Assembly: GCA_002104535.1 (NCBI GenBank)
Contig: NBOG01000002.1
Span: 256,240-320,239 of the forward strand
Direction of reading: 5' to 3'
From: Cognaticolwellia sediminilitoris
Lineage (GTDB): Bacteria; Pseudomonadota; Gammaproteobacteria; Enterobacterales; Alteromonadaceae
Length of the DNA: 64,000 nucleotides
The first letter of the stretch is position 1, and each line of letters starts with the position of its first letter. Of the stretch, positions 1 to 64,000 are shown piece after piece. The notes under the pieces were generated by a model that was given only the letters and a program-made list of their open reading frames with translations, made no database searches and was not told the origin of the DNA. The position numbers and the translations under genes are program-made.

Positions 1-211
1 TTATTTAATTTTCAATAAAAGTTAAATAATAATTTTATAACGTTTGATGAATTCTGAAAAGCTTGTAAAGGATAAAGCTATATAAACAAGAAACTATCGA
101 GTTACATTATTATGACTCATTAGCCAGTCATCCTACCATTCTAAAAAAGCTACCTTTCCTATTTGATTTAGTCTACAATTCGCGCCGATTATTCAACAGA
201 AGGGAATGCTC
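1..211. other. AT-rich left-edge region without a recognised gene
   Basis: I see no coding frame with a convincing start or a recognisable protein tail here, so the end of the upstream gene lies outside the window. A TACAAT hexamer at about 174-179 could be a -10 element for the small gene at 212. An AGAAGGG Shine-Dalgarno-like stretch at about 198-204 ends seven bases before that gene's ATG. Confidence 0.4.
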
Positions 212-334
212 ATGTCTGAAGAGAACTTCAAAGATAGCTCATCTATCGTCCATTTACTTATCGCTTTACTGGTGACTTTAGCTGCGCCATTACTGCCAAT
301 GTTAGCCGGTTGGTTTACATTGTTGTCTAATTAA
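212..334 (+). CDS. Small single-span membrane peptide, 40 aa
   Basis: A complete 40-codon frame runs from ATG at 212 to TAA at 332-334. It has a good Shine-Dalgarno (AGAAGGG) seven bases upstream. The first eleven residues are polar and charged (MSEENFKD...). Residues 12-38 are almost entirely hydrophobic and could form one membrane span. It lies just before the response-regulator gene at 351, with 16 bases between them, so the two may share a transcript. I do not recognise the family, and a leader or regulatory peptide is also possible. The support is the ribosome binding site and the clean split into a polar head and a hydrophobic tail. Confidence 0.5.
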   Translation: MSEENFKDSSSIVHLLIALLVTLAAPLLPMLAGWFTLLSN

Positions 335-350
335 GCGACTACTCGTTTTA

Positions 351-734
351 ATGAAAATACTTATTGTTGATGATAACAAATTTATCCTAAATAACCTTTC
401 GAGCCTGGTTTCTGCTGAAGGTTATTATGTGGAAACTGCTTGTAATGGACTTGCTGCATCTGAAAAATTAGAAAATGATCAATACCAAGTAGTGATCATT
501 GACCACCTAATGCCAATTATGGATGGTATTCAGTTGAGTAAACACTTACGACAACACAAGCGTTATATAAATACACCTATTATATTTATGACCTCACAAG
601 GGCAGGCTGCAGTTCAGAAAGTTTGTAACACGGCTCTATTTACTGCGATTGTTGAAAAACCGATAGATGAAGAAAACCTGATGATGTTAATAAACGATCT
701 ACAATCATCAAATACTCGTTACCTGTCACTATAA
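351..734 (+). CDS. Single-domain CheY-like response regulator
   Basis: This 127-residue protein is one receiver (REC) domain with no output domain. The acidic pair D7-D8, the phospho-acceptor D51 (in IIDHLMP), T81 (in FMTSQ) and K103 (in EKPID) are all in canonical positions, so the phosphorylation chemistry should be intact. Such stand-alone receivers act by protein-protein contact, as CheY does on flagellar motors or Spo0F does in phosphorelays. No histidine kinase or chemotaxis gene is nearby, so the partner cannot be named. The gene sits between the 40-aa peptide and apt. It is probably cytoplasmic. The family call is firm and the specific role unknown. Confidence 0.85.
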   Translation: MKILIVDDNKFILNNLSSLVSAEGYYVETACNGLAASEKLENDQYQVVIIDHLMPIMDGIQLSKHLRQHKRYINTPIIFMTSQGQAAVQKVCNTALFTAIVEKPIDEENLMMLINDLQSSNTRYLSL

Positions 735-788
735 TTTCCCCGTGAATTGCTTTATTCTGTAGCTAAAATTATTTTTGAATTTTAGATC

Positions 789-1334
789 ATGACAGAAAAA
801 GATATTATCGTTTTAAAAGAAGCTATTCACACTATTGCCGATTATCCAAAACCGGGCATAATGTTCAGAGATGTAACCGGCATATTAGATGATGCGGCAG
901 CATTTAAACTGACCATTGACATATTAGTTGAAAAATTCAAAGGCCAAGGCTATACCAAAATTGTTGGTACTGAGGCTCGTGGCTTTTTATTTGGTGCACC
1001 ACTAGCTTATGCTATGGGTATAGGATTTGTTCCGGTCAGAAAACCTGGAAAATTACCCCGAGCAACTTACTCTCAAGACTATCTACTTGAATACGGGCAA
1101 GACACTTTAGAAATACATCAAGACGCGCTAGTAGAAAACGATCGTGTACTTATCATTGATGACTTACTAGCAACTGGCGGAACGATCGAAGCTACAACAA
1201 AGCTTATAAGACGAGTGGGTGCCCATGTACAAGACGCGGCTTTTGTAATTTCATTACCTGATTTGGGTGGTGAAGTGAAGCTGGAAAAAATGGGCTTGTC
1301 AGTATTCTCTTTACTTCAATATGACGGTGATTAG
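789..1334 (+). CDS. apt: Adenine phosphoribosyltransferase
   Basis: Apt salvages adenine by joining it to PRPP to give AMP and pyrophosphate in the cytoplasm. The 181-residue length is normal for the family. The PRPP-binding loop [13 protein letters not shown] lies at residues 120-132, and the upstream EARGF segment (62-66) is the usual Apt signature. The ATG at 789 follows a 54-base gap after the response regulator. dnaX starts eight bases after the stop, which reproduces the common apt-dnaX-ybaB order in Gammaproteobacteria and suggests co-transcription. Nothing is unusual in the sequence. Confidence 0.97.
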
Positions 1335-1342
1335 GACCTAAA

Positions 1343-3637
1343 ATGAGCTATCAGGTTTTAGCAAGAAAATGGCGACCAAAATCGTTCAGTGAACTCATGG
1401 GCCAAGAACATGTTGTTACTGTTTTGGTTAATGCGCTTACACAGCAACGGTTACATCATGCCTATCTTTTTACTGGCACACGTGGTGTTGGTAAAACGAC
1501 GATCGCAAGAATATTTGCCAAAAGCCTGAATTGTGAGTCAGGTGTAACGGCAACACCTTGTGGTACTTGCGAAGCCTGTGTAGACATCGATCAAGGGAAG
1601 TTTGTTGATTTACTCGAGATTGACGCCGCATCTCGTACCAAAGTGGACGACACCCGCGAAATACTAGACAACGTGCAATATGCGCCAACCAGAGGGCGGT
1701 ATAAAGTCTATCTGATAGATGAAGTACACATGTTATCACGTAGCAGTTTCAATGCCTTATTGAAAACGCTTGAGGAGCCGCCTGAGCATGTTAAGTTTAT
1801 ACTTGCCACGACCGATCCACAAAAGCTCCCTGTTACCGTGCTTTCACGTTGTTTACAGTTTCATTTAAAAGCACTAACGATTAAGCAAATTAGTGAAAAA
1901 ATTACCGAAATACTGATTAAAGAAGCTGTGACTTTTGATGATGAAGCTATTGCTTTATTAGCCAAAGCAGCACGCGGTAGTATGCGAGATTGTTTAAGTT
2001 TAACCGACCAGTGTATTGCCCAAGGTAAAGGTAATATTGCCAGAGTAGACGTGCAACAAATGTTGGGTGGTGTTGACCGTGATTGGGTATTTAAAATATT
2101 AATCGCAATTTTAAAGCAAGATGCTGCCGGTTTAATGCAATTGTCACTCGCCATCGCCTCGTATGCACCAAGTTACAGTCGATTATCTGCTGAGTTAATT
2201 CAATTACTTCATCAAATAGCTATGGCTCAGGTAGTTGAAACTAACTTTAGTCTGCCGTTAGAACATCAACAAATGTTGAAACGTTTTTGCCAGTTAATGT
2301 CGCCAGAAGACGTGCAACTTTATTACCAAATAGTGTTAACTGCTCGAAAAGATTTACCTTATGCCGATGACGAACAAGCAGCATTCGATATGATGTTGCT
2401 GCGCTTATTGGCGTTCAAACCTGTACTTAATAATCAACAACTACCAGAGCAAAGCACGGTAATCAATAATCAAGTATCGTCAAATGATTTGGAAAGCTTA
2501 AATATTGATGCAGATACTGCATTAGCCCCAGTTGAATCTATTCCTATGAATAATACTAGGATTGAAGTATCGACAGTATTAGCCGAGGAGCCGTCAACGA
2601 GTGAAACTACCGCTAACCAATCTAGCGATATTGCAGCAGATATAACCGACGCAACTATTGCTTCTGAAGCGGATACAAACGCGACATTAACAGTTGAAAT
2701 GGCTGCAATTGAGCAACAAGCGAATACTTTATCGCAAGACATGCCAATAACTGAAAGCGGCCAATCAGAGCACGATAACCAAGATAATAATTTACCAGAG
2801 CAGAGCAGTCTAGAACAAAATATTTCAGCTGAACATAGTACAGGTGAAGACAGTGTTGCTGCCTCCCATATCGAACAAGCTGCTATTGAACATGAGAAGA
2901 TTGAGCACTCTGTTACTGAACAAAGCAGCGTAGGGGTAGATACCTCAACGAGTAATGAAAGCGAAAATACAGAGTTGCAGGCATCAACTGTAACAGAAAG
3001 TACCTTCGACTCTCCCGTTGCTGCCGCTATTGCAACACGAAATATGCTCAGAAGTCGTAAAAAGTCATTGGAAGAAAGCGGAAAAAAGTTTAATGGCGCT
3101 GCTGCCAGCAAAATAGTTAAACCAACAGAAAGTACCCCTGTTGCAGCGCCTGAAACTAAAGAGATTGAAGCACCGAACGTACCTGATATTTCTACTTTGC
3201 CAGAGCAACCTTACAACGAAAGCGTTATTAATCCAGCGACAATAAAATTAGCGAATCAAATTGATAAGTGGGCACACATGATTGACAGTATGTCACTCAT
3301 TGCACGCTTAAGGCAGCTAGCTATACATGCAACAATTGATGAAAATTCAACTGACGACTTGTTAATTTTACAATTAGACCAATCAATAAAACACTTAAAT
3401 AGCGATGCTGCACATAAGCAGTTAGAAGCTCAAATATCTGAATACTTACAACGTAAAATAACGGTAGAGTTGAACATAGTTGAAAAAACTGTCGCAGACC
3501 CTTATCAAATTCAATCAGATATCAATGCCAAGCGTTATGAGTATGCAAAACAAGTTTTAGCAGAAGACGAAATAGTCATCGCACTGCAGCAACAGTTTCA
3601 AGCAGAACTTGATGAAGAAACCATTGTAGCGCGTTAA
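1343..3637 (+). CDS. dnaX: DNA polymerase III subunit tau/gamma
   Basis: This is the clamp-loader ATPase of the replisome. The N-terminal AAA+ region is complete: Walker A GTRGVGKT (45-52), zinc-binding cysteines 64, 73, 76 and 79, Walker B LIDEVH (124-129) and the SRC sensor (168-170). The full 764 residues exceed the 643 of E. coli because of a long acidic Ser/Thr/Glu/Gln-rich linker (about 375-600) before the conserved tau C-terminal domain, which binds the polymerase alpha subunit. Within the linker end lies an A_AAA_AAG heptamer at 3082-3088. A -1 shift there reads one more codon and then TAA, giving a 583-residue gamma form. An AGGA Shine-Dalgarno precedes the ATG. apt lies upstream and ybaB downstream. 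Confidence 0.97.
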   Translation: MSYQVLARKWRPKSFSELMGQEHVVTVLVNALTQQRLHHAYLFTGTRGVGKTTIARIFAKSLNCESGVTATPCGTCEACVDIDQGKFVDLLEIDAASRTKVDDTREILDNVQYAPTRGRYKVYLIDEVHMLSRSSFNALLKTLEEPPEHVKFILATTDPQKLPVTVLSRCLQFHLKALTIKQISEKITEILIKEAVTFDDEAIALLAKAARGSMRDCLSLTDQCIAQGKGNIARVDVQQMLGGVDRDWVFKILIAILKQDAAGLMQLSLAIASYAPSYSRLSAELIQLLHQIAMAQVVETNFSLPLEHQQMLKRFCQLMSPEDVQLYYQIVLTARKDLPYADDEQAAFDMMLLRLLAFKPVLNNQQLPEQSTVINNQVSSNDLESLNIDADTALAPVESIPMNNTRIEVSTVLAEEPSTSETTANQSSDIAADITDATIASEADTNATLTVEMAAIEQQANTLSQDMPITESGQSEHDNQDNNLPEQSSLEQNISAEHSTGEDSVAASHIEQAAIEHEKIEHSVTEQSSVGVDTSTSNESENTELQASTVTESTFDSPVAAAIATRNMLRSRKKSLEESGKKFNGAAASKIVKPTESTPVAAPETKEIEAPNVPDISTLPEQPYNESVINPATIKLANQIDKWAHMIDSMSLIARLRQLAIHATIDENSTDDLLILQLDQSIKHLNSDAAHKQLEAQISEYLQRKITVELNIVEKTVADPYQIQSDINAKRYEYAKQVLAEDEIVIALQQQFQAELDEETIVAR
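3069..3107 (+). promoter_or_regulatory. Probable -1 ribosomal frameshift signal in dnaX
   Basis: The heptamer A_AAA_AAG (3082-3088) is in the correct phase of the dnaX frame (GGA AAA AAG). After a -1 slip the next codons are GTT (3088-3090) and TAA (3091-3093), so the gamma product ends one residue later, as in E. coli dnaX. A Shine-Dalgarno-like GGAAG (about 3070-3074) lies upstream, and a TGGC/GCCA stem with a six-base loop (3094-3107) starts five bases downstream. The layout matches the E. coli three-part signal. The downstream stem is only 4 bp, so efficiency is uncertain. Confidence 0.75.
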
Positions 3638-3704
3638 TCGTTACTTGAAATTTTAGCCGTTAACCACTATCTTTGGCGGCAAATTACTTTTGGAGTGAAA
3701 AATT

Positions 3705-4031
3705 ATGATGAAAGGTGGCATGGGCAACTTAATGAAACAAGCCCAACAAATGCAAGCTAAAATGGCAAAAGCACAAGAAGAGCTAGCCAATATGGAAGTA
3801 ACCGGTGAGTCAGGTGCTGGCATGGTTAAAGTTACCATGACAGGTAACCACAACGTTCGCCGTGTTGTTATCGACGATAGCTTGATGGAAGATGACAAAG
3901 ACATGCTTGAAGACCTAGTTGCTGCAGCAATGAACGATGCTGTACGTCGTGTTGAAGAGCAAAACAAAGAAAAAATGGGCGCGTTAACTGGTGGTATGCA
4001 AATGCCTCCAGGGATGAAAATGCCGTTTTAA
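3705..4031 (+). CDS. ybaB: YbaB/EbfC nucleoid-associated protein
   Basis: A 108-residue member of the YbaB/EbfC family, small dimeric DNA-binding proteins that associate with the nucleoid. The N-terminal half is a charged helix rich in Met, Gln and Lys (residues 7-30). It is followed by the family core with [16 protein letters not shown] and a C-terminal Met/Gly-rich tail. A GGAG Shine-Dalgarno lies nine bases before the ATG at 3705; a second ATG follows at 3708. It follows dnaX as usual, but the normal third gene, recR, is absent and a terminator comes 15 bases after the stop. Confidence 0.95.
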
Positions 4032-4046
4032 ATTTGAATCCCTTAT

Positions 4047-4074
4047 AAATAGCGCCCTCTGGCGCTATTTTTTT
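4047..4074 (+). terminator. Rho-independent terminator after ybaB
   Basis: A perfect 10-bp stem (AAATAGCGCC / GGCGCTATTT) with a CTCT loop runs into seven or more T residues. It closes the apt-dnaX-ybaB transcript. Confidence 0.93.
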
Positions 4075-4401
4075 GCCTGAACAACTCGGATACCAAATAG
4101 ATACTCAGTTTCAGTGCTGTATTCTAGACGCAAAATTTTATCGTAAGTAAGATCGGGGAGCTCGGTTCCCGCTGACTTTTAAAACTGTTCAGTTGTTGAG
4201 TGTTTTCAACCTGACTGCTTATTGCTTATTGCTTATTGCTTAGTGCTTAGTGGGCTTTAGTATTCTGTAAATAACGGCTTAGCTATTGATAGTTATGTTA
4301 ATATTTAAAAACTTACACCACTAACCATTGAGGTTATTGATTTAGCGTTAATTCTTTTAAGTTAGCGTTGATATTACTTTAACTTGGTTACATGTCTTGG
4401 A
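4075..4401. other. Non-coding stretch between ybaB and the DsbA-like gene
   Basis: No coding frame is supported in these 327 bases. The stretch contains the five-unit heptamer repeat at 4217-4251 and a short GGGA/TCCC hairpin near 4157-4172. In related genomes recR usually sits here directly after ybaB, and I see no remnant of it by eye. Confidence 0.5.
4217..4251 (+). repeat. Tandem heptamer repeat, five units
   Basis: Three copies of GCTTATT are followed by two copies of the variant GCTTAGT, with no gaps. This is a simple-sequence array outside any gene, and slippage could change the copy number between strains. Confidence 0.9.
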
Positions 4402-4407
4402 ATGATT

Positions 4408-5019
4408 ATGAAAGTTATTTTATATTATGTTTACGACCCTATGTGCAGTTGGTGTTGGGGGTACGCTCCGACATGGAAAAAGTTAGAAAATGCGCTTGCT
4501 CCTCATGTTGAAATTGTCTATGGCTTAGGTGGATTGGCAGAAGACTCAGCTCAGGCAATGCCTGAAGAAATGCAGACATTCTTGCAACAAACGTGGCACA
4601 AAATATCCCACCAGCTTGGTACAGACTTTAATTTTGATTTTTGGACGAAGTGTGAACCTCGGCGTTCAACCTATCCAGCATGCAGAGCGGCACTGATTGC
4701 TAGAAAATTTGGTAAAGAGCAAGAGATGCTAAAAGCAATTCAACAAGCATATTATCTAGAGGCTAAAAACCCTTCTGATATAGATACTTTGAAAGTATTA
4801 GCTAGTGATCTAGGTTTAGATGCCGATGATTTTCTACAGCAAATTAGTAGCAAAGAGATAGATATAGAACTCAAACAAGAAATTAATGTTATGAGGCAGA
4901 TGCCAATCAATGGATTTCCTTCACTTGTTTTAGCTACAGGCAACGATGTAACCGCAATTCCAGTAGATTACAAGAACTGGCGTACTAGTTATCAGGCTAT
5001 ATTGAATGAAGGTGACTGA
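4408..5019 (+). CDS. DsbA-family thioredoxin-fold protein
   Basis: This resembles the DsbA-like group annotated as predicted protein-disulfide isomerase with a CxxC motif. The active site CSWC lies near the N-terminus (residues 12-18, in DPMCSWCWG), on the first strand of a thioredoxin fold. An insert of helical character follows, then a cis-Pro region (INGFPSLV). There is no signal peptide, so it is probably cytoplasmic, unlike classical DsbA. I chose the ATG at 4408 because GGA lies six bases before it; ATG 4402 and upstream TTG 4384 are alternatives. The last codons and the stop lie inside the left arm of the palindromic element at 5011, so insertion may have altered the C-terminus. Confidence 0.8.
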   Translation: MKVILYYVYDPMCSWCWGYAPTWKKLENALAPHVEIVYGLGGLAEDSAQAMPEEMQTFLQQTWHKISHQLGTDFNFDFWTKCEPRRSTYPACRAALIARKFGKEQEMLKAIQQAYYLEAKNPSDIDTLKVLASDLGLDADDFLQQISSKEIDIELKQEINVMRQMPINGFPSLVLATGNDVTAIPVDYKNWRTSYQAILNEGD

Positions 5020-5187
5020 AGTCGCCCCTACGAAGAACAGGCATTTTCTTTTGTAGGTTGGTCTTTAGGCCAACACACTCATATGTTTTGATTTTTCGGG
5101 TTAAAGCCCGACCTACAAATTATTAAGATCAAAGCCTAATCCACCACCGAGAAGATATTAATCACCGTAGGGGCGAGTTTACTCGCC
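5011..5187. repeat. Palindromic MITE-like element, copy 1
   Basis: 177 bp with 22-bp imperfect terminal inverted repeats: GGTGACTGAAGTCGCCCCTA at the left and TAGGGGCGAGTTTACTCGCC at the right. Inside lies a second inverted pair built on TTTGTAGGTTGG and CCGACCTACAAA, so the element can fold into nested hairpins. It has no coding capacity. The left arm overlaps the stop codon of the DsbA-like gene. A second copy starts 30 bp downstream in the same orientation. Confidence 0.85.
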
Positions 5188-5217
5188 GTACCACATGGCT
5201 AGATATAATCACAAAAA

Positions 5218-5395
5218 GGCGACTGAAGTCGCCCCTACGAAGAACGCACATTTTCTTTTGTAGGTTGGTCTTTAAGCCAACACACTCATATGTTTTGATT
5301 TTTTCTGGCTGAAGCCCGACCTACAAATGATTAAGATCAAAGCCTAATCCACCACCGAGAAGATATTAATCACCGTAGGGGCGAGTTTACTCGCC
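5218..5395. repeat. Palindromic MITE-like element, copy 2
   Basis: 178 bp and nearly identical to copy 1, with a cleaner left arm (GGCGACTGAAGTCGCC). The differences are small substitutions and short indels near the inner hairpin. The two copies stand as direct repeats with a 30-bp spacer (5188-5217). It is non-coding, and its folding could also end transcription from the DsbA-like gene. Confidence 0.85.
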
Positions 5396-5484
5396 GGTTT
5401 AATATGTTTTCTTTAAATGCCTGAATTAGGCTGTAGCAAGTCCGAAAAATATCGGCACTTAACTCACCAGAAAAACCGATAATT

Positions 5485-6063
5485 TTAAGCGAGTGCTTTC
5501 TCAACAAGTCTTGATAAATGTGTGGGTAAAGTCAAGGTTAATGCTATTTCTTGGCCTTGAGTTGACATTTTTCGCCAGGTTAATTGTAAAATACGAATGA
5601 TTTTTTCTTCTTTATGTTTAGCGGCGAATTCTTCAAAATAGTATTGTAGGAACACTAAACACGCGACATCTTCTAAAGTTTGCGAATCACTGTTCGACTT
5701 TAAATTTTGTTTGCGAATAATCAAAGCCGTTGCTTCAGCATCTTCAACGCTATAGCCATGGGCTAACATTACTGCTTTTGCCGTTGCGCCATGATAAATA
5801 CCCAGCGCTTTACGCCAACTTAGATAACCTTGTTTTCCTTCAGGAAAATCTGTGCGTTTTAGCTGCCAGCGTTTAACATGTTGGGCGCGTACTGCAATTT
5901 GTAAATGCTCGCTTGAATTTGGCCAATATTTTTCCAAACAAGCGGTCATGTATTGACTATATAACAACTCTTTTGGATGGCTAATGCCGTCAACAACAGT
6001 GAAATTGATATCTTCTTTGTTGATAGTGTCGATAGCGTGTAAAACATTTTCTAATTGTGTCAT
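5485..6063 (-). CDS. DUF4202 family protein
   Basis: A 192-residue soluble protein matching the DUF4202 family. It has the characteristic segments KELLYSQYMTACL (about 32-44), LQIAVRAQHVKRW (about 54-66) and GYLSWRKALG (about 79-88). The conserved His, Arg and Trp residues suggest a helical HD-like fold, but no function is established and I do not assign one. The ATG at 6063 starts MTQLEN. The gene is divergent from pyrG with 242 bases between them, so it has its own promoter. Its 3' end faces the MITE-like repeats. Confidence 0.85.
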   Translation of the reverse strand: MTQLENVLHAIDTINKEDINFTVVDGISHPKELLYSQYMTACLEKYWPNSSEHLQIAVRAQHVKRWQLKRTDFPEGKQGYLSWRKALGIYHGATAKAVMLAHGYSVEDAEATALIIRKQNLKSNSDSQTLEDVACLVFLQYYFEEFAAKHKEEKIIRILQLTWRKMSTQGQEIALTLTLPTHLSRLVEKALA

Positions 6064-6269
6064 AGCGATTTTATTTTTTATTAAGCATTAAAGTCTTAGT
6101 TTACTTGGTTTTTCCAGAGATAAATATCTATTGTAGTCGAATCACACTAAAGCTCTTAAATTTTGTGCAACTAGATGCAATGATCATATTGTCGTGAACA
6201 CGCCTTTTAAGTATAATGCTTTCCCGTCCTACTAAATTCATTTGTTGACCTTAAATCAAATCAATTTAG

Positions 6270-7943
<1,674 letters not shown>

Positions 7944-7956
7944 CTCGAACTAATTA

Positions 7957-7990
7957 AAAAACCGTAGCTTATTGCTGCGGTTTTGTTTTT
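7957..7990 (+). terminator. Rho-independent terminator after pyrG
   Basis: The stem AAAACCGTAGC / GCTGCGGTTTT (one G-U pair) with a TTATT loop is followed by a T-rich run. It separates pyrG from eno. Confidence 0.88.
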
Positions 7991-8088
7991 AACTGGCTTA
8001 ATATTTATTGTCACTAAAAGCAGCTAAAAATTTATTACAAATTTAACTTTTAATTTATCGTTTATAACCTGCCTCGTGCAGTTAATAA

Positions 8089-9402
<1,314 letters not shown>

Positions 9403-9419
9403 CGTAAATTTATTTGCTT

Positions 9420-9472
9420 GATAGCACTGTGATAGCGTCAGTTGCGTGCAACTTCCTTGTCACAGCACTATC
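9420..9472 (+). other. Structured 3' UTR hairpin after eno
   Basis: An outer imperfect stem pairs GATAGCACTGTGA (9420-9432) with TCACAGCACTATC (9460-9472), with two adjacent mismatches. Inside it lies the palindrome AGTTGCGTGCAACT (9440-9453). No T-run follows, so this is not a standard terminator. It may protect the eno transcript or be a small structured RNA. Confidence 0.5.
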
Positions 9473-9546
9473 ACGCTGCTAATTTAAGCGTTATTTATGT
9501 TTAATTTTAAATGTGTAAACATATTAAGATGAGACATTTAGAAAGT

Positions 9547-9580
9547 ATAAAGCCACTCAATGAGTGGCTTTATTGTTTTG
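9547..9580. terminator. Bidirectional terminator between eno and uraA
   Basis: A perfect 13-bp inverted repeat ATAAAGCCACTCA / TGAGTGGCTTTAT is separated by one base, with T-rich sequence on the plus strand side. It sits between the convergent ends of eno and uraA and can serve both. Confidence 0.8.
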
Positions 9581-9594
9581 ATAGTTCAGGGGGG

Positions 9595-10872
9595 TTAAGC
9601 TTTTGGCGTTTCTTTTGGTAAAAGCAAGTTCAAACCGATAGCCACTAATGCGCACAAACTAATACCTTGAATGCTAAAACCGCCTAAGTTTAATGCCATT
9701 CCACCAATACCAAAAACCAAGACAACGGCAAAGATGATGAAGTTACGTGGTTGATCAAAGTCCACTTTAGCTTTCACTAAACTGCCCAAGCCAACACTGG
9801 CGATTAAACCAAAAAGTAACATCATAATACCGCCCATAACTGCGCCCGGTATGGTGTGTAATAGCGCGCCGAGTTTACCGACAAATGCCATGATAATTGC
9901 AGCACAGGCAGCCCAAGTCATAATTCTAGGGTTGAACGCTTTGGTTAGCATTACAGCGCCGGTTACTTCTGAATAGGTTGTGTTTGGCGGACCGCCCAAC
10001 ATTGATGCTGCGGTAGTGGCGATACCGTCACCGAGTAACGTACGATGTAAACCCGGCTTTTTAATATAGTCTTTACCGGTTGCTGAGCTGATCGCGAGAA
10101 TGTCGCCAATGTGCTCTATGGCTGGCGCAATAGCTATGGGCAACATGTAGATTATCGCCTGCCAATTAAACTCTGGTGCCGTGAATTTAGGTATGGCAAA
10201 CCATGGCGCATTTTGTACTGGTGTGAAGTCGATAATACCGTGATAAAGCGACAAAAGGTAACCAACAACAATACCTGATAATATCGGCATTAATCGCATA
10301 AAACCTTTACTAAATGCTGACACAAGTAGCGTAGTTAATAACGCGGGTAGTGAAATGCTTAATGCAAGTGATTGGCTAATTAATTGGTTTGAACCATCAC
10401 CAGTGCGACCTAGCGCCATATGTACGGCAACTGGGGCAAGTGATAAACCAATAACCATGATGATAGGACCAGTAACAATCGGAGGTAAATACTTACTGAT
10501 AAAGCCGACACCTCGGGCTTTTATCAAACCACCAAAGCAGGCATACACGACACCGACTACCGCAAGTGCTCCCATAGTTGCTGGAATACCCCATGTTTGC
10601 GTGCTGTACATAATAGGGGCAATAAAAACGAATGATGAGGCTAAAAATACCGGTACTTGTCGTTTTGTTACTAATTGAAATAATAAGGTACCAATACCAG
10701 CAGTACATAAGGCTACGTTAGGATCTAGCCCGGTAAGTAGTGGCATTAATACTAAGGCACCAAACGCGACAAAAAGCATTTGAGTACCAGTCAACACTTC
10801 TTTAATAAGTGTTTGACTATTATTAGCAAGGTTATTGTCTAAATTATGGTTTGTATTATTTTCTGTAGTCAT
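9595..10872 (-). CDS. uraA: Uracil permease of the NCS2 family
   Basis: A 425-residue inner-membrane transporter of the nucleobase-cation symporter 2 family, expected to import uracil with protons. Many hydrophobic spans run through the protein after a polar 25-residue N-terminus. Family segments include PAIEHIGDI (about 249-257), with the conserved glutamate that contacts the base, and the GGPPNTTYSE motif (about 293-302). It lies 79 bases downstream of upp on the same strand. The pair imports uracil and converts it to UMP. The ATG at 10872 is the clear start. Confidence 0.94.
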   Translation of the reverse strand: MTTENNTNHNLDNNLANNSQTLIKEVLTGTQMLFVAFGALVLMPLLTGLDPNVALCTAGIGTLLFQLVTKRQVPVFLASSFVFIAPIMYSTQTWGIPATMGALAVVGVVYACFGGLIKARGVGFISKYLPPIVTGPIIMVIGLSLAPVAVHMALGRTGDGSNQLISQSLALSISLPALLTTLLVSAFSKGFMRLMPILSGIVVGYLLSLYHGIIDFTPVQNAPWFAIPKFTAPEFNWQAIIYMLPIAIAPAIEHIGDILAISSATGKDYIKKPGLHRTLLGDGIATTAASMLGGPPNTTYSEVTGAVMLTKAFNPRIMTWAACAAIIMAFVGKLGALLHTIPGAVMGGIMMLLFGLIASVGLGSLVKAKVDFDQPRNFIIFAVVLVFGIGGMALNLGGFSIQGISLCALVAIGLNLLLPKETPKA

Positions 10873-10951
10873 ACTTTACTCAATAAAACTGCCAGCAAGC
10901 TGGCAGTAAAGTAAGGGTTATTTTCTACTAAGCGTCATTACTTAGCGCCAG

Positions 10952-11578
10952 TTATTTAGTGCCGAAAATTTTATCACCAGCGTCACCTAGCCCAGGTAAA
11001 ATGTAACCAGCATCATCTAATCGGTCGTCGACAGAAGCGGTGTAAAGCTCAACATCAGGGTGGGCTTTTTCTAATGCGGCAATACCTTCTGGCGCTGCAA
11101 CTAGTACAAGAGCTTTAATATTAGTCGAGCCGCGCTCTTTCAATAAATCGATTGTGGCGACCATAGAGCCGCCAGTAGCAAGCATTGGGTCAATAACGAG
11201 TGCTAGGCGTTCTTCTATTTGCCCTGCTAATTTTTCGAAATAAAATACTGGTTCAAGGGTTTCTTCATTTCGATACATGCCAACAACACTGATACGGGCA
11301 CTGGGAATTAGTTCTAAAACACCATCCATCATGCCTAAACCTGCACGAAGAATTGGCACAACAGTCACTTTCTTACCTTTTATTTGTTCTACTTGAATTT
11401 CACCATTCCAGCTATTAATGGTCGTCGTTTCTACTTCAAGGTGTTTCGTCGCTTCGTAAGTTAATAAGCAACCAACTTCAGAAGCTAATTCGCGAAAACG
11501 CTTAGTACTGATATCTGCTTCACGCATTAAGCCAAGTTTATGTTTAATTAGGGGATGTTTTACTTCAATGACGCTCAT
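10952..11578 (-). CDS. upp: Uracil phosphoribosyltransferase
   Basis: Upp makes UMP from uracil and PRPP in pyrimidine salvage. The 208 residues match the family. The PRPP-binding segment is [12 protein letters not shown] (about 127-138), and the uracil-binding [10 protein letters not shown] lies at the C-terminus. I start at ATG 11578, which has GGAG six bases upstream; the longer frame begins at the preceding TTG. It is the first gene of a upp-uraA unit. Confidence 0.97.
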
Positions 11579-12034
11579 CAATTACTCCAGAAGCTAGGTG
11601 GAAAATATTTTGCTATATTATACCCAAACAGCCTAGAAATGCTCGTTTGAGTAACATTTAAATTTATTTTTTATCATTTTAAACAAAAACATTAGTTGTT
11701 GGAGAACAATAGAGATTAGAACTTTATTGTTTGGTGGCTCAAGTAGCTGTGGTTTGGAAATTAGAGGAAGATAGACCGCTTTGATACGATAGCCGACATA
11801 ATCTCTTACTTATCTAGTGACAGGTGATCCGACATTGTAGACATTTCAAAGAACCTGACCCCGCAGTTCATTACTGCGCGGGCATAGTAATACACCATTT
11901 TTGATAAAAAAGTTGATTACAATGGTTTCTAATCCTTTGAAGTTATGGGATATTAATGTGAATGGAATAAAAATTTATGAAACAGATATTACTGAGCCGT
12001 ATATGTAAAAAGCTGTTAAGCCTCTAGGAGAATC
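11579..12034. other. Intergenic region with a hairpin and a possible gene fragment
   Basis: This is the upp promoter side and the left edge of an accessory segment. A hairpin CCCGCAGT-TCATT-ACTGCGCGGG lies near 11864-11885. A 28-codon frame at 11922-12008 encodes a protein-like tail (LKLWDINVNGIKIYETD) with no convincing Shine-Dalgarno. It may be the remnant of a lost gene. AGGAG at about 12023-12027 belongs to the next gene. Confidence 0.4.
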
Positions 12035-12616
12035 ATGAACGTACCATCTATATATAAACGTTTAGCAGAAAACCCCGATGTAGTGGATGTTTTGGGGTGG
12101 ACATTTGATTTTGAAATACGCGAACCGTATTTGTTATCAAATGACTGGCCAATTTTGCTTTCTGAAGAGCTTATTGTTTTAGCAGAAGACGGTTCAGGTG
12201 GTGCTTATACTATCCTACATAACGTTGCTCCTGATAATTCGTCTGTGGTCTTTTTAAGTTCTGAAGGCCAAGTAGGACAAGTAGCGGAAGATTTAACAGA
12301 ATTCCTTGCTGTCATGGTTGCTTTGCCATACTGGCGTGATTTATTAAAGTTCTCCGCAGGCGGAAAGTTAGAAGAAATGCGCAAGGCTGTCCCATTTCTC
12401 GAAGAGGAAACCCTTGAAGATGAGCCAGAAATTCTAAGTAAAAAGAAGTTGGTTTCTAAATCTCTAAAATTACCAACTCTTACTGATCCTGTTCAGGTCC
12501 TATTTAATTCGGTAAAGTCAGGTACAGCTGTAAAAATTAAAGCAACAGATGGCTCTTCTTATGAGGGGCTATTTAGCACATTTTGTGTGAGTGATAATCG
12601 ACAATGGCAACACTGA
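12035..12616 (+). CDS. SUKH/SMI1-like protein
   Basis: A 193-residue soluble protein. Residues 1-125 resemble the SMI1/KNR4 (SUKH) superfamily, with an acidic N-terminal helix, LLSEELIVLAEDGSGG (about 41-56) and LSSEGQVGQVAEDLTEFL (about 75-92). SUKH proteins are often immunity proteins of polymorphic toxins, but many are stand-alone. No toxin gene is visible here, so immunity is only a possibility. Residues 125-193 form a charged linker and a small C-terminal domain. A clear AGGAG lies before the ATG. An attC-like hairpin starts ten bases after the stop. Confidence 0.6.
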   Translation: MNVPSIYKRLAENPDVVDVLGWTFDFEIREPYLLSNDWPILLSEELIVLAEDGSGGAYTILHNVAPDNSSVVFLSSEGQVGQVAEDLTEFLAVMVALPYWRDLLKFSAGGKLEEMRKAVPFLEEETLEDEPEILSKKKLVSKSLKLPTLTDPVQVLFNSVKSGTAVKIKATDGSSYEGLFSTFCVSDNRQWQH

Positions 12617-12625
12617 TGCGGACAA

Positions 12626-12720
12626 GGCTTAACAAGTCAAAGCACACGGACTTGGTAAAGCTGTCACCTATTTTGTTCCATAAAAACCGCCAACTACACT
12701 AAGCCGGTGTTTGAGGCGTT
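12626..12720 (+). repeat. attC-like imperfect hairpin 1
   Basis: TCAAAGCACACGGACTT (12637-12653) pairs with AAGCCGGTGTTTGA (12701-12714) with extra bases on the left arm only. The left end CTTAAC and the right end GGCGTT resemble the outer boxes of integron cassette recombination sites. The right box does not match GTTRRRY exactly, so this is a degenerate or look-alike site. Confidence 0.35.
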
Positions 12721-12736
12721 TTGAGTAAAGGAAGGC

Positions 12737-13111
12737 ATGTTGTATCAATTGAAATATGAGAATGAAATTAGGTTTGGACCTGCTTATTACTCACTTGGAA
12801 TTGATGGAAAGACAGTTCCTAACTTTGTTTATGGGTTTACTCGAAGTGAGTTAGATAATGGGCGTTACTTGGCTATCGAAGAATGGCTCACCACGGACTA
12901 TAGAAAAGGTCCAATCACACGAGTTGCCATATTTGACCTAAAGGAAAAATTGGTAACACGATTAAAAGTAGTGGATAAAGGCTTTGTTGGCAGTTTTAAA
13001 CTTAAAGAGAATGTCTTTTCGTATCACAAAACCTTTCTGGCAAATGGTCAAGCGATAGAGTCAGAGCTTGATTGGACTTCCATAAAGGAGTGGTGTGATA
13101 TTTACTCATAA
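12737..13111 (+). CDS. Hypothetical protein, 124 aa
   Basis: I do not recognise this protein. It is soluble, with no signal peptide or membrane span. The composition is mixed with several aromatic residues and alternating hydrophobic and polar positions that suggest beta strands (VAIFDLKEKLVTRLKVVD). An AAGGA Shine-Dalgarno lies about six bases before the ATG at 12737. It stands alone between two attC-like hairpins, the layout expected of a gene cassette. The good ribosome binding site and complete frame support a real gene. Confidence 0.55.
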   Translation: MLYQLKYENEIRFGPAYYSLGIDGKTVPNFVYGFTRSELDNGRYLAIEEWLTTDYRKGPITRVAIFDLKEKLVTRLKVVDKGFVGSFKLKENVFSYHKTFLANGQAIESELDWTSIKEWCDIYS

Positions 13112-13114
13112 AAA

Positions 13115-13173
13115 GCCAAGTCAGCGGGAATTTTATTCGCTGATAAATACCCACAAAATTCCCTGCTTGGGGC
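13115..13173 (+). repeat. attC-like imperfect hairpin 2
   Basis: GCCAAGTCAGCGGGAATTTT (13115-13134) pairs with AAAATTCCCTGCTTGGGGC (13155-13173), leaving a few unpaired bases, and starts four bases after the stop codon of the preceding gene. GTT follows the right arm. The form resembles an integron attC site but lacks a clear left AAC box. Confidence 0.35.
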
Positions 13174-13198
13174 GTTGTTATCGTTATGGAGATCATCA

Positions 13199-13795
13199 AT
13201 GAAGCATCCTGCTCACACTTTTACGGTTTTATTCTGTCTTGTGTTGTTAACCAGTTGTGCTACTTGGGTAAGACAAGGTGCAATGGAAATAGAACATAAT
13301 ACGTATTATGCCGAAATTCATGGAGGCGATGCTGGCGCAGATAAAGAAAATAATAAACTGATGAATGTCTTTGCACAAAGGATATGCGGTGCCAATTTTA
13401 ATATTTTGGAGACCCAAAGTGGCTCTATGTTTAGCGAAAGTAAAATACCTGGGATGTACTGCGGAACATATGGATGCCAAGATCAGTATGCACTTAGTTA
13501 TAAATTTAGCTGTGTAAACTCACCTGCAAAATTTGAGCGTAGTGAGCTTACAAAAAATTCTCAAGTTGTGTATCTAGAACCTAAAAACAACGAACAACTA
13601 TTTGATTCCATGAGCGCAGATTCTGTAGTGGAATGGGCAATTACACCTTTTGGTGTTCCTGATAAAGTAACTAAGGTTGGTGAAAAAGCCTATGTTGCCG
13701 AATATGTCTCAAAAGGTATTAAAATTTTTCTAAATGAAGAGGCAAAAGGAACTTCGTATTCAAGAACAGATACAATAATTATAGATCGAGAATAG
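13199..13795 (+). CDS. Predicted lipoprotein of unknown function
   Basis: The N-terminus MKHPAHTFTVLFCLVLLTSC is a typical lipoprotein signal with the lipobox LTSC (cysteine at residue 20). The mature 179-residue protein should therefore be anchored to a membrane in the envelope. It contains several cysteines in the middle (CGANF, YCGTYGCQD), which could form disulfides in the periplasm. I recognise no domain. ATG 13199 has GGAG seven bases upstream, so it is preferred over an upstream TTG. It lies downstream of the second attC-like hairpin and upstream of the recombinase remnant. Confidence 0.65.
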   Translation: MKHPAHTFTVLFCLVLLTSCATWVRQGAMEIEHNTYYAEIHGGDAGADKENNKLMNVFAQRICGANFNILETQSGSMFSESKIPGMYCGTYGCQDQYALSYKFSCVNSPAKFERSELTKNSQVVYLEPKNNEQLFDSMSADSVVEWAITPFGVPDKVTKVGEKAYVAEYVSKGIKIFLNEEAKGTSYSRTDTIIIDRE

Positions 13796-13901
13796 TTCTC
13801 TATAAGTCAATTCAGCAGAACAAAAACTAATCCGAACTCAATTCTAGCCAGTAAGTGCTAATGACCGCAGTGTGGCAGTAGTTATCCTTTCAAACTAAGC
13901 C

Positions 13902-13921
13902 TTAATGTCCGCAATTGGCTA
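13902..13921. repeat. 20-bp direct repeat, left copy
   Basis: TTAATGTCCGCAATTGGCTA occurs here and again, exact and in the same orientation, at 17216-17235. A partial relative, TAATGACCGCA, occurs 44 bases earlier. Between the two exact copies lie the recombinase remnant, the LysR gene and the MFS gene. Confidence 0.85.
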
Positions 13922-14019
13922 AGAGAAGCATTCTTATCTTACATACGCATAATGTCTGCTATAAATAATTTTAGTGCTTCAAGCCATACTTATAGTCCCT
14001 TCAAGAAAGGAGCACTATT

Positions 14020-14642
14020 ATGTTTAACAGCAAATCAACTTCACGAACAACCTGCTGGAATAAAGGCAAACTAGTTGGTCAAAAACTTCCCCTTAAACTC
14101 GAAGAAATATGGTCAATTAGGATACGGTTAGAGCTGGATAATAACCTGCGAGAATTAACGATGTTTAATTTGGCTTTAGACTGTAAATTACGCGCCTGTG
14201 ATTTTATTAAACTAAAAGTTTTGGATATTGCGCATGGAGCTACTATTCAGTCCAGAGCCATGCTTATTCAACAGAAAACAGGTAGTTCGGTTCAATTCGA
14301 ATTAACACCTAAAACTAGAAAGTCACTGCAAGAATGGATAGCACAAAAATCGCTTAGGTCTGGTGATTATTTGTTTGGCAGTAGAGTAAAAAAAGATTTT
14401 CATTTAACTACTCGTCAATATGCAAGGATCGTTAAAAAATGGATTTCAAGTATAGGTTTAGATCTCACATTATATGGCACTCATACCATGAGGCGAACTA
14501 AAGCATCCTTAATCTATAGAAAACAAAAAATTTGAGAGCAGTTCAAATATTACTTGGGCATACGAAACTAGAAAGTACGGTTCGTTATCTTGGCGTTGAA
14601 GTAGATGATGCGCTTGAGCTTTCGGAAGCAACCGATATTTAA
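14020..14642 (+). pseudogene. Frameshifted tyrosine recombinase
   Basis: The frame from ATG 14020, with a strong AAGGAG upstream, encodes 171 residues of a small tyrosine recombinase and stops at 14533-14535. The reading frame then continues at -1 with LRAVQILLGHTKLESTVRYL and ends at TAA 14640-14642. Catalytic parts are all present across the two frames: the first Arg in KLRACD, the HTMRR box, the LLGH box and the final Tyr in VRYLG. Together they make about 207 residues. A single missing A in the A-rich run near 14519-14530 explains the break. It is probably a recent mutation; programmed slippage or a sequencing error cannot be excluded. Confidence 0.85.
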
Positions 14643-14793
14643 CTCAAACTGAAGGCAAGGACGCCTTCTTCAATGATACGATTGCTGACATTAACATCAA
14701 TGGATTTTTGAGCTATTTTTAGTGTTCATTAGAAGTTGAACTACCGTCATCTTGATAGTCAACAAAGCGACTATAAACCCAAAATAATATTAA

Positions 14794-15681
14794 TTATAAT
14801 GTTAATTTTGGCTTGATGAAGTCTATAAATGCTTTAACCCTTTCATAAGCTGCCGACGATTTATAAAATACAGCATTCACCAACTCCCTATCAGTACCTT
14901 CAATTATATACGAGTCTATTAATGAAATGAGCTTACCTGACTCGATATCGTGATTAACCATAAAGCCAGATAAACATGTTATACCAACTCCCGACAAAGC
15001 TAGTTGACGGATGGTTTCTCCATTACTTGCAGTTATTGTCGGTGTGATTGTATCTAACTCTCTAATCGGCCATTTATTAAGAGTTTTGATATTTGAAAAA
15101 CCGATTAATGTATGGTTTTTCAAATCTGTTGGCTTTTTAGGTAAGCCGTTTTGTGCAATATATTGAGGAGAAGCAACGATAAAAAGGGAACTTTTTCCTA
15201 AAGTTTTGGCATGTAATGTTGAGTCATCTAATTTCCCTATTCTAATTGCTACATCGGTACGTTTCTCAATTAAATCGGCTATTCCCTCATTAGAATTAAG
15301 CTCAATTTCAATACTAGGGTAAGCTTTTTTAAAAGAATTTATATGAGGCGCTATTTGATGAAATATAAATGGGCTAACAGCATCAATACGTAACTTCCCT
15401 TGAGGGATCTTTGCTTTAACGGTTATTTCTGCTTCTGCATTATGAATATGCTGAAGACCAATATTTACCGCATCAACAAATTTCTTACCTTCATCTGTCA
15501 GCATAACTCGTCTAGTTGTACGAATTAAAATAGTTGCTCCAAGATCTTTTTCTATTTTCGTTACAGAGCGTGATATACGAGCAACTTGAATATTTAATGC
15601 GTCAGCGGCAGCAGAGAATCCGCCAAACTCAAGAACGGCTAATAAAAGCTCTAAATCATCTGATCTTGTTTTTAAATTCAA
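14794..15681 (-). CDS. LysR-family transcriptional regulator
   Basis: A 295-residue LysR regulator. The N-terminal winged helix-turn-helix covers about residues 8-65 (FSAAADALNIQVARISRSV), and the rest is the effector-binding domain. The start appears to be TTG at 15679-15681: GGAG lies five bases before it, and the only nearby upstream ATG runs into a stop. It is divergent from the MFS transporter gene 149 bases away, the usual arrangement in which a LysR protein controls its neighbour. The inducer is unknown. Confidence 0.9.
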   Translation of the reverse strand: MNLKTRSDDLELLLAVLEFGGFSAAADALNIQVARISRSVTKIEKDLGATILIRTTRRVMLTDEGKKFVDAVNIGLQHIHNAEAEITVKAKIPQGKLRIDAVSPFIFHQIAPHINSFKKAYPSIEIELNSNEGIADLIEKRTDVAIRIGKLDDSTLHAKTLGKSSLFIVASPQYIAQNGLPKKPTDLKNHTLIGFSNIKTLNKWPIRELDTITPTITASNGETIRQLALSGVGITCLSGFMVNHDIESGKLISLIDSYIIEGTDRELVNAVFYKSSAAYERVKAFIDFIKPKLTL

Positions 15682-15830
15682 ATTAACTCCATTTATTACA
15701 ATAGTATTTTGTAAATAACACTGTTTATTGCAACAGTCTAGCAGGTAATAATTACGCCAACAAATAGAAGTAAGGGCTTCTACAACTCCCTAACTTCACA
15801 CCACTGTATTAATTAAACTTGGAGATTATG

Positions 15831-17021
15831 ATGCCACTAGCATTACTTGCATTAGCACTCAGCGCTTTTGCGATAGGAACAACTGAATTTGTGATTGTTG
15901 GATTACTACCAACAATGGCACAAGACCTTAGTATATCAATCCCTTCAGCAGGCTTATTGGTTAGCCTATACGCATTAGGTGTAGCGATTGGAGCACCTGT
16001 TTTAACCGCTTTTACAAGTAAGTGGAATAGAAAAAGTGTTTTATTATCGGTTATGGGGTTATTTGTTATTGGAAACTTAGTCGCTTGGCAGGCACCTAGT
16101 TTTGAAGCATTAATAATAGCTAGAATATTAACAGGACTGGCACATGGCGTATTTTTTTCCATAGGCTCTACCATTGCCACCAGCTTAGTACCGAAAGAAA
16201 AAGGAGCAAGTGCTATTGCCATTATGTTCACAGGATTAACCGTTGCTTTAGTAACTGGGGTTCCATTAGGTACTTATATCGGTCAAATTTTTGGTTGGGA
16301 AGCTACTTTTTTAACCGTATCTATTTTAGGTTTATTAGCCATGATTGGCAGCGCTATACTCGTCCCTAGCAATTTAATGCAAGCTAAACCAACTAATCTT
16401 GCCGCACAGGTTAAAGTGTTAACTCATCCAAGGTTATTATTAGTTTATGCGATCACAGCGATTGGCTATGGTGGAACTTTTATTGCTTTTACTTACTTAG
16501 CACCAATTCTTAATGAAGTAACTGGCTTTGAATCTAGTTCGGTAGGTTTAATACTTTTAGTGTACGGTATTTCAGTTGCTGTAGGAAACATATGGGGTGG
16601 AAAAATGGCTGATAATTTTGGTCCTATTAAAGCGTTAACAATAATTTTTTCAGGACTTGCTGCTATATTATTAGTCTTAAACTTTACCGCTTATAATCCA
16701 GTTGCAGCTGTGATAACTATTTTAGTATGGGGAGCATTTGCTTTTGGCAATGTACCTGGCTTACAAGTTTATATTGTAAAACTAGCAGAAAAGTATACAC
16801 CTGATGCAGTAGATGTTGCATCGGGTCTAAATATCGCAGCTTTTAATATAGGCATTGCAATAGGAGCATGGGGAGGCGGTATCATCGTTGAAGAATATGG
16901 TTTAATGAATACTCCTTGGGTTGGCGCAATTGTTGTTTTAATTGCACTTATTCTCACTCGATATAGTGGAATGCTAGATCGAAAGGGACAAGCTCAGAAA
17001 TTAGTTAAAACCATAGCCTAA
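15831..17021 (+). CDS. MFS transporter, DHA1-like efflux family
   Basis: A 396-residue inner-membrane protein with about twelve hydrophobic spans. The opening LSAFAIGTTEFVIVGLLP is typical of DHA1 (AraJ/PbuE/YdhL-like) exporters. The loop motif GGKMADNFGP (about 257-266) matches the motif A region of the second half. Substrates in this family include drugs, sugars and purines and cannot be chosen here. ATG 15831 is preferred because GGAG lies six bases upstream; ATG 15828 and TTG 15819 are too close. The divergent LysR gene is the likely regulator. Confidence 0.9.
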   Translation: MPLALLALALSAFAIGTTEFVIVGLLPTMAQDLSISIPSAGLLVSLYALGVAIGAPVLTAFTSKWNRKSVLLSVMGLFVIGNLVAWQAPSFEALIIARILTGLAHGVFFSIGSTIATSLVPKEKGASAIAIMFTGLTVALVTGVPLGTYIGQIFGWEATFLTVSILGLLAMIGSAILVPSNLMQAKPTNLAAQVKVLTHPRLLLVYAITAIGYGGTFIAFTYLAPILNEVTGFESSSVGLILLVYGISVAVGNIWGGKMADNFGPIKALTIIFSGLAAILLVLNFTAYNPVAAVITILVWGAFAFGNVPGLQVYIVKLAEKYTPDAVDVASGLNIAAFNIGIAIGAWGGGIIVEEYGLMNTPWVGAIVVLIALILTRYSGMLDRKGQAQKLVKTIA

Positions 17022-17026
17022 ACTTG

Positions 17027-17058
17027 AAGCTCTGCTTTGATATCTCAAAGCAGAGCTT
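17027..17058. terminator. Perfect 14-bp inverted repeat after the MFS gene
   Basis: AAGCTCTGCTTTGA and its exact complement flank a TATC loop. It begins six bases after the MFS stop codon. No T-run follows, so it may be a weak or Rho-assisted terminator or an mRNA-stabilising hairpin. Confidence 0.5.
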
Positions 17059-17215
17059 ATGACATCATATCTATAAACATTTACGACTGTTTCAGGCTCA
17101 AAATAACATATAGTAGTTCAGGGGTTACGGCTGCAATGAGCTTAAAATAGCCTCACAAGTGAGCAGGGAATTTTGGTTAATATTACCTTAAATATGCTCC
17201 TGAATTTGCAAAGCA

Positions 17216-17235
17216 TTAATGTCCGCAATTGGCTA
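17216..17235. repeat. 20-bp direct repeat, right copy
   Basis: Exact second copy of the sequence at 13902-13921. The two copies are 3314 bases apart. Flanking bases differ except for a preceding AAGC. Confidence 0.85.
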
Positions 17236-17573
17236 GAAGTGGTCGGAAAAACTAGTCCAGAAAGTTCTAAACTTTATTGCCTCAGTTTCCTACTTTATTG
17301 TTTAGTTTCAATCTATGTTGTCCTACCACATTAGTAGCACCGTCAGTTAAACAGTCGGAGGTATACCCTCCATTAAACAATTCTTAACTTCAGTTATTAG
17401 TGTAATCATAAAAGTAGGGTTTATTGAGTAGCTATCAATATTTTCTTGTTAATTGTACCAAGGTGAGTTGTTGATAAAACCCTGAGAAATAAAAATTGGT
17501 TTCGCTGTTTTATCTTTACACAACAATCAAGTATGCTTAATTTATCGGCATTAGTTAAGCAGTTGTAAAATTC

Positions 17574-18212
17574 ATGGTTACTCAATCATTATTATGGCAA
17601 TCAGCACAGCAGTCAGCAGACTTTGCTGAGCTTTGTAATGCCCTATATGAACGAGAGCTGAGTATGTTGGCACATCAAGAATACGCTGCAGTGAACAGCT
17701 TACAAAGTCGTGTTAAAAGTTTACCTCATTATGTTAAACGTACCGCTTTTGCGCTAATAAATGCTGACACGCCACTTGAACTTGATGTTCAAAATGCCAG
17801 TTGGTCGGCTAAACAAGCGGGTACGTCGCCTGCCGACAGTCAGTTGTTGGATTATGATGAGCAGGTCATTAGCTGGTATAAAAACCAAGTATTGGTGCAC
17901 GGTTTAGTGGTACCCATTGCTTTAAATAGCCATATTGTGCTTGATAGTATTGATAGAGTCGATAATGAGCAACAAAGGTTTCGCACCAATACTCATGGTT
18001 GGTTTTACTTACATAATGACAAGATAGGTGAGAATAAATACAACTTATTGAAGCCGACTAAGAAAGTTATGACAGCAGCATGTGCGGGACATTGCTGGCA
18101 AAATAGTCGTAAACTCCAGCCATTAATGCCAACATTACGAGAGTTGCTGCTTTCGTGTACTATTAATTGGCGTAATTTCAAACAGCCGAAGGTAAATTTA
18201 TCCGACAATTGA
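17574..18212 (+). CDS. Hypothetical protein upstream of ftsB
   Basis: A 212-residue soluble protein that I do not recognise. It has no signal peptide or membrane span. The sequence is Gln- and Leu-rich with a conserved-looking core (YDEQVISWYKNQVLVHGLVV, then HGWFYLHND). It begins at ATG 17574, with no strong Shine-Dalgarno. The same strand carries ftsB 90 bases downstream, so it could share that transcript, but the gap may hold the ftsB promoter. The long open frame with ordinary composition makes it a probable real gene. Confidence 0.6.
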   Translation: MVTQSLLWQSAQQSADFAELCNALYERELSMLAHQEYAAVNSLQSRVKSLPHYVKRTAFALINADTPLELDVQNASWSAKQAGTSPADSQLLDYDEQVISWYKNQVLVHGLVVPIALNSHIVLDSIDRVDNEQQRFRTNTHGWFYLHNDKIGENKYNLLKPTKKVMTAACAGHCWQNSRKLQPLMPTLRELLLSCTINWRNFKQPKVNLSDN

Positions 18213-18302
18213 TGTTTAAAGCCTCTTTGGTGTTTACAGCAGGCGGTAGGCATTTATAATGGCATATCTAAATGCGTCTTCATTATCGAATGTAATTATT
18301 TT

Positions 18303-18605
18303 ATGCGGCTGATCACAGCAGTTTTAATACTCTTTTTGGTACTTTTACAATACCGACTTTGGTTTGGTAAAAACAGTGTGCCTGATTATCTCGCTTTAGA
18401 AGAAGAAGTCACTCGACAACTGGCTAATAACGATAAGCTTAAACAGCGAAATAAACTCCTTTATGCTGACACCGACGATTTAAAGTCAGGTACGGAGGCC
18501 ATTGAAGAACGCGCCCGCCATGAGTTAGGCATGATAAAGCAGGGAGAGACATTTTTCCGTGTTATCCCTAATGACGATGCCGATCAAAAGGAACGTTTGC
18601 GATAA
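18303..18605 (+). CDS. ftsB: Cell division protein FtsB
   Basis: FtsB forms the FtsQ-FtsL-FtsB complex that activates septal peptidoglycan synthesis. The 100 residues show the family layout: one N-terminal membrane span (about 3-20), a conserved LWFGKNSVPDY segment just outside it, and a coiled coil (about 30-70). Its stop overlaps the ispD start by one base (TAATG), and the ftsB-ispD-ispF-truD-surE order is conserved in Gammaproteobacteria. Confidence 0.95.
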   Translation: MRLITAVLILFLVLLQYRLWFGKNSVPDYLALEEEVTRQLANNDKLKQRNKLLYADTDDLKSGTEAIEERARHELGMIKQGETFFRVIPNDDADQKERLR

Positions 18606-19330
18606 TGAGTGCACAACTTAGGCAATTTACCGTTGTCGTGCCTGCAGCAGGCGTTGGCAAACGTATGCGTTCATCTTGTCCTAAACAATATCTCAGCATT
18701 GAAAACAAAACTATTTTAGAACATACCGTGCTCCGGTTATTAAGCCATGAAGCGATAGGGCATGTCATCATTGCCTTAGGTGAAGACGACGAATACTTTC
18801 CGAACACCTCATTAGCCACAAATGAAAATGTTAGCTGTGTTATTGGTGGTAAAGAGCGGGTTGACTCGGTACTTGCGGGCTTACAAAGCATAAGTGCAGA
18901 GCAGCAATGGGTATTAGTCCATGATGCAGCTAGACCATGTGTTAATCACAGTGACTTGAGCCAACTTATTACTTACTGTATTGAACACGACCATGGAGCC
19001 ATATTAGCCAGTCGTGTTCGCGATACCATGAAATTAGCAAATGCTCAGCAGTTAGTTTCTACAACGCTTGAGCGAAGTCAAATGTGGCATGCTCTCACGC
19101 CGCAAATGTATAAAACAGCCGAACTAACTCACGCGATTAATAACGCTTTAGCAAAAGGCATCGTTATCACCGATGAATCTTCAGCGATGGAGGCATCAGG
19201 CTATGCCAGTGGTTTAGTAAGCGGCAGTAGTGACAATATTAAAATTACTCAACCAGAAGATTTATCTTTAGCTGAGTTTATTCTTAACCGACAAAAAAAT
19301 AATTTAACATCAGAGGCAATATGCGAATAG
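18605..19330 (+). CDS. ispD: 2-C-methyl-D-erythritol 4-phosphate cytidylyltransferase
   Basis: IspD joins CTP and methylerythritol phosphate in the MEP pathway of isoprenoid synthesis. The 241 residues include the nucleotide-binding loop PAAGVGKRM (about 13-21), the PKQY motif, the VHDAARPC segment (about 101-108) and a C-terminal KITQPEDL. ispF begins ten bases before its stop, so translation is coupled and two successive pathway steps are made together. Confidence 0.97.
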
Positions 19331-19815
19331 GTCACGGTTTTGACGTTCATAAATTTGGCGGCGCAGGGCCAATAGTTTTGGCCGGTGTTGCTATCCCTTA
19401 TGAGTATGGCTTTGTTGCCCATTCAGATGGAGACGTTGCTATACATGCCTTATGTGATGCTATTTTAGGAGCGTTATGTTTAGCTGATATCGGTAATCAT
19501 TTTCCAGATACCGATGGCCAATATGAAAATATTTCTAGCCGTATTTTATTACGCCATGTTGTCGGTTTAATGCAAGATAAAGGCTATTGTTTAGGAAATG
19601 CTGATATTACTATTTGCGCCCAGGCGCCTAAAATAGCACCACATTTAATGGCAATGAGAGCTTGCTTGGCTGAAGATCTTAATTCGGATATCGAACAAGT
19701 GAATGTTAAAGCCACTACCACAGAAAAATTAGGTTATGTCGGCAGGAAAGAAGGCGTATCAGTTCACGCTGTTGTGTTACTAATGAAAACTGAAGATAAG
19801 AGTGTAGCGCAATGA
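19321..19815 (+). CDS. ispF: 2-C-methyl-D-erythritol 2,4-cyclodiphosphate synthase
   Basis: IspF cyclises the product of IspE in the MEP pathway. The 164-residue length is normal. Metal-binding residues lie in the N-terminal GHGFDVHKF motif (D8 and H10) and in HSDGDVAIH (about 34-42). The C-terminal [11 protein letters not shown] segment is also characteristic. It overlaps ispD upstream by ten bases and truD downstream by four. Confidence 0.97.
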
Positions 19816-20915
19816 GCACAACTGAACAGAACCATAATGCATCGGAACAAGAGATAGTCTCACCAGCGTCAACTCTACCTAAGTTTGCTTATTTATACGG
19901 TAAGCCAACATCTACAGGCTTGCTACGTTTGCATAAGTCAGACTTTAAAGTTTTTGAAAAAATCCCCTTTGAACCTTGCGGTGAGGGCGAACACCTGTTT
20001 ATTCACATAAGAAAAACCGGTGCTAATACCGCATTTGTTGCTAAACAGTTAGCGCAATATTTTTCAGTGAAAGAGTCTTTAGTATCCTACGCGGGTTTGA
20101 AAGATCGCTTTGCGGTAACCGAACAGTGGTTTGGAATACATGTACCCGGTAAACAAAGTTATGATTTAAGCGACCTAACGATCGAAGGTGTAGAAGTTTT
20201 AACGTATAAGCGCCATAACAAGAAATTGCGTATTGGTGGTTTAGAAGGTAATCGCTTTGAAATAACCTTACGTGATGTCACTAATATTGATGAGTTAGTG
20301 AGACGCTGGCATGTTGTCAGCAACTTTGGCGTGCCTAATTACTTTGGTGAACAACGCTTTGGCATTAATGGCGGCAACATAGAAAAAGCGTTGGGTTTAT
20401 TTTCTGGTGGTAAAGTTAAAGACAAGAAAAAGCGAGGCATGTATCTCTCAGCTGCTCGTTCACTGATTTTCAATGATCTGATCAGCGAACGCATCTCTCA
20501 GCAAATATTTGATAAGCCAATCGCGGGTGATGTCTTGATGTTAGCAGGTACACAATCTGTGTTTCTTGCCGATGTTATCGAAGACAGTTTAATTACCCGA
20601 TTAGCAGAGCATGATCTCGATATTACGGCGCCCATGTGGGGAGCAGGTGAATTAATGACCTCAGGCGATGCTTGTGACTTTGAACAAGCTATCGCGGATA
20701 AGCACCCAGCGTTTTGCCAAGGATTACCTCGCTTTGGCTTAAAGCAAGAACGCCGTCGTATTCGATTAACACCGAAAGCAGCGGATATAAAAGTTGAAAA
20801 TGACATTGTAACTTTGTCTTTTTTCTTACCTGCTGGCGCTTATGCGACCACCATAATGCGTGAATTAATTGATTATAAAGATATGACAGAACGCGTAGAT
20901 GTCAGACATTCATAA
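19812..20915 (+). CDS. truD: tRNA pseudouridine(13) synthase
   Basis: TruD makes pseudouridine at position 13 of tRNA(Glu). The 367-residue protein carries the signature [16 protein letters not shown] (about 93-108) with the catalytic Asp in KDR, and the inserted TRUD domain in the middle. The first 20 residues are a polar extension compared with E. coli. The start overlaps ispF by four bases (ATGA), which sets the start codon. Confidence 0.96.
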
Positions 20916-20968
20916 TGTGCTGAACAAATAAAAAATAACTAAAAATAACTAAAAATAAAAAACTGAAT

Positions 20969-21721
20969 ATGAAAATATTATTAAGCAATGATGATGGAGT
21001 ACATGCCGAAGGCATTAAAGTACTTTATCATGAACTCGTAAAGAGCTTTGATGTGACAGTCGTTGCCCCTGACAGAAATTGTAGTGGCGCGAGTAACTCA
21101 TTAACCTTATTAAATCCTTTGCGTGCACAAACGGTAGAAAATGGCTTTATTTCTGTTAATGGTACGCCAACGGATGCGGTGCATTTAGGTGCTGCTCAGC
21201 TGATGAAGCCACAACCAGATTTAGTGGTTGCAGGTATCAATCATGGTGCTAATCTAGGCGACGATACTATCTATTCAGGTACAGTAGCTGCTGCAACTGA
21301 GGGGCGACATTTAGGAATGCCGGCAATAGCAGTGTCTCTAGTATCCAATGAACCAAAGCACTTTCAAACAGCAGCTGTTGTGACCGCAAAATTTATTGAG
21401 CGTTTATTACAGCACCCTTTGCCTAGCGATCAAATTATCAATATTAATGTGCCGGATATACCATTAGCTGAATTAAAAGGCATTCAAGTAACACGTTTAG
21501 GTCATCGTCATAAAGCAGAAACAATGAAAAAGATGAAAGATCCTTGGCAACGTGATATTTATTGGTATGGGCCTTTAGGTAAAGAGTTAGATGCTGGTGC
21601 AGGTACAGATTTTCACGCAGTAGCAAATGGTTATGCTTCAATAACCCCGTTAACGATAGACATGACCGCTTATAAAAGCATGGCAAAAATGACAGAATGG
21701 ATTAATGAACTTTCACTATGA
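20969..21721 (+). CDS. surE: 5'/3'-nucleotidase SurE
   Basis: SurE is a metal-dependent nucleoside monophosphate phosphatase linked to stationary-phase survival. The N-terminal [13 protein letters not shown] (residues 3-15) supplies the two metal-binding Asp residues, and the [11 protein letters not shown] motif (about 89-99) is intact. The 250 residues match the family. The 53-base gap before it contains a 10-bp tandem repeat (AAAAATAACT, just under three copies at 20931-20958) and no recognisable Shine-Dalgarno. It overlaps pcm by four bases. Confidence 0.96.
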
Positions 21722-22395
21722 AACAAAGTAATATAAATGCCAGAGTAGGCAGCAGTATCGGCGGTAAGTCGAAGCGAAGTGGAGAATTACTGGCACAAAA
21801 GTTACTAGCTGAGGGCATTAAAAATCAACAAGTATTACAAGCTATTGCTCGCTCGCCTCGCCACATATTTGTTCCTGAAATTCTAGCGCATAAAGCATAC
21901 GACAATACGGCTTTACCGATAGGGCAAGGGCAAACCATTTCGCAGCCTTACATTGTAGCCAAAATGTCAGAGCTGCTTCTGGCCGATGGTATTCCTGACA
22001 GTATTCTAGAAATAGGTACAGGTTCGGGTTATCAAACCTCGATTTTAGCGCAATTAACGCCAAAGGTTTTTTCTGTTGAACGCATTAAGTCATTACAATG
22101 GCAAGCAAAGCGAAAGTTACGTTCAATGGATTTACATAATATATCGATGAAACATGGCGATGGTTGGCAAGGATGGCAAAGCAAAGCACCATTTCAAGCT
22201 ATTATCGTTACTGCCGCACCAACCGAAGTCCCTGCTGCTTTATTAGAGCAACTGGCTGATGGTGGTCGTTTGATTATACCTGTTGGTGAACAAAGCCAAA
22301 TTTTAAAATTAATTACCCGCCATGGCGATACCTTCAAAGAGCAGCAAATTGAAGCTGTTCGATTCGTACCTCTTGTACCTGGCGCTTTAGGATAG
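21718..22395 (+). CDS. pcm: Protein-L-isoaspartate O-methyltransferase
   Basis: Pcm repairs isoaspartyl residues in aged proteins using S-adenosylmethionine. The 225 residues include the substrate-binding [13 protein letters not shown] (about 68-80), the SAM motif [10 protein letters not shown] (about 99-108), and a C-terminal RFVPL. An N-terminal extension of about 20 residues precedes the usual start. The start overlaps the surE stop (ATGA), as in other Gammaproteobacteria, where surE, pcm, nlpD and rpoS form a stationary-phase set. Confidence 0.96.
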
Positions 22396-22398
22396 TTT

Positions 22399-22977
22399 GT
22401 GAAAATATTTTCAGCATTATATGAATGGACACTTAAATGGGCCGAGCATAAATTTGCGCCTCGAATTTTAGCTATTTTAACTTTCGCGGAATCGGTGTTT
22501 TTTCCGATCCCACCTGACGTTTTACTAGCACCCATGGTGTTAGCCCAACGTGATAAAGCTTGGCAATTCGCTACGTTAACAACAGTCGCTTCTGTTATTG
22601 GTGGTGTTGTTGGTTATGGTTTAGGTTATTTAATGTTTGAGCCTTGGATCCAACCGCTAATTACCGAGTTTGGTTATCAAGCAAGATTTGATAAAGCCAT
22701 GCTATGGTTTGCTGATTGGGGCGTATGGGTAGTATTTATCGCAGGTTTTTCGCCAATCCCTTATAAGTTATTTACCTTGAGTGCTGGCTTTTTACAGATG
22801 GCATTTTTGCCATTTTTATTAGCTTCAGCTATTGGCAGAGGTATGCGTTTTTTCTTGGTAGCCGGAGTCATTCGCTGGGGCGGCGCGCCAATGGAGCAAA
22901 AAATAAGACAATGGGTTGATGTACTTGGTTGGCTAGTTGTCGCTGCAATCGTTGTAGCTTATATTGCCACAAGATAA
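22399..22977 (+). CDS. YqaA-family VTT/DedA-like membrane protein
   Basis: A 192-residue inner-membrane protein of the YqaA branch of the DedA/VTT superfamily. Four to five hydrophobic spans are visible, with the family's re-entrant motif FFPIPPDVLLAP (about 34-45) and FSPIPYKLFTL (about 117-127). DedA-type proteins are implicated in membrane lipid scrambling and proton-linked homeostasis, but this branch has no proven substrate. The start is GTG at 22399, three bases after pcm. Its position between pcm and nlpD is common in Vibrio and Shewanella relatives. Confidence 0.88.
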   Translation: MKIFSALYEWTLKWAEHKFAPRILAILTFAESVFFPIPPDVLLAPMVLAQRDKAWQFATLTTVASVIGGVVGYGLGYLMFEPWIQPLITEFGYQARFDKAMLWFADWGVWVVFIAGFSPIPYKLFTLSAGFLQMAFLPFLLASAIGRGMRFFLVAGVIRWGGAPMEQKIRQWVDVLGWLVVAAIVVAYIATR

Positions 22978-22994
22978 AGGGTAAGTGATTGTTT

Positions 22995-23843
22995 ATGCCG
23001 AATGGGATGCCAAACAACTTAATTAACCTTAATTATTTGTTCGTGTTAATACTCTTATTAGCACTTAATGGCTGCTCAAGTCGCAATAAACCTGCGCCCG
23101 TGGTTGATGTTCAAGGTGCACTACCACTTAGCCAACGCATTAAAAACAGTGTTAAAGGAAGTGAATATATAGTTAAAAAAGGTGAAACTTTATACTCGAT
23201 AGCTTGGCGAGCAGACGTTGATGTTAGAACCTTAGCCGAAATCAATAATATTAAAGCGCCTTACAATATTTATCCGCAACAAAAACTGTTTTTGACCAAA
23301 AACACTCCACAAACGAGTAAAAATAACACTCCGAGTAAAAGCTTTAATTCATCAAAACAAAAAGTTATAAAAAAACCTATTGCACAGAAGAAAAAGCAGG
23401 CGTATGGTGGAATTGTAGCTGAACAAAAAACAAGCACAAATGTTCCGCAACCAAAAACTGCATTTTCACAAAAAATCAGAAAATGGCAGTGGCCTGCGAA
23501 TGGAAAGGTTATTAATAAATTTTCCACCGCAAAACAAGGAAATAAAGGAATCGACATTGCCGGGCAACGCGGTGATTCGGTCAAAGCAACTGCAGACGGT
23601 AAGGTAGTTTATGCCGGTGATGCGTTACAAGGATACGGCCAGTTAATCATAGTGAAACACAACGACGATTACCTCAGTGCCTATGCCCATAACGAACGTA
23701 TTCTTGTCAAAGAGCAGCAAGTTGTTAAAGCCGGTCAAGTGATTGCTAAAATGGGCGATACTGACGCTGAAAGAGTCATGCTTCATTTTGAAGTTCGCTT
23801 TCGCGGAAAATCAGTAAATCCCATGAAGTATTTGCCGAAATAA
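22995..23843 (+). CDS. nlpD: Murein hydrolase activator NlpD
   Basis: NlpD is an outer-membrane lipoprotein that activates the amidase AmiC during septum splitting. The lipobox LALNGC lies near residue 27, followed by a LysM domain (about 55-98, starting YIVKKGETLYSIAW), a Lys/Gln-rich linker, and a C-terminal LytM/M23 domain (about 160-280). The LytM metal-site residues look degenerate, as expected for an activator. I start at ATG 22995; TTG 22989 has better spacing from the AGGG sequence, and ATG 23007 is also possible. The rpoS promoter usually lies inside this gene. Confidence 0.92.
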   Translation: MPNGMPNNLINLNYLFVLILLLALNGCSSRNKPAPVVDVQGALPLSQRIKNSVKGSEYIVKKGETLYSIAWRADVDVRTLAEINNIKAPYNIYPQQKLFLTKNTPQTSKNNTPSKSFNSSKQKVIKKPIAQKKKQAYGGIVAEQKTSTNVPQPKTAFSQKIRKWQWPANGKVINKFSTAKQGNKGIDIAGQRGDSVKATADGKVVYAGDALQGYGQLIIVKHNDDYLSAYAHNERILVKEQQVVKAGQVIAKMGDTDAERVMLHFEVRFRGKSVNPMKYLPK

Positions 23844-23928
23844 TAATAAAAATTTATAAAAAATAAATTGGAGTCAATTTGAATAACTAGTCAGAATGTT
23901 AGCGGAAGCTAATAAATGGAGATATATT

Positions 23929-24855
23929 ATGGGCATAAAAAAATCAATAGAATGTTCCGATGTTGTAGTAAAGGACAAGCCAAAAGTTAGTAAGGCAGAA
24001 ATACCTGAAGAAAGTCCTTCAAATCTAGATGCAACACAAATATATTTAAGTGAAATAGGATTTTCACCATTATTAACCGCTGAAGAAGAAGTTTACTTTT
24101 CTCGTCTCGCCCTAAAAGGGGATGAACGCTCTCGTAAACGAATGATAGAAAGCAATCTTCGTTTAGTTGTCAAAATAGCTCGTCGTTATAACAATCGTGG
24201 TTTACCACTATTAGACCTTATCGAAGAAGGCAATTTAGGCTTAATTCGTGCGGTTGAAAAATTTGATCCTGAACGCGGTTTTCGATTTTCAACATACGCT
24301 ACATGGTGGATCAGACAAACCATTGAACGCGCTATCATGAATCAAACACGCACCATCCGATTACCTATTCATGTAGTTAAAGAACTGAATATTTATTTGC
24401 GTACAGCTCGTGAACTCGTTCAAAAACTTGATCATGAACCTACCGCAGAAGACATTGCCTTTGAACTTGATGTGCCAGTTGAAAGTGTTAGCAAAATGCT
24501 ACGCTTAAACGAACGTATAGCCTCAGTTGATTCGCCATTTGGTGGCGAGGGCGAAAAAGTATTACTGGACGTTATTCCTGATGAAAAAGCAGGCGGCCCT
24601 GAAAACAAATTACAAACTCATGATATTAAGCACAGTATTGTTGATTGGTTAAATGAGCTTAACTCTAAGCAGCGAGAAGTACTCGCCAGACGTTTTGGTT
24701 TATTAGGCTATGAAGCAGCAACTTTGGAAGATGTAGGTGTTGAAATCGGCTTAACCCGAGAACGTGTACGTCAAATACAAGTCGAAGCGTTAAAGCGTTT
24801 ACGTGATATCCTGAGCCAACAAGGCTTATCGATTGAAGCATTGTTTCAAATTTAA
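23929..24855 (+). CDS. rpoS: RNA polymerase sigma factor RpoS
   Basis: RpoS is the stationary-phase and general-stress sigma factor. The 308 residues show region 1.2 ([11 protein letters not shown]), region 2 ([20 protein letters not shown], then [16 protein letters not shown]), region 3 and region 4 with the helix-turn-helix [20 protein letters not shown] near the C-terminus. ATG 23929 is chosen because GGAG lies seven bases upstream; an in-frame TTG at 23896 would add 11 residues. It follows nlpD, as usual, and is closed by a terminator shared with mutS. Confidence 0.97.
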
Positions 24856-24881
24856 TTTCAAGATACTGAGTGTATAGCTCT

Positions 24882-24913
24882 AAAAAAAAACCAGCGAAAG
24901 CTGGTTTTTTTTT
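24882..24913. terminator. Bidirectional terminator between rpoS and mutS
   Basis: A long stem (AAAAAAAAACCAGC / GCTGGTTTTTTTTT) with a GAAA tetraloop gives T-runs on both strands. It separates convergent rpoS and mutS. Confidence 0.95.
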
Positions 24914-24946
24914 GTTTGTTACTCAATAGGTTTTAGCTGCAGAGTA

Positions 24947-27514
24947 TTAAAGTAACTCTTTTAATTTATACAATAAATCTAATGCCATTTTCGGGCTTAA
25001 GTCATTTACCTCGGTGGCATTTAACTGTTCAATAACTGGGTGAGAAGTATCCATTAACGGTAGTTGCTCAAGCGCTTGGGGTGAACTACTCATCACTGAT
25101 GGTGCTTGCATATTTTCAAGTTCTGCTAAGCGTTGTTTTGCTCGTTGTATAACGCTTTTGGGGACACCGGCAAGTTGAGCAACCTGTAAGCCAAAACTTT
25201 TACTGGCTGCACCTTCTTGTACTGTATGCATAAAGACAATACTGTCACCATGCTCAACAGCATCTAAATGGACATTAGCTAAACTATCGATTTGTTCAGC
25301 CAATAACGTCAGTTCAAAATAATGGCTGGCGAAGAGCGTAAAAGCTTGGGTTTTAATAGCGAGCATCTCTGCGCACGCCCAGGCTAATGACAAACCATCA
25401 TAAGTGCTGGTGCCACGGCCAATTTCATCTAATAACACTAAACTTTTGTTAGTGGCATTATGTAATATATTGGCGGTTTCGGTCATTTCTACCATAAACG
25501 TTGAACGACCGCTGGCTAAATCATCAGAAGCGCCTATACGAGTAAATATTCTGTCAACCATACCAATATTGGCAGCACTAGCCGGAACATAACAACCAAT
25601 ATGGGCTAATAAAACGATCAAAGCAGTTTGGCGCATATAGGTTGATTTACCACCCATGTTAGGACCGGTAATGATCAACATTTTTCGACTGTCAGTTAAT
25701 ACCACTGGGTTGGCGATAAAGGGCTCAGTGGTCATTTGTTCAACAACAGCATGACGACCTGCTTCTATATTAATACCACTGGCTTCTTGAAGGATCGGCT
25801 TCACATAATTTAATGTTTCAGCTCGTTCAGCAAAGGTATTTAATACATCAATTTCAGATAGCGATTGAGCTAATAATTGCAACTGTTCAAGTTCAGGCAA
25901 TACTTTATCGAACAACTCTTCATATAAACGTTTTTCTAGCGCGAGGAACTTGCTTTGAGCAGATAAGACCTTTTCCTCATGCTGTTTTAATTCGTTGGTA
26001 ATAAAGCGTTCATTATTCTTTAATGTTTGGCGTCGAATATAGTCATCAGGCACATTCATAGCTGAAGTGCGGCTCATTTCAATAAAAAATCCGTGTACTT
26101 TATTGTAGCCAACTTTCAGTGACTGGATGCCTGTACGCGCTTTTTCTCGCTCTTCAAGTTGAGCGAGAAACTCAGTTGCGCCATCACTTAAGTCACGTAA
26201 TATGTCTAACTCGTCGTTATAACCCGGGGCAATAACACCGCCATCGCGAATTAGTACAGGTGGGTTTTCGACAATAGCGGTTTCTAATAAGGCTTGAAGT
26301 ACAGGCAAAGGTTGGCATTGTTGAGCCAAGGTAGCTAAATGTGTTTGTTTACAATTTGCCATTAATGCCTGTAACTCAGGTAAGTGCATTAATGCATTAC
26401 GTAAGCGGGCAAAATCACGCGGCCTTGCGGTTCTTAATGCCACACGAGCGACAATGCGTTCAATATCACCAAATTGTTTTAAATTACCATTAAGTTCAAA
26501 AGGTAAATCCTGCTGCAGAAGTTCTTCAATTGCATTTTGACGATTACTTAAGGTTTTTAATTCTCTTAATGGAAAGTGTAACCAGCGCTTTAGTAGTCTT
26601 GAACCCATTGGCGTAGCGGCTTTATCAAGTATGGCCGCTAAGGTATTTTCACTACCGCCTTGCAAGTTTTGAGTTAATTCTAAATTGCGACGTGTTGCTG
26701 CATCTAGGATCACCGCAGTTGATGCACTTTCACTGATGATGGCTCTGATATGAGGCAGGGCAGTGCGTTGGCTGTCTTTTACATATTGAAATAAACAACC
26801 TGCAGCAGCTATTCCCAAAGGTTTATCTTCAACACCGAAACCCGATAAAGTTTGTGTACCAAATTGTTTGTTAAGCAAAGTTTTACTAGTTTCTAAATCA
26901 AACTCCCAATCTGGACGTCGGCGTAAACCTTTGCGTCCTGTAATAATGTGCGCGGCCGCAAATGACTCTGGATATAATAATTCAGCTGGCGCTAAGCGCT
27001 GCAGTTCGGCTTGAACTTGTTCTTCTGTGCGCGGCTCTACTAATACAAAGCGGCCACTAGTCATGTCTAAATAAGCGAGACCAAAGCCTTGTGGTGTTTG
27101 GTGCAAAGCTACAATTAAGTTATCTTGCCGGTCACTTAAAAGCGCCTCATCACTGACGGTACCAGGCGTAACAACTCTTACTACTTTTCGCTCGACAGGA
27201 CCTTTACTGGTAGCGGGGTCGCCAATTTGTTCACAAATAGCAACCGATTCTCCTAATTGTACCAACTTGGCTAAATAACCTTCTACCGCATGGTACGGCA
27301 CACCAGCCATAGGAATAGCATTGCCACCGGTTTTACCGCGAGCAGTTAATGATATATCAAGCAAGTCGGATGCTTTCTTAGCATCATCGAAAAATAATTC
27401 ATAAAAATCGCCCATACGATAAAAAATTAAAATATGTGGGAATTCAGCCTTAATGGTCAAGTACTGACGCATCATAGGGGTATGAGAAGAAAGGTCTTGC
27501 TTAATCGTTGTCAT
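24947..27514 (-). CDS. mutS: DNA mismatch repair protein MutS
   Basis: MutS recognises mismatches and recruits MutL. The protein opens with the mismatch-binding domain carrying [11 protein letters not shown], whose Phe wedge contacts the mismatch. The ATPase domain has Walker [11 protein letters not shown] (about 612-621), [12 protein letters not shown] and ASHYFELT. I start at ATG 27514, giving 855 residues and an N-terminus (HTPMMRQYL) aligned with E. coli; the frame is open to a TTG at 27532 but that extension has no counterpart. It is divergent from recA. Confidence 0.96.
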
Positions 27515-27783
27515 TGAAATGCCGTAACTCAAAAATATATAAACAGGTTAATGTCAGAGATTATGCCACAAGGCTGACTATCAAATCTGTTTATTTTTCA
27601 GAAAATTGATGGTGGTTCACTAAAGCGTATTACTACTGTATATTTAGCTGTTTCATACCGGAGTAACTTTTTTAGCTTAATTGGTGAAAAGTTACTAACT
27701 ATAAAAAAAGTATTATATTTCAAAGGTTAATAAGTATCATCTGTTATAAATATATAGCAATAAAAAATAATTCAATAAATAAC

Positions 27784-27811
27784 TTGATACTGTACGACTA
27801 TACAGTATACT
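27784..27811 (+). promoter_or_regulatory. recA sigma-70 promoter
   Basis: TTGATA (27784-27789) and TATACT (27806-27811) are separated by 16 bases and fit -35 and -10 elements. The spacer is the LexA operator, so LexA binding would block RNA polymerase. The start codon of recA lies 47 bases after the -10 element. Confidence 0.8.
27788..27807. promoter_or_regulatory. LexA (SOS) box upstream of recA
   Basis: TACTGTACGACTATACAGTA fits the gammaproteobacterial LexA consensus TACTG-N10-CAGTA exactly at the outer positions. It overlaps the recA promoter and predicts DNA-damage induction of recA. Confidence 0.93.
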
Positions 27812-27857
27812 TGCTTCATTAAACGAATTAAGCACCTAAATCATCGTGGAGCAACAA

Positions 27858-28892
27858 ATGAACGATAACAAAGAAAAAGCATTATCAGCCGCCTTAAGCC
27901 AAATCGAACGTCAATTCGGTAAAGGTTCAATTATGAAGTTGGGTGATAACCGCAGCATGGATGTTGAAACTATTTCAACAGGTTCATTAGGTTTAGATAT
28001 AGCACTAGGTGCTGGTGGTTTGCCGCTAGGTCGTGTAGTTGAAATATACGGACCTGAATCAAGTGGTAAAACGACGCTTACATTAGAAGTTATTGCTGAA
28101 GCACAGCGCAACGGTAAAGTTTGTGCCTTTGTTGATGCTGAGCATGCACTTGACCCAATTTATGCTGAAAAGCTTGGTGTGAATATTAACGAATTATTAG
28201 TTTCTCAACCGGATACTGGTGAGCAAGCGCTTGAAATTTGTGACATGTTAACGCGTTCAGGAGCGATTGACATTATCGTAGTCGATTCAGTTGCTGCATT
28301 AACGCCTAAAGCAGAAATCGAAGGCGATATGGGTGATTCACACATGGGCTTGCAAGCTCGGATGCTTTCACAAGCTATGCGTAAACTAACCGGTAACTTG
28401 AAACAGTCAAATACAATGATTATCTTCATCAACCAAATTCGTATGAAAATTGGTGTAATGTTTGGTAGTCCAGAAACGACCACGGGTGGTAACGCTTTAA
28501 AATTCTACGCTTCTGTTCGTTTAGATATTCGCCGCATCGGTGCAGTTAAAAACGGTGATGAAATTGTTGGTAACGAAACGCGTGTTAAAGTCGTTAAAAA
28601 CAAAATTGCACCGCCTTTTAAACAAGTTGAATTTCAGATTTTGTACGGTGAAGGGATTAACAGCTTAGGCGAACTAGTTGACTTGGGTGTTAAACATGAA
28701 ATGGTTGAAAAAGCAGGTGCTTGGTATAGTTATAAAGGCGATAAAATTGGTCAAGGTAAAGCAAATGCGGCTAAATACTTGAAAGAAAATCCTGAAATAG
28801 GCAAAGAGATCGATACTCGTTTACGAGAGTTGCTATTGTCAAAAAACAAACCAGCTGAAGCCGTTGAAAAAGTTGAAGAAACTGTAAAATAA
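27858..28892 (+). CDS. recA: Recombinase RecA
   Basis: RecA forms filaments on single-stranded DNA, drives strand exchange and triggers LexA self-cleavage. With the start at ATG 27858 the protein has 344 residues. Walker [10 protein letters not shown] (about 66-74), the [10 protein letters not shown] Walker B region (about 140-149) and the [12 protein letters not shown] segment before loop 2 are intact. GGAG lies seven bases before ATG 27858, so this is preferred over the GTG at 27846. A LexA box lies upstream. No recX follows directly; a terminator ends the transcript. Confidence 0.98.
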
Positions 28893-28919
28893 GTCTCAAT
28901 TTTTTATAATGTTATGAAC

Positions 28920-28945
28920 AAGCCACTGAAAAGTGGCTTTTTTAT
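28920..28945 (+). terminator. Rho-independent terminator after recA
   Basis: An 8-bp stem AAGCCACT / AGTGGCTT with a GAAA loop is followed by a T-rich run. It isolates recA from the surface-protein cluster. Confidence 0.93.
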
Positions 28946-29139
28946 TTTGTAAACAAAAAGACAAGTGAAAGTAAATGAAATGTTGCGTAATGAGTCTTGA
29001 TTGGTAAAAAGAACATAAGTAGTATAAATTTAGTTCATAAGTTGTCTTTTAAATGGACAACAATAGAAAATAGATTGCACTTTTATGCTTAATAAGCTTG
29101 AATGCATTATAGGGTTACTGTCCATTATAGGAAGGTTAA

Positions 29140-30459
29140 GTGAATAGAGTTGTATTGGTTTTTTTCTTTTTGTTATTCACGAGTGCTGCAGTTCAAGCTG
29201 AAACGTTTCGAAACAGCAGTGCATTTACACCGTTAAAACAAAAAATAGCACAGCAACAGAATGTTGATGCGTGGCAATTAGCACTTAAGCTCGAGGCTGA
29301 TTATCTAGGTGATCCTGATTTTGATTTTCTTTACGGCCTTGCTGCACTAAAAGTTCAAGAAAACGAACGTGCTGTTTATGCTTTTGAGCGAGTTGTTGCA
29401 AATAAACCCAATTGGTTAGATGCTCAATATTATTTAGCAAGCGCTTATTACACCATGAAAAATTATCATGCTGCGATTGAAATTACACAGTCGATGGGTG
29501 AGATTAATAATATTTCTGAAAAACTTAAAGTATCAGCCCTAAAACTTAATAGCCTTGCAGTAATAGCTTTAGAGAAACAATCCCTTTTTGTCCAACATTC
29601 AGTTGAAGCGAACGTTGGTTACGACTCAAATGTAAATGCGGGAACTAGCGAAGATAATGTATTCCTGCCATTTCTGAATCAAGATATTATTTTATCAGAT
29701 GAAAGCAAAGAGATCAGTGATTCTTATTTAGCGTTAGGGTATCAACTTAAAGCAAGTAAAACCTTAACACAATCTTCTAAATTAACTTTTTCTGGCGCAA
29801 GTAAATTGCACTTTTTTAGTAATGAATCAGACTACAATCGATTCTTTCTTAATACAAACTTGCAGTATCAAAAAGACTTCGCTGACGTTAGTGGTAGTGT
29901 CGGGGTTAGAGCTGTTCCATTGTGGTTAGATGGCGAATATTATCGTACCCAGTATGGTGCTACAGCAGGATTAAATAAAGCCCTTGATAAGAACTGGCGT
30001 GTTGCAACAGATGTGTTTTTTGGCAAGACCAAAAATGATATTAATCAACTTTTAAGTACAAAAGATACCTCCCTACAAGCGTCTGCCCAATATATTACTC
30101 AACGTTGGCGTCACCTTGTTTCGCTAGCATATTCAACTGAAATAAGTGAGTTTGATGCAAGTCAGCATAATGATAGAAAAACAAATGCTTTCAATTATAT
30201 GATAAACTACGCGCTAGATAGCAATTGGCTTGCAAGTCTAAACATTAGTTATCAACATCAAAATTACCAACATGAACACCCTTTCTTTTTCGTCAAACGC
30301 GTCGATAAAATGTGGATGTTTGGAACCGCTATTCAATACCAAGATACCGAAAGGTGGTCTTACCGATTAAGTGCTAATTTACAAGATAAAGATAGTAACT
30401 TAGCGCTTTTTTCCTATCAACGTGCGGATATTAACTTATCTGCTCGCATGAGCTTTTAG
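29140..30459 (+). CDS. TPR protein with outer-membrane barrel domain
   Basis: A 439-residue secreted protein. Residues 1-20 form a signal peptide ending AVQA. Residues 30-140 contain TPR-like helices (FLYGLAALKVQENERAVYAF). From about residue 150 the sequence turns into alternating strands ending in an aromatic-terminated segment (INLSARMSF), consistent with an outer-membrane barrel. The strand opening GYDSNVN is shared by TPR/barrel proteins of the Slam (DUF560) and PgaA type, so export or assembly of a surface protein is a reasonable inference. The start is GTG 29140 with GGAAGG upstream. It lies nine bases before the FecR gene and heads the six-gene cluster. Confidence 0.7.
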   Translation: MNRVVLVFFFLLFTSAAVQAETFRNSSAFTPLKQKIAQQQNVDAWQLALKLEADYLGDPDFDFLYGLAALKVQENERAVYAFERVVANKPNWLDAQYYLASAYYTMKNYHAAIEITQSMGEINNISEKLKVSALKLNSLAVIALEKQSLFVQHSVEANVGYDSNVNAGTSEDNVFLPFLNQDIILSDESKEISDSYLALGYQLKASKTLTQSSKLTFSGASKLHFFSNESDYNRFFLNTNLQYQKDFADVSGSVGVRAVPLWLDGEYYRTQYGATAGLNKALDKNWRVATDVFFGKTKNDINQLLSTKDTSLQASAQYITQRWRHLVSLAYSTEISEFDASQHNDRKTNAFNYMINYALDSNWLASLNISYQHQNYQHEHPFFFVKRVDKMWMFGTAIQYQDTERWSYRLSANLQDKDSNLALFSYQRADINLSARMSF

Positions 30460-30468
30460 GAGTACTTT

Positions 30469-31677
30469 ATGCAGAGTTCAACGTTTTATTATACCGTGAT
30501 CAAGAGTAGTACAATTAAATTAGTCAGTATTTTATTTATAGTTATAGGTTTACAAAATAGTGCCATTGCAAATGATGTTGCTGGTAAAACTATACTGGCA
30601 AAAGGTAAAGTTTTAGCCTTCGACCAAACGAGTAATGAACAAAGAAAATTGAAGCGACGCTCTTCAATATTTAGTGTTGATAACATTACTACGGGCGATA
30701 AAAGTAAAGCACAATTCAGTATGTCTGATGGTGGTTTGATTACCTTAAAAGAAAACACAGAAATTCTGATCAGAAATTATAAGTTTAACCCAGACGCAGG
30801 TGAAGCATCGGCAACCTTGGAAGTGGTTAGCGGCGGTTTACGCTCAATTAGTGGCTTAATTAAAAAGTCAGGTGGTGATTATCAAGTTAAAACCCCTGTC
30901 GGAAGTATTGGTATTCGTGGCACTCACTTTGCAGTTGAAGTTGTTGGCGAAGATGTATATTTTGCTGTTTATAGCGGAAATATAGATGTGCAATTAAATG
31001 ATCAAAGTACATTGTCATTGGGTAGCACTGAAGATTTTACATTTGCATCAGTAAATGCTCAAGGCAAAGTAACTCGCATGACGCAAGCCCCCGCCAACAT
31101 ATCTTTAGGTTTTTCAGATACCACTGAAAGTGAAGGCGATGACGAAAATTCTGATGAAGCTGATAGTGAGCAAGCGTCGTCAAGTGACGTTGCAGATTCT
31201 GGTGTTAGCCCAACTAATGGACAAGAGTCAACTTATGAAAACTCTGCAGATGCCAGCGTTTATAATGAATCAGAATTGCAGGGAATGAATGGCTCTCCTA
31301 TCGAAGAACTACTTGCTGAGCGCACAGGTACATTAACTTACAACAATGTAACTCAAAGTACAGTTAATTCAAGCGTCGGTGTAGTAAGTGATTTCCAAAT
31401 GAGTATGACAATCGATTTTGATAATGCTTCTGTTCCTGGCGGTACCCTAAGTTTCACTGATAGCCAAGGTGAGTGGTTTGCTACTTATTCAGGCTTAATC
31501 AATATAGATCAACTAAACTTAGGAATAAATTTCGCTTCTCATGGTAATAATCGCGCAGATGGTAATATCTTTGCGGCATTTTCTGATGGTTTAGATTCAA
31601 TTCTAGGTGGCTTTAATTTACATGAGATTAATGACCCGTCAGTTACTGCTGGTGGCTCTTTTAAAATAAAACCATAA
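30469..31677 (+). CDS. FecR-domain secreted protein
   Basis: A 402-residue protein with an N-terminal signal or anchor segment (about 15-35, ending SAIAN). A FecR domain follows (about 45-170), recognised from FSVDNITTGDKSKAQFSMSD, GGLRSISGLI and VKTPVGSIGIRGTHFAVEV. The middle (about 220-270) is acidic and Ser/Glu/Asp-rich, and the C-terminal third is beta-rich. FecR domains of this stand-alone kind occur next to large surface proteins and CHASE2 cyclases and are not anti-sigma factors. It is spaced 9 bases from the barrel gene and 18 from the giant lipoprotein gene, so all three are probably one operon. Confidence 0.85.
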   Translation: MQSSTFYYTVIKSSTIKLVSILFIVIGLQNSAIANDVAGKTILAKGKVLAFDQTSNEQRKLKRRSSIFSVDNITTGDKSKAQFSMSDGGLITLKENTEILIRNYKFNPDAGEASATLEVVSGGLRSISGLIKKSGGDYQVKTPVGSIGIRGTHFAVEVVGEDVYFAVYSGNIDVQLNDQSTLSLGSTEDFTFASVNAQGKVTRMTQAPANISLGFSDTTESEGDDENSDEADSEQASSSDVADSGVSPTNGQESTYENSADASVYNESELQGMNGSPIEELLAERTGTLTYNNVTQSTVNSSVGVVSDFQMSMTIDFDNASVPGGTLSFTDSQGEWFATYSGLINIDQLNLGINFASHGNNRADGNIFAAFSDGLDSILGGFNLHEINDPSVTAGGSFKIKP

Positions 31678-31695
31678 ACTTAGGAATAATAAAAA

Positions 31696-34600
31696 ATGTT
31701 GAGTAGTAGATATATATATTTTATTACAATCTTGAGTTTAACCGCGTGTGGCGGTGGTGAAGCACCTGCTGAAAAAGCAGCTATAACATCCGCAGGTGAA
31801 CCTTCACAGTCAGTAACGTCTCCAACGGTTGATCTCTCAGGTCAATCAGGAACATCGGCTTCAAGCGGCGTGCAAGTCGGAGGCACGACCAGTAACAGTA
31901 ATGCAAACGTCGATGATAAGTTTGCTAATGCCGTTGGAACAATCAGACATATTAGCGCAGAGGAGAACGTTCAAGGTAATTTAACACTAGGTGCGACTGC
32001 TTCTGATGAAGATACATTAACCAAGGTTTCACTGTATTTGCCTAAAGTAGAACGAGCTTTCGTTTTATGTGAAAGTAACTGTCCAGCTAATTTTCGAGCA
32101 ACTATCACAGGTTTCAATCCACAACTGGCTGACGTAGTTGCTGGTCCTTTACGTATAGAACTCATTGTTGAAGATAGTTTAGGTAATAGGGCAGTAGTTG
32201 ATGCCTTAAGTATTAACTGGCAACCCATTCAAATTTCAGCCATTAACGCAAGTCGTGCTGATGGCAATGTCTCAATCTCTTGGTCAGGCAATTCTAGCAT
32301 CCAACGTTACAACGTATATGCTGCAACTCAACACGGTATTACTGCTTTAAACGCATTAGATCTTGACAACGGTATGCAAAGATTAGCCATTAAGGGCACG
32401 TCTTTGACCTTTATCGATGCGGCGCCTAGTAAAGACTATCATTTATTTATTACCGGTATTGATAATGGTGGCGAAAGCGGTAAATCAGCACCATTTATTA
32501 TCCCAAGAACTGTCGGCGCAGTTAATCAACCTCCCGTTGCCAATAATGAAAATTTTCAGGTCAATGAAGATGAATCTATCACGGTTAATGTTCTCGAAAA
32601 TGATCTTGATCCTGAAGGGCAATTACTGCAAATTGAAAGTATTTTACAACAACCCGCTAACGGTTCTGTAAATTATGATGATGCTGGTAATCTGACTTAT
32701 AAAGGTAATTTAAATTTTAACGGCACAGACAGCGTTAGCTATAGAATTTGGGATACAGAGGGCGCGACTGCTGAAGCTACTGTCTTTTTCGAAGTATTAG
32801 CGGTAAATGATGCTCCTATCGCAGTTGACGACACTTATGGTGTTGACCCAAGCGGTAAAATTACTGCAAGTGAAACCGATCTATTAAGCAATGACTCTGA
32901 TATTGATGGCGATACACTGCAAGTTTCGACAACACCGGTTACAGCACCACAACAAGGTGCTGTTGTTATTAACTCAGATGGTAGTTTCTCTTATCAATCA
33001 ACGGGTGTTTTAACGACTTCGGATACTTTTGTTTATCAAGTGTTAGATGGCAACGGCGGAACCGCAAATGCGACAGTAACGATTTTACCTAACGGAAATA
33101 TTTTACCACCTATTGCACGAAACGATAATTATCAAGTTGACGAAGATACCACATTAGTTATTGATAGCATTGACTTAGGGATTTTAGCAAATGATAGCGA
33201 TCCAAATGGTTTAGCGTTTACATTACAAGAAAGCCTTGTTATTGAACCCGCACATGGACAGTTAAATTTATCGCTTGATGGTACTTTTACCTATATACCT
33301 AACAGTAACTTTGCAGGAACTGATCGGTTTCAATATCAAATTAAAAATTCAGCTGACATTGTAGCCCAAGCGTTTGTGATTATTACTGTTTTACCTGTTA
33401 CAGATATTCCAATCGCACAAGATGATAATTATGTAGCTGAAGAAGATGTCACATTAGTTGTCGATGCATCTTTAGGCTTATTAATAAATGATGTTGATTT
33501 TGATAATTTAACATTAACGGTTAATACCACCCCAGTTAGCGCTCCGCAAAAAGGAACGTTAATTTTGGCCCCTGATGGCAGCTTCAGTTATACACCGAAT
33601 GCTGACTTCAATGGTGTTGATAGTTTTACCTACCAAATTAGCAATGAAGCGCAATTGACTGACACAGCCAATGTTAATATCGTCATATCACCTAGTAACG
33701 ACGCACCTACTGTTATAGATGACAGCGTCACGATCAATGAAGATACTACTGCTCTAATCGATGTACTTGCGAATGATAGTGATGTAGATGGCGATGACAT
33801 TTCGCTTAGTTCTGTCACTTCTGAAAATGGCTCTGCATTGATTGTAAATGGCCAAGTTCAAATCGCACCAACGCTTAATTTTTTCGGTCAATATAACGTT
33901 ACTTACACTGCCGAAGATAGTTTTGGCGCAAGCACTAACGGCAACTTAGTTGTCACTGTTTTACCGGTAAATGACGCACCACTTGCAGTGAACGACAGCT
34001 ACAGTTTGCTTGAAGATACAGTACTGAGCGTATTAGTTTCTGATACAAGCCAATTATTAAGTAATGATAGTGATATTGATGGCGATACTTTAACGGTTAA
34101 TACCACACCAGTTTCAAATGTCAGTAACGGCAGCTTAACACTGAGCAGTAATGGTGCATTTGTTTACTCGCCAAGTGTTAACTTTAACGGCACCGACAGC
34201 TTTACTTATCAAGTAAGTGATGGCAATGGTGGCACAGCACAAGCGAGTGTCACTTTAACGGTCAGTTCTCTTAACGATATCCCAGTAGCTTCAGCTGATA
34301 GTTTTACCCTTGATGAAGATAACGTCCTAACAAAATTAGCAAGTGATAGTGACAATTTACTGTCGAATGATATTGATGCTGATGGTGATACCTTAACGGT
34401 TAACACCACACCAATCTCAAATGTCAGTAATGGTAGCTTAACGTTAAATAGCGATGGCTCATTTGTTTACACGCCAAGTGTTAACTTTAACGGTACAGAC
34501 AGTTTTACTTATCAAGTCAGTGATGGCAATGGCGGCACCGCGAATGCGAGTGTCAGCTTAACCATTAATTCTATTAACGATATTCCAGTCGTTGTAGGTG

Positions 34601-37600
34601 AAAGTTATAGTATTGATGAAGATACTACCTTAACCAAATTAGTCACGGATTTAGATCATCTATTAATTAATGATAGCGATGTTGATGGCGATACCTTAAC
34701 GGTTAATACCACTCCAGTTTCAAATGTCAGTAACGGCAGCTTAACACTGAGCAGTAATGGTGCATTTGTTTACTCGCCAAGTGTTAACTTTAACGGCACC
34801 GACAGCTTTACTTATCAAGTAAGTGATGGCAATGGTGGCACAGCACAAGCGAGTGTCACTTTAACGGTTAATTCGCTCAATGATATTCCAGTAGCTTCAG
34901 CTGATAGTTACATAATTGATGAAGATATTGTCTTAACCAAATTAGTCAGTGATAGTGACAATTTACTGTCGAATGATATTGATGCTGATGGTGATACCTT
35001 AACGGTTAACACCACACCAATCTCAAATGTCAGTAATGGTAGCTTAACGTTAAATAGCGATGGCTCATTTGTTTACACGCCAAGTGTTAACTTTAACGGT
35101 ACAGACAGTTTTACTTATCAAGTCAGTGATGGCAATGGCGGCACCGCGAATGCGAGTGTCAGCTTAACCATTAATTCTATTAACGATATTCCAGTACTTG
35201 CTGATGATGACTATTCAGTTGATGAAGATGCAGTGCTGAGTGTATTAGTTTCTGATAGCAACCAATTATTAAGTAATGACAGTGATGTTGACGGCGATAC
35301 TTTAACGGTTAATACAACACCAGTATCCAATGTTAGTAACGGCACGTTAACACTGAGCAGTAATGGTGCATTCGTTTACACGCCAAGTGTGAACTTTAAC
35401 GGTACAGACAGTTTTACTTATCAAGTCAGTGATGGCAATGGCGGCACAGCGCAAGCTAGTGTCACTTTAACGGTTAATTCGATTAACGATATCCCAGTAC
35501 CTTCCGCTGATAATTTCAGCGTTGATGAAGATAACGTCTTAACCAAATTAGTCAGCGATAGTGATAACTTACTCGACAATGATAATGATGCTGATGGTGA
35601 CACCTTAACGGTTAACACCACACCAATCTCAAATGTCAGTAATGGTAGCTTAACCTTAAATAGTGATGGCTCATTTGTTTACACGCCAAGTGTTAACTTT
35701 AACGGCACTGACGGTTTTACTTATCAAGTCAGCGATGGCAATGGCGGCACGGCGAACGCGAATGTGAGTATAACTGTTGATGCCATTAATGATCTTCCAG
35801 TGGTGAGTGGCGAAAGTTACGGTTTTAATGAAGATAACACCTTAACGAAACTTGTTAGCGATAGTGATAATTTATTGAGTAATGCCAGTGATGTTGATGG
35901 CGACACGTTAAGCGTCAACACTACGGCCGTAACCGATGTTAATGATGGCACTTTAACACTGAATAGCGATGGCTCATTTATTTATGTACCCGATGCTGAC
36001 TTTAACGGCACTGATAGTTTCACTTATGAAGTACAAGATGGCAACGGCGGTAAAGTCAATGGTAACGTTAGCTTAACAATCAATGCCCTAAATGATGCGC
36101 CCATTGCCGTAAACGACAGCTATAGTTTTAATGAAGACTTTACCTGGGTTCGATTTGTAACCGATGGCGATCAGTTATTAAGTAACGACAGTGATGTTGA
36201 TGGCGATACCCTAACGGTTGAAACCACACCAATTACTGATGTAAATGACGGTACATTAACCTTGAACAGTGATGGTTCATTTACATATGTTCCAGATGCT
36301 AATTTTAATGGCACTGATAGTTTTACTTATAGAATTAATGATGGCAATGGCGAAACAGCACAAGCTACAGCTAACTTAACAATTCATGCTATTAATGATG
36401 CCCCAGTAGTTACTGGCGAAAGTTATACTTTCAATGAAGATATCACTTTAACCAAACTGGTGAGTGATAGTGATAATTTATTAAGTAATGCCAGTGATGT
36501 TGATGGTGATACCTTAACGGTTAACACCACGGCCGTCACCGATGTAAATGATGGCACTTTAACACTGAATAGCGATGGCTCATTTATTTATGTACCAGAT
36601 GCTAATTTTAACGGTACCGACAGTTTTACCTATCAAGTACTTGATGGTGAAGGTGGTACAGTTAATGGTAATGTTAGCTTAACTATCAATGCGGTAAACG
36701 ATTTGCCTACTACCGTTGCTGATGCAGTATCGTTAGATGAAGACGTGCCATTAGCTATTACTTTTGCCAGCCTATTAGCCAATGATAGTGATATTGACGG
36801 CGATACCTTATCGATTGATACCAGTGCAATACCAACGGCGACTAAAGGTGTTTTAACCATTAGCGGCTCATCATTTATCTATACGCCTACGGCTAACTTA
36901 AATGGTACTGATAGCTTTACTTATAAAGTAGACGACGGTAGTGGCACGTTAGTTAATGGCACGGTTAATTTAACTATAAATGCGATTAACGATTTACCAA
37001 CCACAGGCACAGATACTTTCTCACTTGATGAAGATGATCCATTAACCATCACTTTTGCTAGTCTGTTAGCCAATGATAATGATATTGACGGTGATACCTT
37101 ATCGGTTGATACCAGTGCAATACCAACGGCGACTAAAGGTGTTTTAACTATTAGTGGCTCATCATTTATCTATACACCTACGGCTAACTTAAATGGTACA
37201 GATACCTTTACCTATAAAATTGACGATGGTAGTGGCACGTTAGTTAATGGCACGGTTAATTTAACCATAGATGCGATTAACGATTTACCGACCACCGGTA
37301 CCGATACTTTCTCACTTGATGAAGACGTGCCATTAGCCATCACTTTTGCTGACTTGTTAGCCAATGATAATGATGTTGACGCTGATACCTTAACGGTTGA
37401 TACCAGTGCAATCCCTAGTGCTAGTAAAGGTGTTTTAACCATTAGTGGTTCATCATTTATCTATACGCCTTCGGCTAACTTAAATGGTACAGATACCTTT
37501 ACCTATAAAATTGACGATGGCAGTGGCACGTTAATTAATGGCACGGTTAACTTAACCATTAATGCGATTAACGATTTACCGACTACCGTTACAGATACGT

Positions 37601-40600
37601 TTTCTTTAGATGAAGACGTGCCATTAGCCATCACTTTTGTCAGCTTGTTAAGTAACGATAATGATATTGATGGCGATACTTTATCGGTTGATACCAGTGC
37701 AATCCCTACAGCAAGTAAGGGTGTTTTAACCATTGACGGTTCTACATTTCAATATACGCCGACAGCTAACTTAAATGGTACTGATAGCTTTACCTATAAA
37801 ATTGACGATGGCAGTGGCACGTTAGTCGATGGCACAGTCAATTTAACCATTAATGCAATCAATGATGCCCCTGTAGGCGTAGACGATAGTTATACCTTTG
37901 CTGAAGATGTGACCTTAGCTAAACTGGTCAGTGATGGCGATAATCTGTTAGGTAACGACACTGATGTTGAAAGTGACACCTTAACTATTACATTGGATAC
38001 CGATGTAAGTAACGGTACGTTAACATTGGGCTCTGATGGCTCGTTCAGCTATGTACCTGATGCTAACTTTAACGGTGCAGACAGCTTCGTTTATCAAGTA
38101 GATGATGGTAATGGCGGCACAGATACAGCGACCGTTAGCTTAACGATTCAAGCGGTCAATGACGCGCCACTAGCATCTCCACAAACTTTTAGTGTTGTTG
38201 AAAATGGTAATGATGGTGACGTCGTCGGCTCTGTAGTTGCCAGTGATATTGAAGCTGATACTTTGACCTATTCATTAACCGCGGGTGATACAGGACTATT
38301 TCAAATAGACTCTGCCAGCGGTGAAATAACCGTCAAAGGCACCTACCCACTCGATTACGAAACTAATACTCAACATACCGTAACGGTGACTATAGATGAT
38401 GATGGTAGTCCAACGCCAGAATCGACCGATGTGGTTATTACTATTGATGTCACTGACATCCCTGGCGATGCAGTTTTAGGTGAAACTGCAGGTTTTGGTC
38501 GTGCGGCATTGGGCTCATTGGAGCTCACAGGCATTAAAACCCAGCCTCAGCTAAACAAGTCAGTAACTGTTGGTAGTAAAGTTTATTTTATTGGCAGTAT
38601 CGATAATGTCGATAAAGATGTTTATGTCGTGGCCTATAACGACGATAGCACCTTAGATGCTACTTTTGGCACCAATGGTAAACAAACTTTTGATTTTGGT
38701 GATAATGAATACGGCAAAGGTATTGCGGAAATATCGGGCAATTTATACCTTATTTTTGACCGTGATTTTGGCGCTTATTCCGAAGCCTGCTTTTTAAGAG
38801 TTGATGCCACTGGCGCCATAGACACCGGCTTTGCAGACAACGGTTTACGTTGTACAACCGATGAAAAACTCATATCGATTAATGATGCTGTCTACATGCC
38901 TCAACCTATCGTACAAGGGGTGAGTGAGGACTCTGGTGATTGGCTGTCTGCTATTGTTGCTGTAGGTAAAGTACAAGATAATGCTGGTGATGATACAGAT
39001 ACCTTTATCACTCGAATAGATGAAGATGGTAATTTTATAGATTTTACTCCTCTAGATACCGGTGATTCTAAGCATATGAGGGTAGATGTCAGCGCTAGCA
39101 ATTTAGATGATGTAGCGACTACGTTATACAACCCGCATAATGTCGAAATTATGCTGGCCGGTAATGTTGAAACAGGCGCTGACAGCGATATTTTCACTTG
39201 GATAATTAATCCTAAAAATATGGACCTCAATTATGATCGCTTTAATTCTACTCAACCATTAATTATTGATGTTACCGGCAACAATCAAGATGATCAAATG
39301 GGCGCTATCAATGGCAAAAATACCGGAGCGGGTGAGCACACCGCCCACTTAGCCGGTTCAACATTCGTCGCTGGCGAGCAAGATGCATTTATTCTAGAGA
39401 TAGATAGTGACGCTGGTTTAGTTACCGCTTTTGGTACCAATGGCGTGGCGATTTATGATGTTGATAACACAGTAAGTGTTGGCACCAGTGAATTTACTGG
39501 CTACCAATGGGACTATACGAATGATGAAATGTATTTAACCGGTAACATATTTGATGGCAGCAAAGTTAAACCATTTGCTACCCGCATTCTGCCTGCTGAC
39601 GGTGCCGTCGATTCCGTCAATTATGGGATTGGTGGTTATAAAATATTTAACTACGCAGATGGTAATGCTTATGCACTGGGGATGAGCTTAGACAGTGTGC
39701 AAACAATGTGGATACCGGGTTATGTCGAGTCAGGTGCTGATAAAATCATGACAATTAGCTCAGTTGATAATATCGGTGAACCTAATGAGGATCAATTTGA
39801 AAGTGGTAAGAAGAAACTTACTCATTCAAGTACAGCCTCTGACGATATTGTTGCACAAGTTATTCAGATTCAAGATCTTGCTCAACAAGGTAAATATTTA
39901 GTCGCGTCAACGGCAGATAATACCAGTGATAAGCATATTATCTTGACTCGATTTACCAGTGCTGGCTTGTTAGACACCAGTTTTGATACTGATGGTCATA
40001 AACAATTAAAAATTGGCACAAATACAGAAGTTAAAGGGCTATTTGAACTCGCCGATGGTAACTATATTGTTTATGGTAATGTTACAGAGGCTTCAGTTGA
40101 TAATGGCTTTGTAGCACGCATTGATCAAAATGGTGTTTTAGATGCTACTTTTGCCACTGACGGTATATATAACACCGCAGCACTTGGCGCGACCAATATT
40201 CACTTTAACCAAGTAAAAGCAGACAGTGCTGGTAATCTTGTGGCAGTAGGCAATTATGACCTGGGTAGTTTGAGTGCCTTTGTATTGCGCTTAACCTCAG
40301 CAGGAGCACTAGATGCAACCTTTAATACTTTAGATACCCAAGGCTACGTTGTTGGCGCAAATACCGATGATTATTTTGCTTTAGAAATAGATGCAAGTAA
40401 TAACATTTATGCTGGTGGCAATCGCAACACTGGCCGTCAAGATATGTTGTTAGTTAAATATCTGTCAACTGGCTTGGTTGATAGTACATTCAATAGTAAC
40501 ACGGGTGAGTTAGTTGTTGATGTAGCCGGCGGCGATGACAACATCGAGTTTGTTGGCTTCGATAGCAATGATGATTTATACCTTGTTGGTAATGAGCTAG

Positions 40601-41031
40601 ATCCTCCTTTATCACTGACTTTACTTCCACTTACATTCAACTCTGATGATCGTATAGGGGTTGTTAAAACCTCTACTTCAGGTGATCTCATCGCAGGTTT
40701 TGGAAGTAACGGTAAAGCAAGGTTAAGAATGTCTTCGTCTAACTCAGGTATGACCCAAGCAGCTATTGATACCAATGATAATATAGTCGTTGTTGGCTTT
40801 ACTGAGTATATCGGTGAAATGAAACAAATGCTCGGTCGGATAACTCCAACGGGCAGCCTAGATGATGCGTTCGATTTTGACGGTTACTCAAGAGATTTAA
40901 CCTGCTCTAACGATGCACAATTAGAGTCACTGGTATTACTGAATAACAGTTCATTCGTTGTTGCAGGACAATGTTATATCGATGCAACCTATAAAAATGA
41001 TATTGACGTCATCCAGTTCCAACTAAATTAA
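31696..41031 (+). CDS. Giant cadherin-like repeat lipoprotein, 3111 aa
   Basis: This predicted surface adhesin has a lipoprotein signal (LSLTACGGG, Cys near residue 18). Residues 180-270 resemble a fibronectin type III domain. Residues 277-2158 hold 19 tandem cadherin-like (tandem-95 type) repeats of about 95-101 residues. Each has an ED motif after a DD/DS start, DVDGDTLTV, NSDGSFTYTP, FNGTDSFTYQV and a closing NDAP/NDIP/NDLP; the Asp-rich loops suggest calcium binding. A classical cadherin domain follows (about 2159-2255). The last 800 residues contain about nine delta-60-type motifs (LDATFGTNG-like), suggesting a beta-propeller. There is no RTX tail or LPXTG signal, so the lipid anchors it. 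DNA-level repeats are described separately. Confidence 0.9.
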   Translation: MLSSRYIYFITILSLTACGGGEAPAEKAAITSAGEPSQSVTSPTVDLSGQSGTSASSGVQVGGTTSNSNANVDDKFANAVGTIRHISAEENVQGNLTLGATASDEDTLTKVSLYLPKVERAFVLCESNCPANFRATITGFNPQLADVVAGPLRIELIVEDSLGNRAVVDALSINWQPIQISAINASRADGNVSISWSGNSSIQRYNVYAATQHGITALNALDLDNGMQRLAIKGTSLTFIDAAPSKDYHLFITGIDNGGESGKSAPFIIPRTVGAVNQPPVANNENFQVNEDESITVNVLENDLDPEGQLLQIESILQQPANGSVNYDDAGNLTYKGNLNFNGTDSVSYRIWDTEGATAEATVFFEVLAVNDAPIAVDDTYGVDPSGKITASETDLLSNDSDIDGDTLQVSTTPVTAPQQGAVVINSDGSFSYQSTGVLTTSDTFVYQVLDGNGGTANATVTILPNGNILPPIARNDNYQVDEDTTLVIDSIDLGILANDSDPNGLAFTLQESLVIEPAHGQLNLSLDGTFTYIPNSNFAGTDRFQYQIKNSADIVAQAFVIITVLPVTDIPIAQDDNYVAEEDVTLVVDASLGLLINDVDFDNLTLTVNTTPVSAPQKGTLILAPDGSFSYTPNADFNGVDSFTYQISNEAQLTDTANVNIVISPSNDAPTVIDDSVTINEDTTALIDVLANDSDVDGDDISLSSVTSENGSALIVNGQVQIAPTLNFFGQYNVTYTAEDSFGASTNGNLVVTVLPVNDAPLAVNDSYSLLEDTVLSVLVSDTSQLLSNDSDIDGDTLTVNTTPVSNVSNGSLTLSSNGAFVYSPSVNFNGTDSFTYQVSDGNGGTAQASVTLTVSSLNDIPVASADSFTLDEDNVLTKLASDSDNLLSNDIDADGDTLTVNTTPISNVSNGSLTLNSDGSFVYTPSVNFNGTDSFTYQVSDGNGGTANASVSLTINSINDIPVVVGESYSIDEDTTLTKLVTDLDHLLINDSDVDGDTLTVNTTPVSNVSNGSLTLSSNGAFVYSPSVNFNGTDSFTYQVSDGNGGTAQASVTLTVNSLNDIPVASADSYIIDEDIVLTKLVSDSDNLLSNDIDADGDTLTVNTTPISNVSNGSLTLNSDGSFVYTPSVNFNGTDSFTYQVSDGNGGTANASVSLTINSINDIPVLADDDYSVDEDAVLSVLVSDSNQLLSNDSDVDGDTLTVNTTPVSNVSNGTLTLSSNGAFVYTPSVNFNGTDSFTYQVSDGNGGTAQASVTLTVNSINDIPVPSADNFSVDEDNVLTKLVSDSDNLLDNDNDADGDTLTVNTTPISNVSNGSLTLNSDGSFVYTPSVNFNGTDGFTYQVSDGNGGTANANVSITVDAINDLPVVSGESYGFNEDNTLTKLVSDSDNLLSNASDVDGDTLSVNTTAVTDVNDGTLTLNSDGSFIYVPDADFNGTDSFTYEVQDGNGGKVNGNVSLTINALNDAPIAVNDSYSFNEDFTWVRFVTDGDQLLSNDSDVDGDTLTVETTPITDVNDGTLTLNSDGSFTYVPDANFNGTDSFTYRINDGNGETAQATANLTIHAINDAPVVTGESYTFNEDITLTKLVSDSDNLLSNASDVDGDTLTVNTTAVTDVNDGTLTLNSDGSFIYVPDANFNGTDSFTYQVLDGEGGTVNGNVSLTINAVNDLPTTVADAVSLDEDVPLAITFASLLANDSDIDGDTLSIDTSAIPTATKGVLTISGSSFIYTPTANLNGTDSFTYKVDDGSGTLVNGTVNLTINAINDLPTTGTDTFSLDEDDPLTITFASLLANDNDIDGDTLSVDTSAIPTATKGVLTISGSSFIYTPTANLNGTDTFTYKIDDGSGTLVNGTVNLTIDAINDLPTTGTDTFSLDEDVPLAITFADLLANDNDVDADTLTVDTSAIPSASKGVLTISGSSFIYTPSANLNGTDTFTYKIDDGSGTLINGTVNLTINAINDLPTTVTDTFSLDEDVPLAITFVSLLSNDNDIDGDTLSVDTSAIPTASKGVLTIDGSTFQYTPTANLNGTDSFTYKIDDGSGTLVDGTVNLTINAINDAPVGVDDSYTFAEDVTLAKLVSDGDNLLGNDTDVESDTLTITLDTDVSNGTLTLGSDGSFSYVPDANFNGADSFVYQVDDGNGGTDTATVSLTIQAVNDAPLASPQTFSVVENGNDGDVVGSVVASDIEADTLTYSLTAGDTGLFQIDSASGEITVKGTYPLDYETNTQHTVTVTIDDDGSPTPESTDVVITIDVTDIPGDAVLGETAGFGRAALGSLELTGIKTQPQLNKSVTVGSKVYFIGSIDNVDKDVYVVAYNDDSTLDATFGTNGKQTFDFGDNEYGKGIAEISGNLYLIFDRDFGAYSEACFLRVDATGAIDTGFADNGLRCTTDEKLISINDAVYMPQPIVQGVSEDSGDWLSAIVAVGKVQDNAGDDTDTFITRIDEDGNFIDFTPLDTGDSKHMRVDVSASNLDDVATTLYNPHNVEIMLAGNVETGADSDIFTWIINPKNMDLNYDRFNSTQPLIIDVTGNNQDDQMGAINGKNTGAGEHTAHLAGSTFVAGEQDAFILEIDSDAGLVTAFGTNGVAIYDVDNTVSVGTSEFTGYQWDYTNDEMYLTGNIFDGSKVKPFATRILPADGAVDSVNYGIGGYKIFNYADGNAYALGMSLDSVQTMWIPGYVESGADKIMTISSVDNIGEPNEDQFESGKKKLTHSSTASDDIVAQVIQIQDLAQQGKYLVASTADNTSDKHIILTRFTSAGLLDTSFDTDGHKQLKIGTNTEVKGLFELADGNYIVYGNVTEASVDNGFVARIDQNGVLDATFATDGIYNTAALGATNIHFNQVKADSAGNLVAVGNYDLGSLSAFVLRLTSAGALDATFNTLDTQGYVVGANTDDYFALEIDASNNIYAGGNRNTGRQDMLLVKYLSTGLVDSTFNSNTGELVVDVAGGDDNIEFVGFDSNDDLYLVGNELDPPLSLTLLPLTFNSDDRIGVVKTSTSGDLIAGFGSNGKARLRMSSSNSGMTQAAIDTNDNIVVVGFTEYIGEMKQMLGRITPTGSLDDAFDFDGYSRDLTCSNDAQLESLVLLNNSSFVVAGQCYIDATYKNDIDVIQFQLN
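33982..35799 (+). repeat. 606-bp higher-order repeat, three copies
   Basis: Cadherin-like units 6 to 11 of the giant gene alternate between two types (GSLTLSSNG and GSLTLNSDG). Matching segments recur exactly 606 bp apart (GTTTCAAATG at 34111 and 34717, then 35323; ATCTC at 34414, 35020 and 35626). Three 606-bp copies, each a pair of 303-bp units, fill the span. Long stretches are identical at DNA level, so duplication or gene conversion is recent. Confidence 0.9.
36709..37872 (+). repeat. 291-bp tandem repeat, four copies
   Basis: Units 15 to 18 of the giant gene form a second array of four 97-residue units that differ in type from the 101-residue units (SLDEDVPLAITF and IPTATKGVLTIS motifs). 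Spacing is exactly 291 bp, and neighbouring units share long identical stretches. This indicates a separate amplification event. Confidence 0.88.
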
Positions 41032-41052
41032 TTTACAAATAAAAGTGACTTT

Positions 41053-41892
41053 ATGAAAGTAGAATTCTTCGGTGTCCGTGGCTCAAGCCCGACACCGGGT
41101 AAACATACCGTACTATTTGGTGGTAATACATCATGTGTCTACGTTTCTTTAGAAGATGGCCATGATGTTATTTTAGATGCAGGTACTGGTATTATCGCCT
41201 TAGGTGATCGTTTAGTAAAAAACCATGCTGACATTAATATCCTACTGACCCATAATCATTGGGATCACATCCAAGGTTTTCCATTTTTTAGACCTATTTA
41301 TCAAGATAATAGGAAAATCACCATAGTACCTGGTGCGGTCGAATATGACGATAAAGATGCCATTTTGGCGCAAATGTCAGGTTCTACTCATCCGGTTAAA
41401 TATCAACAATTAACCGCTGACATTAATGTTTTAACAGACCAAGCATTAAATGACACTTTTGAAATTCCAGGCTTTAATGTTCGTACACAACTGTTAAATC
41501 ACCCAGATGGCGGAAGTGCCTATTGTTTATCGGCTGAAGGTAAAAAATTAGCTTTCGTAACTGATAATGAATTAAGCTCACCGAATAAAATGAATACTAC
41601 TTGGCAACAATGGCTCGATTTTATTGCTGGCGCAGATATTCTTATTCACGATGCTCAGTATATCGAAGAAGATTTACCCCTAAAGTTAGGTTGGGGGCAT
41701 AGTAAACTATCTGAAGTAGCAAGATTAGCGTGTGAAGCAAAAGTGAAAAGCTTATATATTGTTAGTCATGATCCTGCGCGTACCGATGATGAACTGTTAA
41801 GCCAAGAAGCGAAGCTACAAGAAGAATATCAAGGTAGACTTAATATATATTGTGCTCGCGAAGGCACAGTTGTCGATCTAGCTTCGACCTAA
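41053..41892 (+). CDS. MBL-fold metallo-hydrolase
   Basis: A 279-residue metallo-beta-lactamase-fold hydrolase without a signal peptide. The metal ligands are complete: H67, H69, D71 and H72 in THNHWDHIQG, then H150, D171 and H239. The overall form (FGVRGSSPTPG start, FGGNTSCV) resembles RNase Z and PhnP-type phosphodiesterases. It lies 21 bases after the giant lipoprotein and four bases before an adenylate cyclase gene, so a cyclic nucleotide or another phosphodiester is a plausible substrate, but this is inference. Nuclease or other hydrolase activity remains possible. Confidence 0.85.
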   Translation: MKVEFFGVRGSSPTPGKHTVLFGGNTSCVYVSLEDGHDVILDAGTGIIALGDRLVKNHADINILLTHNHWDHIQGFPFFRPIYQDNRKITIVPGAVEYDDKDAILAQMSGSTHPVKYQQLTADINVLTDQALNDTFEIPGFNVRTQLLNHPDGGSAYCLSAEGKKLAFVTDNELSSPNKMNTTWQQWLDFIAGADILIHDAQYIEEDLPLKLGWGHSKLSEVARLACEAKVKSLYIVSHDPARTDDELLSQEAKLQEEYQGRLNIYCAREGTVVDLAST

Positions 41893-41896
41893 TGAA

Positions 41897-44113
41897 ATGA
41901 TAAAACGGTTAACATCTAAAAGTTTTCTTGTCGGGTTGGCCATCACTTTAATGGTGATTGGGCTAAACTATATCAGCGTAGATAATGTACAAAAGCTATT
42001 GCAACGGGTTGAGGGCATTTTATACGATGCTCGATTGTTAGCCACGTTGCCAAGTGAACCTCGACACTTTGAAGAACAAGTGGTCATCATTGATATTGAT
42101 GAAAAAAGTATGCGAGAGCAAGGGCGACACCCTTGGAGCAGAAGTAAAGTTAGTGATCTCGTACAAAAACTGATGGATGCAGGGGTCGTTGTTGTTGCAT
42201 TCGATATATTCTTCGCCGAACCAGAACGTAACCCCGTTGAAGTCGTACTCTCAAGAAATACAAACCTGTCTGAACAATCACGTGCGAAAATTGCAAGCCT
42301 TACCGACTCGGTCGACTTTGATAAAGAATTTTCCGAAACCTTAAGTGAGTCAGAAGTTGTATTAGGCTTTCTTTTTGATGATAGCGCGAAGACCGCCGGA
42401 CAATTACCCGCAAGTGTTATTGATTGGCAAAATAGCAGCGGGCAATTATCAGAAATAGCCAGTTTTGAAAACGTGCTTGGCAATATTGCTACTTTGCAAT
42501 CTTCAGCAACAGGCGCAGGATTTATTAATTCGGTACCTGAAAGTGATGGTTTTATCAGAAAAGCGTCATTAGTACTTAATTATCAAGGCAAGTTATACCC
42601 ATCATTAGCGCTTGAAGCTGCGAGGGTATACACCTTAGCAGATAGTATCCAAGCAACGAGCAAAATATCAGGCAATACCAGTTGGTTACAAGGTTTAAGT
42701 TTTGGTAATCACTTCATTCCGACTAATGAGAAAGGTCAGATTCTTATTCCTTATAAAGGCCGCGAGCGAAGTTTTCCCTATATTTCTGCTACTGATGTTT
42801 TAAATGAACGTGTTAACCCAGAACTATTAGATGGCGCCGTTGCATTTATTGGTACATCAGCGGTTGGCTTAGCTGATTTAAGAACAACTTCAGTAGGGGT
42901 ACAATATCCGGGAGTAGAAGTGCATGCCAATGTATTTGAAGGGCTTATTCACCCTGAGATATTACCAATTGAACTAGATTTTACCTTAGCGTTAATATTC
43001 AGCTTATTACTGTTAACCGGTATTTTTTTGGCTATTTTAATGGCGAAACAAGGCCCTATTAAAATATTAACCATTAGTCTGGTTAGCGTTGTACTACATG
43101 TTTGTTTTAATTGGTATTGCTGGTGGGTGTTGAAAATTAGCTTACCTCTATTTCAAATATTGTTACTTATTGCACTTTTGACGGCTTATTACGGTTCAGT
43201 AGGGTTTTTGTCAGCCAACGTCAATCGAAAGAAAATAAAAAGCATGTTTGATCAATATGTACCACCTGCATATATTGAAAAATTAATTCAGTCAGATAAA
43301 GGCGCAGAGTTAAAAACAGAGCGCCGTGAAATGTCAGTATTATTTGCTGATATAAGAGACTTTACTACTTTGTCTGAACAATTTAGTCCTGACGAACTAA
43401 GTGATTTTTTGAAAGAATATTTAACTGAAGCCACCAGTATTATTTTTGATAATGCAGGCACCATTGATAAATATGTTGGTGATATGGTTATGGCTATTTG
43501 GAATGCCCCGCTAGAAGATGAAAACCACGCGCTAAATGCAGTCATTAGTGCGCTAAACTTAGTGACATTAACCCATAAGCTCAGCGAACGGTTTGTCGAG
43601 AAAAACTGGCCGAAAATTCAAATAGGTATTGGTATAAGTACCGGTGATATGGTCGTAGGTGACATGGGGTCAACTTACAGAAAAGCCTATACTGTTTTGG
43701 GCGATGCGGTTAATTTAGGCTCGAGAATTGAAGCGTTAACCAAATATTATGGTGTCGATATTTTAATTTCAAGTAATACATACCATGAAATTATTAAGCA
43801 GGGTGTAACTTGTATTAAAATTGATAGAATAAAAGTTAAAGGTAAATTTAACTTTGTTGAGGTCTATCAACCGATTGGTTTTGACGCTGAATTAAGTGAT
43901 GAAGTTAAAGCAGATGTCATGTTGCATGAAATGGCTATGGAATCTTATCTTTGTGGAAATTGGCAAGAAGCTAAAGAACAGTTTATGCTGTTAAAACAAA
44001 GTGCTAATTTATCAATAACAATTTATAGTATATTGATTGAAAGAATCGCTAACCTTATTGGACATGTAGACGCTAAGAGTTGGGATGGTATTTATACCCA
44101 TGAGACTAAGTAA
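41897..44113 (+). CDS. CHASE2-domain adenylate cyclase
   Basis: A 738-residue membrane-bound class III cyclase. Residues 10-26 form the first membrane span, 40-345 an extracytoplasmic CHASE2 sensor domain, and about 360-440 three further spans. The C-terminal cyclase domain (about 475-660) has both metal-binding aspartates, D485 (FADIRDFT) and D529 (YVGDM). The adenine-selecting K525 and T599 and the transition-state N606 and R610 are also present, so it should make cAMP. What CHASE2 senses is unknown. The gene follows the MBL gene by four bases and precedes the GAF/HD-GYP gene by six, which suggests one signalling operon. Confidence 0.92.
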   Translation: MIKRLTSKSFLVGLAITLMVIGLNYISVDNVQKLLQRVEGILYDARLLATLPSEPRHFEEQVVIIDIDEKSMREQGRHPWSRSKVSDLVQKLMDAGVVVVAFDIFFAEPERNPVEVVLSRNTNLSEQSRAKIASLTDSVDFDKEFSETLSESEVVLGFLFDDSAKTAGQLPASVIDWQNSSGQLSEIASFENVLGNIATLQSSATGAGFINSVPESDGFIRKASLVLNYQGKLYPSLALEAARVYTLADSIQATSKISGNTSWLQGLSFGNHFIPTNEKGQILIPYKGRERSFPYISATDVLNERVNPELLDGAVAFIGTSAVGLADLRTTSVGVQYPGVEVHANVFEGLIHPEILPIELDFTLALIFSLLLLTGIFLAILMAKQGPIKILTISLVSVVLHVCFNWYCWWVLKISLPLFQILLLIALLTAYYGSVGFLSANVNRKKIKSMFDQYVPPAYIEKLIQSDKGAELKTERREMSVLFADIRDFTTLSEQFSPDELSDFLKEYLTEATSIIFDNAGTIDKYVGDMVMAIWNAPLEDENHALNAVISALNLVTLTHKLSERFVEKNWPKIQIGIGISTGDMVVGDMGSTYRKAYTVLGDAVNLGSRIEALTKYYGVDILISSNTYHEIIKQGVTCIKIDRIKVKGKFNFVEVYQPIGFDAELSDEVKADVMLHEMAMESYLCGNWQEAKEQFMLLKQSANLSITIYSILIERIANLIGHVDAKSWDGIYTHETK

Positions 44114-44119
44114 CTTATT

Positions 44120-45733
44120 ATGATAGATAATTCATCACCGCAATCAGCTTTTGAACACTTACTCCATATTAGTATTCAATTAAGTAAAGAAGTTAATACT
44201 GATTTGCTAATGGAAAAAATATTATTTGCTGCCGTTGAAGTTTCCAATGCAGATGCAGGGTCGATTTATTTAGTTAATACCGAAAAAGAATTAGAGTTTC
44301 GTACTATTTATAATAAAAGTATGAATTTACATCTTGGTGGTAGTTCACCTTCGCCAATTAGTTTCCCTGGCGTGCCTTTATTTATCGAAAACGAACCCAA
44401 TCGCTCTGCAATTGTTGCTCATGCTGCCAATACCGGTGAAGTGATTAATATAGATGACGTTTATGCGGCTTTACCTTTTGATTTCAGCGCCGCTAGAAAA
44501 ATGGACAGCAAGACGGGTTATCGAACAAAATCCATGTTGACATTTCCATTGCAAGATCACACCGGCGATATCATCGGTGTGATCCAGTTAATTAATGCCA
44601 TGGACGGTGAAGAAATCATCAGCTTCTCTGAGCAAGTAGAACAACAAATATTATCTTTTGCTGCTTTAGGTGCTATTGCCTTAACTAATAGAGCACTTAT
44701 TTCTAATATGGAGCAATTGTTTGAGTCTTTTGCCAAAACGATTGCGGGAGCGATTGATGCTAAATCAGCGCATACCGGCGGTCACTGTAAGCGTGTACCA
44801 GAATTAACCTTGATGATTGCTGATGCCGTAAGTGCTTATGATGAAGGCCCGTTAGCATCATTTAAACTCTCGAAACAAGAACGTCATCAACTCAGTATTG
44901 CTGGCTGGTTGCATGATTGTGGCAAAATCGCCACACCCGATCATGTTATGGAAAAGTCGAGAAAATTAGAAACCATATTTGATAGAATTCATTATGTAAC
45001 GGCGAAGTTAGAAATTGTAAAACGTGATATTGATCTTAAATATCAAGAACAAATGATCACCGCTTTAAAAGCTAATAAAGCGGTTCGTGTTGAACAGCTT
45101 GAGCGAGAAAGGTTCTTGGCACAAAAACAGTTAAAATTAGATACCGCATTCTTGCAGAAAGTGAATGTTGGCGGTGAATTTTTAACTGATGCCCAAGAAT
45201 TGAATATTCAATCAATTGCTGACAGATACCAAATTTTTATTGAAAATGTGCCACAGCCGCTATTATCTCAAGATGAAATTAAGAACTTAAGTATTAAACG
45301 CGGTACTTTGAATAATGAAGAAAGAAATATTATTAAAAAACATATGGATGTGACCTTAGATATACTTGAGGCATTACCATTTCCAAAACATCTTTCTAAC
45401 GTAGCAGAGTATGCTTTAGGGCATCATGAAACGATGGACGGTAAAGGTTATCCTAGAGGCTTAACTAAAGAGCAGATGTCTGTGCCAGCAAGATTGATGG
45501 CATTAGCCGATATATTTGAAGCGTTATCTGCTGCTGACCGACCATATAAAAGTGCAAAACCGGTTAGTGAGTGCTTGAAAATCATGAGTAATATGGTGAA
45601 AAATAACCATTTAGACGGTGATTTATTTACTATTTTTGTCCGCTCTAAAGTTTACGAGCAATATATTCATACTTTTGCTGATCCAAGACAACTTGATGCA
45701 ATTGATGTTGAAGCACTGCTAGATTTTCAGTAA
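44120..45733 (+). CDS. GAF and HD-GYP domain protein
   Basis: A 537-residue cytoplasmic protein. Residues 20-190 are a GAF domain (small-molecule or cyclic-nucleotide sensing). Residues 205-490 are an HD-GYP domain: HD at 265-266 with GK (HDCGK), and HHETMDGKGYPRG at 435-447, the full GYP signature. HD-GYP enzymes hydrolyse c-di-GMP. A charged, probably coiled insert of about 120 residues (about 285-400) separates the two catalytic halves. GAF domains can bind cAMP, so this protein could link the cyclase next door to c-di-GMP turnover; that is inference. It is the last gene of the cluster. Confidence 0.9.
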   Translation: MIDNSSPQSAFEHLLHISIQLSKEVNTDLLMEKILFAAVEVSNADAGSIYLVNTEKELEFRTIYNKSMNLHLGGSSPSPISFPGVPLFIENEPNRSAIVAHAANTGEVINIDDVYAALPFDFSAARKMDSKTGYRTKSMLTFPLQDHTGDIIGVIQLINAMDGEEIISFSEQVEQQILSFAALGAIALTNRALISNMEQLFESFAKTIAGAIDAKSAHTGGHCKRVPELTLMIADAVSAYDEGPLASFKLSKQERHQLSIAGWLHDCGKIATPDHVMEKSRKLETIFDRIHYVTAKLEIVKRDIDLKYQEQMITALKANKAVRVEQLERERFLAQKQLKLDTAFLQKVNVGGEFLTDAQELNIQSIADRYQIFIENVPQPLLSQDEIKNLSIKRGTLNNEERNIIKKHMDVTLDILEALPFPKHLSNVAEYALGHHETMDGKGYPRGLTKEQMSVPARLMALADIFEALSAADRPYKSAKPVSECLKIMSNMVKNNHLDGDLFTIFVRSKVYEQYIHTFADPRQLDAIDVEALLDFQ

Positions 45734-45801
45734 GCCGAAATACTACTTTTACCATCAAACTATAAACACTTCTTTTCATCAATAATTTATGAGGCTTGTC
45801 C

Positions 45802-46902
45802 TTGCTCAATAATCACTCCCATTTTGCCCTATTAGCACATTACCTTAAGTCCAACGAAAAGCTTAATTGGGTTCTTGCTACCATCGTCAACAAAGAAGGT
45901 TCAAGCTATCGTTCGCCAGGCGCTATAATGCTGGTAAATGATCTTGGGCAATCGTATGGCTTAGTCAGCGGTGGCTGTTTAGAAGCTAATATCGTTTTAC
46001 ACGCGAAAAAAGTATTTGAAAGCCAGCAAGCAAACTATGTTGAATATGACATGCGAGAAGAAGACGGCTACGCGGCAGAATTAGGCGTAGGCTGTAAAGG
46101 TAAAATTGGAGTTTTACTTCAATTTTTGACACCCAAGCATCAAGTTATTTTGGCCAATGTTTATCAACGTATGCATGATGGTCAAGCGAGTTATTTAGCG
46201 CATACCTATCTTACCGAGCCATCTGAAAAGCACCTGTTGAGCGATTTAAGCGCATATAATGATAAAGGCAAGCTGATAGCCACAACGTCTCAGCAACAGT
46301 TAAATCTCACCGATGATGCGTTCTCAGGAGTAACCACGAATGAAAGAACGCATTGGGTGTGTTCGTTAGCAAAGACGAGCTGTTCGATTACTAAAATTTC
46401 GGCCCCGATAAATTTATGGGTGTTTGGTGGCGGCTCAGATGCTGCGCCATTAGTTTCAATGGCTGCTCAAATGGGATGGCGAGTAACGATTGTTGATCAT
46501 CGCTCTAGTTATGCCCGCAGTAGCAGTTTTAAACACGCAGAGAATATTCTTAAAGTTCACCCAAAAGACTTTGTTCAGTTTGAATTATTTAGTCAAATAG
46601 ATGCGGCAGTATTAATGACCCATAACTTGAATTTAGATGCTGCATGGTTAACGTTATTACATGAAAAAAATGTCGGACAATTTATTGGCTTACTCGGCCC
46701 ACTTGAGCGCCGTGGCAATGTTGAAAACTTGAGTAATATTACCGATGAAAACTGGCTATCCCAGCGGGTTAACGGCCCTGTAGGTTTAGATATTGGTGGA
46801 GACTTACCAGAGTCTATTGCCTTGTCGATTTTAGCGCAGTGCCATAGTGTTTTGCATAATCGAAATGGTGCTCCTTTGTCAGGTAAGTTTATTAATAGTT
46901 GA
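45802..46902 (+). CDS. XdhC/CoxF-family protein
   Basis: A 366-residue XdhC-type protein. Family members insert or sulfurate the molybdenum cofactor of xanthine dehydrogenase-like enzymes. The N-terminal part carries SYRSPGAIMLV and SGGCLEANI (CxxE), plus GVGCKG. The C-terminal part has a Rossmann-like GGGSDAAPLV and FIGLLGPLERR. The start appears to be TTG 45802, with GAGG seven bases upstream. No xdhA/xdhB or other molybdenum enzyme lies next to it, so its client must be elsewhere. Confidence 0.85.
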   Translation: MLNNHSHFALLAHYLKSNEKLNWVLATIVNKEGSSYRSPGAIMLVNDLGQSYGLVSGGCLEANIVLHAKKVFESQQANYVEYDMREEDGYAAELGVGCKGKIGVLLQFLTPKHQVILANVYQRMHDGQASYLAHTYLTEPSEKHLLSDLSAYNDKGKLIATTSQQQLNLTDDAFSGVTTNERTHWVCSLAKTSCSITKISAPINLWVFGGGSDAAPLVSMAAQMGWRVTIVDHRSSYARSSSFKHAENILKVHPKDFVQFELFSQIDAAVLMTHNLNLDAAWLTLLHEKNVGQFIGLLGPLERRGNVENLSNITDENWLSQRVNGPVGLDIGGDLPESIALSILAQCHSVLHNRNGAPLSGKFINS

Positions 46903-47076
46903 TGATAACGCCAATGCCTGAATTTAATTTTTTATTAAATTTTCGAAAAAAAATCTAAGCGAAGTTAACGCGACTTCCTATAAAAGGTAGTCATCAAGGT
47001 CATCTTGCTAAAATTATCGAAATGGTGATAATAGCGCTCGACTTAAACTCATTAGATATAAAACAGCGAACATGCC

Positions 47077-47766
47077 ATGCGTCTCGATAAATTTATCTGT
47101 AAAAGTACCGAACTTACCCGCACTGAAGCTAAAAAATTGCTCAAGATGGGTAAAGTAACGGTAAACGATATTGTGATTAAAGACCCTTCAACCCAGGTAC
47201 ATGAAAATAACGATATTTGTGTAGAAGGCGAGGAGCTCACCGCTAGAAGTTCTCGCTATATTATTTTACATAAACCCGTTGATACTATTTGCTCGAATGT
47301 TGATGAAATATACCCGTCTGTATTACATTTAGTTGAAGTTGATAGGGTTTTTGATATGCATATCGCTGGTCGTTTAGATGCAGACACGACAGGTTTAGTG
47401 CTGATAACGGATGATGGGCGCTGGTCTCACAATATTATTTCTCCAAAAAAACAATGTGAAAAAGTTTACCGGGTCTGGTTACGTGATCCGTTAAAAACAG
47501 ACACAGAGCAAAAGTTTATCCATGGTGTGCAACTTCAAGGCGAAGAAGGGTTAACGCGTCCAGCGAAGTTAAAGCAAGTTAATGAAAAAGAAGTACTGCT
47601 TACGATTACTGAAGGTAAATATCATCAGGTGAAACGTATGTTCGCTGCCGTGGGCAATAAAGTTGTTGGTTTACACCGAGAACAAGTTGGGGCAATAAAA
47701 CTGGCAGATTTACCACTGGGTCAATGGCGATATTTAACTACTGAAGAAGTGAGCTTATTTTCTTAA
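47077..47766 (+). CDS. rsuA: 16S rRNA pseudouridine(516) synthase
   Basis: RsuA makes pseudouridine 516 in 16S rRNA. The 229 residues comprise an N-terminal S4 RNA-binding domain (about 1-55, MRLDKFICKSTELTRTEAKK) and a catalytic domain with the active Asp in GRLDADTTGL (about 97-106) and the TEGKYHQVKRMF segment. Length fits RsuA better than RluE or RluB, but the subfamily call is by motif only. It stands alone between xdhC and a convergent gene. Confidence 0.9.
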   Translation: MRLDKFICKSTELTRTEAKKLLKMGKVTVNDIVIKDPSTQVHENNDICVEGEELTARSSRYIILHKPVDTICSNVDEIYPSVLHLVEVDRVFDMHIAGRLDADTTGLVLITDDGRWSHNIISPKKQCEKVYRVWLRDPLKTDTEQKFIHGVQLQGEEGLTRPAKLKQVNEKEVLLTITEGKYHQVKRMFAAVGNKVVGLHREQVGAIKLADLPLGQWRYLTTEEVSLFS

Positions 47767-47843
47767 CGTGTTGCTCTGGCACAATATAGCTACTTTTCAA
47801 TAAAGCCTGAATGCTAGCAAGCGCTAAGGCATTGGGTAAATAT

Positions 47844-48599
47844 TTATAATGAATCTGGCCGTTTTTTGTATTTATTTAAAATAGCTTGAATTTCACCCGT
47901 GCTTTTTAAATTTTCAATGATGCTGGTGATACGTTTAACTTTTGATTTTTCCATCTGAGGAGAAAACACACAATGGATAAAGTTCTCGTTCAAAATAACC
48001 GCAGAATCTGTCATTTCTTTGAATAAATAAGTCGACTCTATGGTTGGAACAATAAAGCCTGAGATAAGGTTTTTACGATACTTTTCATAGCTTTCCATCG
48101 GCGAGTTGCTCATGATAGGACGTATATTTTCATTCTCGACTAAAGTGACAATTTCAGGGTAAATATAGCCTAATGTCGTACCCACCTTCAGTTGCTTATA
48201 TTTTCTTAATTCAGTTAAAGATGTTATCCCTTTGCTATTAATTAACAAATCTGGATTTTTGTAAAGCGCACTACTCCATTGTAGCTCTTTTGACTTGTAC
48301 CAATTGGGATTAGCCGCGCAATGCATATCAGTAATATTTTGCAAAAGTGATTGCTGAATTCTTTTGCGTGGAATGGGTAACATCTCAAGTTTCATTTCAA
48401 GTTGAGCAGCAATAGCATGGCTAATATCAAATAAAATTCCAGCAGAGGGTCTTTCTCTTTCATCGAAAAATAATTGAGGGGCGATATTTTGACGATGATA
48501 ATAAGACGTGCGAAGGATTTCTGGAGAGGATGTTTGCTCGGCTGCAAGTGGCAAGCTTAACGCGAGCGAAAGAATTATGATTAAAGTCATAAAATTCAT
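47844..48599 (-). CDS. Periplasmic solute-binding protein, family 3
   Basis: A 251-residue protein with a signal peptide (about 1-20, ending PLAAEQ) and the two-lobed fold of amino-acid-type substrate-binding proteins (SBP_bac_3). Recognisable elements are GILFDISHAIAAQLEMKLE (about 54-72) and VGTTLGYIYPE (about 138-148). No permease or ATPase genes are adjacent, so it may feed an ABC transporter encoded elsewhere or act as a sensor. Such orphan copies are common in Alteromonadales. ATG 48599 starts a clean secretion signal. Confidence 0.8.
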   Translation of the reverse strand: MNFMTLIIILSLALSLPLAAEQTSSPEILRTSYYHRQNIAPQLFFDERERPSAGILFDISHAIAAQLEMKLEMLPIPRKRIQQSLLQNITDMHCAANPNWYKSKELQWSSALYKNPDLLINSKGITSLTELRKYKQLKVGTTLGYIYPEIVTLVENENIRPIMSNSPMESYEKYRKNLISGFIVPTIESTYLFKEMTDSAVILNENFIHCVFSPQMEKSKVKRITSIIENLKSTGEIQAILNKYKKRPDSL

Positions 48600-48701
48600 A
48601 AATCTACTCCCTCGCTTGCTAATTTTTAAGTCTAATTATTTGAGCATAATCTGTCGGGTAATAAGTGAAATATTTACATTCAAATACAAAATAATGTGAC
48701 T

Positions 48702-48992
48702 TTATTTCTTTGGATTTAATTGATTAAACTTAGCAAGTTGCTCGTCTGTAGCGGGCAATTGATGATTCGTTTTCCATTCACTATATGGCATACCATATAC
48801 TTGTTCTCGAGCACTTTCAATATCAATCTCAACACCTAGTTTTTCAGCTTCAGCTACGGTCCATTTTGAAAAACAGTTACGACAAAAACCAGCCAGATTC
48901 ATTAATTCGATATTTTGCACATCTTTACGACTATCTAAGTGTGCCAACAAACGTCGAAATACCGCTGCTTGAATTTCAATTTCTTTATCCAT
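48702..48992 (-). CDS. DUF1244 family protein
   Basis: A 96-residue soluble protein of the DUF1244 family. The core carries RRLLAHLDSRKDVQNIELMN and LAGFCRNCFSKW, with two conserved cysteines, then YGMPYSEWK. The function is unknown. AGAGGAAAT before the ATG is a good Shine-Dalgarno. It lies between the binding-protein gene and csiV, on the same strand as both. Confidence 0.9.
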   Translation of the reverse strand: MDKEIEIQAAVFRRLLAHLDSRKDVQNIELMNLAGFCRNCFSKWTVAEAEKLGVEIDIESAREQVYGMPYSEWKTNHQLPATDEQLAKFNQLNPKK

Positions 48993-49058
48993 TATTTCCT
49001 CTGTACTTTATTTAGTTATCATTACTTATTAAAGAGTATAGCTGATGGTATATGTCAG

Positions 49059-50663
49059 CTAATTAGCAGGGCTAGGCAATTTTTCCTGCTCATTTTCAAT
49101 TTCTAATTCAGGCTCAGGCTTTGTGTAAGGTCTTATTTGAACAATCATGCCCATATACGGATGGTCGAAGTAATGCACTTCACCACTTATAACACGGCGG
49201 TCCTGTTTAAATCGGATAGGTTTAGCCTGAATATCAGCGCTAAGGCTTTTACCCGTATAGGCATCTATTACCGTGGGAGTGCTTAATTTTTCTGTAGCAA
49301 GTTCTGCTAAGCTTTTATCTAAAATATTAAAATCGGCGGTTATAAATAAGTAATGCTTTAAATGAATATTAAAGAAGCCATCAATAAACCACTGTTGAAT
49401 TGGCGGTAATGGCGGTGTCGGCTTAATTTCAGTGGCTGCGTTTTTGCCAATGTGCTTCAAAGATAAATCATTACTTTCAAGGTTAGCTAATAAAGCCTCT
49501 GTATTGTCACTAACTTGCGGTAACTGGGCAATAATTTCAGCGATACGCGCTTGTTGGGCCCGTTGAAATTGTAATGCCTGAGATTGTGCTATTTCAGCTG
49601 ATGAAGGGCTGTCAGCACTAAGCTCAGATTGTATTAGCTCGTCGTTCGCCGCTTGGCGTAATTGTGCTATTTGTTGTTGATTATTGAAACTTCTTAACTG
49701 CTTTTGGTAATCAGCATAAAAATTATCACCAGCATACACTTTAACAGGTACAGACTGTTTTTGAGGTCGAGCAACTTGTCGCCAGCCCATATGTAAAAGT
49801 GGCTTAAAGTTTTTGCTATATCTTAAATCTGAAATAATGTCGCTAAGTTGCAGTGAATCACTACTCAGTAAATGCGTGTTATCGTTCTCGATGTTTTCAA
49901 TTGCGTCAATCCGCAAGGGCATTTTATCGACACTAAAGCCGTAATAATCAAAGTCAGGATTATTAGCTTGATATTCGGCAAAGTATTGCTGATCTATTTT
50001 GCACAATAATCGGATATCAGTACTAGGAGTATAGCGGAATTTGATTTGTTGGAATTCTGCTTCTGCGGCTAATACCAGTTGGTTTATTTTTTCACGTTCC
50101 TCAAGTGACAACTCAGCTTGAAGTGGCTTGGTATTGCTATCGGTAAAAGTATGCTGAGTATTTGCAGGTAAGTTGTCCGTTGCCAGTGCATCCCCAGTCT
50201 CTGAACTGAGTGTCGTTGCTAGTGTCTCAACATTGGTATTATCACTAAAGCTGCTATTGTCAGTGGTTGCCGTTAGGTTTTGCTCTGTTGTTTCATTAGC
50301 CTCAATTTGCGCAGACGATGCGATGATCTCAGCTAATGATTTTTCATTAAAAAGTGCTGGTAATTTAGCGCTGTCGAAAGCTGTTTTTTGCTCACGTTGT
50401 GGAGCGTCACAAGCGGGTAATAATTGTTTTAATGTGCGAATATCAGGATTAAGATATTGCGCTAGCAAGTCTTCAACACGTCGATACTTTGGTAATTTAC
50501 TGGTCTCTGGAAAACTCTCTTTCAATTGGTTTTTATCGCCTAATTGACTAAAAAGAATTACTTCTACTTCAAACCATCGGTCGTTATTTTTTTCTGTCGC
50601 CGCATGTAACATTTGCGGTAGCGCTAAAGCAGCAGAACATAAAAACAGTTGGGCTAATTTCAT
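49059..50663 (-). CDS. csiV: CsiV-like periplasmic protein
   Basis: A 534-residue exported protein with a signal peptide (about 1-21, ending LHAATEK). The N-terminal WFEVEVILFSQL segment (about 30-41) is typical of CsiV-family proteins, which bind peptidoglycan and support the SecA-translocase-linked divisome in Vibrio. The middle is Gln/Ala/Asn-rich low complexity (about 110-190 and 340-400). The C-terminal part has LKHYLFITADFNILD and VISGEVHYFDHPYMGMIVQI, matching the family domain. It lies directly downstream of mfd, as in Vibrio and Shewanella. The family call is good, but the exact function here is inferred. Confidence 0.75.
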   Translation of the reverse strand: MKLAQLFLCSAALALPQMLHAATEKNNDRWFEVEVILFSQLGDKNQLKESFPETSKLPKYRRVEDLLAQYLNPDIRTLKQLLPACDAPQREQKTAFDSAKLPALFNEKSLAEIIASSAQIEANETTEQNLTATTDNSSFSDNTNVETLATTLSSETGDALATDNLPANTQHTFTDSNTKPLQAELSLEEREKINQLVLAAEAEFQQIKFRYTPSTDIRLLCKIDQQYFAEYQANNPDFDYYGFSVDKMPLRIDAIENIENDNTHLLSSDSLQLSDIISDLRYSKNFKPLLHMGWRQVARPQKQSVPVKVYAGDNFYADYQKQLRSFNNQQQIAQLRQAANDELIQSELSADSPSSAEIAQSQALQFQRAQQARIAEIIAQLPQVSDNTEALLANLESNDLSLKHIGKNAATEIKPTPPLPPIQQWFIDGFFNIHLKHYLFITADFNILDKSLAELATEKLSTPTVIDAYTGKSLSADIQAKPIRFKQDRRVISGEVHYFDHPYMGMIVQIRPYTKPEPELEIENEQEKLPSPAN

Positions 50664-50761
50664 TCATTTTCCAGTTAGTGGTTATTTTACCAAGCGATCT
50701 TATTGCCATAATAGCAAAAGTTGATCGTTACTTAAATTATCAATTAGTTATCAACTAAACT

Positions 50762-53700
50762 TTAGGCCCGTAAATGATTCGCTAATTCGTTTAACATGGT
50801 TGTGATCAAGACAAAGCGAGATTTAGCATCATCAGTGGCTTGCTTAAACTTCAACTTATTTGCCCCTTCCATTTTGTAGATTTTAGGCTGTTGCTGAATT
50901 AAGCCCATAATAAACATCACATCTACTTTGGTGTCGTTGCTAAATTCAATTGAGCCACCAGTAGGGCCAACATCAATACGTGAAATGCCAATTTTTTCAG
51001 CTTTAAGCTTGAGTTTAGCAATATGCACTAAGTTTTTAGCCGGCTGTGGTAGCAAACCAAAACGGTCAATAAGCTCTACCTGCACGTCATCGAGTGCTTG
51101 TTTGTTTTTACAACTAGCGATACGTTTATACAAGCTTAATCGTATGCTGACATCAAAAATATAGTCATCAGGCAGTAAGGCTGGTACGCGTAAATCTACT
51201 TCGGTTTGAGCTTTGGTGACTTGTTCAAGCGATAACTCTTTACCTTCTTTTAGCGCGGCAACTGCAGCATCTAACATTTCCATATAAAGGCTAAAGCCGA
51301 CTTGGCTCATTGAGCCACTTTGATCTTCGCCTAACAATTCACCGGCGCCACGAATTTCTAAATCGTGTGTGGCTAAGGTAAATCCTGCCCCTAAATCTTC
51401 TAATGAGGCGATAGCTTCAAGACGTTTTTTCGCATCTTTGGTCATGCGCTTTTCATGCGGTGTCAATAAATACGCATACGCTTGATGATGTGAGCGACCA
51501 ACACGGCCACGTAATTGATGCAGTTGGGCTAAACCTAAGTGATCAGCACGGTCCATGATAATGGTATTGGCACTTGGCACATCAATACCGGTTTCAATAA
51601 TAGTGGTACAAACTAAAACATTGTAACGTTGATGATAAAAGTCGCTCATAATGCGTTCTAGTTCACGCTCGCGCATTTGACCGTGTGCGGTAATTACTTT
51701 CGCTTCAGGTAATAAAGCGCGAATATCAGCTGCGGTTTTATCAATGGTGTCGACATTATTGTGTAGAAAGTAAACTTGGCCACCGCGTAAAACTTCTCGA
51801 AGAATCGACTCTCGGATCAAGGCGTCGTCACGTTGTCGAACGAAGGTTTTTACCGCTAAGCGTTTCGCAGGAGGCGTGGCAATAATCGATAAGTCACGCA
51901 TGCCGCCCATAGCCATATTTAAGGTTCTTGGAATAGGCGTAGCGGTTAGGGTTAAAATATCAACATTAGCGCGTAACTGCTTTATTTTTTCTTTTTGCTT
52001 GACGCCGAACCTATGTTCTTCATCGACTACGAGTAACCCTAAATCTTTATATTTTATGCTGTTTTGTAGTAGTTTGTGGGTGCCAATCAAGATGTCAATT
52101 TTACCTGATTCGACATCTTTGATAATGGCATTTTGCTCTATCGCAGTTTTAAAGCGCGATAATACTTCGATGCTAATGGGCCAGTTGGCAAAACGATCAC
52201 GAAAGTTTTCATAATGTTGTTGAGCCAGCAAGGTTGTTGGTACTAATATCGCGACTTGTTTAGCGTCATTTACCGCGATAAACGCTGCACGCATCGCCAC
52301 TTCGGTTTTACCAAAACCAACATCACCACAAACTAATCGGTCCATGGTTTTCGGTGAAAGCATGTCACTGATCACTGCATTGATGGCTTGTTCTTGATCT
52401 AAGGTTTCTTCAAAACCAAAACTATCGGCAAAAGCGCGATAGTCATCTTTATCTCGTTTAAAACTATGGCCGTGATTACTGGCGCGCTTGGCGTAAATAT
52501 CGAGTAACTCAGCGGCAACGTCTCGCACTTTTTCTGCAGCTTTTTGCTTAGCTTTACTCCAAGTATCGTTACCCAGTTTATGTAAAGGAGCGTGCTCAGC
52601 GTCAGCTCCTGAATATCGACTAATTAAATGTAATGAAGCAACGGGGACATATAATTTTGACTCACCAGCATAACTCAGCATTAAAAATTCAGTGGTGATG
52701 CCGCCATTTTCTATGGTTTGTAAGCCCATATAGCGACCAATGCCATGTTCAATATGCACTACGGGTTGGCCAATACTTAGCTCTGCTAAGTTTTTAAATA
52801 TGGCGTCGTTTTGCACATCAAGCTGTTTATTGCGGCGTCTTGTTTGGCGAACTCTATCGCCTAATAATTCAGCTTCAGTAATGAGCGCAATAGCATTCTT
52901 TTTAGCACTACCTTTGGCTTGAAAAATAAAACCAGCACTTAAGGCATTAACGGTGATGCCCAATTGCTCATCACTGTTCACAAAGTCTTCAATGCAGGTA
53001 AAAGTGCTAGGTTTAATTTGGTTACGTTGTAATAACTCTAAAACACTCTCGCGTCGACCTTGGCTTTCTGCGACAAATAATAGTTTGTTAGGCGTTTCTT
53101 TACTGACAACGAAATTATTTAGCAGTTCAAATGGCTGCTTTAATTTATGATCAATAGTCAAGTCCGGTAAAGGGTGCACATCAAACTGAACATGTGATGC
53201 TTTAACTTCGTCCTCGATAAGCTCTGGTTTTAAATTGATGCGATCGAAAGGTTTTAAGGCACTGTAGAGCTCTTCACTATTCAAAAATAAGTGGCTTGGC
53301 GGTAGAAGCGGACGTGTTGGATCATAACGTCTGTCTTCGTAACGGTAGTCAATATCGGTCCAATAATGCGTTAACGCTTTATCAATATCACCGCTGATTA
53401 TGACTAAAGTATTGTCAGCGAGGTAATCACATAAGGTATTGGTTTGCTCGAAAAACAGTGGTAAATAATATTCAATGCCGGCGGGCATTATGCCATTACT
53501 GACTTGATGATAAATTGATTCTTTGTCGATAGTGCTGGTGAATTGTTCACGATATTGGCTGCGAAACAAGTTAGTCCCGTCGGTATCGGTGGGAAATTCG
53601 TGTGCAGGCAGTAAGTTTATCGCGTCAATTTTGTCGCTTGAACGTTGGTTTTCTGGATCAAATAAGCGTATTTCGTCAATTTCGTCATCAAAAAAATCTA

Positions 53701-54271
53701 AACGAAACGGTGTTTTACTGCCCATTGGAAATAAATCCAAAATAGCGCCACGAGCAGAAAACTCACCGTGCTCCATAACCTGATCTACGCAGCGATAGCC
53801 ACTGGCTTCTAAGTTTTGTCTTAGTTGATGTAAATCTTTTTTATCACCTTTTTTAATGATCAGACTATTGGCTTCTATGTATTGCTTAGGGGCTAAACGC
53901 TGCATTAAAGTCGAAATAGGGACAATAACAATACCATTGTCCATGCGCGATAGCTGATACAAGGTCGCTAATCGCTGCGAGATAATATCTTGGTGTGGCG
54001 AAAAGGTATCGTAAGGTAAGGTTTCCCAATCTGGAAATAAGCAAATGGGTAATTTGGCTTGTTTATTTAAACTGGCAAGTTCTTGCTCTAGGCGCAACGC
54101 CGATGGCGTATCATGAGTTAACAGTAGCACAGGTTGCTGGGTTGACAATGCGCCATTAAAAATAGCGACGGTTGCACTACTACCAGGTAGGTTTTGCCAG
54201 ATTTTTTTATCGGCATTCTTCCCTCGGCTTTTAGCTAAAACCGGACTGAATAGACTTACATTTTTACTCAT
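50762..54271 (-). CDS. mfd: Transcription-repair coupling factor
   Basis: Mfd removes stalled RNA polymerase at DNA lesions and recruits UvrA. The 1169 residues match the family. In order: the N-terminal UvrB-homology region, the RNA-polymerase-interaction domain (about 490-560), the RecG-like helicase with Walker A GDVGFGKTE (about 646-654) and DEEHRFG (about 748-754), and a C-terminal TRCF domain. ATG 54271 is a clean start. csiV follows on the same strand 98 bases later. The upstream region holds a small palindromic repeat at 54310. Confidence 0.97.
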   Translation of the reverse strand: MSKNVSLFSPVLAKSRGKNADKKIWQNLPGSSATVAIFNGALSTQQPVLLLTHDTPSALRLEQELASLNKQAKLPICLFPDWETLPYDTFSPHQDIISQRLATLYQLSRMDNGIVIVPISTLMQRLAPKQYIEANSLIIKKGDKKDLHQLRQNLEASGYRCVDQVMEHGEFSARGAILDLFPMGSKTPFRLDFFDDEIDEIRLFDPENQRSSDKIDAINLLPAHEFPTDTDGTNLFRSQYREQFTSTIDKESIYHQVSNGIMPAGIEYYLPLFFEQTNTLCDYLADNTLVIISGDIDKALTHYWTDIDYRYEDRRYDPTRPLLPPSHLFLNSEELYSALKPFDRINLKPELIEDEVKASHVQFDVHPLPDLTIDHKLKQPFELLNNFVVSKETPNKLLFVAESQGRRESVLELLQRNQIKPSTFTCIEDFVNSDEQLGITVNALSAGFIFQAKGSAKKNAIALITEAELLGDRVRQTRRRNKQLDVQNDAIFKNLAELSIGQPVVHIEHGIGRYMGLQTIENGGITTEFLMLSYAGESKLYVPVASLHLISRYSGADAEHAPLHKLGNDTWSKAKQKAAEKVRDVAAELLDIYAKRASNHGHSFKRDKDDYRAFADSFGFEETLDQEQAINAVISDMLSPKTMDRLVCGDVGFGKTEVAMRAAFIAVNDAKQVAILVPTTLLAQQHYENFRDRFANWPISIEVLSRFKTAIEQNAIIKDVESGKIDILIGTHKLLQNSIKYKDLGLLVVDEEHRFGVKQKEKIKQLRANVDILTLTATPIPRTLNMAMGGMRDLSIIATPPAKRLAVKTFVRQRDDALIRESILREVLRGGQVYFLHNNVDTIDKTAADIRALLPEAKVITAHGQMRERELERIMSDFYHQRYNVLVCTTIIETGIDVPSANTIIMDRADHLGLAQLHQLRGRVGRSHHQAYAYLLTPHEKRMTKDAKKRLEAIASLEDLGAGFTLATHDLEIRGAGELLGEDQSGSMSQVGFSLYMEMLDAAVAALKEGKELSLEQVTKAQTEVDLRVPALLPDDYIFDVSIRLSLYKRIASCKNKQALDDVQVELIDRFGLLPQPAKNLVHIAKLKLKAEKIGISRIDVGPTGGSIEFSNDTKVDVMFIMGLIQQQPKIYKMEGANKLKFKQATDDAKSRFVLITTMLNELANHLRA

Positions 54272-54618
54272 GTTTGCTCTTTTATGATGTTGACGCTAAA
54301 TCGAGGTTAATACCAAACGGATAAATTAATTCTCGTTAAGTAATCAAGTAATTAGACCGATTGGTTGAACTACCCGGTTTACTAAATTTTTGCCTATCTT
54401 AACATGAGTTTTATCGGATCTTTAACCGCTAAATCAAAGCGATTTTTGTGGCTTTAATTATTTAGCGCATGCAGTTAAAGATCTCGTTATTTAAAGCGTG
54501 TATAATATGGCGCAATTGAATCACTATTGTGTTGCTATACGCAGGTAGATTAAGACCAGTCTACTGTCAGTTTAGTTAACATTAACCAGCGAAAAACGTT
54601 GGATTTTTGGAGAAGTTT
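54272..54618. other. mfd-yehS divergent intergenic region
   Basis: The 347 bases hold promoters of both genes and the inverted repeat at 54310-54366. No coding frame is supported. No exact promoter can be singled out. Confidence 0.5.
54310..54366. repeat. Short inverted-repeat element near mfd
   Basis: ACCAAACGGATAAATTAATT at the left is complementary, with mismatches, to AATTAGACCGATTGGT at the right, giving a 57-bp palindromic unit. It shares its end sequence (ATACCAAACGGAT...) with the larger element at 57995-58259, so it may be an internally deleted copy. Confidence 0.65.
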
Positions 54619-55281
54619 GTGACTAACAACGATGTTTTACGCCGCCTGAGATATACCTTTAATTTTAATGATCAAAAAGTTATTGCTATTTTTGCTGCTG
54701 GCGATTTAACCGTAACACGCGATCAGATTAGTAACTGGTTAAAGAAAGAAGAAGACCCTGCTTACGTAAATTGCCCTGATACAACTTTTGCTGCTTTTTT
54801 AAATGGCTTTATCAATGAACGTCGTGGCAAGAAAGAAGGCGAACCAGCGAAGGCTGAAAAGCGCTTAAATAATAATATTATCCTGACAAAACTTAAAATT
54901 GCCTTTAATTTGAAAGCTGAAGATATTATCGAGATGTTGGCATTAGCTAATTTTAGATTAAATAAGCCAGAGTTAAGTGCCTTCTCTCGCAAACCTGATC
55001 ATAAAAATTATCGTGAATGTAAAGACCAAGTGTTACGTAATTTTCTGCAAGGTATTGATAAGAAGTTTCATGTACAACGTCGTGCAAAAGCACAAGTGAC
55101 AAAACCTGTTGAAGAAGAAACGATAGACAAGTTAGAAACTGTTTTAGCGGATAAAAATTATAATTCTGCAAAAGCTAACGCGAGCAAAATTTATGTTAAT
55201 CCGAATAAAACTAAAGTTGAGCGTAAACCTGGCGAGCGAAAAGTACTAAAACTTAAACCGAAAGACATTTGGGGTGAATAA
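54619..55281 (+). CDS. yehS: YehS-like DUF1456 protein
   Basis: A 220-residue protein with two DUF1456 modules (about 1-75 and 80-150), recognisable by NDVLRRLRYTFNFND and the repeat ILTKLKIAFNLKAEDI, with AFLNGF and NFLQGI ends. A basic C-terminal tail (about 160-220) adds many Lys residues. The function of DUF1456 is unknown. The start is GTG 54619, with GGAG six bases upstream; an in-frame TTG precedes it. Divergent from mfd. Confidence 0.87.
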   Translation: MTNNDVLRRLRYTFNFNDQKVIAIFAAGDLTVTRDQISNWLKKEEDPAYVNCPDTTFAAFLNGFINERRGKKEGEPAKAEKRLNNNIILTKLKIAFNLKAEDIIEMLALANFRLNKPELSAFSRKPDHKNYRECKDQVLRNFLQGIDKKFHVQRRAKAQVTKPVEEETIDKLETVLADKNYNSAKANASKIYVNPNKTKVERKPGERKVLKLKPKDIWGE

Positions 55282-55361
55282 GTTTCGCTTAACGTCTTGG
55301 TTATAATTACGCTATATTGAAATTCGATAAATTCTACAATAATAAAAATAAGGAATTAAAT

Positions 55362-55811
55362 ATGTCGGAAAGTACCACAGAGCAGGAAATAACGACTTTA
55401 CCCAGTTGGTTTAAAGTGGCGGCAATCATCGCACTTGTATGGAATTTACTGGGAGTGATGGCGTTTGTGGGCCATATGATGATGACACCAGAAAAGATCG
55501 CACAATTACCACTTGCCGAGCAGGCGCTTTATGATGCTGTACCGTTATGGGCAACAATTGCCTTCGCTTTTGCGGTTTTTGGTGGTGCATTGGGCAGCTT
55601 AGCGTTATTAATGAAAAAAGGTCTTTGTTATCCATTGTTTATTGCTTCGTTTGTCGGCGTTGTTGTTCAACAAGTACATTCGTTTTTCATCAGTAACTCC
55701 TATGAAGTGTATGGACCAGGTGGCACCATCATGCCAATAATGGTAGTGATTATTGCATTAGTATTAATACTGTTTTCAGCAAAAGGTCATAAACACAACT
55801 GGTTTAATTAA
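55362..55811 (+). CDS. Small four-span membrane protein
   Basis: A 149-residue inner-membrane protein with four hydrophobic stretches (about 15-37, 60-82, 87-108 and 120-140) and a short polar N-terminus. I recognise no specific family. ATG 55362 has AGGA upstream, so it is preferred over an in-frame TTG at 55317. It lies 80 bases after yehS and ends at a strong terminator. Confidence 0.7.
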   Translation: MSESTTEQEITTLPSWFKVAAIIALVWNLLGVMAFVGHMMMTPEKIAQLPLAEQALYDAVPLWATIAFAFAVFGGALGSLALLMKKGLCYPLFIASFVGVVVQQVHSFFISNSYEVYGPGGTIMPIMVVIIALVLILFSAKGHKHNWFN

Positions 55812-55840
55812 ACGACCTTAACGTAATAACATTAACTTTT

Positions 55841-55866
55841 AAAACCTGCAAATGCAGGTTTTTTTG
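55841..55866 (+). terminator. Rho-independent terminator after the membrane-protein gene
   Basis: A 10-bp stem AAAACCTGCA / TGCAGGTTTT with an AA loop is followed by further T residues. It separates the yehS side from yeiH. Confidence 0.93.
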
Positions 55867-55959
55867 TCGCTGGTTTTTAATAAAAATCAACAATATCATC
55901 AGCTCTGGTGATACAATTTCAATGTTAATACAAACGCAACCTGTCGGTTTAAAGGAAAT

Positions 55960-56946
55960 ATGCTGGTAAATTTTAAAGCTAAATTACTTGGTGTCGGTTT
56001 ATGTTCGTTGATTGCGGTCATCGCAACGTTTATCGCGACTCGCTATCAATTACCGATGATACTTTTAGCGTTATTGCTTGGGTTGGCCCTTAATACACTT
56101 TATCGCAGTGAAACTATTCAAGCCGGTGTTAATTTTTGTTCACGCGATCTTTTACGATTTTGTGTTGGTTTGCTAGGTGTTCGAATTGTTTTCGCAGATA
56201 TTGTCTCACTGGGGATAACTCCACCATTAATTGTCATCGCGAGTATGGCCCTAACGATACTTTTTGGCGTGTTATTTGCGCGCGTATTAGGGCTGTCAAA
56301 AGCTTTTGGAGTGCTGTCGGGTGGCGCAGTTGCTGTTTGTGGAGTATCTGCGGCCGCGGCAATTTCAACGGTGTTACCGAATAATAAATCGCAAGAAAAG
56401 TACTTTGCACTGACAGTGATTGGCATTACTACCTTCAGTACCTTGTCGATGATATTTTATCCACTTATTGCCGGTTATTTAGGATTCTCTGATGAACTCG
56501 CTGGAATTTTTATTGGCGGGGCAATTCACGACGTTGCACAAGTTGTTGGTGCAGGTTATAGCATTTCACCCGAGGCGGGCGATGTTGCGACTTATATTAA
56601 ATTGCTCAGAGTTACCTTGTTAATGCCGATAGTGATGTTGGTGTTTTTTGCGTTTAAAGAAAAAGATAGCAAAATGTCAGGAGGGGTTAGTACTTTTATT
56701 CCGGGATTTTTGATTATGTTTTTTATCTTGGCATTTTTAAAAAATGTCGGCGCTTTACCTGAAGCTTTCATTGCCTTTATTCGCGCGTTGTCGAGTAACT
56801 TATTAGTGGTCGCAATTGCCGCAATTGGTGTTAAAACCTCTTTAAAACAGGTTTTTTCAGTAGGTTGGCGTCCAGTTTTATTAATGGGTAGTGAAACGGT
56901 GTTCTTAGCAAGTTTGATTATTGCAGGTATCGTCTTTATTTACTAA
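55960..56946 (+). CDS. yeiH: YeiH-family putative sulfate exporter
   Basis: A 328-residue inner-membrane protein of the YeiH (PSE) family, with about ten hydrophobic spans. Family landmarks include FCVGLLGVRIVF (about 67-78), GGAVAVCGVSAAAAI (about 122-136) and GAIHDVAQVVGAG (about 187-199). Substrates are debated; sulfate export is a prediction by annotation only. ATG 55960 has AAGGAA upstream. No LysR regulator lies next to it. A convergent RIO kinase gene follows. Confidence 0.85.
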   Translation: MLVNFKAKLLGVGLCSLIAVIATFIATRYQLPMILLALLLGLALNTLYRSETIQAGVNFCSRDLLRFCVGLLGVRIVFADIVSLGITPPLIVIASMALTILFGVLFARVLGLSKAFGVLSGGAVAVCGVSAAAAISTVLPNNKSQEKYFALTVIGITTFSTLSMIFYPLIAGYLGFSDELAGIFIGGAIHDVAQVVGAGYSISPEAGDVATYIKLLRVTLLMPIVMLVFFAFKEKDSKMSGGVSTFIPGFLIMFFILAFLKNVGALPEAFIAFIRALSSNLLVVAIAAIGVKTSLKQVFSVGWRPVLLMGSETVFLASLIIAGIVFIY

Positions 56947-57075
56947 GTGTAACTATTTACCAAAAGTAACTGACCGGCAAAGTAACTTGAATTTCAGGTC
57001 GATAGTGTTTTGTTTATGTAAGTAGAAGCAGAAAGGATTATTAATTAACCTTAGCAAAGTTTTGGTTCGGCTTAA

Positions 57076-57942
57076 TTAATAATCGTCGTCAACAGCATTC
57101 GCTTCACTAATACGCTCAATTCTTGCTTCTTCTTCCTCAAACGCGGCTTTAATTTCTTCTAGAACGGTATCAACGTCTGCACTTTCAGTGCTCTCTTGGA
57201 AAAGACCTGTGAGGTTTGATTCTGGTGTTAGCTCGCCACTTTCAAATAATGCCCACATTTCTTGGCCATATTTGCTTTGCTTTAATGCTGGACAAAATTG
57301 CGCATAATAATTTGTCATATTATTAACATCGCGCATTAACATCGATTTTGCATTGTTGTTAGCCGAGGCATCTACCGCTTGGGGTAAATCAATAATGACC
57401 GGACCATAATCGTCAACTAAGACATTAAACTCAGATAAGTCACCGTGGATAATACCCGCACAGAGCATTAACTTAACGTAATGCATAACAAGCGTGTGAT
57501 CTTCTTGTGCTTGCTCTTCAGACATTACAACGTCGTTTAAACGCGGCGCAACATCGCCTTCATCGTTAGTCACTAATTCCATCAATAGCACACCGTCAAA
57601 ACAACCAAAAGGCTGCGGAACACGCACACCGGCTTCAGCTAATTTGTAAAGTGCGTCTACTTCAGCATTTTGCCAAGCAGACTCTTGTTGGTCGCGACCG
57701 TATTTTGAACCTTTTTCCATCGCGCGAGCACGGCGACTATTACGGCTTTTTCTGCCTTCTTGATATTGAGCAGCTTTCTTAAAACTACGCTTGATAGCTT
57801 CTTTGTAAACTTTTGCACAACGAACGTCGTCGCCACATCGAACCATATAAACCGTGGCTTCTTTACCACTCATTAATTGGCTAATTACTTCATCTACGAG
57901 GCCATCATTTACAAGCGGCTGTATGCGTTTAGGTACTTTCAT
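57076..57942 (-). CDS. RIO1-family serine protein kinase
   Basis: A 288-residue atypical protein kinase. The nucleotide loop has SGKEATVYM (about 25-33), the ATP-anchoring Lys lies in CAKVYK (about 43-48), the catalytic loop is HGDLSEFNVLVDD (about 165-177), and the metal-binding Asp is in IIDLPQA (about 183-189). All catalytic residues are present. RIO proteins in eukaryotes mature ribosomes; the bacterial role is unclear. The C-terminal tail is very acidic (ENA..DDDY). It is transcribed convergently to yeiH. Confidence 0.92.
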   Translation of the reverse strand: MKVPKRIQPLVNDGLVDEVISQLMSGKEATVYMVRCGDDVRCAKVYKEAIKRSFKKAAQYQEGRKSRNSRRARAMEKGSKYGRDQQESAWQNAEVDALYKLAEAGVRVPQPFGCFDGVLLMELVTNDEGDVAPRLNDVVMSEEQAQEDHTLVMHYVKLMLCAGIIHGDLSEFNVLVDDYGPVIIDLPQAVDASANNNAKSMLMRDVNNMTNYYAQFCPALKQSKYGQEMWALFESGELTPESNLTGLFQESTESADVDTVLEEIKAAFEEEEARIERISEANAVDDDY

Positions 57943-58336
57943 AGCGCCGTTATACCTTAGTTGGGCTTTGGATGCTAGGGTAAAATAATAACTAATACCA
58001 ATCGGACCAATTTATTGTTCACTTAGCGAGAATTAAACGGCTTAGAAGTAAGGCATTGATTGAAGAGAATGGTTATTCCCTTATCAAAATCAATAGCGCA
58101 GCATATAAGTCGTTTAAAATCGCCCTTCGGGAGCTAATTAGCAAACTGATAACATCACAAAATTGAAGAAATATAGAATAACTATGTTTAGTCAATTTTG
58201 CTCGTTCTAAGTTCGCTAATCTAGCTCTAAGTTGGTCAATAAATTAATCCGTTTGGTATGATTAATAATCAATAGATTAAAAGGTTGCTTAGTTGAGGTA
58301 TTATATTAATAACTTCACTATATTAGTATAAAGCAC
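57943..58336. other. Intergenic region filled by an inverted-repeat element
   Basis: The 394 bases between the divergent RIO kinase and reductase genes contain the element at 57995-58259 and no supported gene. Confidence 0.6.
57995..58259. repeat. MITE-like element with 23-bp terminal inverted repeats
   Basis: The left end ATACCAATCGGACCAATTTATTG (57995-58017) matches the complement of the right end CAATAAATTAATCCGTTTGGTAT (58237-58259) with four mismatches. The 265-bp element is non-coding and AT-rich. Its ends are related to the short repeat near mfd. It sits in a divergent promoter region and may supply promoter or terminator sequences. Confidence 0.75.
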
Positions 58337-59272
58337 ATGATCCCATTTATTAGTCAATTACCTGAAAATGAACAAAATGTTTGGTTAACGGCGCTTAATG
58401 ACTGTTTGCCGAATGAAAATGTTGTTCGCAGCTCGGATATATCGCCAGCCGATAAAAAGCGCTGTCAGGTTGCGATTGTTGCTAATCCTCACCCGGCGCA
58501 AATTGCTGAATTTGGACATTTAATTTGGTTGCATAGTGTTTGGGCAGGCGTTGAACATTTGATGTCGGCAGTGAAGGATTCACCTATCGAGGTGGTACGT
58601 TTAATAGATCCGATGTTAAGTCAGACTATGGCAGAAGCGGTGTTAGCTTGGAGCTTATATATACATCGAGAAATGCCACGTTATGCCAAGCAACAAATGA
58701 ATAATCACTGGCAACAACATCAATATATCCCCGCAAGTGACCGTCGAATCGGTATTTTGGGTTTAGGAGAGTTAGGCCAAGCCAGTGCCGAGCAGCTACA
58801 TCACCATGGTTTTACAGTCATGGGTTGGAGCCGCAGTAAAAAATCACTGGCTAATATTAGCAGCTATTCGGGTGATGATGGTTTAACTGAAATGCTAGCG
58901 CAATGTGATATTTTACTTTGTTTGTTACCGTTAACCCCTGCAACAAAAGAGCTAGTCAATAAATCGCGATTAGCCCTAATGCCAAAGGGGAGTGCAGTAA
59001 TTAATTTCGCTCGCGGCGCTATTATTAATACTGATGATTTGCTCGATGCTTTAAACACTCGTCATATTGACCATGCTGTGCTCGATGTTTTTGAACATGA
59101 GCCTTTGTCATCACAAAGTGAGCTTTGGCAGCATCCTGACATTACGGTTTTACCGCATATATCTGCACCGACAAACCTAAATAGTGCTTGTGACATAGTC
59201 GCTAAAAACATCATAAAGTTTCGTGAAACAGGACTGTTGCCGGTAACTGTTGATAAAGTTACTGGTTATTAA
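58337..59272 (+). CDS. ghrA: GhrA-like glyoxylate/hydroxypyruvate reductase
   Basis: A 311-residue D-2-hydroxyacid dehydrogenase. The NAD(P)-binding loop is GILGLGELGQ (about 138-147). The catalytic Arg is in FARGAIINT (about 219-227), the Glu in VFEHEPL, and the His in LPHISAPT near the C-terminus. GhrA enzymes reduce glyoxylate and hydroxypyruvate with NADPH. The subgroup assignment rests on overall form, so other 2-keto acids are possible. Starts at ATG 58337. Confidence 0.85.
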   Translation: MIPFISQLPENEQNVWLTALNDCLPNENVVRSSDISPADKKRCQVAIVANPHPAQIAEFGHLIWLHSVWAGVEHLMSAVKDSPIEVVRLIDPMLSQTMAEAVLAWSLYIHREMPRYAKQQMNNHWQQHQYIPASDRRIGILGLGELGQASAEQLHHHGFTVMGWSRSKKSLANISSYSGDDGLTEMLAQCDILLCLLPLTPATKELVNKSRLALMPKGSAVINFARGAIINTDDLLDALNTRHIDHAVLDVFEHEPLSSQSELWQHPDITVLPHISAPTNLNSACDIVAKNIIKFRETGLLPVTVDKVTGY

Positions 59273-59311
59273 CGATTAACTTCAAGCGCTTAATTTAGGC
59301 TAGTGACTTTA

Positions 59312-60142
59312 TCACTGCATGGTTTGTAAAAAATGCTTGTAGTTAGCAAGTAACTTATTGGAGCTATTGTTTGCTCGAGTGACTAAATAAATAGGGCGTT
59401 TTATCAGCAGAGGACTGTCGATAACATAAAGCGTTTTAGATTTGAGCAGTGGCGCGACTAACTCAATCGGCAAATAAGCAAAGCCGCCTTGCGATAAAAT
59501 CACTTCTAACGCGATCATCGCCGTGGTGGTTCTCAGCGCTGGTTGAAACTTGTGATGTAAAGTATGCTCTTTTTGAAAGGTTAAGCCCCAATCTACATAA
59601 ACATATTGTTCTATCAACTCATGATAATCTTCAGATGTTGAAACTAAAGCTAATTCAAAGTAACCAATAAGCTCATTAGTAAAATCAGTGTTTTTAATCG
59701 GATCGGCTAGCAAACCAATATCTAAAGTTTTTTCGCCAAGTTTTCGCTGAATCGTTTCTCGAGCTGATATTTCCATTCCCAAAGATACCTGCTGGAAAAA
59801 AACAATTGACTTATTGAGCCGAGAATTAAGATAAGCATCCCAAACATTCGGTGTTGCGGCGATATCAAATTTTATCTTTTGTTGTTTTGCTAAGGCGATT
59901 GATTGCTTAGATTGCTCCATCTGTTCAATCATCAAATTAGCGTGCGCAATCAACATTTCGCCAGCTGGTGTTAATTTTAAATTGTTTTTATCACGAATAA
60001 ATAAGTGAGAATCATAAAATTCTTCTAATTGTTTTATTCTTGCACTCACGGCAGCTTGTGTAATAAAAAGGTTTTCAGCAGCACGGCCAAAGTGTCTGGT
60101 TTCAGCTACTTGTAGGAATGTTTTAAATACCCGAATGTCCAT
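59312..60142 (-). CDS. hdfR: HdfR-like LysR regulator
   Basis: A 276-residue LysR-type regulator. The N-terminal winged helix-turn-helix (about 1-60) carries FKTFLQVAETRHFGRAAENL, close to HdfR of E. coli (a repressor of flhDC and controller of other genes). The start ATG 60142 gives the family's MDxxxFKTFL beginning; TTG 60163 would add an unmatched extension. It is divergent from maoP, the same arrangement as in E. coli, which supports the name. Its targets here are unknown. Confidence 0.88.
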   Translation of the reverse strand: MDIRVFKTFLQVAETRHFGRAAENLFITQAAVSARIKQLEEFYDSHLFIRDKNNLKLTPAGEMLIAHANLMIEQMEQSKQSIALAKQQKIKFDIAATPNVWDAYLNSRLNKSIVFFQQVSLGMEISARETIQRKLGEKTLDIGLLADPIKNTDFTNELIGYFELALVSTSEDYHELIEQYVYVDWGLTFQKEHTLHHKFQPALRTTTAMIALEVILSQGGFAYLPIELVAPLLKSKTLYVIDSPLLIKRPIYLVTRANNSSNKLLANYKHFLQTMQ

Positions 60143-60309
60143 AATATACGTCAATAAATTCAATTAGCTCTAATGTATGAGATATTTATCAATACGACAA
60201 TTTTTTTTTGTTTTTCTTATGCAGCTTTTTGGTTTAAGTTTGCCAACAGTTGGTGTCGATAGACACTAAATCTTGGTTAAATTACTTAAATATTTCAAGA
60301 GGTGCTGCA

Positions 60310-60651
60310 ATGGAAACGTCTATTCGTAAGGGGAGTAAGCCTTTTTATGGTGATGCTATTTTTTCACATGGTATTTCACGAAGTGGCTACTTTAATAAAC
60401 GCGAGTCTGAAGAGCTACAAGAATACGGTGCAACATTTGAAGCATTATTGTCAGGAGCACTAGTACCTGAAAATGAGGAAGAGTTAGCTTTTATCTCAGG
60501 TATGCAAATTCAAAATGAAAGTGAACTGTATTCGGTTAAGCTTTGGAATAAATATCTACAAAGTGTGATCAAATCAAAATGCCATCATGGCTTTATGATC
60601 AGCGAAGCAAATGCAAGATCTCACACTTATGCTTTAGAAGGCGCGGCATAA
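60310..60651 (+). CDS. maoP: Macrodomain Ori organisation protein MaoP (DUF413)
   Basis: A 113-residue DUF413 protein. In E. coli MaoP acts with the maoS site to organise the Ori macrodomain. Family features are KPFYGDAIFSHGISRSGYFN near the N-terminus and FISGMQIQNESEL in the middle. ATG 60310 has AGAGG upstream and removes 20 poorly matched residues of the longer frame. The hdfR/maoP divergent pair is conserved in Gammaproteobacteria. Confidence 0.9.
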   Translation: METSIRKGSKPFYGDAIFSHGISRSGYFNKRESEELQEYGATFEALLSGALVPENEEELAFISGMQIQNESELYSVKLWNKYLQSVIKSKCHHGFMISEANARSHTYALEGAA

Positions 60652-60737
60652 ACAATTCCTTATTCACGCGCTGATGTCTTCAGTTATAACATCTTTAGTC
60701 AGTGTGAATATGTCTCTGCAATTCTCTTTTTAGCAAC

Positions 60738-60760
60738 GACCAGTGTCATTGACACTGGTC
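60738..60760. terminator. Perfect 11-bp hairpin between maoP and the sortase gene
   Basis: GACCAGTGTCA and its complement flank a single central T, between the convergent ends of maoP and the sortase gene. No long T-run follows on either strand, so termination strength is uncertain. Confidence 0.55.
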
Positions 60761-60777
60761 ATATCCACTTCCACCGC

Positions 60778-61377
60778 TTAAAGCGGTGTTGCTGTGATCA
60801 CATAACGCTCATCTTCATTATCGCTTATGCCTTCAAAGGGATAGCAAGTGATCAAAACTAAGTTTGCTTCGTCTGCCGGTAAGGCGAGTTGTGCTGCTGA
60901 AGCGTCAACTATATCAATACGTTCCACTTGATAAAGTTGGGTGCGCCCATGCGCATTTGTTAGTGAGATGACATCTTTCAATATAATATCCTGTAAAAAT
61001 GCAAAGTGGCTATCGCGATGACCTGCAACGACAAAAGGGCTATTTGTATCTGTTTGATTAAATGGCACAACCGCGCCCGCTGAAAATGCTAATGTGGTTG
61101 GATCGCCGCCATTTAATACCACGATATTTTTGTCTAAACGCTGAAAGTCTAATGCTGCAATAGGAAAGGTATCCGCCCATGGCCAAGGTTTAATGGCTAT
61201 TGGTTTTGAGCTTTTGCTTTGTTGTTTTGCTTGTTTAAGTTGCTGCCCTTTCATCGCTTGCTGCCAGCTGGCATTGATTAGATGTTGTGATAACCAAGCC
61301 TTTGCTGGCAGCCAACTGGCTTGAGCACAGACTATGATACCAACTAGCATTAGGACGATAGCGATGAGTCTTAGCAT
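60778..61377 (-). CDS. Class GN sortase
   Basis: A 199-residue transpeptidase with one N-terminal membrane span (about 3-20). The catalytic triad is complete: H120 (VAGHRD), C178 (LITCYPF) and R191 (DERYVI). Class GN sortases are the form found in marine Gammaproteobacteria and are paired with a single dedicated target. That target lies directly upstream on the same strand (six-base gap). The enzyme should cut the target's C-terminal signal in the inner membrane. Confidence 0.92.
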   Translation of the reverse strand: MLRLIAIVLMLVGIIVCAQASWLPAKAWLSQHLINASWQQAMKGQQLKQAKQQSKSSKPIAIKPWPWADTFPIAALDFQRLDKNIVVLNGGDPTTLAFSAGAVVPFNQTDTNSPFVVAGHRDSHFAFLQDIILKDVISLTNAHGRTQLYQVERIDIVDASAAQLALPADEANLVLITCYPFEGISDNEDERYVITATPL

Positions 61378-61383
61378 GTTACT

Positions 61384-63549
61384 TTAACTCTTTGGTTTAA
61401 GGGCATAGCTTTTGCGTCTAGCAGCAAAGCATAATAATATTGGCGCAAGCATGATTAACAACAGGCCAATAAGTAATTGTTGATGCCAGCCTAAGGCGGT
61501 TTTTGGCATGGCGACCATTAAGTTTTCATGGGCTTTAGCTAAGTTAGTAAGCTTGCTTTTTGCACTCAATAACGAGTTTTTAGCCATTAATGGTAGCGGG
61601 ACTATTTTTTTCTCTACCGCAATAAAGCTGGTATATGGTGACAAAGTTTGATGAGCAAGCGAGGTTGATATTACTTGTGCTTTAACTTGTTGTTTGTCTG
61701 CGCCGGTAACTAATGTGTCGAGTAAGTCGGCTATTTTTCTTCGCGCCCACAGTGTTGATATTCCGTGCGCGGATGAACTGTCGTCAATGATCACTTGCTG
61801 ATACCAAGGCTCAGTAGTGGTGTTTCCCATGACTTGTACACTGGTGATCGGTAGTTTAGATTTAACTGCAATTTGCATCGGTTCACCAAGATATAAATCA
61901 GCGATCCTTTTTGGGTAAACTTCCACTTCTTGATGCACTTGGCTATCGAAAATCAATTCAATATTACTAATAGCTGGATGATTTATTTTTGCCATCAAGG
62001 CTGACATTTGACGCTGTACATCGGCACTATTTTGAATAAAAACATAACTACCACGGCCAAATTGTGCTGCTTTCTTCATAAAGTATCCATTTGGCGCTGC
62101 ACCAATACCCACAGTGAATAAACGAAATTTTTGTTGTGCACCACTGAGTAATTGCATCAATTCAAATTCATTGGACACTGCACCATCGGTGATAAAAACT
62201 ACCTGACGAATCGCTTGTTGCGTTTGCTGAGCTGCTCTGGCCATGACTAAAGCTTGGCTTAATGGCCGATACATTTCTGTGCCGCCATCGGCATTTAAAT
62301 TTTTGATAAATTGCTGTGCTTGACCAATGTTGTAATCTGAAGCCATGTTGGTCATTGGAAACAATAAGTCGACACTGTTATCAAAGGCAATGATGTTAAA
62401 ACTGTCATTTTTACCTAGTTGTGAGATAGCTTGCTGTAAGCTGGCTTTCGCTTGTGTCATTGAATTGCCTTGCATTGACCCCGAGGTATCTATGATAAAA
62501 ATTATGTCACGGGCGAAGGTGTTAGTTGTTGCTTCAACTTGCGGTGGAAAAAAAGTTAATAAAGTAAAATATTCATCAGCGACCTTCTCGGTGAAACTGC
62601 TCACTTGTGGCTTTTCATTCGCTTGCAGCTGCCAACTTAACGTGAAATCACTATTAGCCAGCGTTTGTTCATGGGCGAGTGTGATCAAATATGATGATTT
62701 ATCATGGTTAAGTTGTTGAACTTTTATCTGGTGACTATTGCTATCAATATTCGTTATTTCAACACCAGCATTGAGCTCAATATTAATTGACGCTTGGCTT
62801 TTGGCGAGGGCATTAGCTATTGGGACTATTATTGCTGAATCCTCTTCTGCTGGTGAAGGTTGAGCATTATCGCTGTGATAACGTGCGGTCATTGCTAAAG
62901 GTAGCTTTAATGTGGCTTGGTTTTTATCGAATGTTACTGGCATGATAAATTGCAAAGTCACCACAACCCTTGACTGTGCTGGAATGTTGGCAATGTTATT
63001 AGTGAATAAGTTTGGCCGCTGTTGCTGGACTAAGCTGGCTTTTTTACCTTGTGTTTTTGCCTTTTTATAACGTGCTTTAGCGGCTTTTTTCTCCATTATT
63101 TCACCGATGATTTCAGTGCCTGCAACGTTAACTTTTAAATGCTTAATAGCGGCATTTTCAGGTAATGGAAATTGGTATTTTCCTTCTAATGTCATGTTAT
63201 AAGGGTTGATAAAAACTTGAGTAACATTGACGTAAGCCACTAAACCGCTGACTTTTACCTGAGCGTTTAAGTCAACAGGTAATGCCACGCGTTGACTACT
63301 GTCAGGATGATCAAATATCAGTTGTGGACCATGAATCAAACCATTCGTGGTTGAATTTATTTGAGAATGGCGTTCGGTGTTATCGGTGTTCGCCTGAGCT
63401 AAAGGCACAATAACCGCACTTAACAGTGCTAAAAATACTATGATGATCATGATCTTGTAGTATTTTCGGCGCAGCTTCTTACGTTTTTGCTGATAAAAGT
63501 ATGAATTTTGGTAATCAATTAAGATGAGTTTCTTATTTGAGTTAAACAT
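61384..63549 (-). CDS. VIT/vWA sortase target protein
   Basis: A 721-residue envelope protein of the marine proteobacterial sortase-target type. It has a basic N-terminus and a membrane span (about 31-50), a VIT domain (about 76-205), and a von Willebrand A domain with an intact MIDAS start DTSGS (354-358). Near the C-terminus a PKTA sorting motif is followed by a hydrophobic span (LLIGLLLIMLAPILLCF) and a basic tail. The adjacent sortase is its likely processing enzyme. ATG 63549 has GGAG six bases upstream; a TTG at 63561 is less likely. Function of the processed protein is unknown. Confidence 0.92.
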   Translation of the reverse strand: MFNSNKKLILIDYQNSYFYQQKRKKLRRKYYKIMIIIVFLALLSAVIVPLAQANTDNTERHSQINSTTNGLIHGPQLIFDHPDSSQRVALPVDLNAQVKVSGLVAYVNVTQVFINPYNMTLEGKYQFPLPENAAIKHLKVNVAGTEIIGEIMEKKAAKARYKKAKTQGKKASLVQQQRPNLFTNNIANIPAQSRVVVTLQFIMPVTFDKNQATLKLPLAMTARYHSDNAQPSPAEEDSAIIVPIANALAKSQASINIELNAGVEITNIDSNSHQIKVQQLNHDKSSYLITLAHEQTLANSDFTLSWQLQANEKPQVSSFTEKVADEYFTLLTFFPPQVEATTNTFARDIIFIIDTSGSMQGNSMTQAKASLQQAISQLGKNDSFNIIAFDNSVDLLFPMTNMASDYNIGQAQQFIKNLNADGGTEMYRPLSQALVMARAAQQTQQAIRQVVFITDGAVSNEFELMQLLSGAQQKFRLFTVGIGAAPNGYFMKKAAQFGRGSYVFIQNSADVQRQMSALMAKINHPAISNIELIFDSQVHQEVEVYPKRIADLYLGEPMQIAVKSKLPITSVQVMGNTTTEPWYQQVIIDDSSSAHGISTLWARRKIADLLDTLVTGADKQQVKAQVISTSLAHQTLSPYTSFIAVEKKIVPLPLMAKNSLLSAKSKLTNLAKAHENLMVAMPKTALGWHQQLLIGLLLIMLAPILLCFAARRKSYALKPKS

Positions 63550-63765
63550 GTCTTGCTCCAATATAGCGATGATGGATCTATTTCAACAAAACAAAAGGTG
63601 GTTTCAGCGTTAATAATGAGGCAATCTTATGAACAAATATGGCGACAATATGGCGCGGTGCCCAAGTATTAATACTTTTTATCGCCAAGTATTTGAAATG
63701 AAATTTATATTTGTTAAAACATCGCCTAAACTCAATGGATAATTGATATTCGAAAGACGAGATTG

Positions 63766-64000
63766 ATGACCTTAACTAACAATGATAAAGCATTGATTGA
63801 ATCAACGTATGCGCACTTAATCATCAATGAGTTAAATCTCGCAAAATGTTTCTATAGAAATTTATTTGAAATGGCGCCTTTAATTAAGCCCATGTTTAAA
63901 AAAGATACAGCATTGGTTGAGGTACATTTTAATGAATTGATCCATACCGCGGTGAAGTACATAAAAAACTTTGAAGAACTGAAGCCCGAACTTTATGACT
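63766..64000 (+). CDS. Globin-family protein, 5' part only
   Basis: The first 78 codons of a gene cut by the window end. The sequence resembles the N-terminal helices of a bacterial globin: YAHLIINELNLAKCFYRNLF, then EMAPLIKPMF (proximal helix A-C region), then VEVHFNELIHTAV. The heme-ligating His would lie beyond the window, so heme binding cannot be checked. ATG 63766 is the first good start. No strong Shine-Dalgarno is visible. It is divergent from the sortase-target gene. Confidence 0.65.
   Translation, partial: MTLTNNDKALIESTYAHLIINELNLAKCFYRNLFEMAPLIKPMFKKDTALVEVHFNELIHTAVKYIKNFEELKPELYD

What the first reader, a model, noticed from the sequence alone, without database searches (positions are those of the whole stretch)
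29140..45733. Six-gene surface-adhesin and cyclic-nucleotide signalling cluster
A TPR/barrel protein, a FecR-domain protein, a 3111-aa calcium-type repeat lipoprotein, an MBL hydrolase, a CHASE2 adenylate cyclase and a GAF/HD-GYP protein lie on one strand. Gaps are 4 to 21 bases. Hypothesis: the barrel and FecR proteins export or display the adhesin, CHASE2 senses surface state and makes cAMP, the MBL enzyme degrades or processes a signal, and the GAF/HD-GYP protein converts it to c-di-GMP control of adhesion.
Basis: partly seen in the sequence, partly recalled or inferred. Interest (0 to 1): 0.7.

Follow-up and report, generated by a model that had tools for sequence, protein, structure and literature searches.

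The report
Secretion-linked cAMP envelope signalling cluster
Six neighbouring genes in a bacterium form one inherited unit that appears to link an outer-membrane protein exporter and a giant surface protein to cyclic-AMP signalling inside the cell, a pairing that could let bacteria sense the state of their own surface.

Summary
The six genes are real, in the stated order, with gaps of 4 to 21 bases, and behave as a unit. Eight of 16 other genomes of the genus carry them (two cut by contig ends); in the other eight, recA is followed directly by xdhC, an empty site. All six occur in 12 of 80 named loci found through the cyclase. The first gene looks like a Slam / type 11 secretion (T11SS) protein: TPR domain plus a predicted 14-stranded barrel. 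The FecR protein ends in a predicted TbpB-like barrel, the T11SS cargo signal. In 100 loci, barrel-tailed FecR always came with the TPR-barrel gene (32 of 32); FecR without that tail came with it in 1 of 10. So the barrel more likely exports or docks the FecR protein than the giant lipoprotein. The cyclase has adenylate-cyclase residues, the MBL enzyme the signature of atypical class-II cAMP phosphodiesterases, and a second cluster in the same genome ends in a cyclic-nucleotide-binding MscS-type channel. FecR genes beside CHASE2 cyclases are known (Campylobacterota); the T11SS-like pair wired to them is, in my searches, not described. The mechanism is inferred, untested.

The parts
29140..30459 (+). 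Slam/DUF560-like outer-membrane protein: N-terminal TPR helices (30-146) and predicted 14-stranded beta-barrel (149-438)
   Evidence: PF04575 37 bits vs cut-off 22; AlphaFold model, mean pLDDT 91.3, 14 long strands; Foldseek nearest BcsC, FadL, PelB, OmpG
30469..31677 (+). FecR-domain protein (FecR 71-172) with C-terminal TbpB-like barrel (about 288-401), putative T11SS cargo; signal peptide without lipobox (my reading of the sequence)
   Evidence: PF04773 60.8 bits; model, C-terminal domain pLDDT 83-97 per ten-residue block; Foldseek TbpB 3hol E 9.2e-4, NHBA C-terminal domain 6cuj probability 1.00; TbpB_B_D Pfam hits in 3 of 20 aligned family members, one over its cut-off, the window protein not among them
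31696..41031 (+). giant 3111-aa predicted lipoprotein, 20 tandem-95/cadherin-like repeats, C-terminal delta-60 repeats
   Evidence: lipobox LTAC at 15-18; a lipobox is also seen in most relatives whose N-terminus was in the sequence, L060 being an exception
41053..41892 (+). MBL-fold hydrolase with THNHWDH motif, candidate cAMP phosphodiesterase (atypical class II, Rv1339/CpdA kind)
   Evidence: PF12706 7.9e-13; NF041851 over nearly the full length but 42.2 bits vs cut-off 400; [TS]HxHxDH in 45 of 45 MBL genes adjacent to the cyclase
41897..44113 (+). CHASE2 class III adenylate cyclase
   Evidence: PF05226 188.6 bits, PF00211 71.9 bits; D485, D529, K525, D603, N606, R610 invariant in 11 of 11 aligned sequences
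44120..45733 (+). GAF + HD-GYP protein, candidate c-di-GMP phosphodiesterase whose GAF resembles GAFs of cyclic-nucleotide enzymes
   Evidence: HD_5 139.3 bits; HHExxDGxGYP in 41 of 42 and HDxGK in 42 of 42 sequences, window included; nearest solved GAFs PDE5, PDE2A, adenylate cyclase 1ykd
28920..28939 (+). terminator-like hairpin with T run between recA and the cluster
27846..28892 (+). recA, left flank of the site (not part of the module)
   Evidence: recA-xdhC empty sites in 8 of 8
45796..46902 (+). xdhC-like gene, right flank of the site (not part of the module)

Best explanation
An envelope-spanning signalling module. The TPR-barrel protein is a T11SS-type outer-membrane protein whose cargo is the FecR protein, recognised through its C-terminal TbpB-like barrel. 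The FecR domain is the signalling part: depending on whether the FecR protein is docked at or moved through the outer-membrane barrel (a state perhaps set by the giant surface lipoprotein and what it touches), the periplasmic CHASE2 domain of the inner-membrane cyclase is switched and cAMP is made. The MBL enzyme removes cAMP. The GAF/HD-GYP protein is the local output, lowering c-di-GMP; in the second cluster of the same genome the output is a cyclic-nucleotide-binding MscS-type channel. Shown here by sequence and prediction: gene unit, domain content, predicted fold of the FecR tail, its association with the TPR-barrel gene, catalytic residues, exchange of the output gene. Inferred: cargo recognition, FecR-CHASE2 contact, direction of signalling, substrate of the MBL enzyme, role of the giant protein.
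For: Unit present or absent between recA and xdhC: 8 of 8 empty sites, xdhC next in 9 of 9 carriers (window), recA upstream in the 6 carriers whose left flank could be seen. All six in 12 of 80 named loci; SlipAM+FecR+cyclase in 21 of 80. Barrel-tailed FecR with SlipAM 32 of 32; FecR without tail 1 of 10, the one being L070 whose FecR and tail fall in different frames. Inside the genus, G009 and G014 hold a further CHASE2-type cyclase beside a FecR gene without tail and without SlipAM (L048, L049). Model of the TPR-barrel protein has 14 strands after about 146 residues of helices, as papers give for Slam/DUF560 (PMC7857515, PMC8406197, passages; 16 strands for the PgaA kind). FecR tail matches TbpB/NHBA folds and, in relatives, TbpB_B_D. 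The same three kinds of gene in Alphaproteobacteria: Paracoccus aminophilus pAMI5 and, more weakly, Shinella. cAMP: residues; MBL with [TS]HxHxDH next to the cyclase in 33 of 80 named loci, 14 upstream and 19 downstream; second cluster ends in MscS + cNMP_binding. Precedents: S. meliloti NsrA/CyaK (PMC7529298, passages), Campylobacterota cluster of CHASE2 cyclase, PDE, FecR and TPR genes (PMC9239204, section 9), FecR + CHASE2 kinase operon (PMC5192318, passages).
Against: No experiment. The 32-of-32 count is not corrected for relatedness, many rows are Alteromonadales, and the tail profile was built from proteins I picked partly by eye. The window FecR protein does not reach the TbpB_B_D profile; in Foldseek only 1 of 1178 matches has E <= 0.001, TM over the whole chain is low, and nitrobindin and lipocalin barrels follow closely. 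Only 4 of 20 TPR-barrel sequences hit PF04575 at E <= 0.01, window included, and the window's TPR part misses TPR_Slam (12.5 vs 35.2 bits). No CRP-site excess. If the FecR protein were fully secreted, contact with CHASE2 would be hard to explain. The GAF motif of cNMP binders is incomplete (my reading). Fifty-eight of 100 loci showed no FecR hit with my profile, some because the contig is cut.
Confidence: 0.45

Rival explanations
1. The barrel exports or flips the giant lipoprotein; the FecR protein is an accessory that keeps it in place (its FecR domain weakly resembles the retention module of LapA-type adhesins), and the cyclase, MBL and HD-GYP genes regulate its display.
For: Giant is a predicted lipoprotein near a Slam-like gene. 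Weak similarity of the FecR domain to the LapA retention module (NF033682, 22.5 bits vs cut-off 50) and to the solved antifreeze-protein chain 5ix9 (E 0.069). Tandem-95 repeats present in 16 of the 21 SlipAM+FecR+cyclase named loci.
Against: The cargo-type barrel is on FecR, not on the giant. SlipAM and barrel-tailed FecR stand without a tandem-95 gene seen in L066, L075, L079 and L114 (L075 is a short contig).
Confidence: 0.25
2. Ordinary FecR/CHASE2 cyclase signalling: the barrel and FecR proteins are a plain receptor pair, the tail only anchors FecR at the barrel, nothing is secreted, and the giant protein is a passenger.
For: FecR + CHASE2 gene pairs are described without T11SS (PMC9239204 section 9, PMC5192318 passages); S. 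meliloti NsrA is an outer-membrane barrel protein needed for CyaK signalling (PMC7529298, passages). Nine FecR loci here lack both tail and SlipAM.
Against: Tail and 14-strand TPR barrel both resemble T11SS partners and occur together.
Confidence: 0.22
3. The TPR-barrel protein exports a polysaccharide (BcsC/PelB/PgaA kind) under c-di-GMP control.
For: Best Foldseek hits of the whole model include BcsC (ranks 1, 2) and PelB (rank 4).
Against: 14 strands predicted rather than 16; Pfam SlipAM over cut-off; no polysaccharide synthase among the six genes.
Confidence: 0.05

Closest known systems
NsrA-CyaK cAMP signalling of Sinorhizobium meliloti (PMC7529298, passages seen)
   Same: Outer-membrane beta-barrel protein required for signalling by an inner-membrane CHASE2 adenylate cyclase.
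   Different: There one large barrel protein; here a TPR-barrel protein plus a separate barrel-tailed FecR protein, a giant lipoprotein, an MBL enzyme and HD-GYP. That NsrA has a FecR domain is my recollection, not tested.
Campylobacterota cluster of CHASE2 cyclase, PDE, FecR-domain outer-membrane protein and TPR protein (PMC9239204, section 9 seen in full)
   Same: Four matching gene kinds in one cluster, proposed there as one pathway.
   Different: No Slam, cargo barrel, giant lipoprotein or HD-GYP is mentioned in that section; its sequences were not compared here, so its TPR protein could prove to be the same kind.
Slam / DUF560 type 11 secretion systems with TbpBBD cargo, hemophilin kind (PMC8406197, PMC12282271, PMC7857515, passages seen)
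   Same: TPR domain + 14-strand barrel beside a cargo with one C-terminal eight-strand barrel and a non-lipidated signal peptide.
   Different: Cargo effector domain is FecR and the neighbours are cyclic-nucleotide genes; find in two main texts gave 0 for FecR and for adenylate cyclase.
Rv1339 / CpdA (C. glutamicum) atypical class-II phosphodiesterases (PMC9293780, passages seen)
   Same: PF12706, [T/S]HXHXDH signature, cAMP context.
   Different: Score far below the NCBIfam cut-off (42.2 vs 400 bits); that NF041851 is the Rv1339 family is my assumption; activity untested.
FecR + CHASE2 histidine kinase biofilm operon of Burkholderia / P. aeruginosa (PMC5192318, passages seen)
   Same: FecR protein outside the cytoplasm paired with a CHASE2 receptor.
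   Different: Kinase output, LysM-FecR protein, no barrel in the passages seen.

Membership tests
Slam / DUF560 T11SS outer-membrane protein | PF04575 barrel domain over gathering score | tested here: met
   37 vs 22 bits; 4 of 20 aligned sequences at E <= 0.01, window included
Slam / DUF560 T11SS outer-membrane protein | N-terminal TPR domain of about 140 aa | tested here: met
   helices 30-146 in the model, generic TPR models; the specific TPR_Slam model is not reached by the window and matched by 10 of 20 sequences at E <= 0.01
Slam / DUF560 T11SS outer-membrane protein | 14-stranded barrel | tested here: met
   14 long strands in a predicted model, mean pLDDT 91.3
Slam / DUF560 T11SS outer-membrane protein | moves a cargo across the outer membrane | not testable with these tools
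   -
TbpBBD-type T11SS cargo (FecR protein) | C-terminal eight-stranded barrel of TbpB type | tested here: inconclusive
   predicted domain of eight long strands plus a short one, Foldseek TbpB, NHBA, HpuA but also lipocalin-like barrels; Pfam TbpB_B_D over cut-off only in relative L114, not in the window
TbpBBD-type T11SS cargo (FecR protein) | gene beside a T11SS-type outer-membrane protein gene | tested here: met
   32 of 32 loci with barrel-tailed FecR hold SlipAM
class III adenylate cyclase | two metal Asp, Lys/Asp purine pair, Asn/Arg transition-state residues (roles recalled) | tested here: met
   invariant in 11 of 11
atypical class-II cAMP phosphodiesterase | [T/S]HXHXDH motif in a PF12706 protein | tested here: met
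   THNHWDH
atypical class-II cAMP phosphodiesterase | NCBIfam NF041851 equivalog cut-off | tested here: not met
   42.2 vs 400 bits; not filed as that equivalog
HD-GYP c-di-GMP phosphodiesterase | HHExxDGxGYP and HDxGK (motifs recalled) | tested here: met
   HHETMDGKGYP, HDCGK
NsrA-CyaK type signalling | outer-membrane barrel required for CHASE2 cyclase activation | not testable with these tools
   -

The most novel reading that the evidence does not exclude
A type 11 secretion pair has been turned into a sensor: the export or docking state of a FecR cargo at its own outer-membrane translocon, set by a giant surface lipoprotein, is read by a CHASE2 cyclase and reported as cAMP. This would be secretion-coupled second-messenger signalling across both membranes.
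Probability: 0.3. Interest if true: 0.8.

Novelty: new variant of a known kind. Interest (0 to 1): 0.62.

Why it matters
A 2016 paper states that what CHASE2 domains recognise is not known (PMC5192318, passage); since then one protein signal has been proposed for the NsrA/CyaK system (PMC7529298, passages). A genetic unit that pairs a CHASE2 cyclase with a T11SS-type translocon and a FecR cargo suggests a concrete partner and a concrete physical event to test. It would also add signalling to the verified uses of T11SS (adhesins, haemophores, metal-binding proteins: PMC12282271, start of abstract), and gives a candidate route by which the state of a giant surface protein could reach cAMP and c-di-GMP pools.

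Tried and rejected
CRP-site search over the window: 21 matches with up to 2 mismatches against 29.7 expected; no excess, none between recA and the first gene except one that overlaps the recA end. Promoter scan no better than shuffles. Solved-structure search by sequence with the TPR-barrel profile matched only TPR stretches (profile positions 42-151) in the 60 of 91 rows shown; with the FecR profile one weak hit. The first neighbour map by greedy ORFs missed SlipAM at L079, and the blast map at L051; six-frame search found both. NsrA itself was sought through plasmid records and not reached; its FecR domain stays a recollection. The original NsrA paper is not held. FecR matches in 70 of the 80 named genomes were used only to see that FecR genes are present: 20 of 20 and 48 of 50 genomes, 1 to 8 matches where found; adjacency was counted. 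Ten of the 80 were in neither call (L053, L098, L100, L108, L111, L113, L118, L126, L128, L132). The class-wide CHASE2 survey (154 of 274 genomes) was not followed into neighbourhoods. Polysaccharide exporter idea ranked low on strand number and absence of a synthase gene.

Rows dropped: alignment A2 (20 sequences) left out FecR proteins without a tail (L069, L080, L082, L087, L088, L100) and the broken L070; A3 (20) left out the truncated L059 and the then undetected L079. Window-based profiles under-count distant loci. The 100 loci are L033-L132; the window is not among them, and L033, L034, L041, L042 are cut or end before SlipAM and FecR and so count among the 58 without FecR.

Full report
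Observation. The window holds the six ORFs at the given coordinates, all on the + strand, gaps 9, 18, 21, 4 and 6 bases. recA lies just before (27846-28892), an xdhC-like gene just after (45796-46902). The window lies at G000:C12:256240-320239 of a 3.84-Mb genome.

A unit with sharp borders. A full-length ortholog of the cyclase (73-85% identity) is found in 8 of 16 other genomes of the genus. The gene order is the same in the six whose locus is complete (L035-L040); two (L034, L041) are cut by contig ends inside the giant gene and show giant-MBL-cyclase-HD-GYP; all eight have xdhC next. In the other 8 genomes no relative of the FecR protein is found at E <= 0.001 (G006 is only 66% complete) and recA is followed directly by xdhC, 130 to 689 bases apart. 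On the left side, recA is the direct neighbour in the window, L038 and L040; in G008, G005 and G009 (L035, L036, L039) recA is also there, but about 11 kb upstream with other genes between; in L034, L037 and L041 the flank is not in the contig. So the site is recA-xdhC in all six carriers whose left flank could be seen, with further insertions in three.

Beyond the genus. In the same family G035 and G028 have all six; G019, G020 and G031 have SlipAM-FecR-giant-cyclase without a detected MBL gene. With profiles started from the window proteins and a six-frame search, all six are seen in 12 of 80 (Pseudoalteromonas, Rheinheimera, Marinifaba, Alteromonas sp. a30, Thalassomonas); SlipAM+FecR+cyclase in 21 of 80; these plus tandem-95 repeats in 16 of 80. 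SlipAM + FecR + cyclase is thus kept most widely among these; giant, MBL and HD-GYP are present in various combinations.

The TPR-barrel protein. The model (20 sequences, mean pLDDT 91.3) shows helices to residue 146 and 14 long strands. Papers give Slam as TPRs plus a predicted 14-stranded barrel (PMC7857515, passage), the DUF560 protein NilB a TPR domain of about 140 aa, and the PgaA kind 16 strands (PMC8406197, passages). Foldseek places BcsC, FadL, PelB and OmpG near the top; no Slam structure appeared among the 50 rows shown.

The FecR protein. The model has a low-confidence linker (214-275) and a C-terminal domain with pLDDT 83 to 97 per ten-residue block and eight long strands plus a short one. 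Foldseek finds TbpB (3hol, E 9.2e-4, the only match with E <= 0.001), the NHBA C-terminal domain (6cuj, probability 1.00, TM 0.51 on the target) and a TbpB C-lobe (5kkx, probability 1.00, TM 0.36 on the target); nitrobindin and lipocalin barrels follow with similar E-values. In sequence, 3 of 20 family members hit Pfam TbpB_B_D at E <= 0.1: L114 27.5 bits over the cut-off of 26, L073 and L075 below it. The window protein does not hit it. T11SS cargo in the papers are an N-terminal effector domain plus a C-terminal eight-stranded barrel, lipidated or soluble (PMC12282271, PMC8406197, passages). Here the effector would be a FecR domain, and the signal peptide has no lipobox (my reading).

Association test. 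A profile of the tail was run on 100 loci, L033-L132. FecR with tail and SlipAM in the locus: 32. FecR with tail, no SlipAM: 0. FecR without tail but SlipAM: 1 (L070, where FecR and the tail fall in different frames). FecR without tail, no SlipAM: 9. No FecR found: 58, none with SlipAM, one (L094, a 5-kb contig) with a tail hit. Fisher p 2.2e-8 without correction for relatedness. Among the window's own proteins the tail profile hits only FecR (1.1e-49; giant E 4.6). Loci far from the Alteromonadales rows with the pair include L073 (Cocleimonas MAG), L079 (Thiogranum MAG), L075 and L114 (Gammaproteobacteria MAGs), there on the strand opposite to the cyclase. In Alphaproteobacteria, Paracoccus aminophilus pAMI5 has a TPR protein, a FecR protein with a TbpB_B_D match of 22.1 bits (cut-off 26) and a CHASE2 cyclase in a row; Shinella has the same order with an FHBP_C match of 19.4 bits (cut-off 28.1). 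My TPR-barrel profile hits both TPR proteins (E 1.6e-20 and 4.5e-21); my tail profile hits neither FecR protein at E <= 0.01. Loci of Ensifer sp. PDNC004, Ruegeria, Rhizobium tropici and S. meliloti pSymB have FecR near a CHASE2-type cyclase with no tail found; Ensifer's short TPR gene gives a weak TPR-barrel hit (4.8e-4).

Cyclic nucleotides. Residues expected of an adenylate cyclase are invariant in 11 of 11 (roles recalled); the best solved match is the cyclase CyaB, 3r5g. The MBL enzyme has THNHWDH; the motif [T/S]HXHXDH is given as the mark of the Rv1339/CpdA class of phosphodiesterases (PMC9293780, passage). It is in 45 of 45 MBL genes within 200 bases of the cyclase on its strand; 33 of these are in the 80 named loci, 14 upstream of the cyclase and 19 downstream, the 19 all betaproteobacterial by record title. 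Two different arrangements argue for a functional tie. The match to the NCBIfam phosphodiesterase model is weak (42.2 vs 400 bits).

Outputs differ. The genome has a second set, seen as SlipAM-FecR-giant running off one end of contig C29 and giant-MBL-cyclase starting at one end of C20; that they are one cluster is inferred from G004, where it is one piece of contig C29 (L133, L042). Its FecR also has the tail (E about 3e-22). After its cyclase stands, in place of HD-GYP, a 508-aa protein with an MscS channel and a cyclic-nucleotide-binding domain (L033). The HD-GYP protein of the window keeps its motifs; in the 42 sequences examined, window included, 41 and 42 do. Its GAF domain is nearest to GAFs of PDE5, PDE2A and an adenylate cyclase, though the NKFDE motif of cNMP-binding GAFs (recalled) is incomplete. 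In G020, G031, Paraglaciecola hydrolytica and Alteromonas facilis the HD-GYP gene lies on the other strand.

Prior work. Three papers hold both words CHASE2 and FecR. PMC9239204 (section 9) describes the four-gene kind in Campylobacterota and takes it as one pathway; PMC7529298 (passages) describes NsrA/CyaK; PMC5192318 (passages) the kinase version. I found no paper that ties T11SS to this: FecR with DUF560, 0 papers; type 11 secretion with cyclic AMP, 0; FecR domain with adenylate cyclase and adhesin, 0; two T11SS papers have no FecR and no adenylate cyclase in the main text. The library is open-licence PMC only, so absence is weak.

Verdict. The system is a new variant of FecR/CHASE2 cyclase signalling. 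Mechanism confidence 0.45.

Noticed in passing
L035 6209-12300; L037 2661-9338; L039 7526-14222 (- strand): The giant gene reads as two ORFs in three of the six complete clusters of other genus genomes; frames differ in L035 and L039 and agree in L037. Could be assembly error in repeats, decay or switching.
   Followed up: partly
L133 3315-15129 (G004:C29): A row of genes with cytochrome c3/c7/c554 matches, an LVIVD-repeat protein and an HbpS-like protein lies directly before the second cluster.
   Followed up: no
L144 753-7770; L146 10062-16892: In Ensifer sp. PDNC004 and Shinella the FecR/CHASE2-cyclase genes stand beside NHLP-type bacteriocin export genes and a cyclic-nucleotide-binding protein.
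   Followed up: no
window 30469-31677 (FecR domain): Weak similarity of the FecR domain to the retention module of LapA-type adhesins (NF033682, 22.5 bits vs 50) and to solved chain 5ix9, an antifreeze protein (E 0.069); also to Lsa33 and LipL45 models below cut-off.
   Followed up: no
window 41897-44113, C-terminus of the cyclase: A W-x-G...K ending (WDGxYTHxxK-like) closes all 11 aligned cyclases, W, G and the final K invariant; function unknown to me.
   Followed up: no
L066 6514 onward (Gayadomonas joobiniege): SlipAM, FecR, MBL, cyclase and HD-GYP without a giant gene between FecR and MBL.
   Followed up: partly
L048 11411-14429; L049 10864-13879: A further CHASE2-type cyclase with a short FecR gene, no SlipAM and no tail, in two genomes of the genus (G009, G014) that also carry the main cluster.
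   Followed up: partly
G008, G005, G009 upstream of the cluster (L149-L151): About 11 kb of other genes lie between recA and the cluster in three genomes, so the recA-xdhC interval takes up more than one insert.
   Followed up: partly
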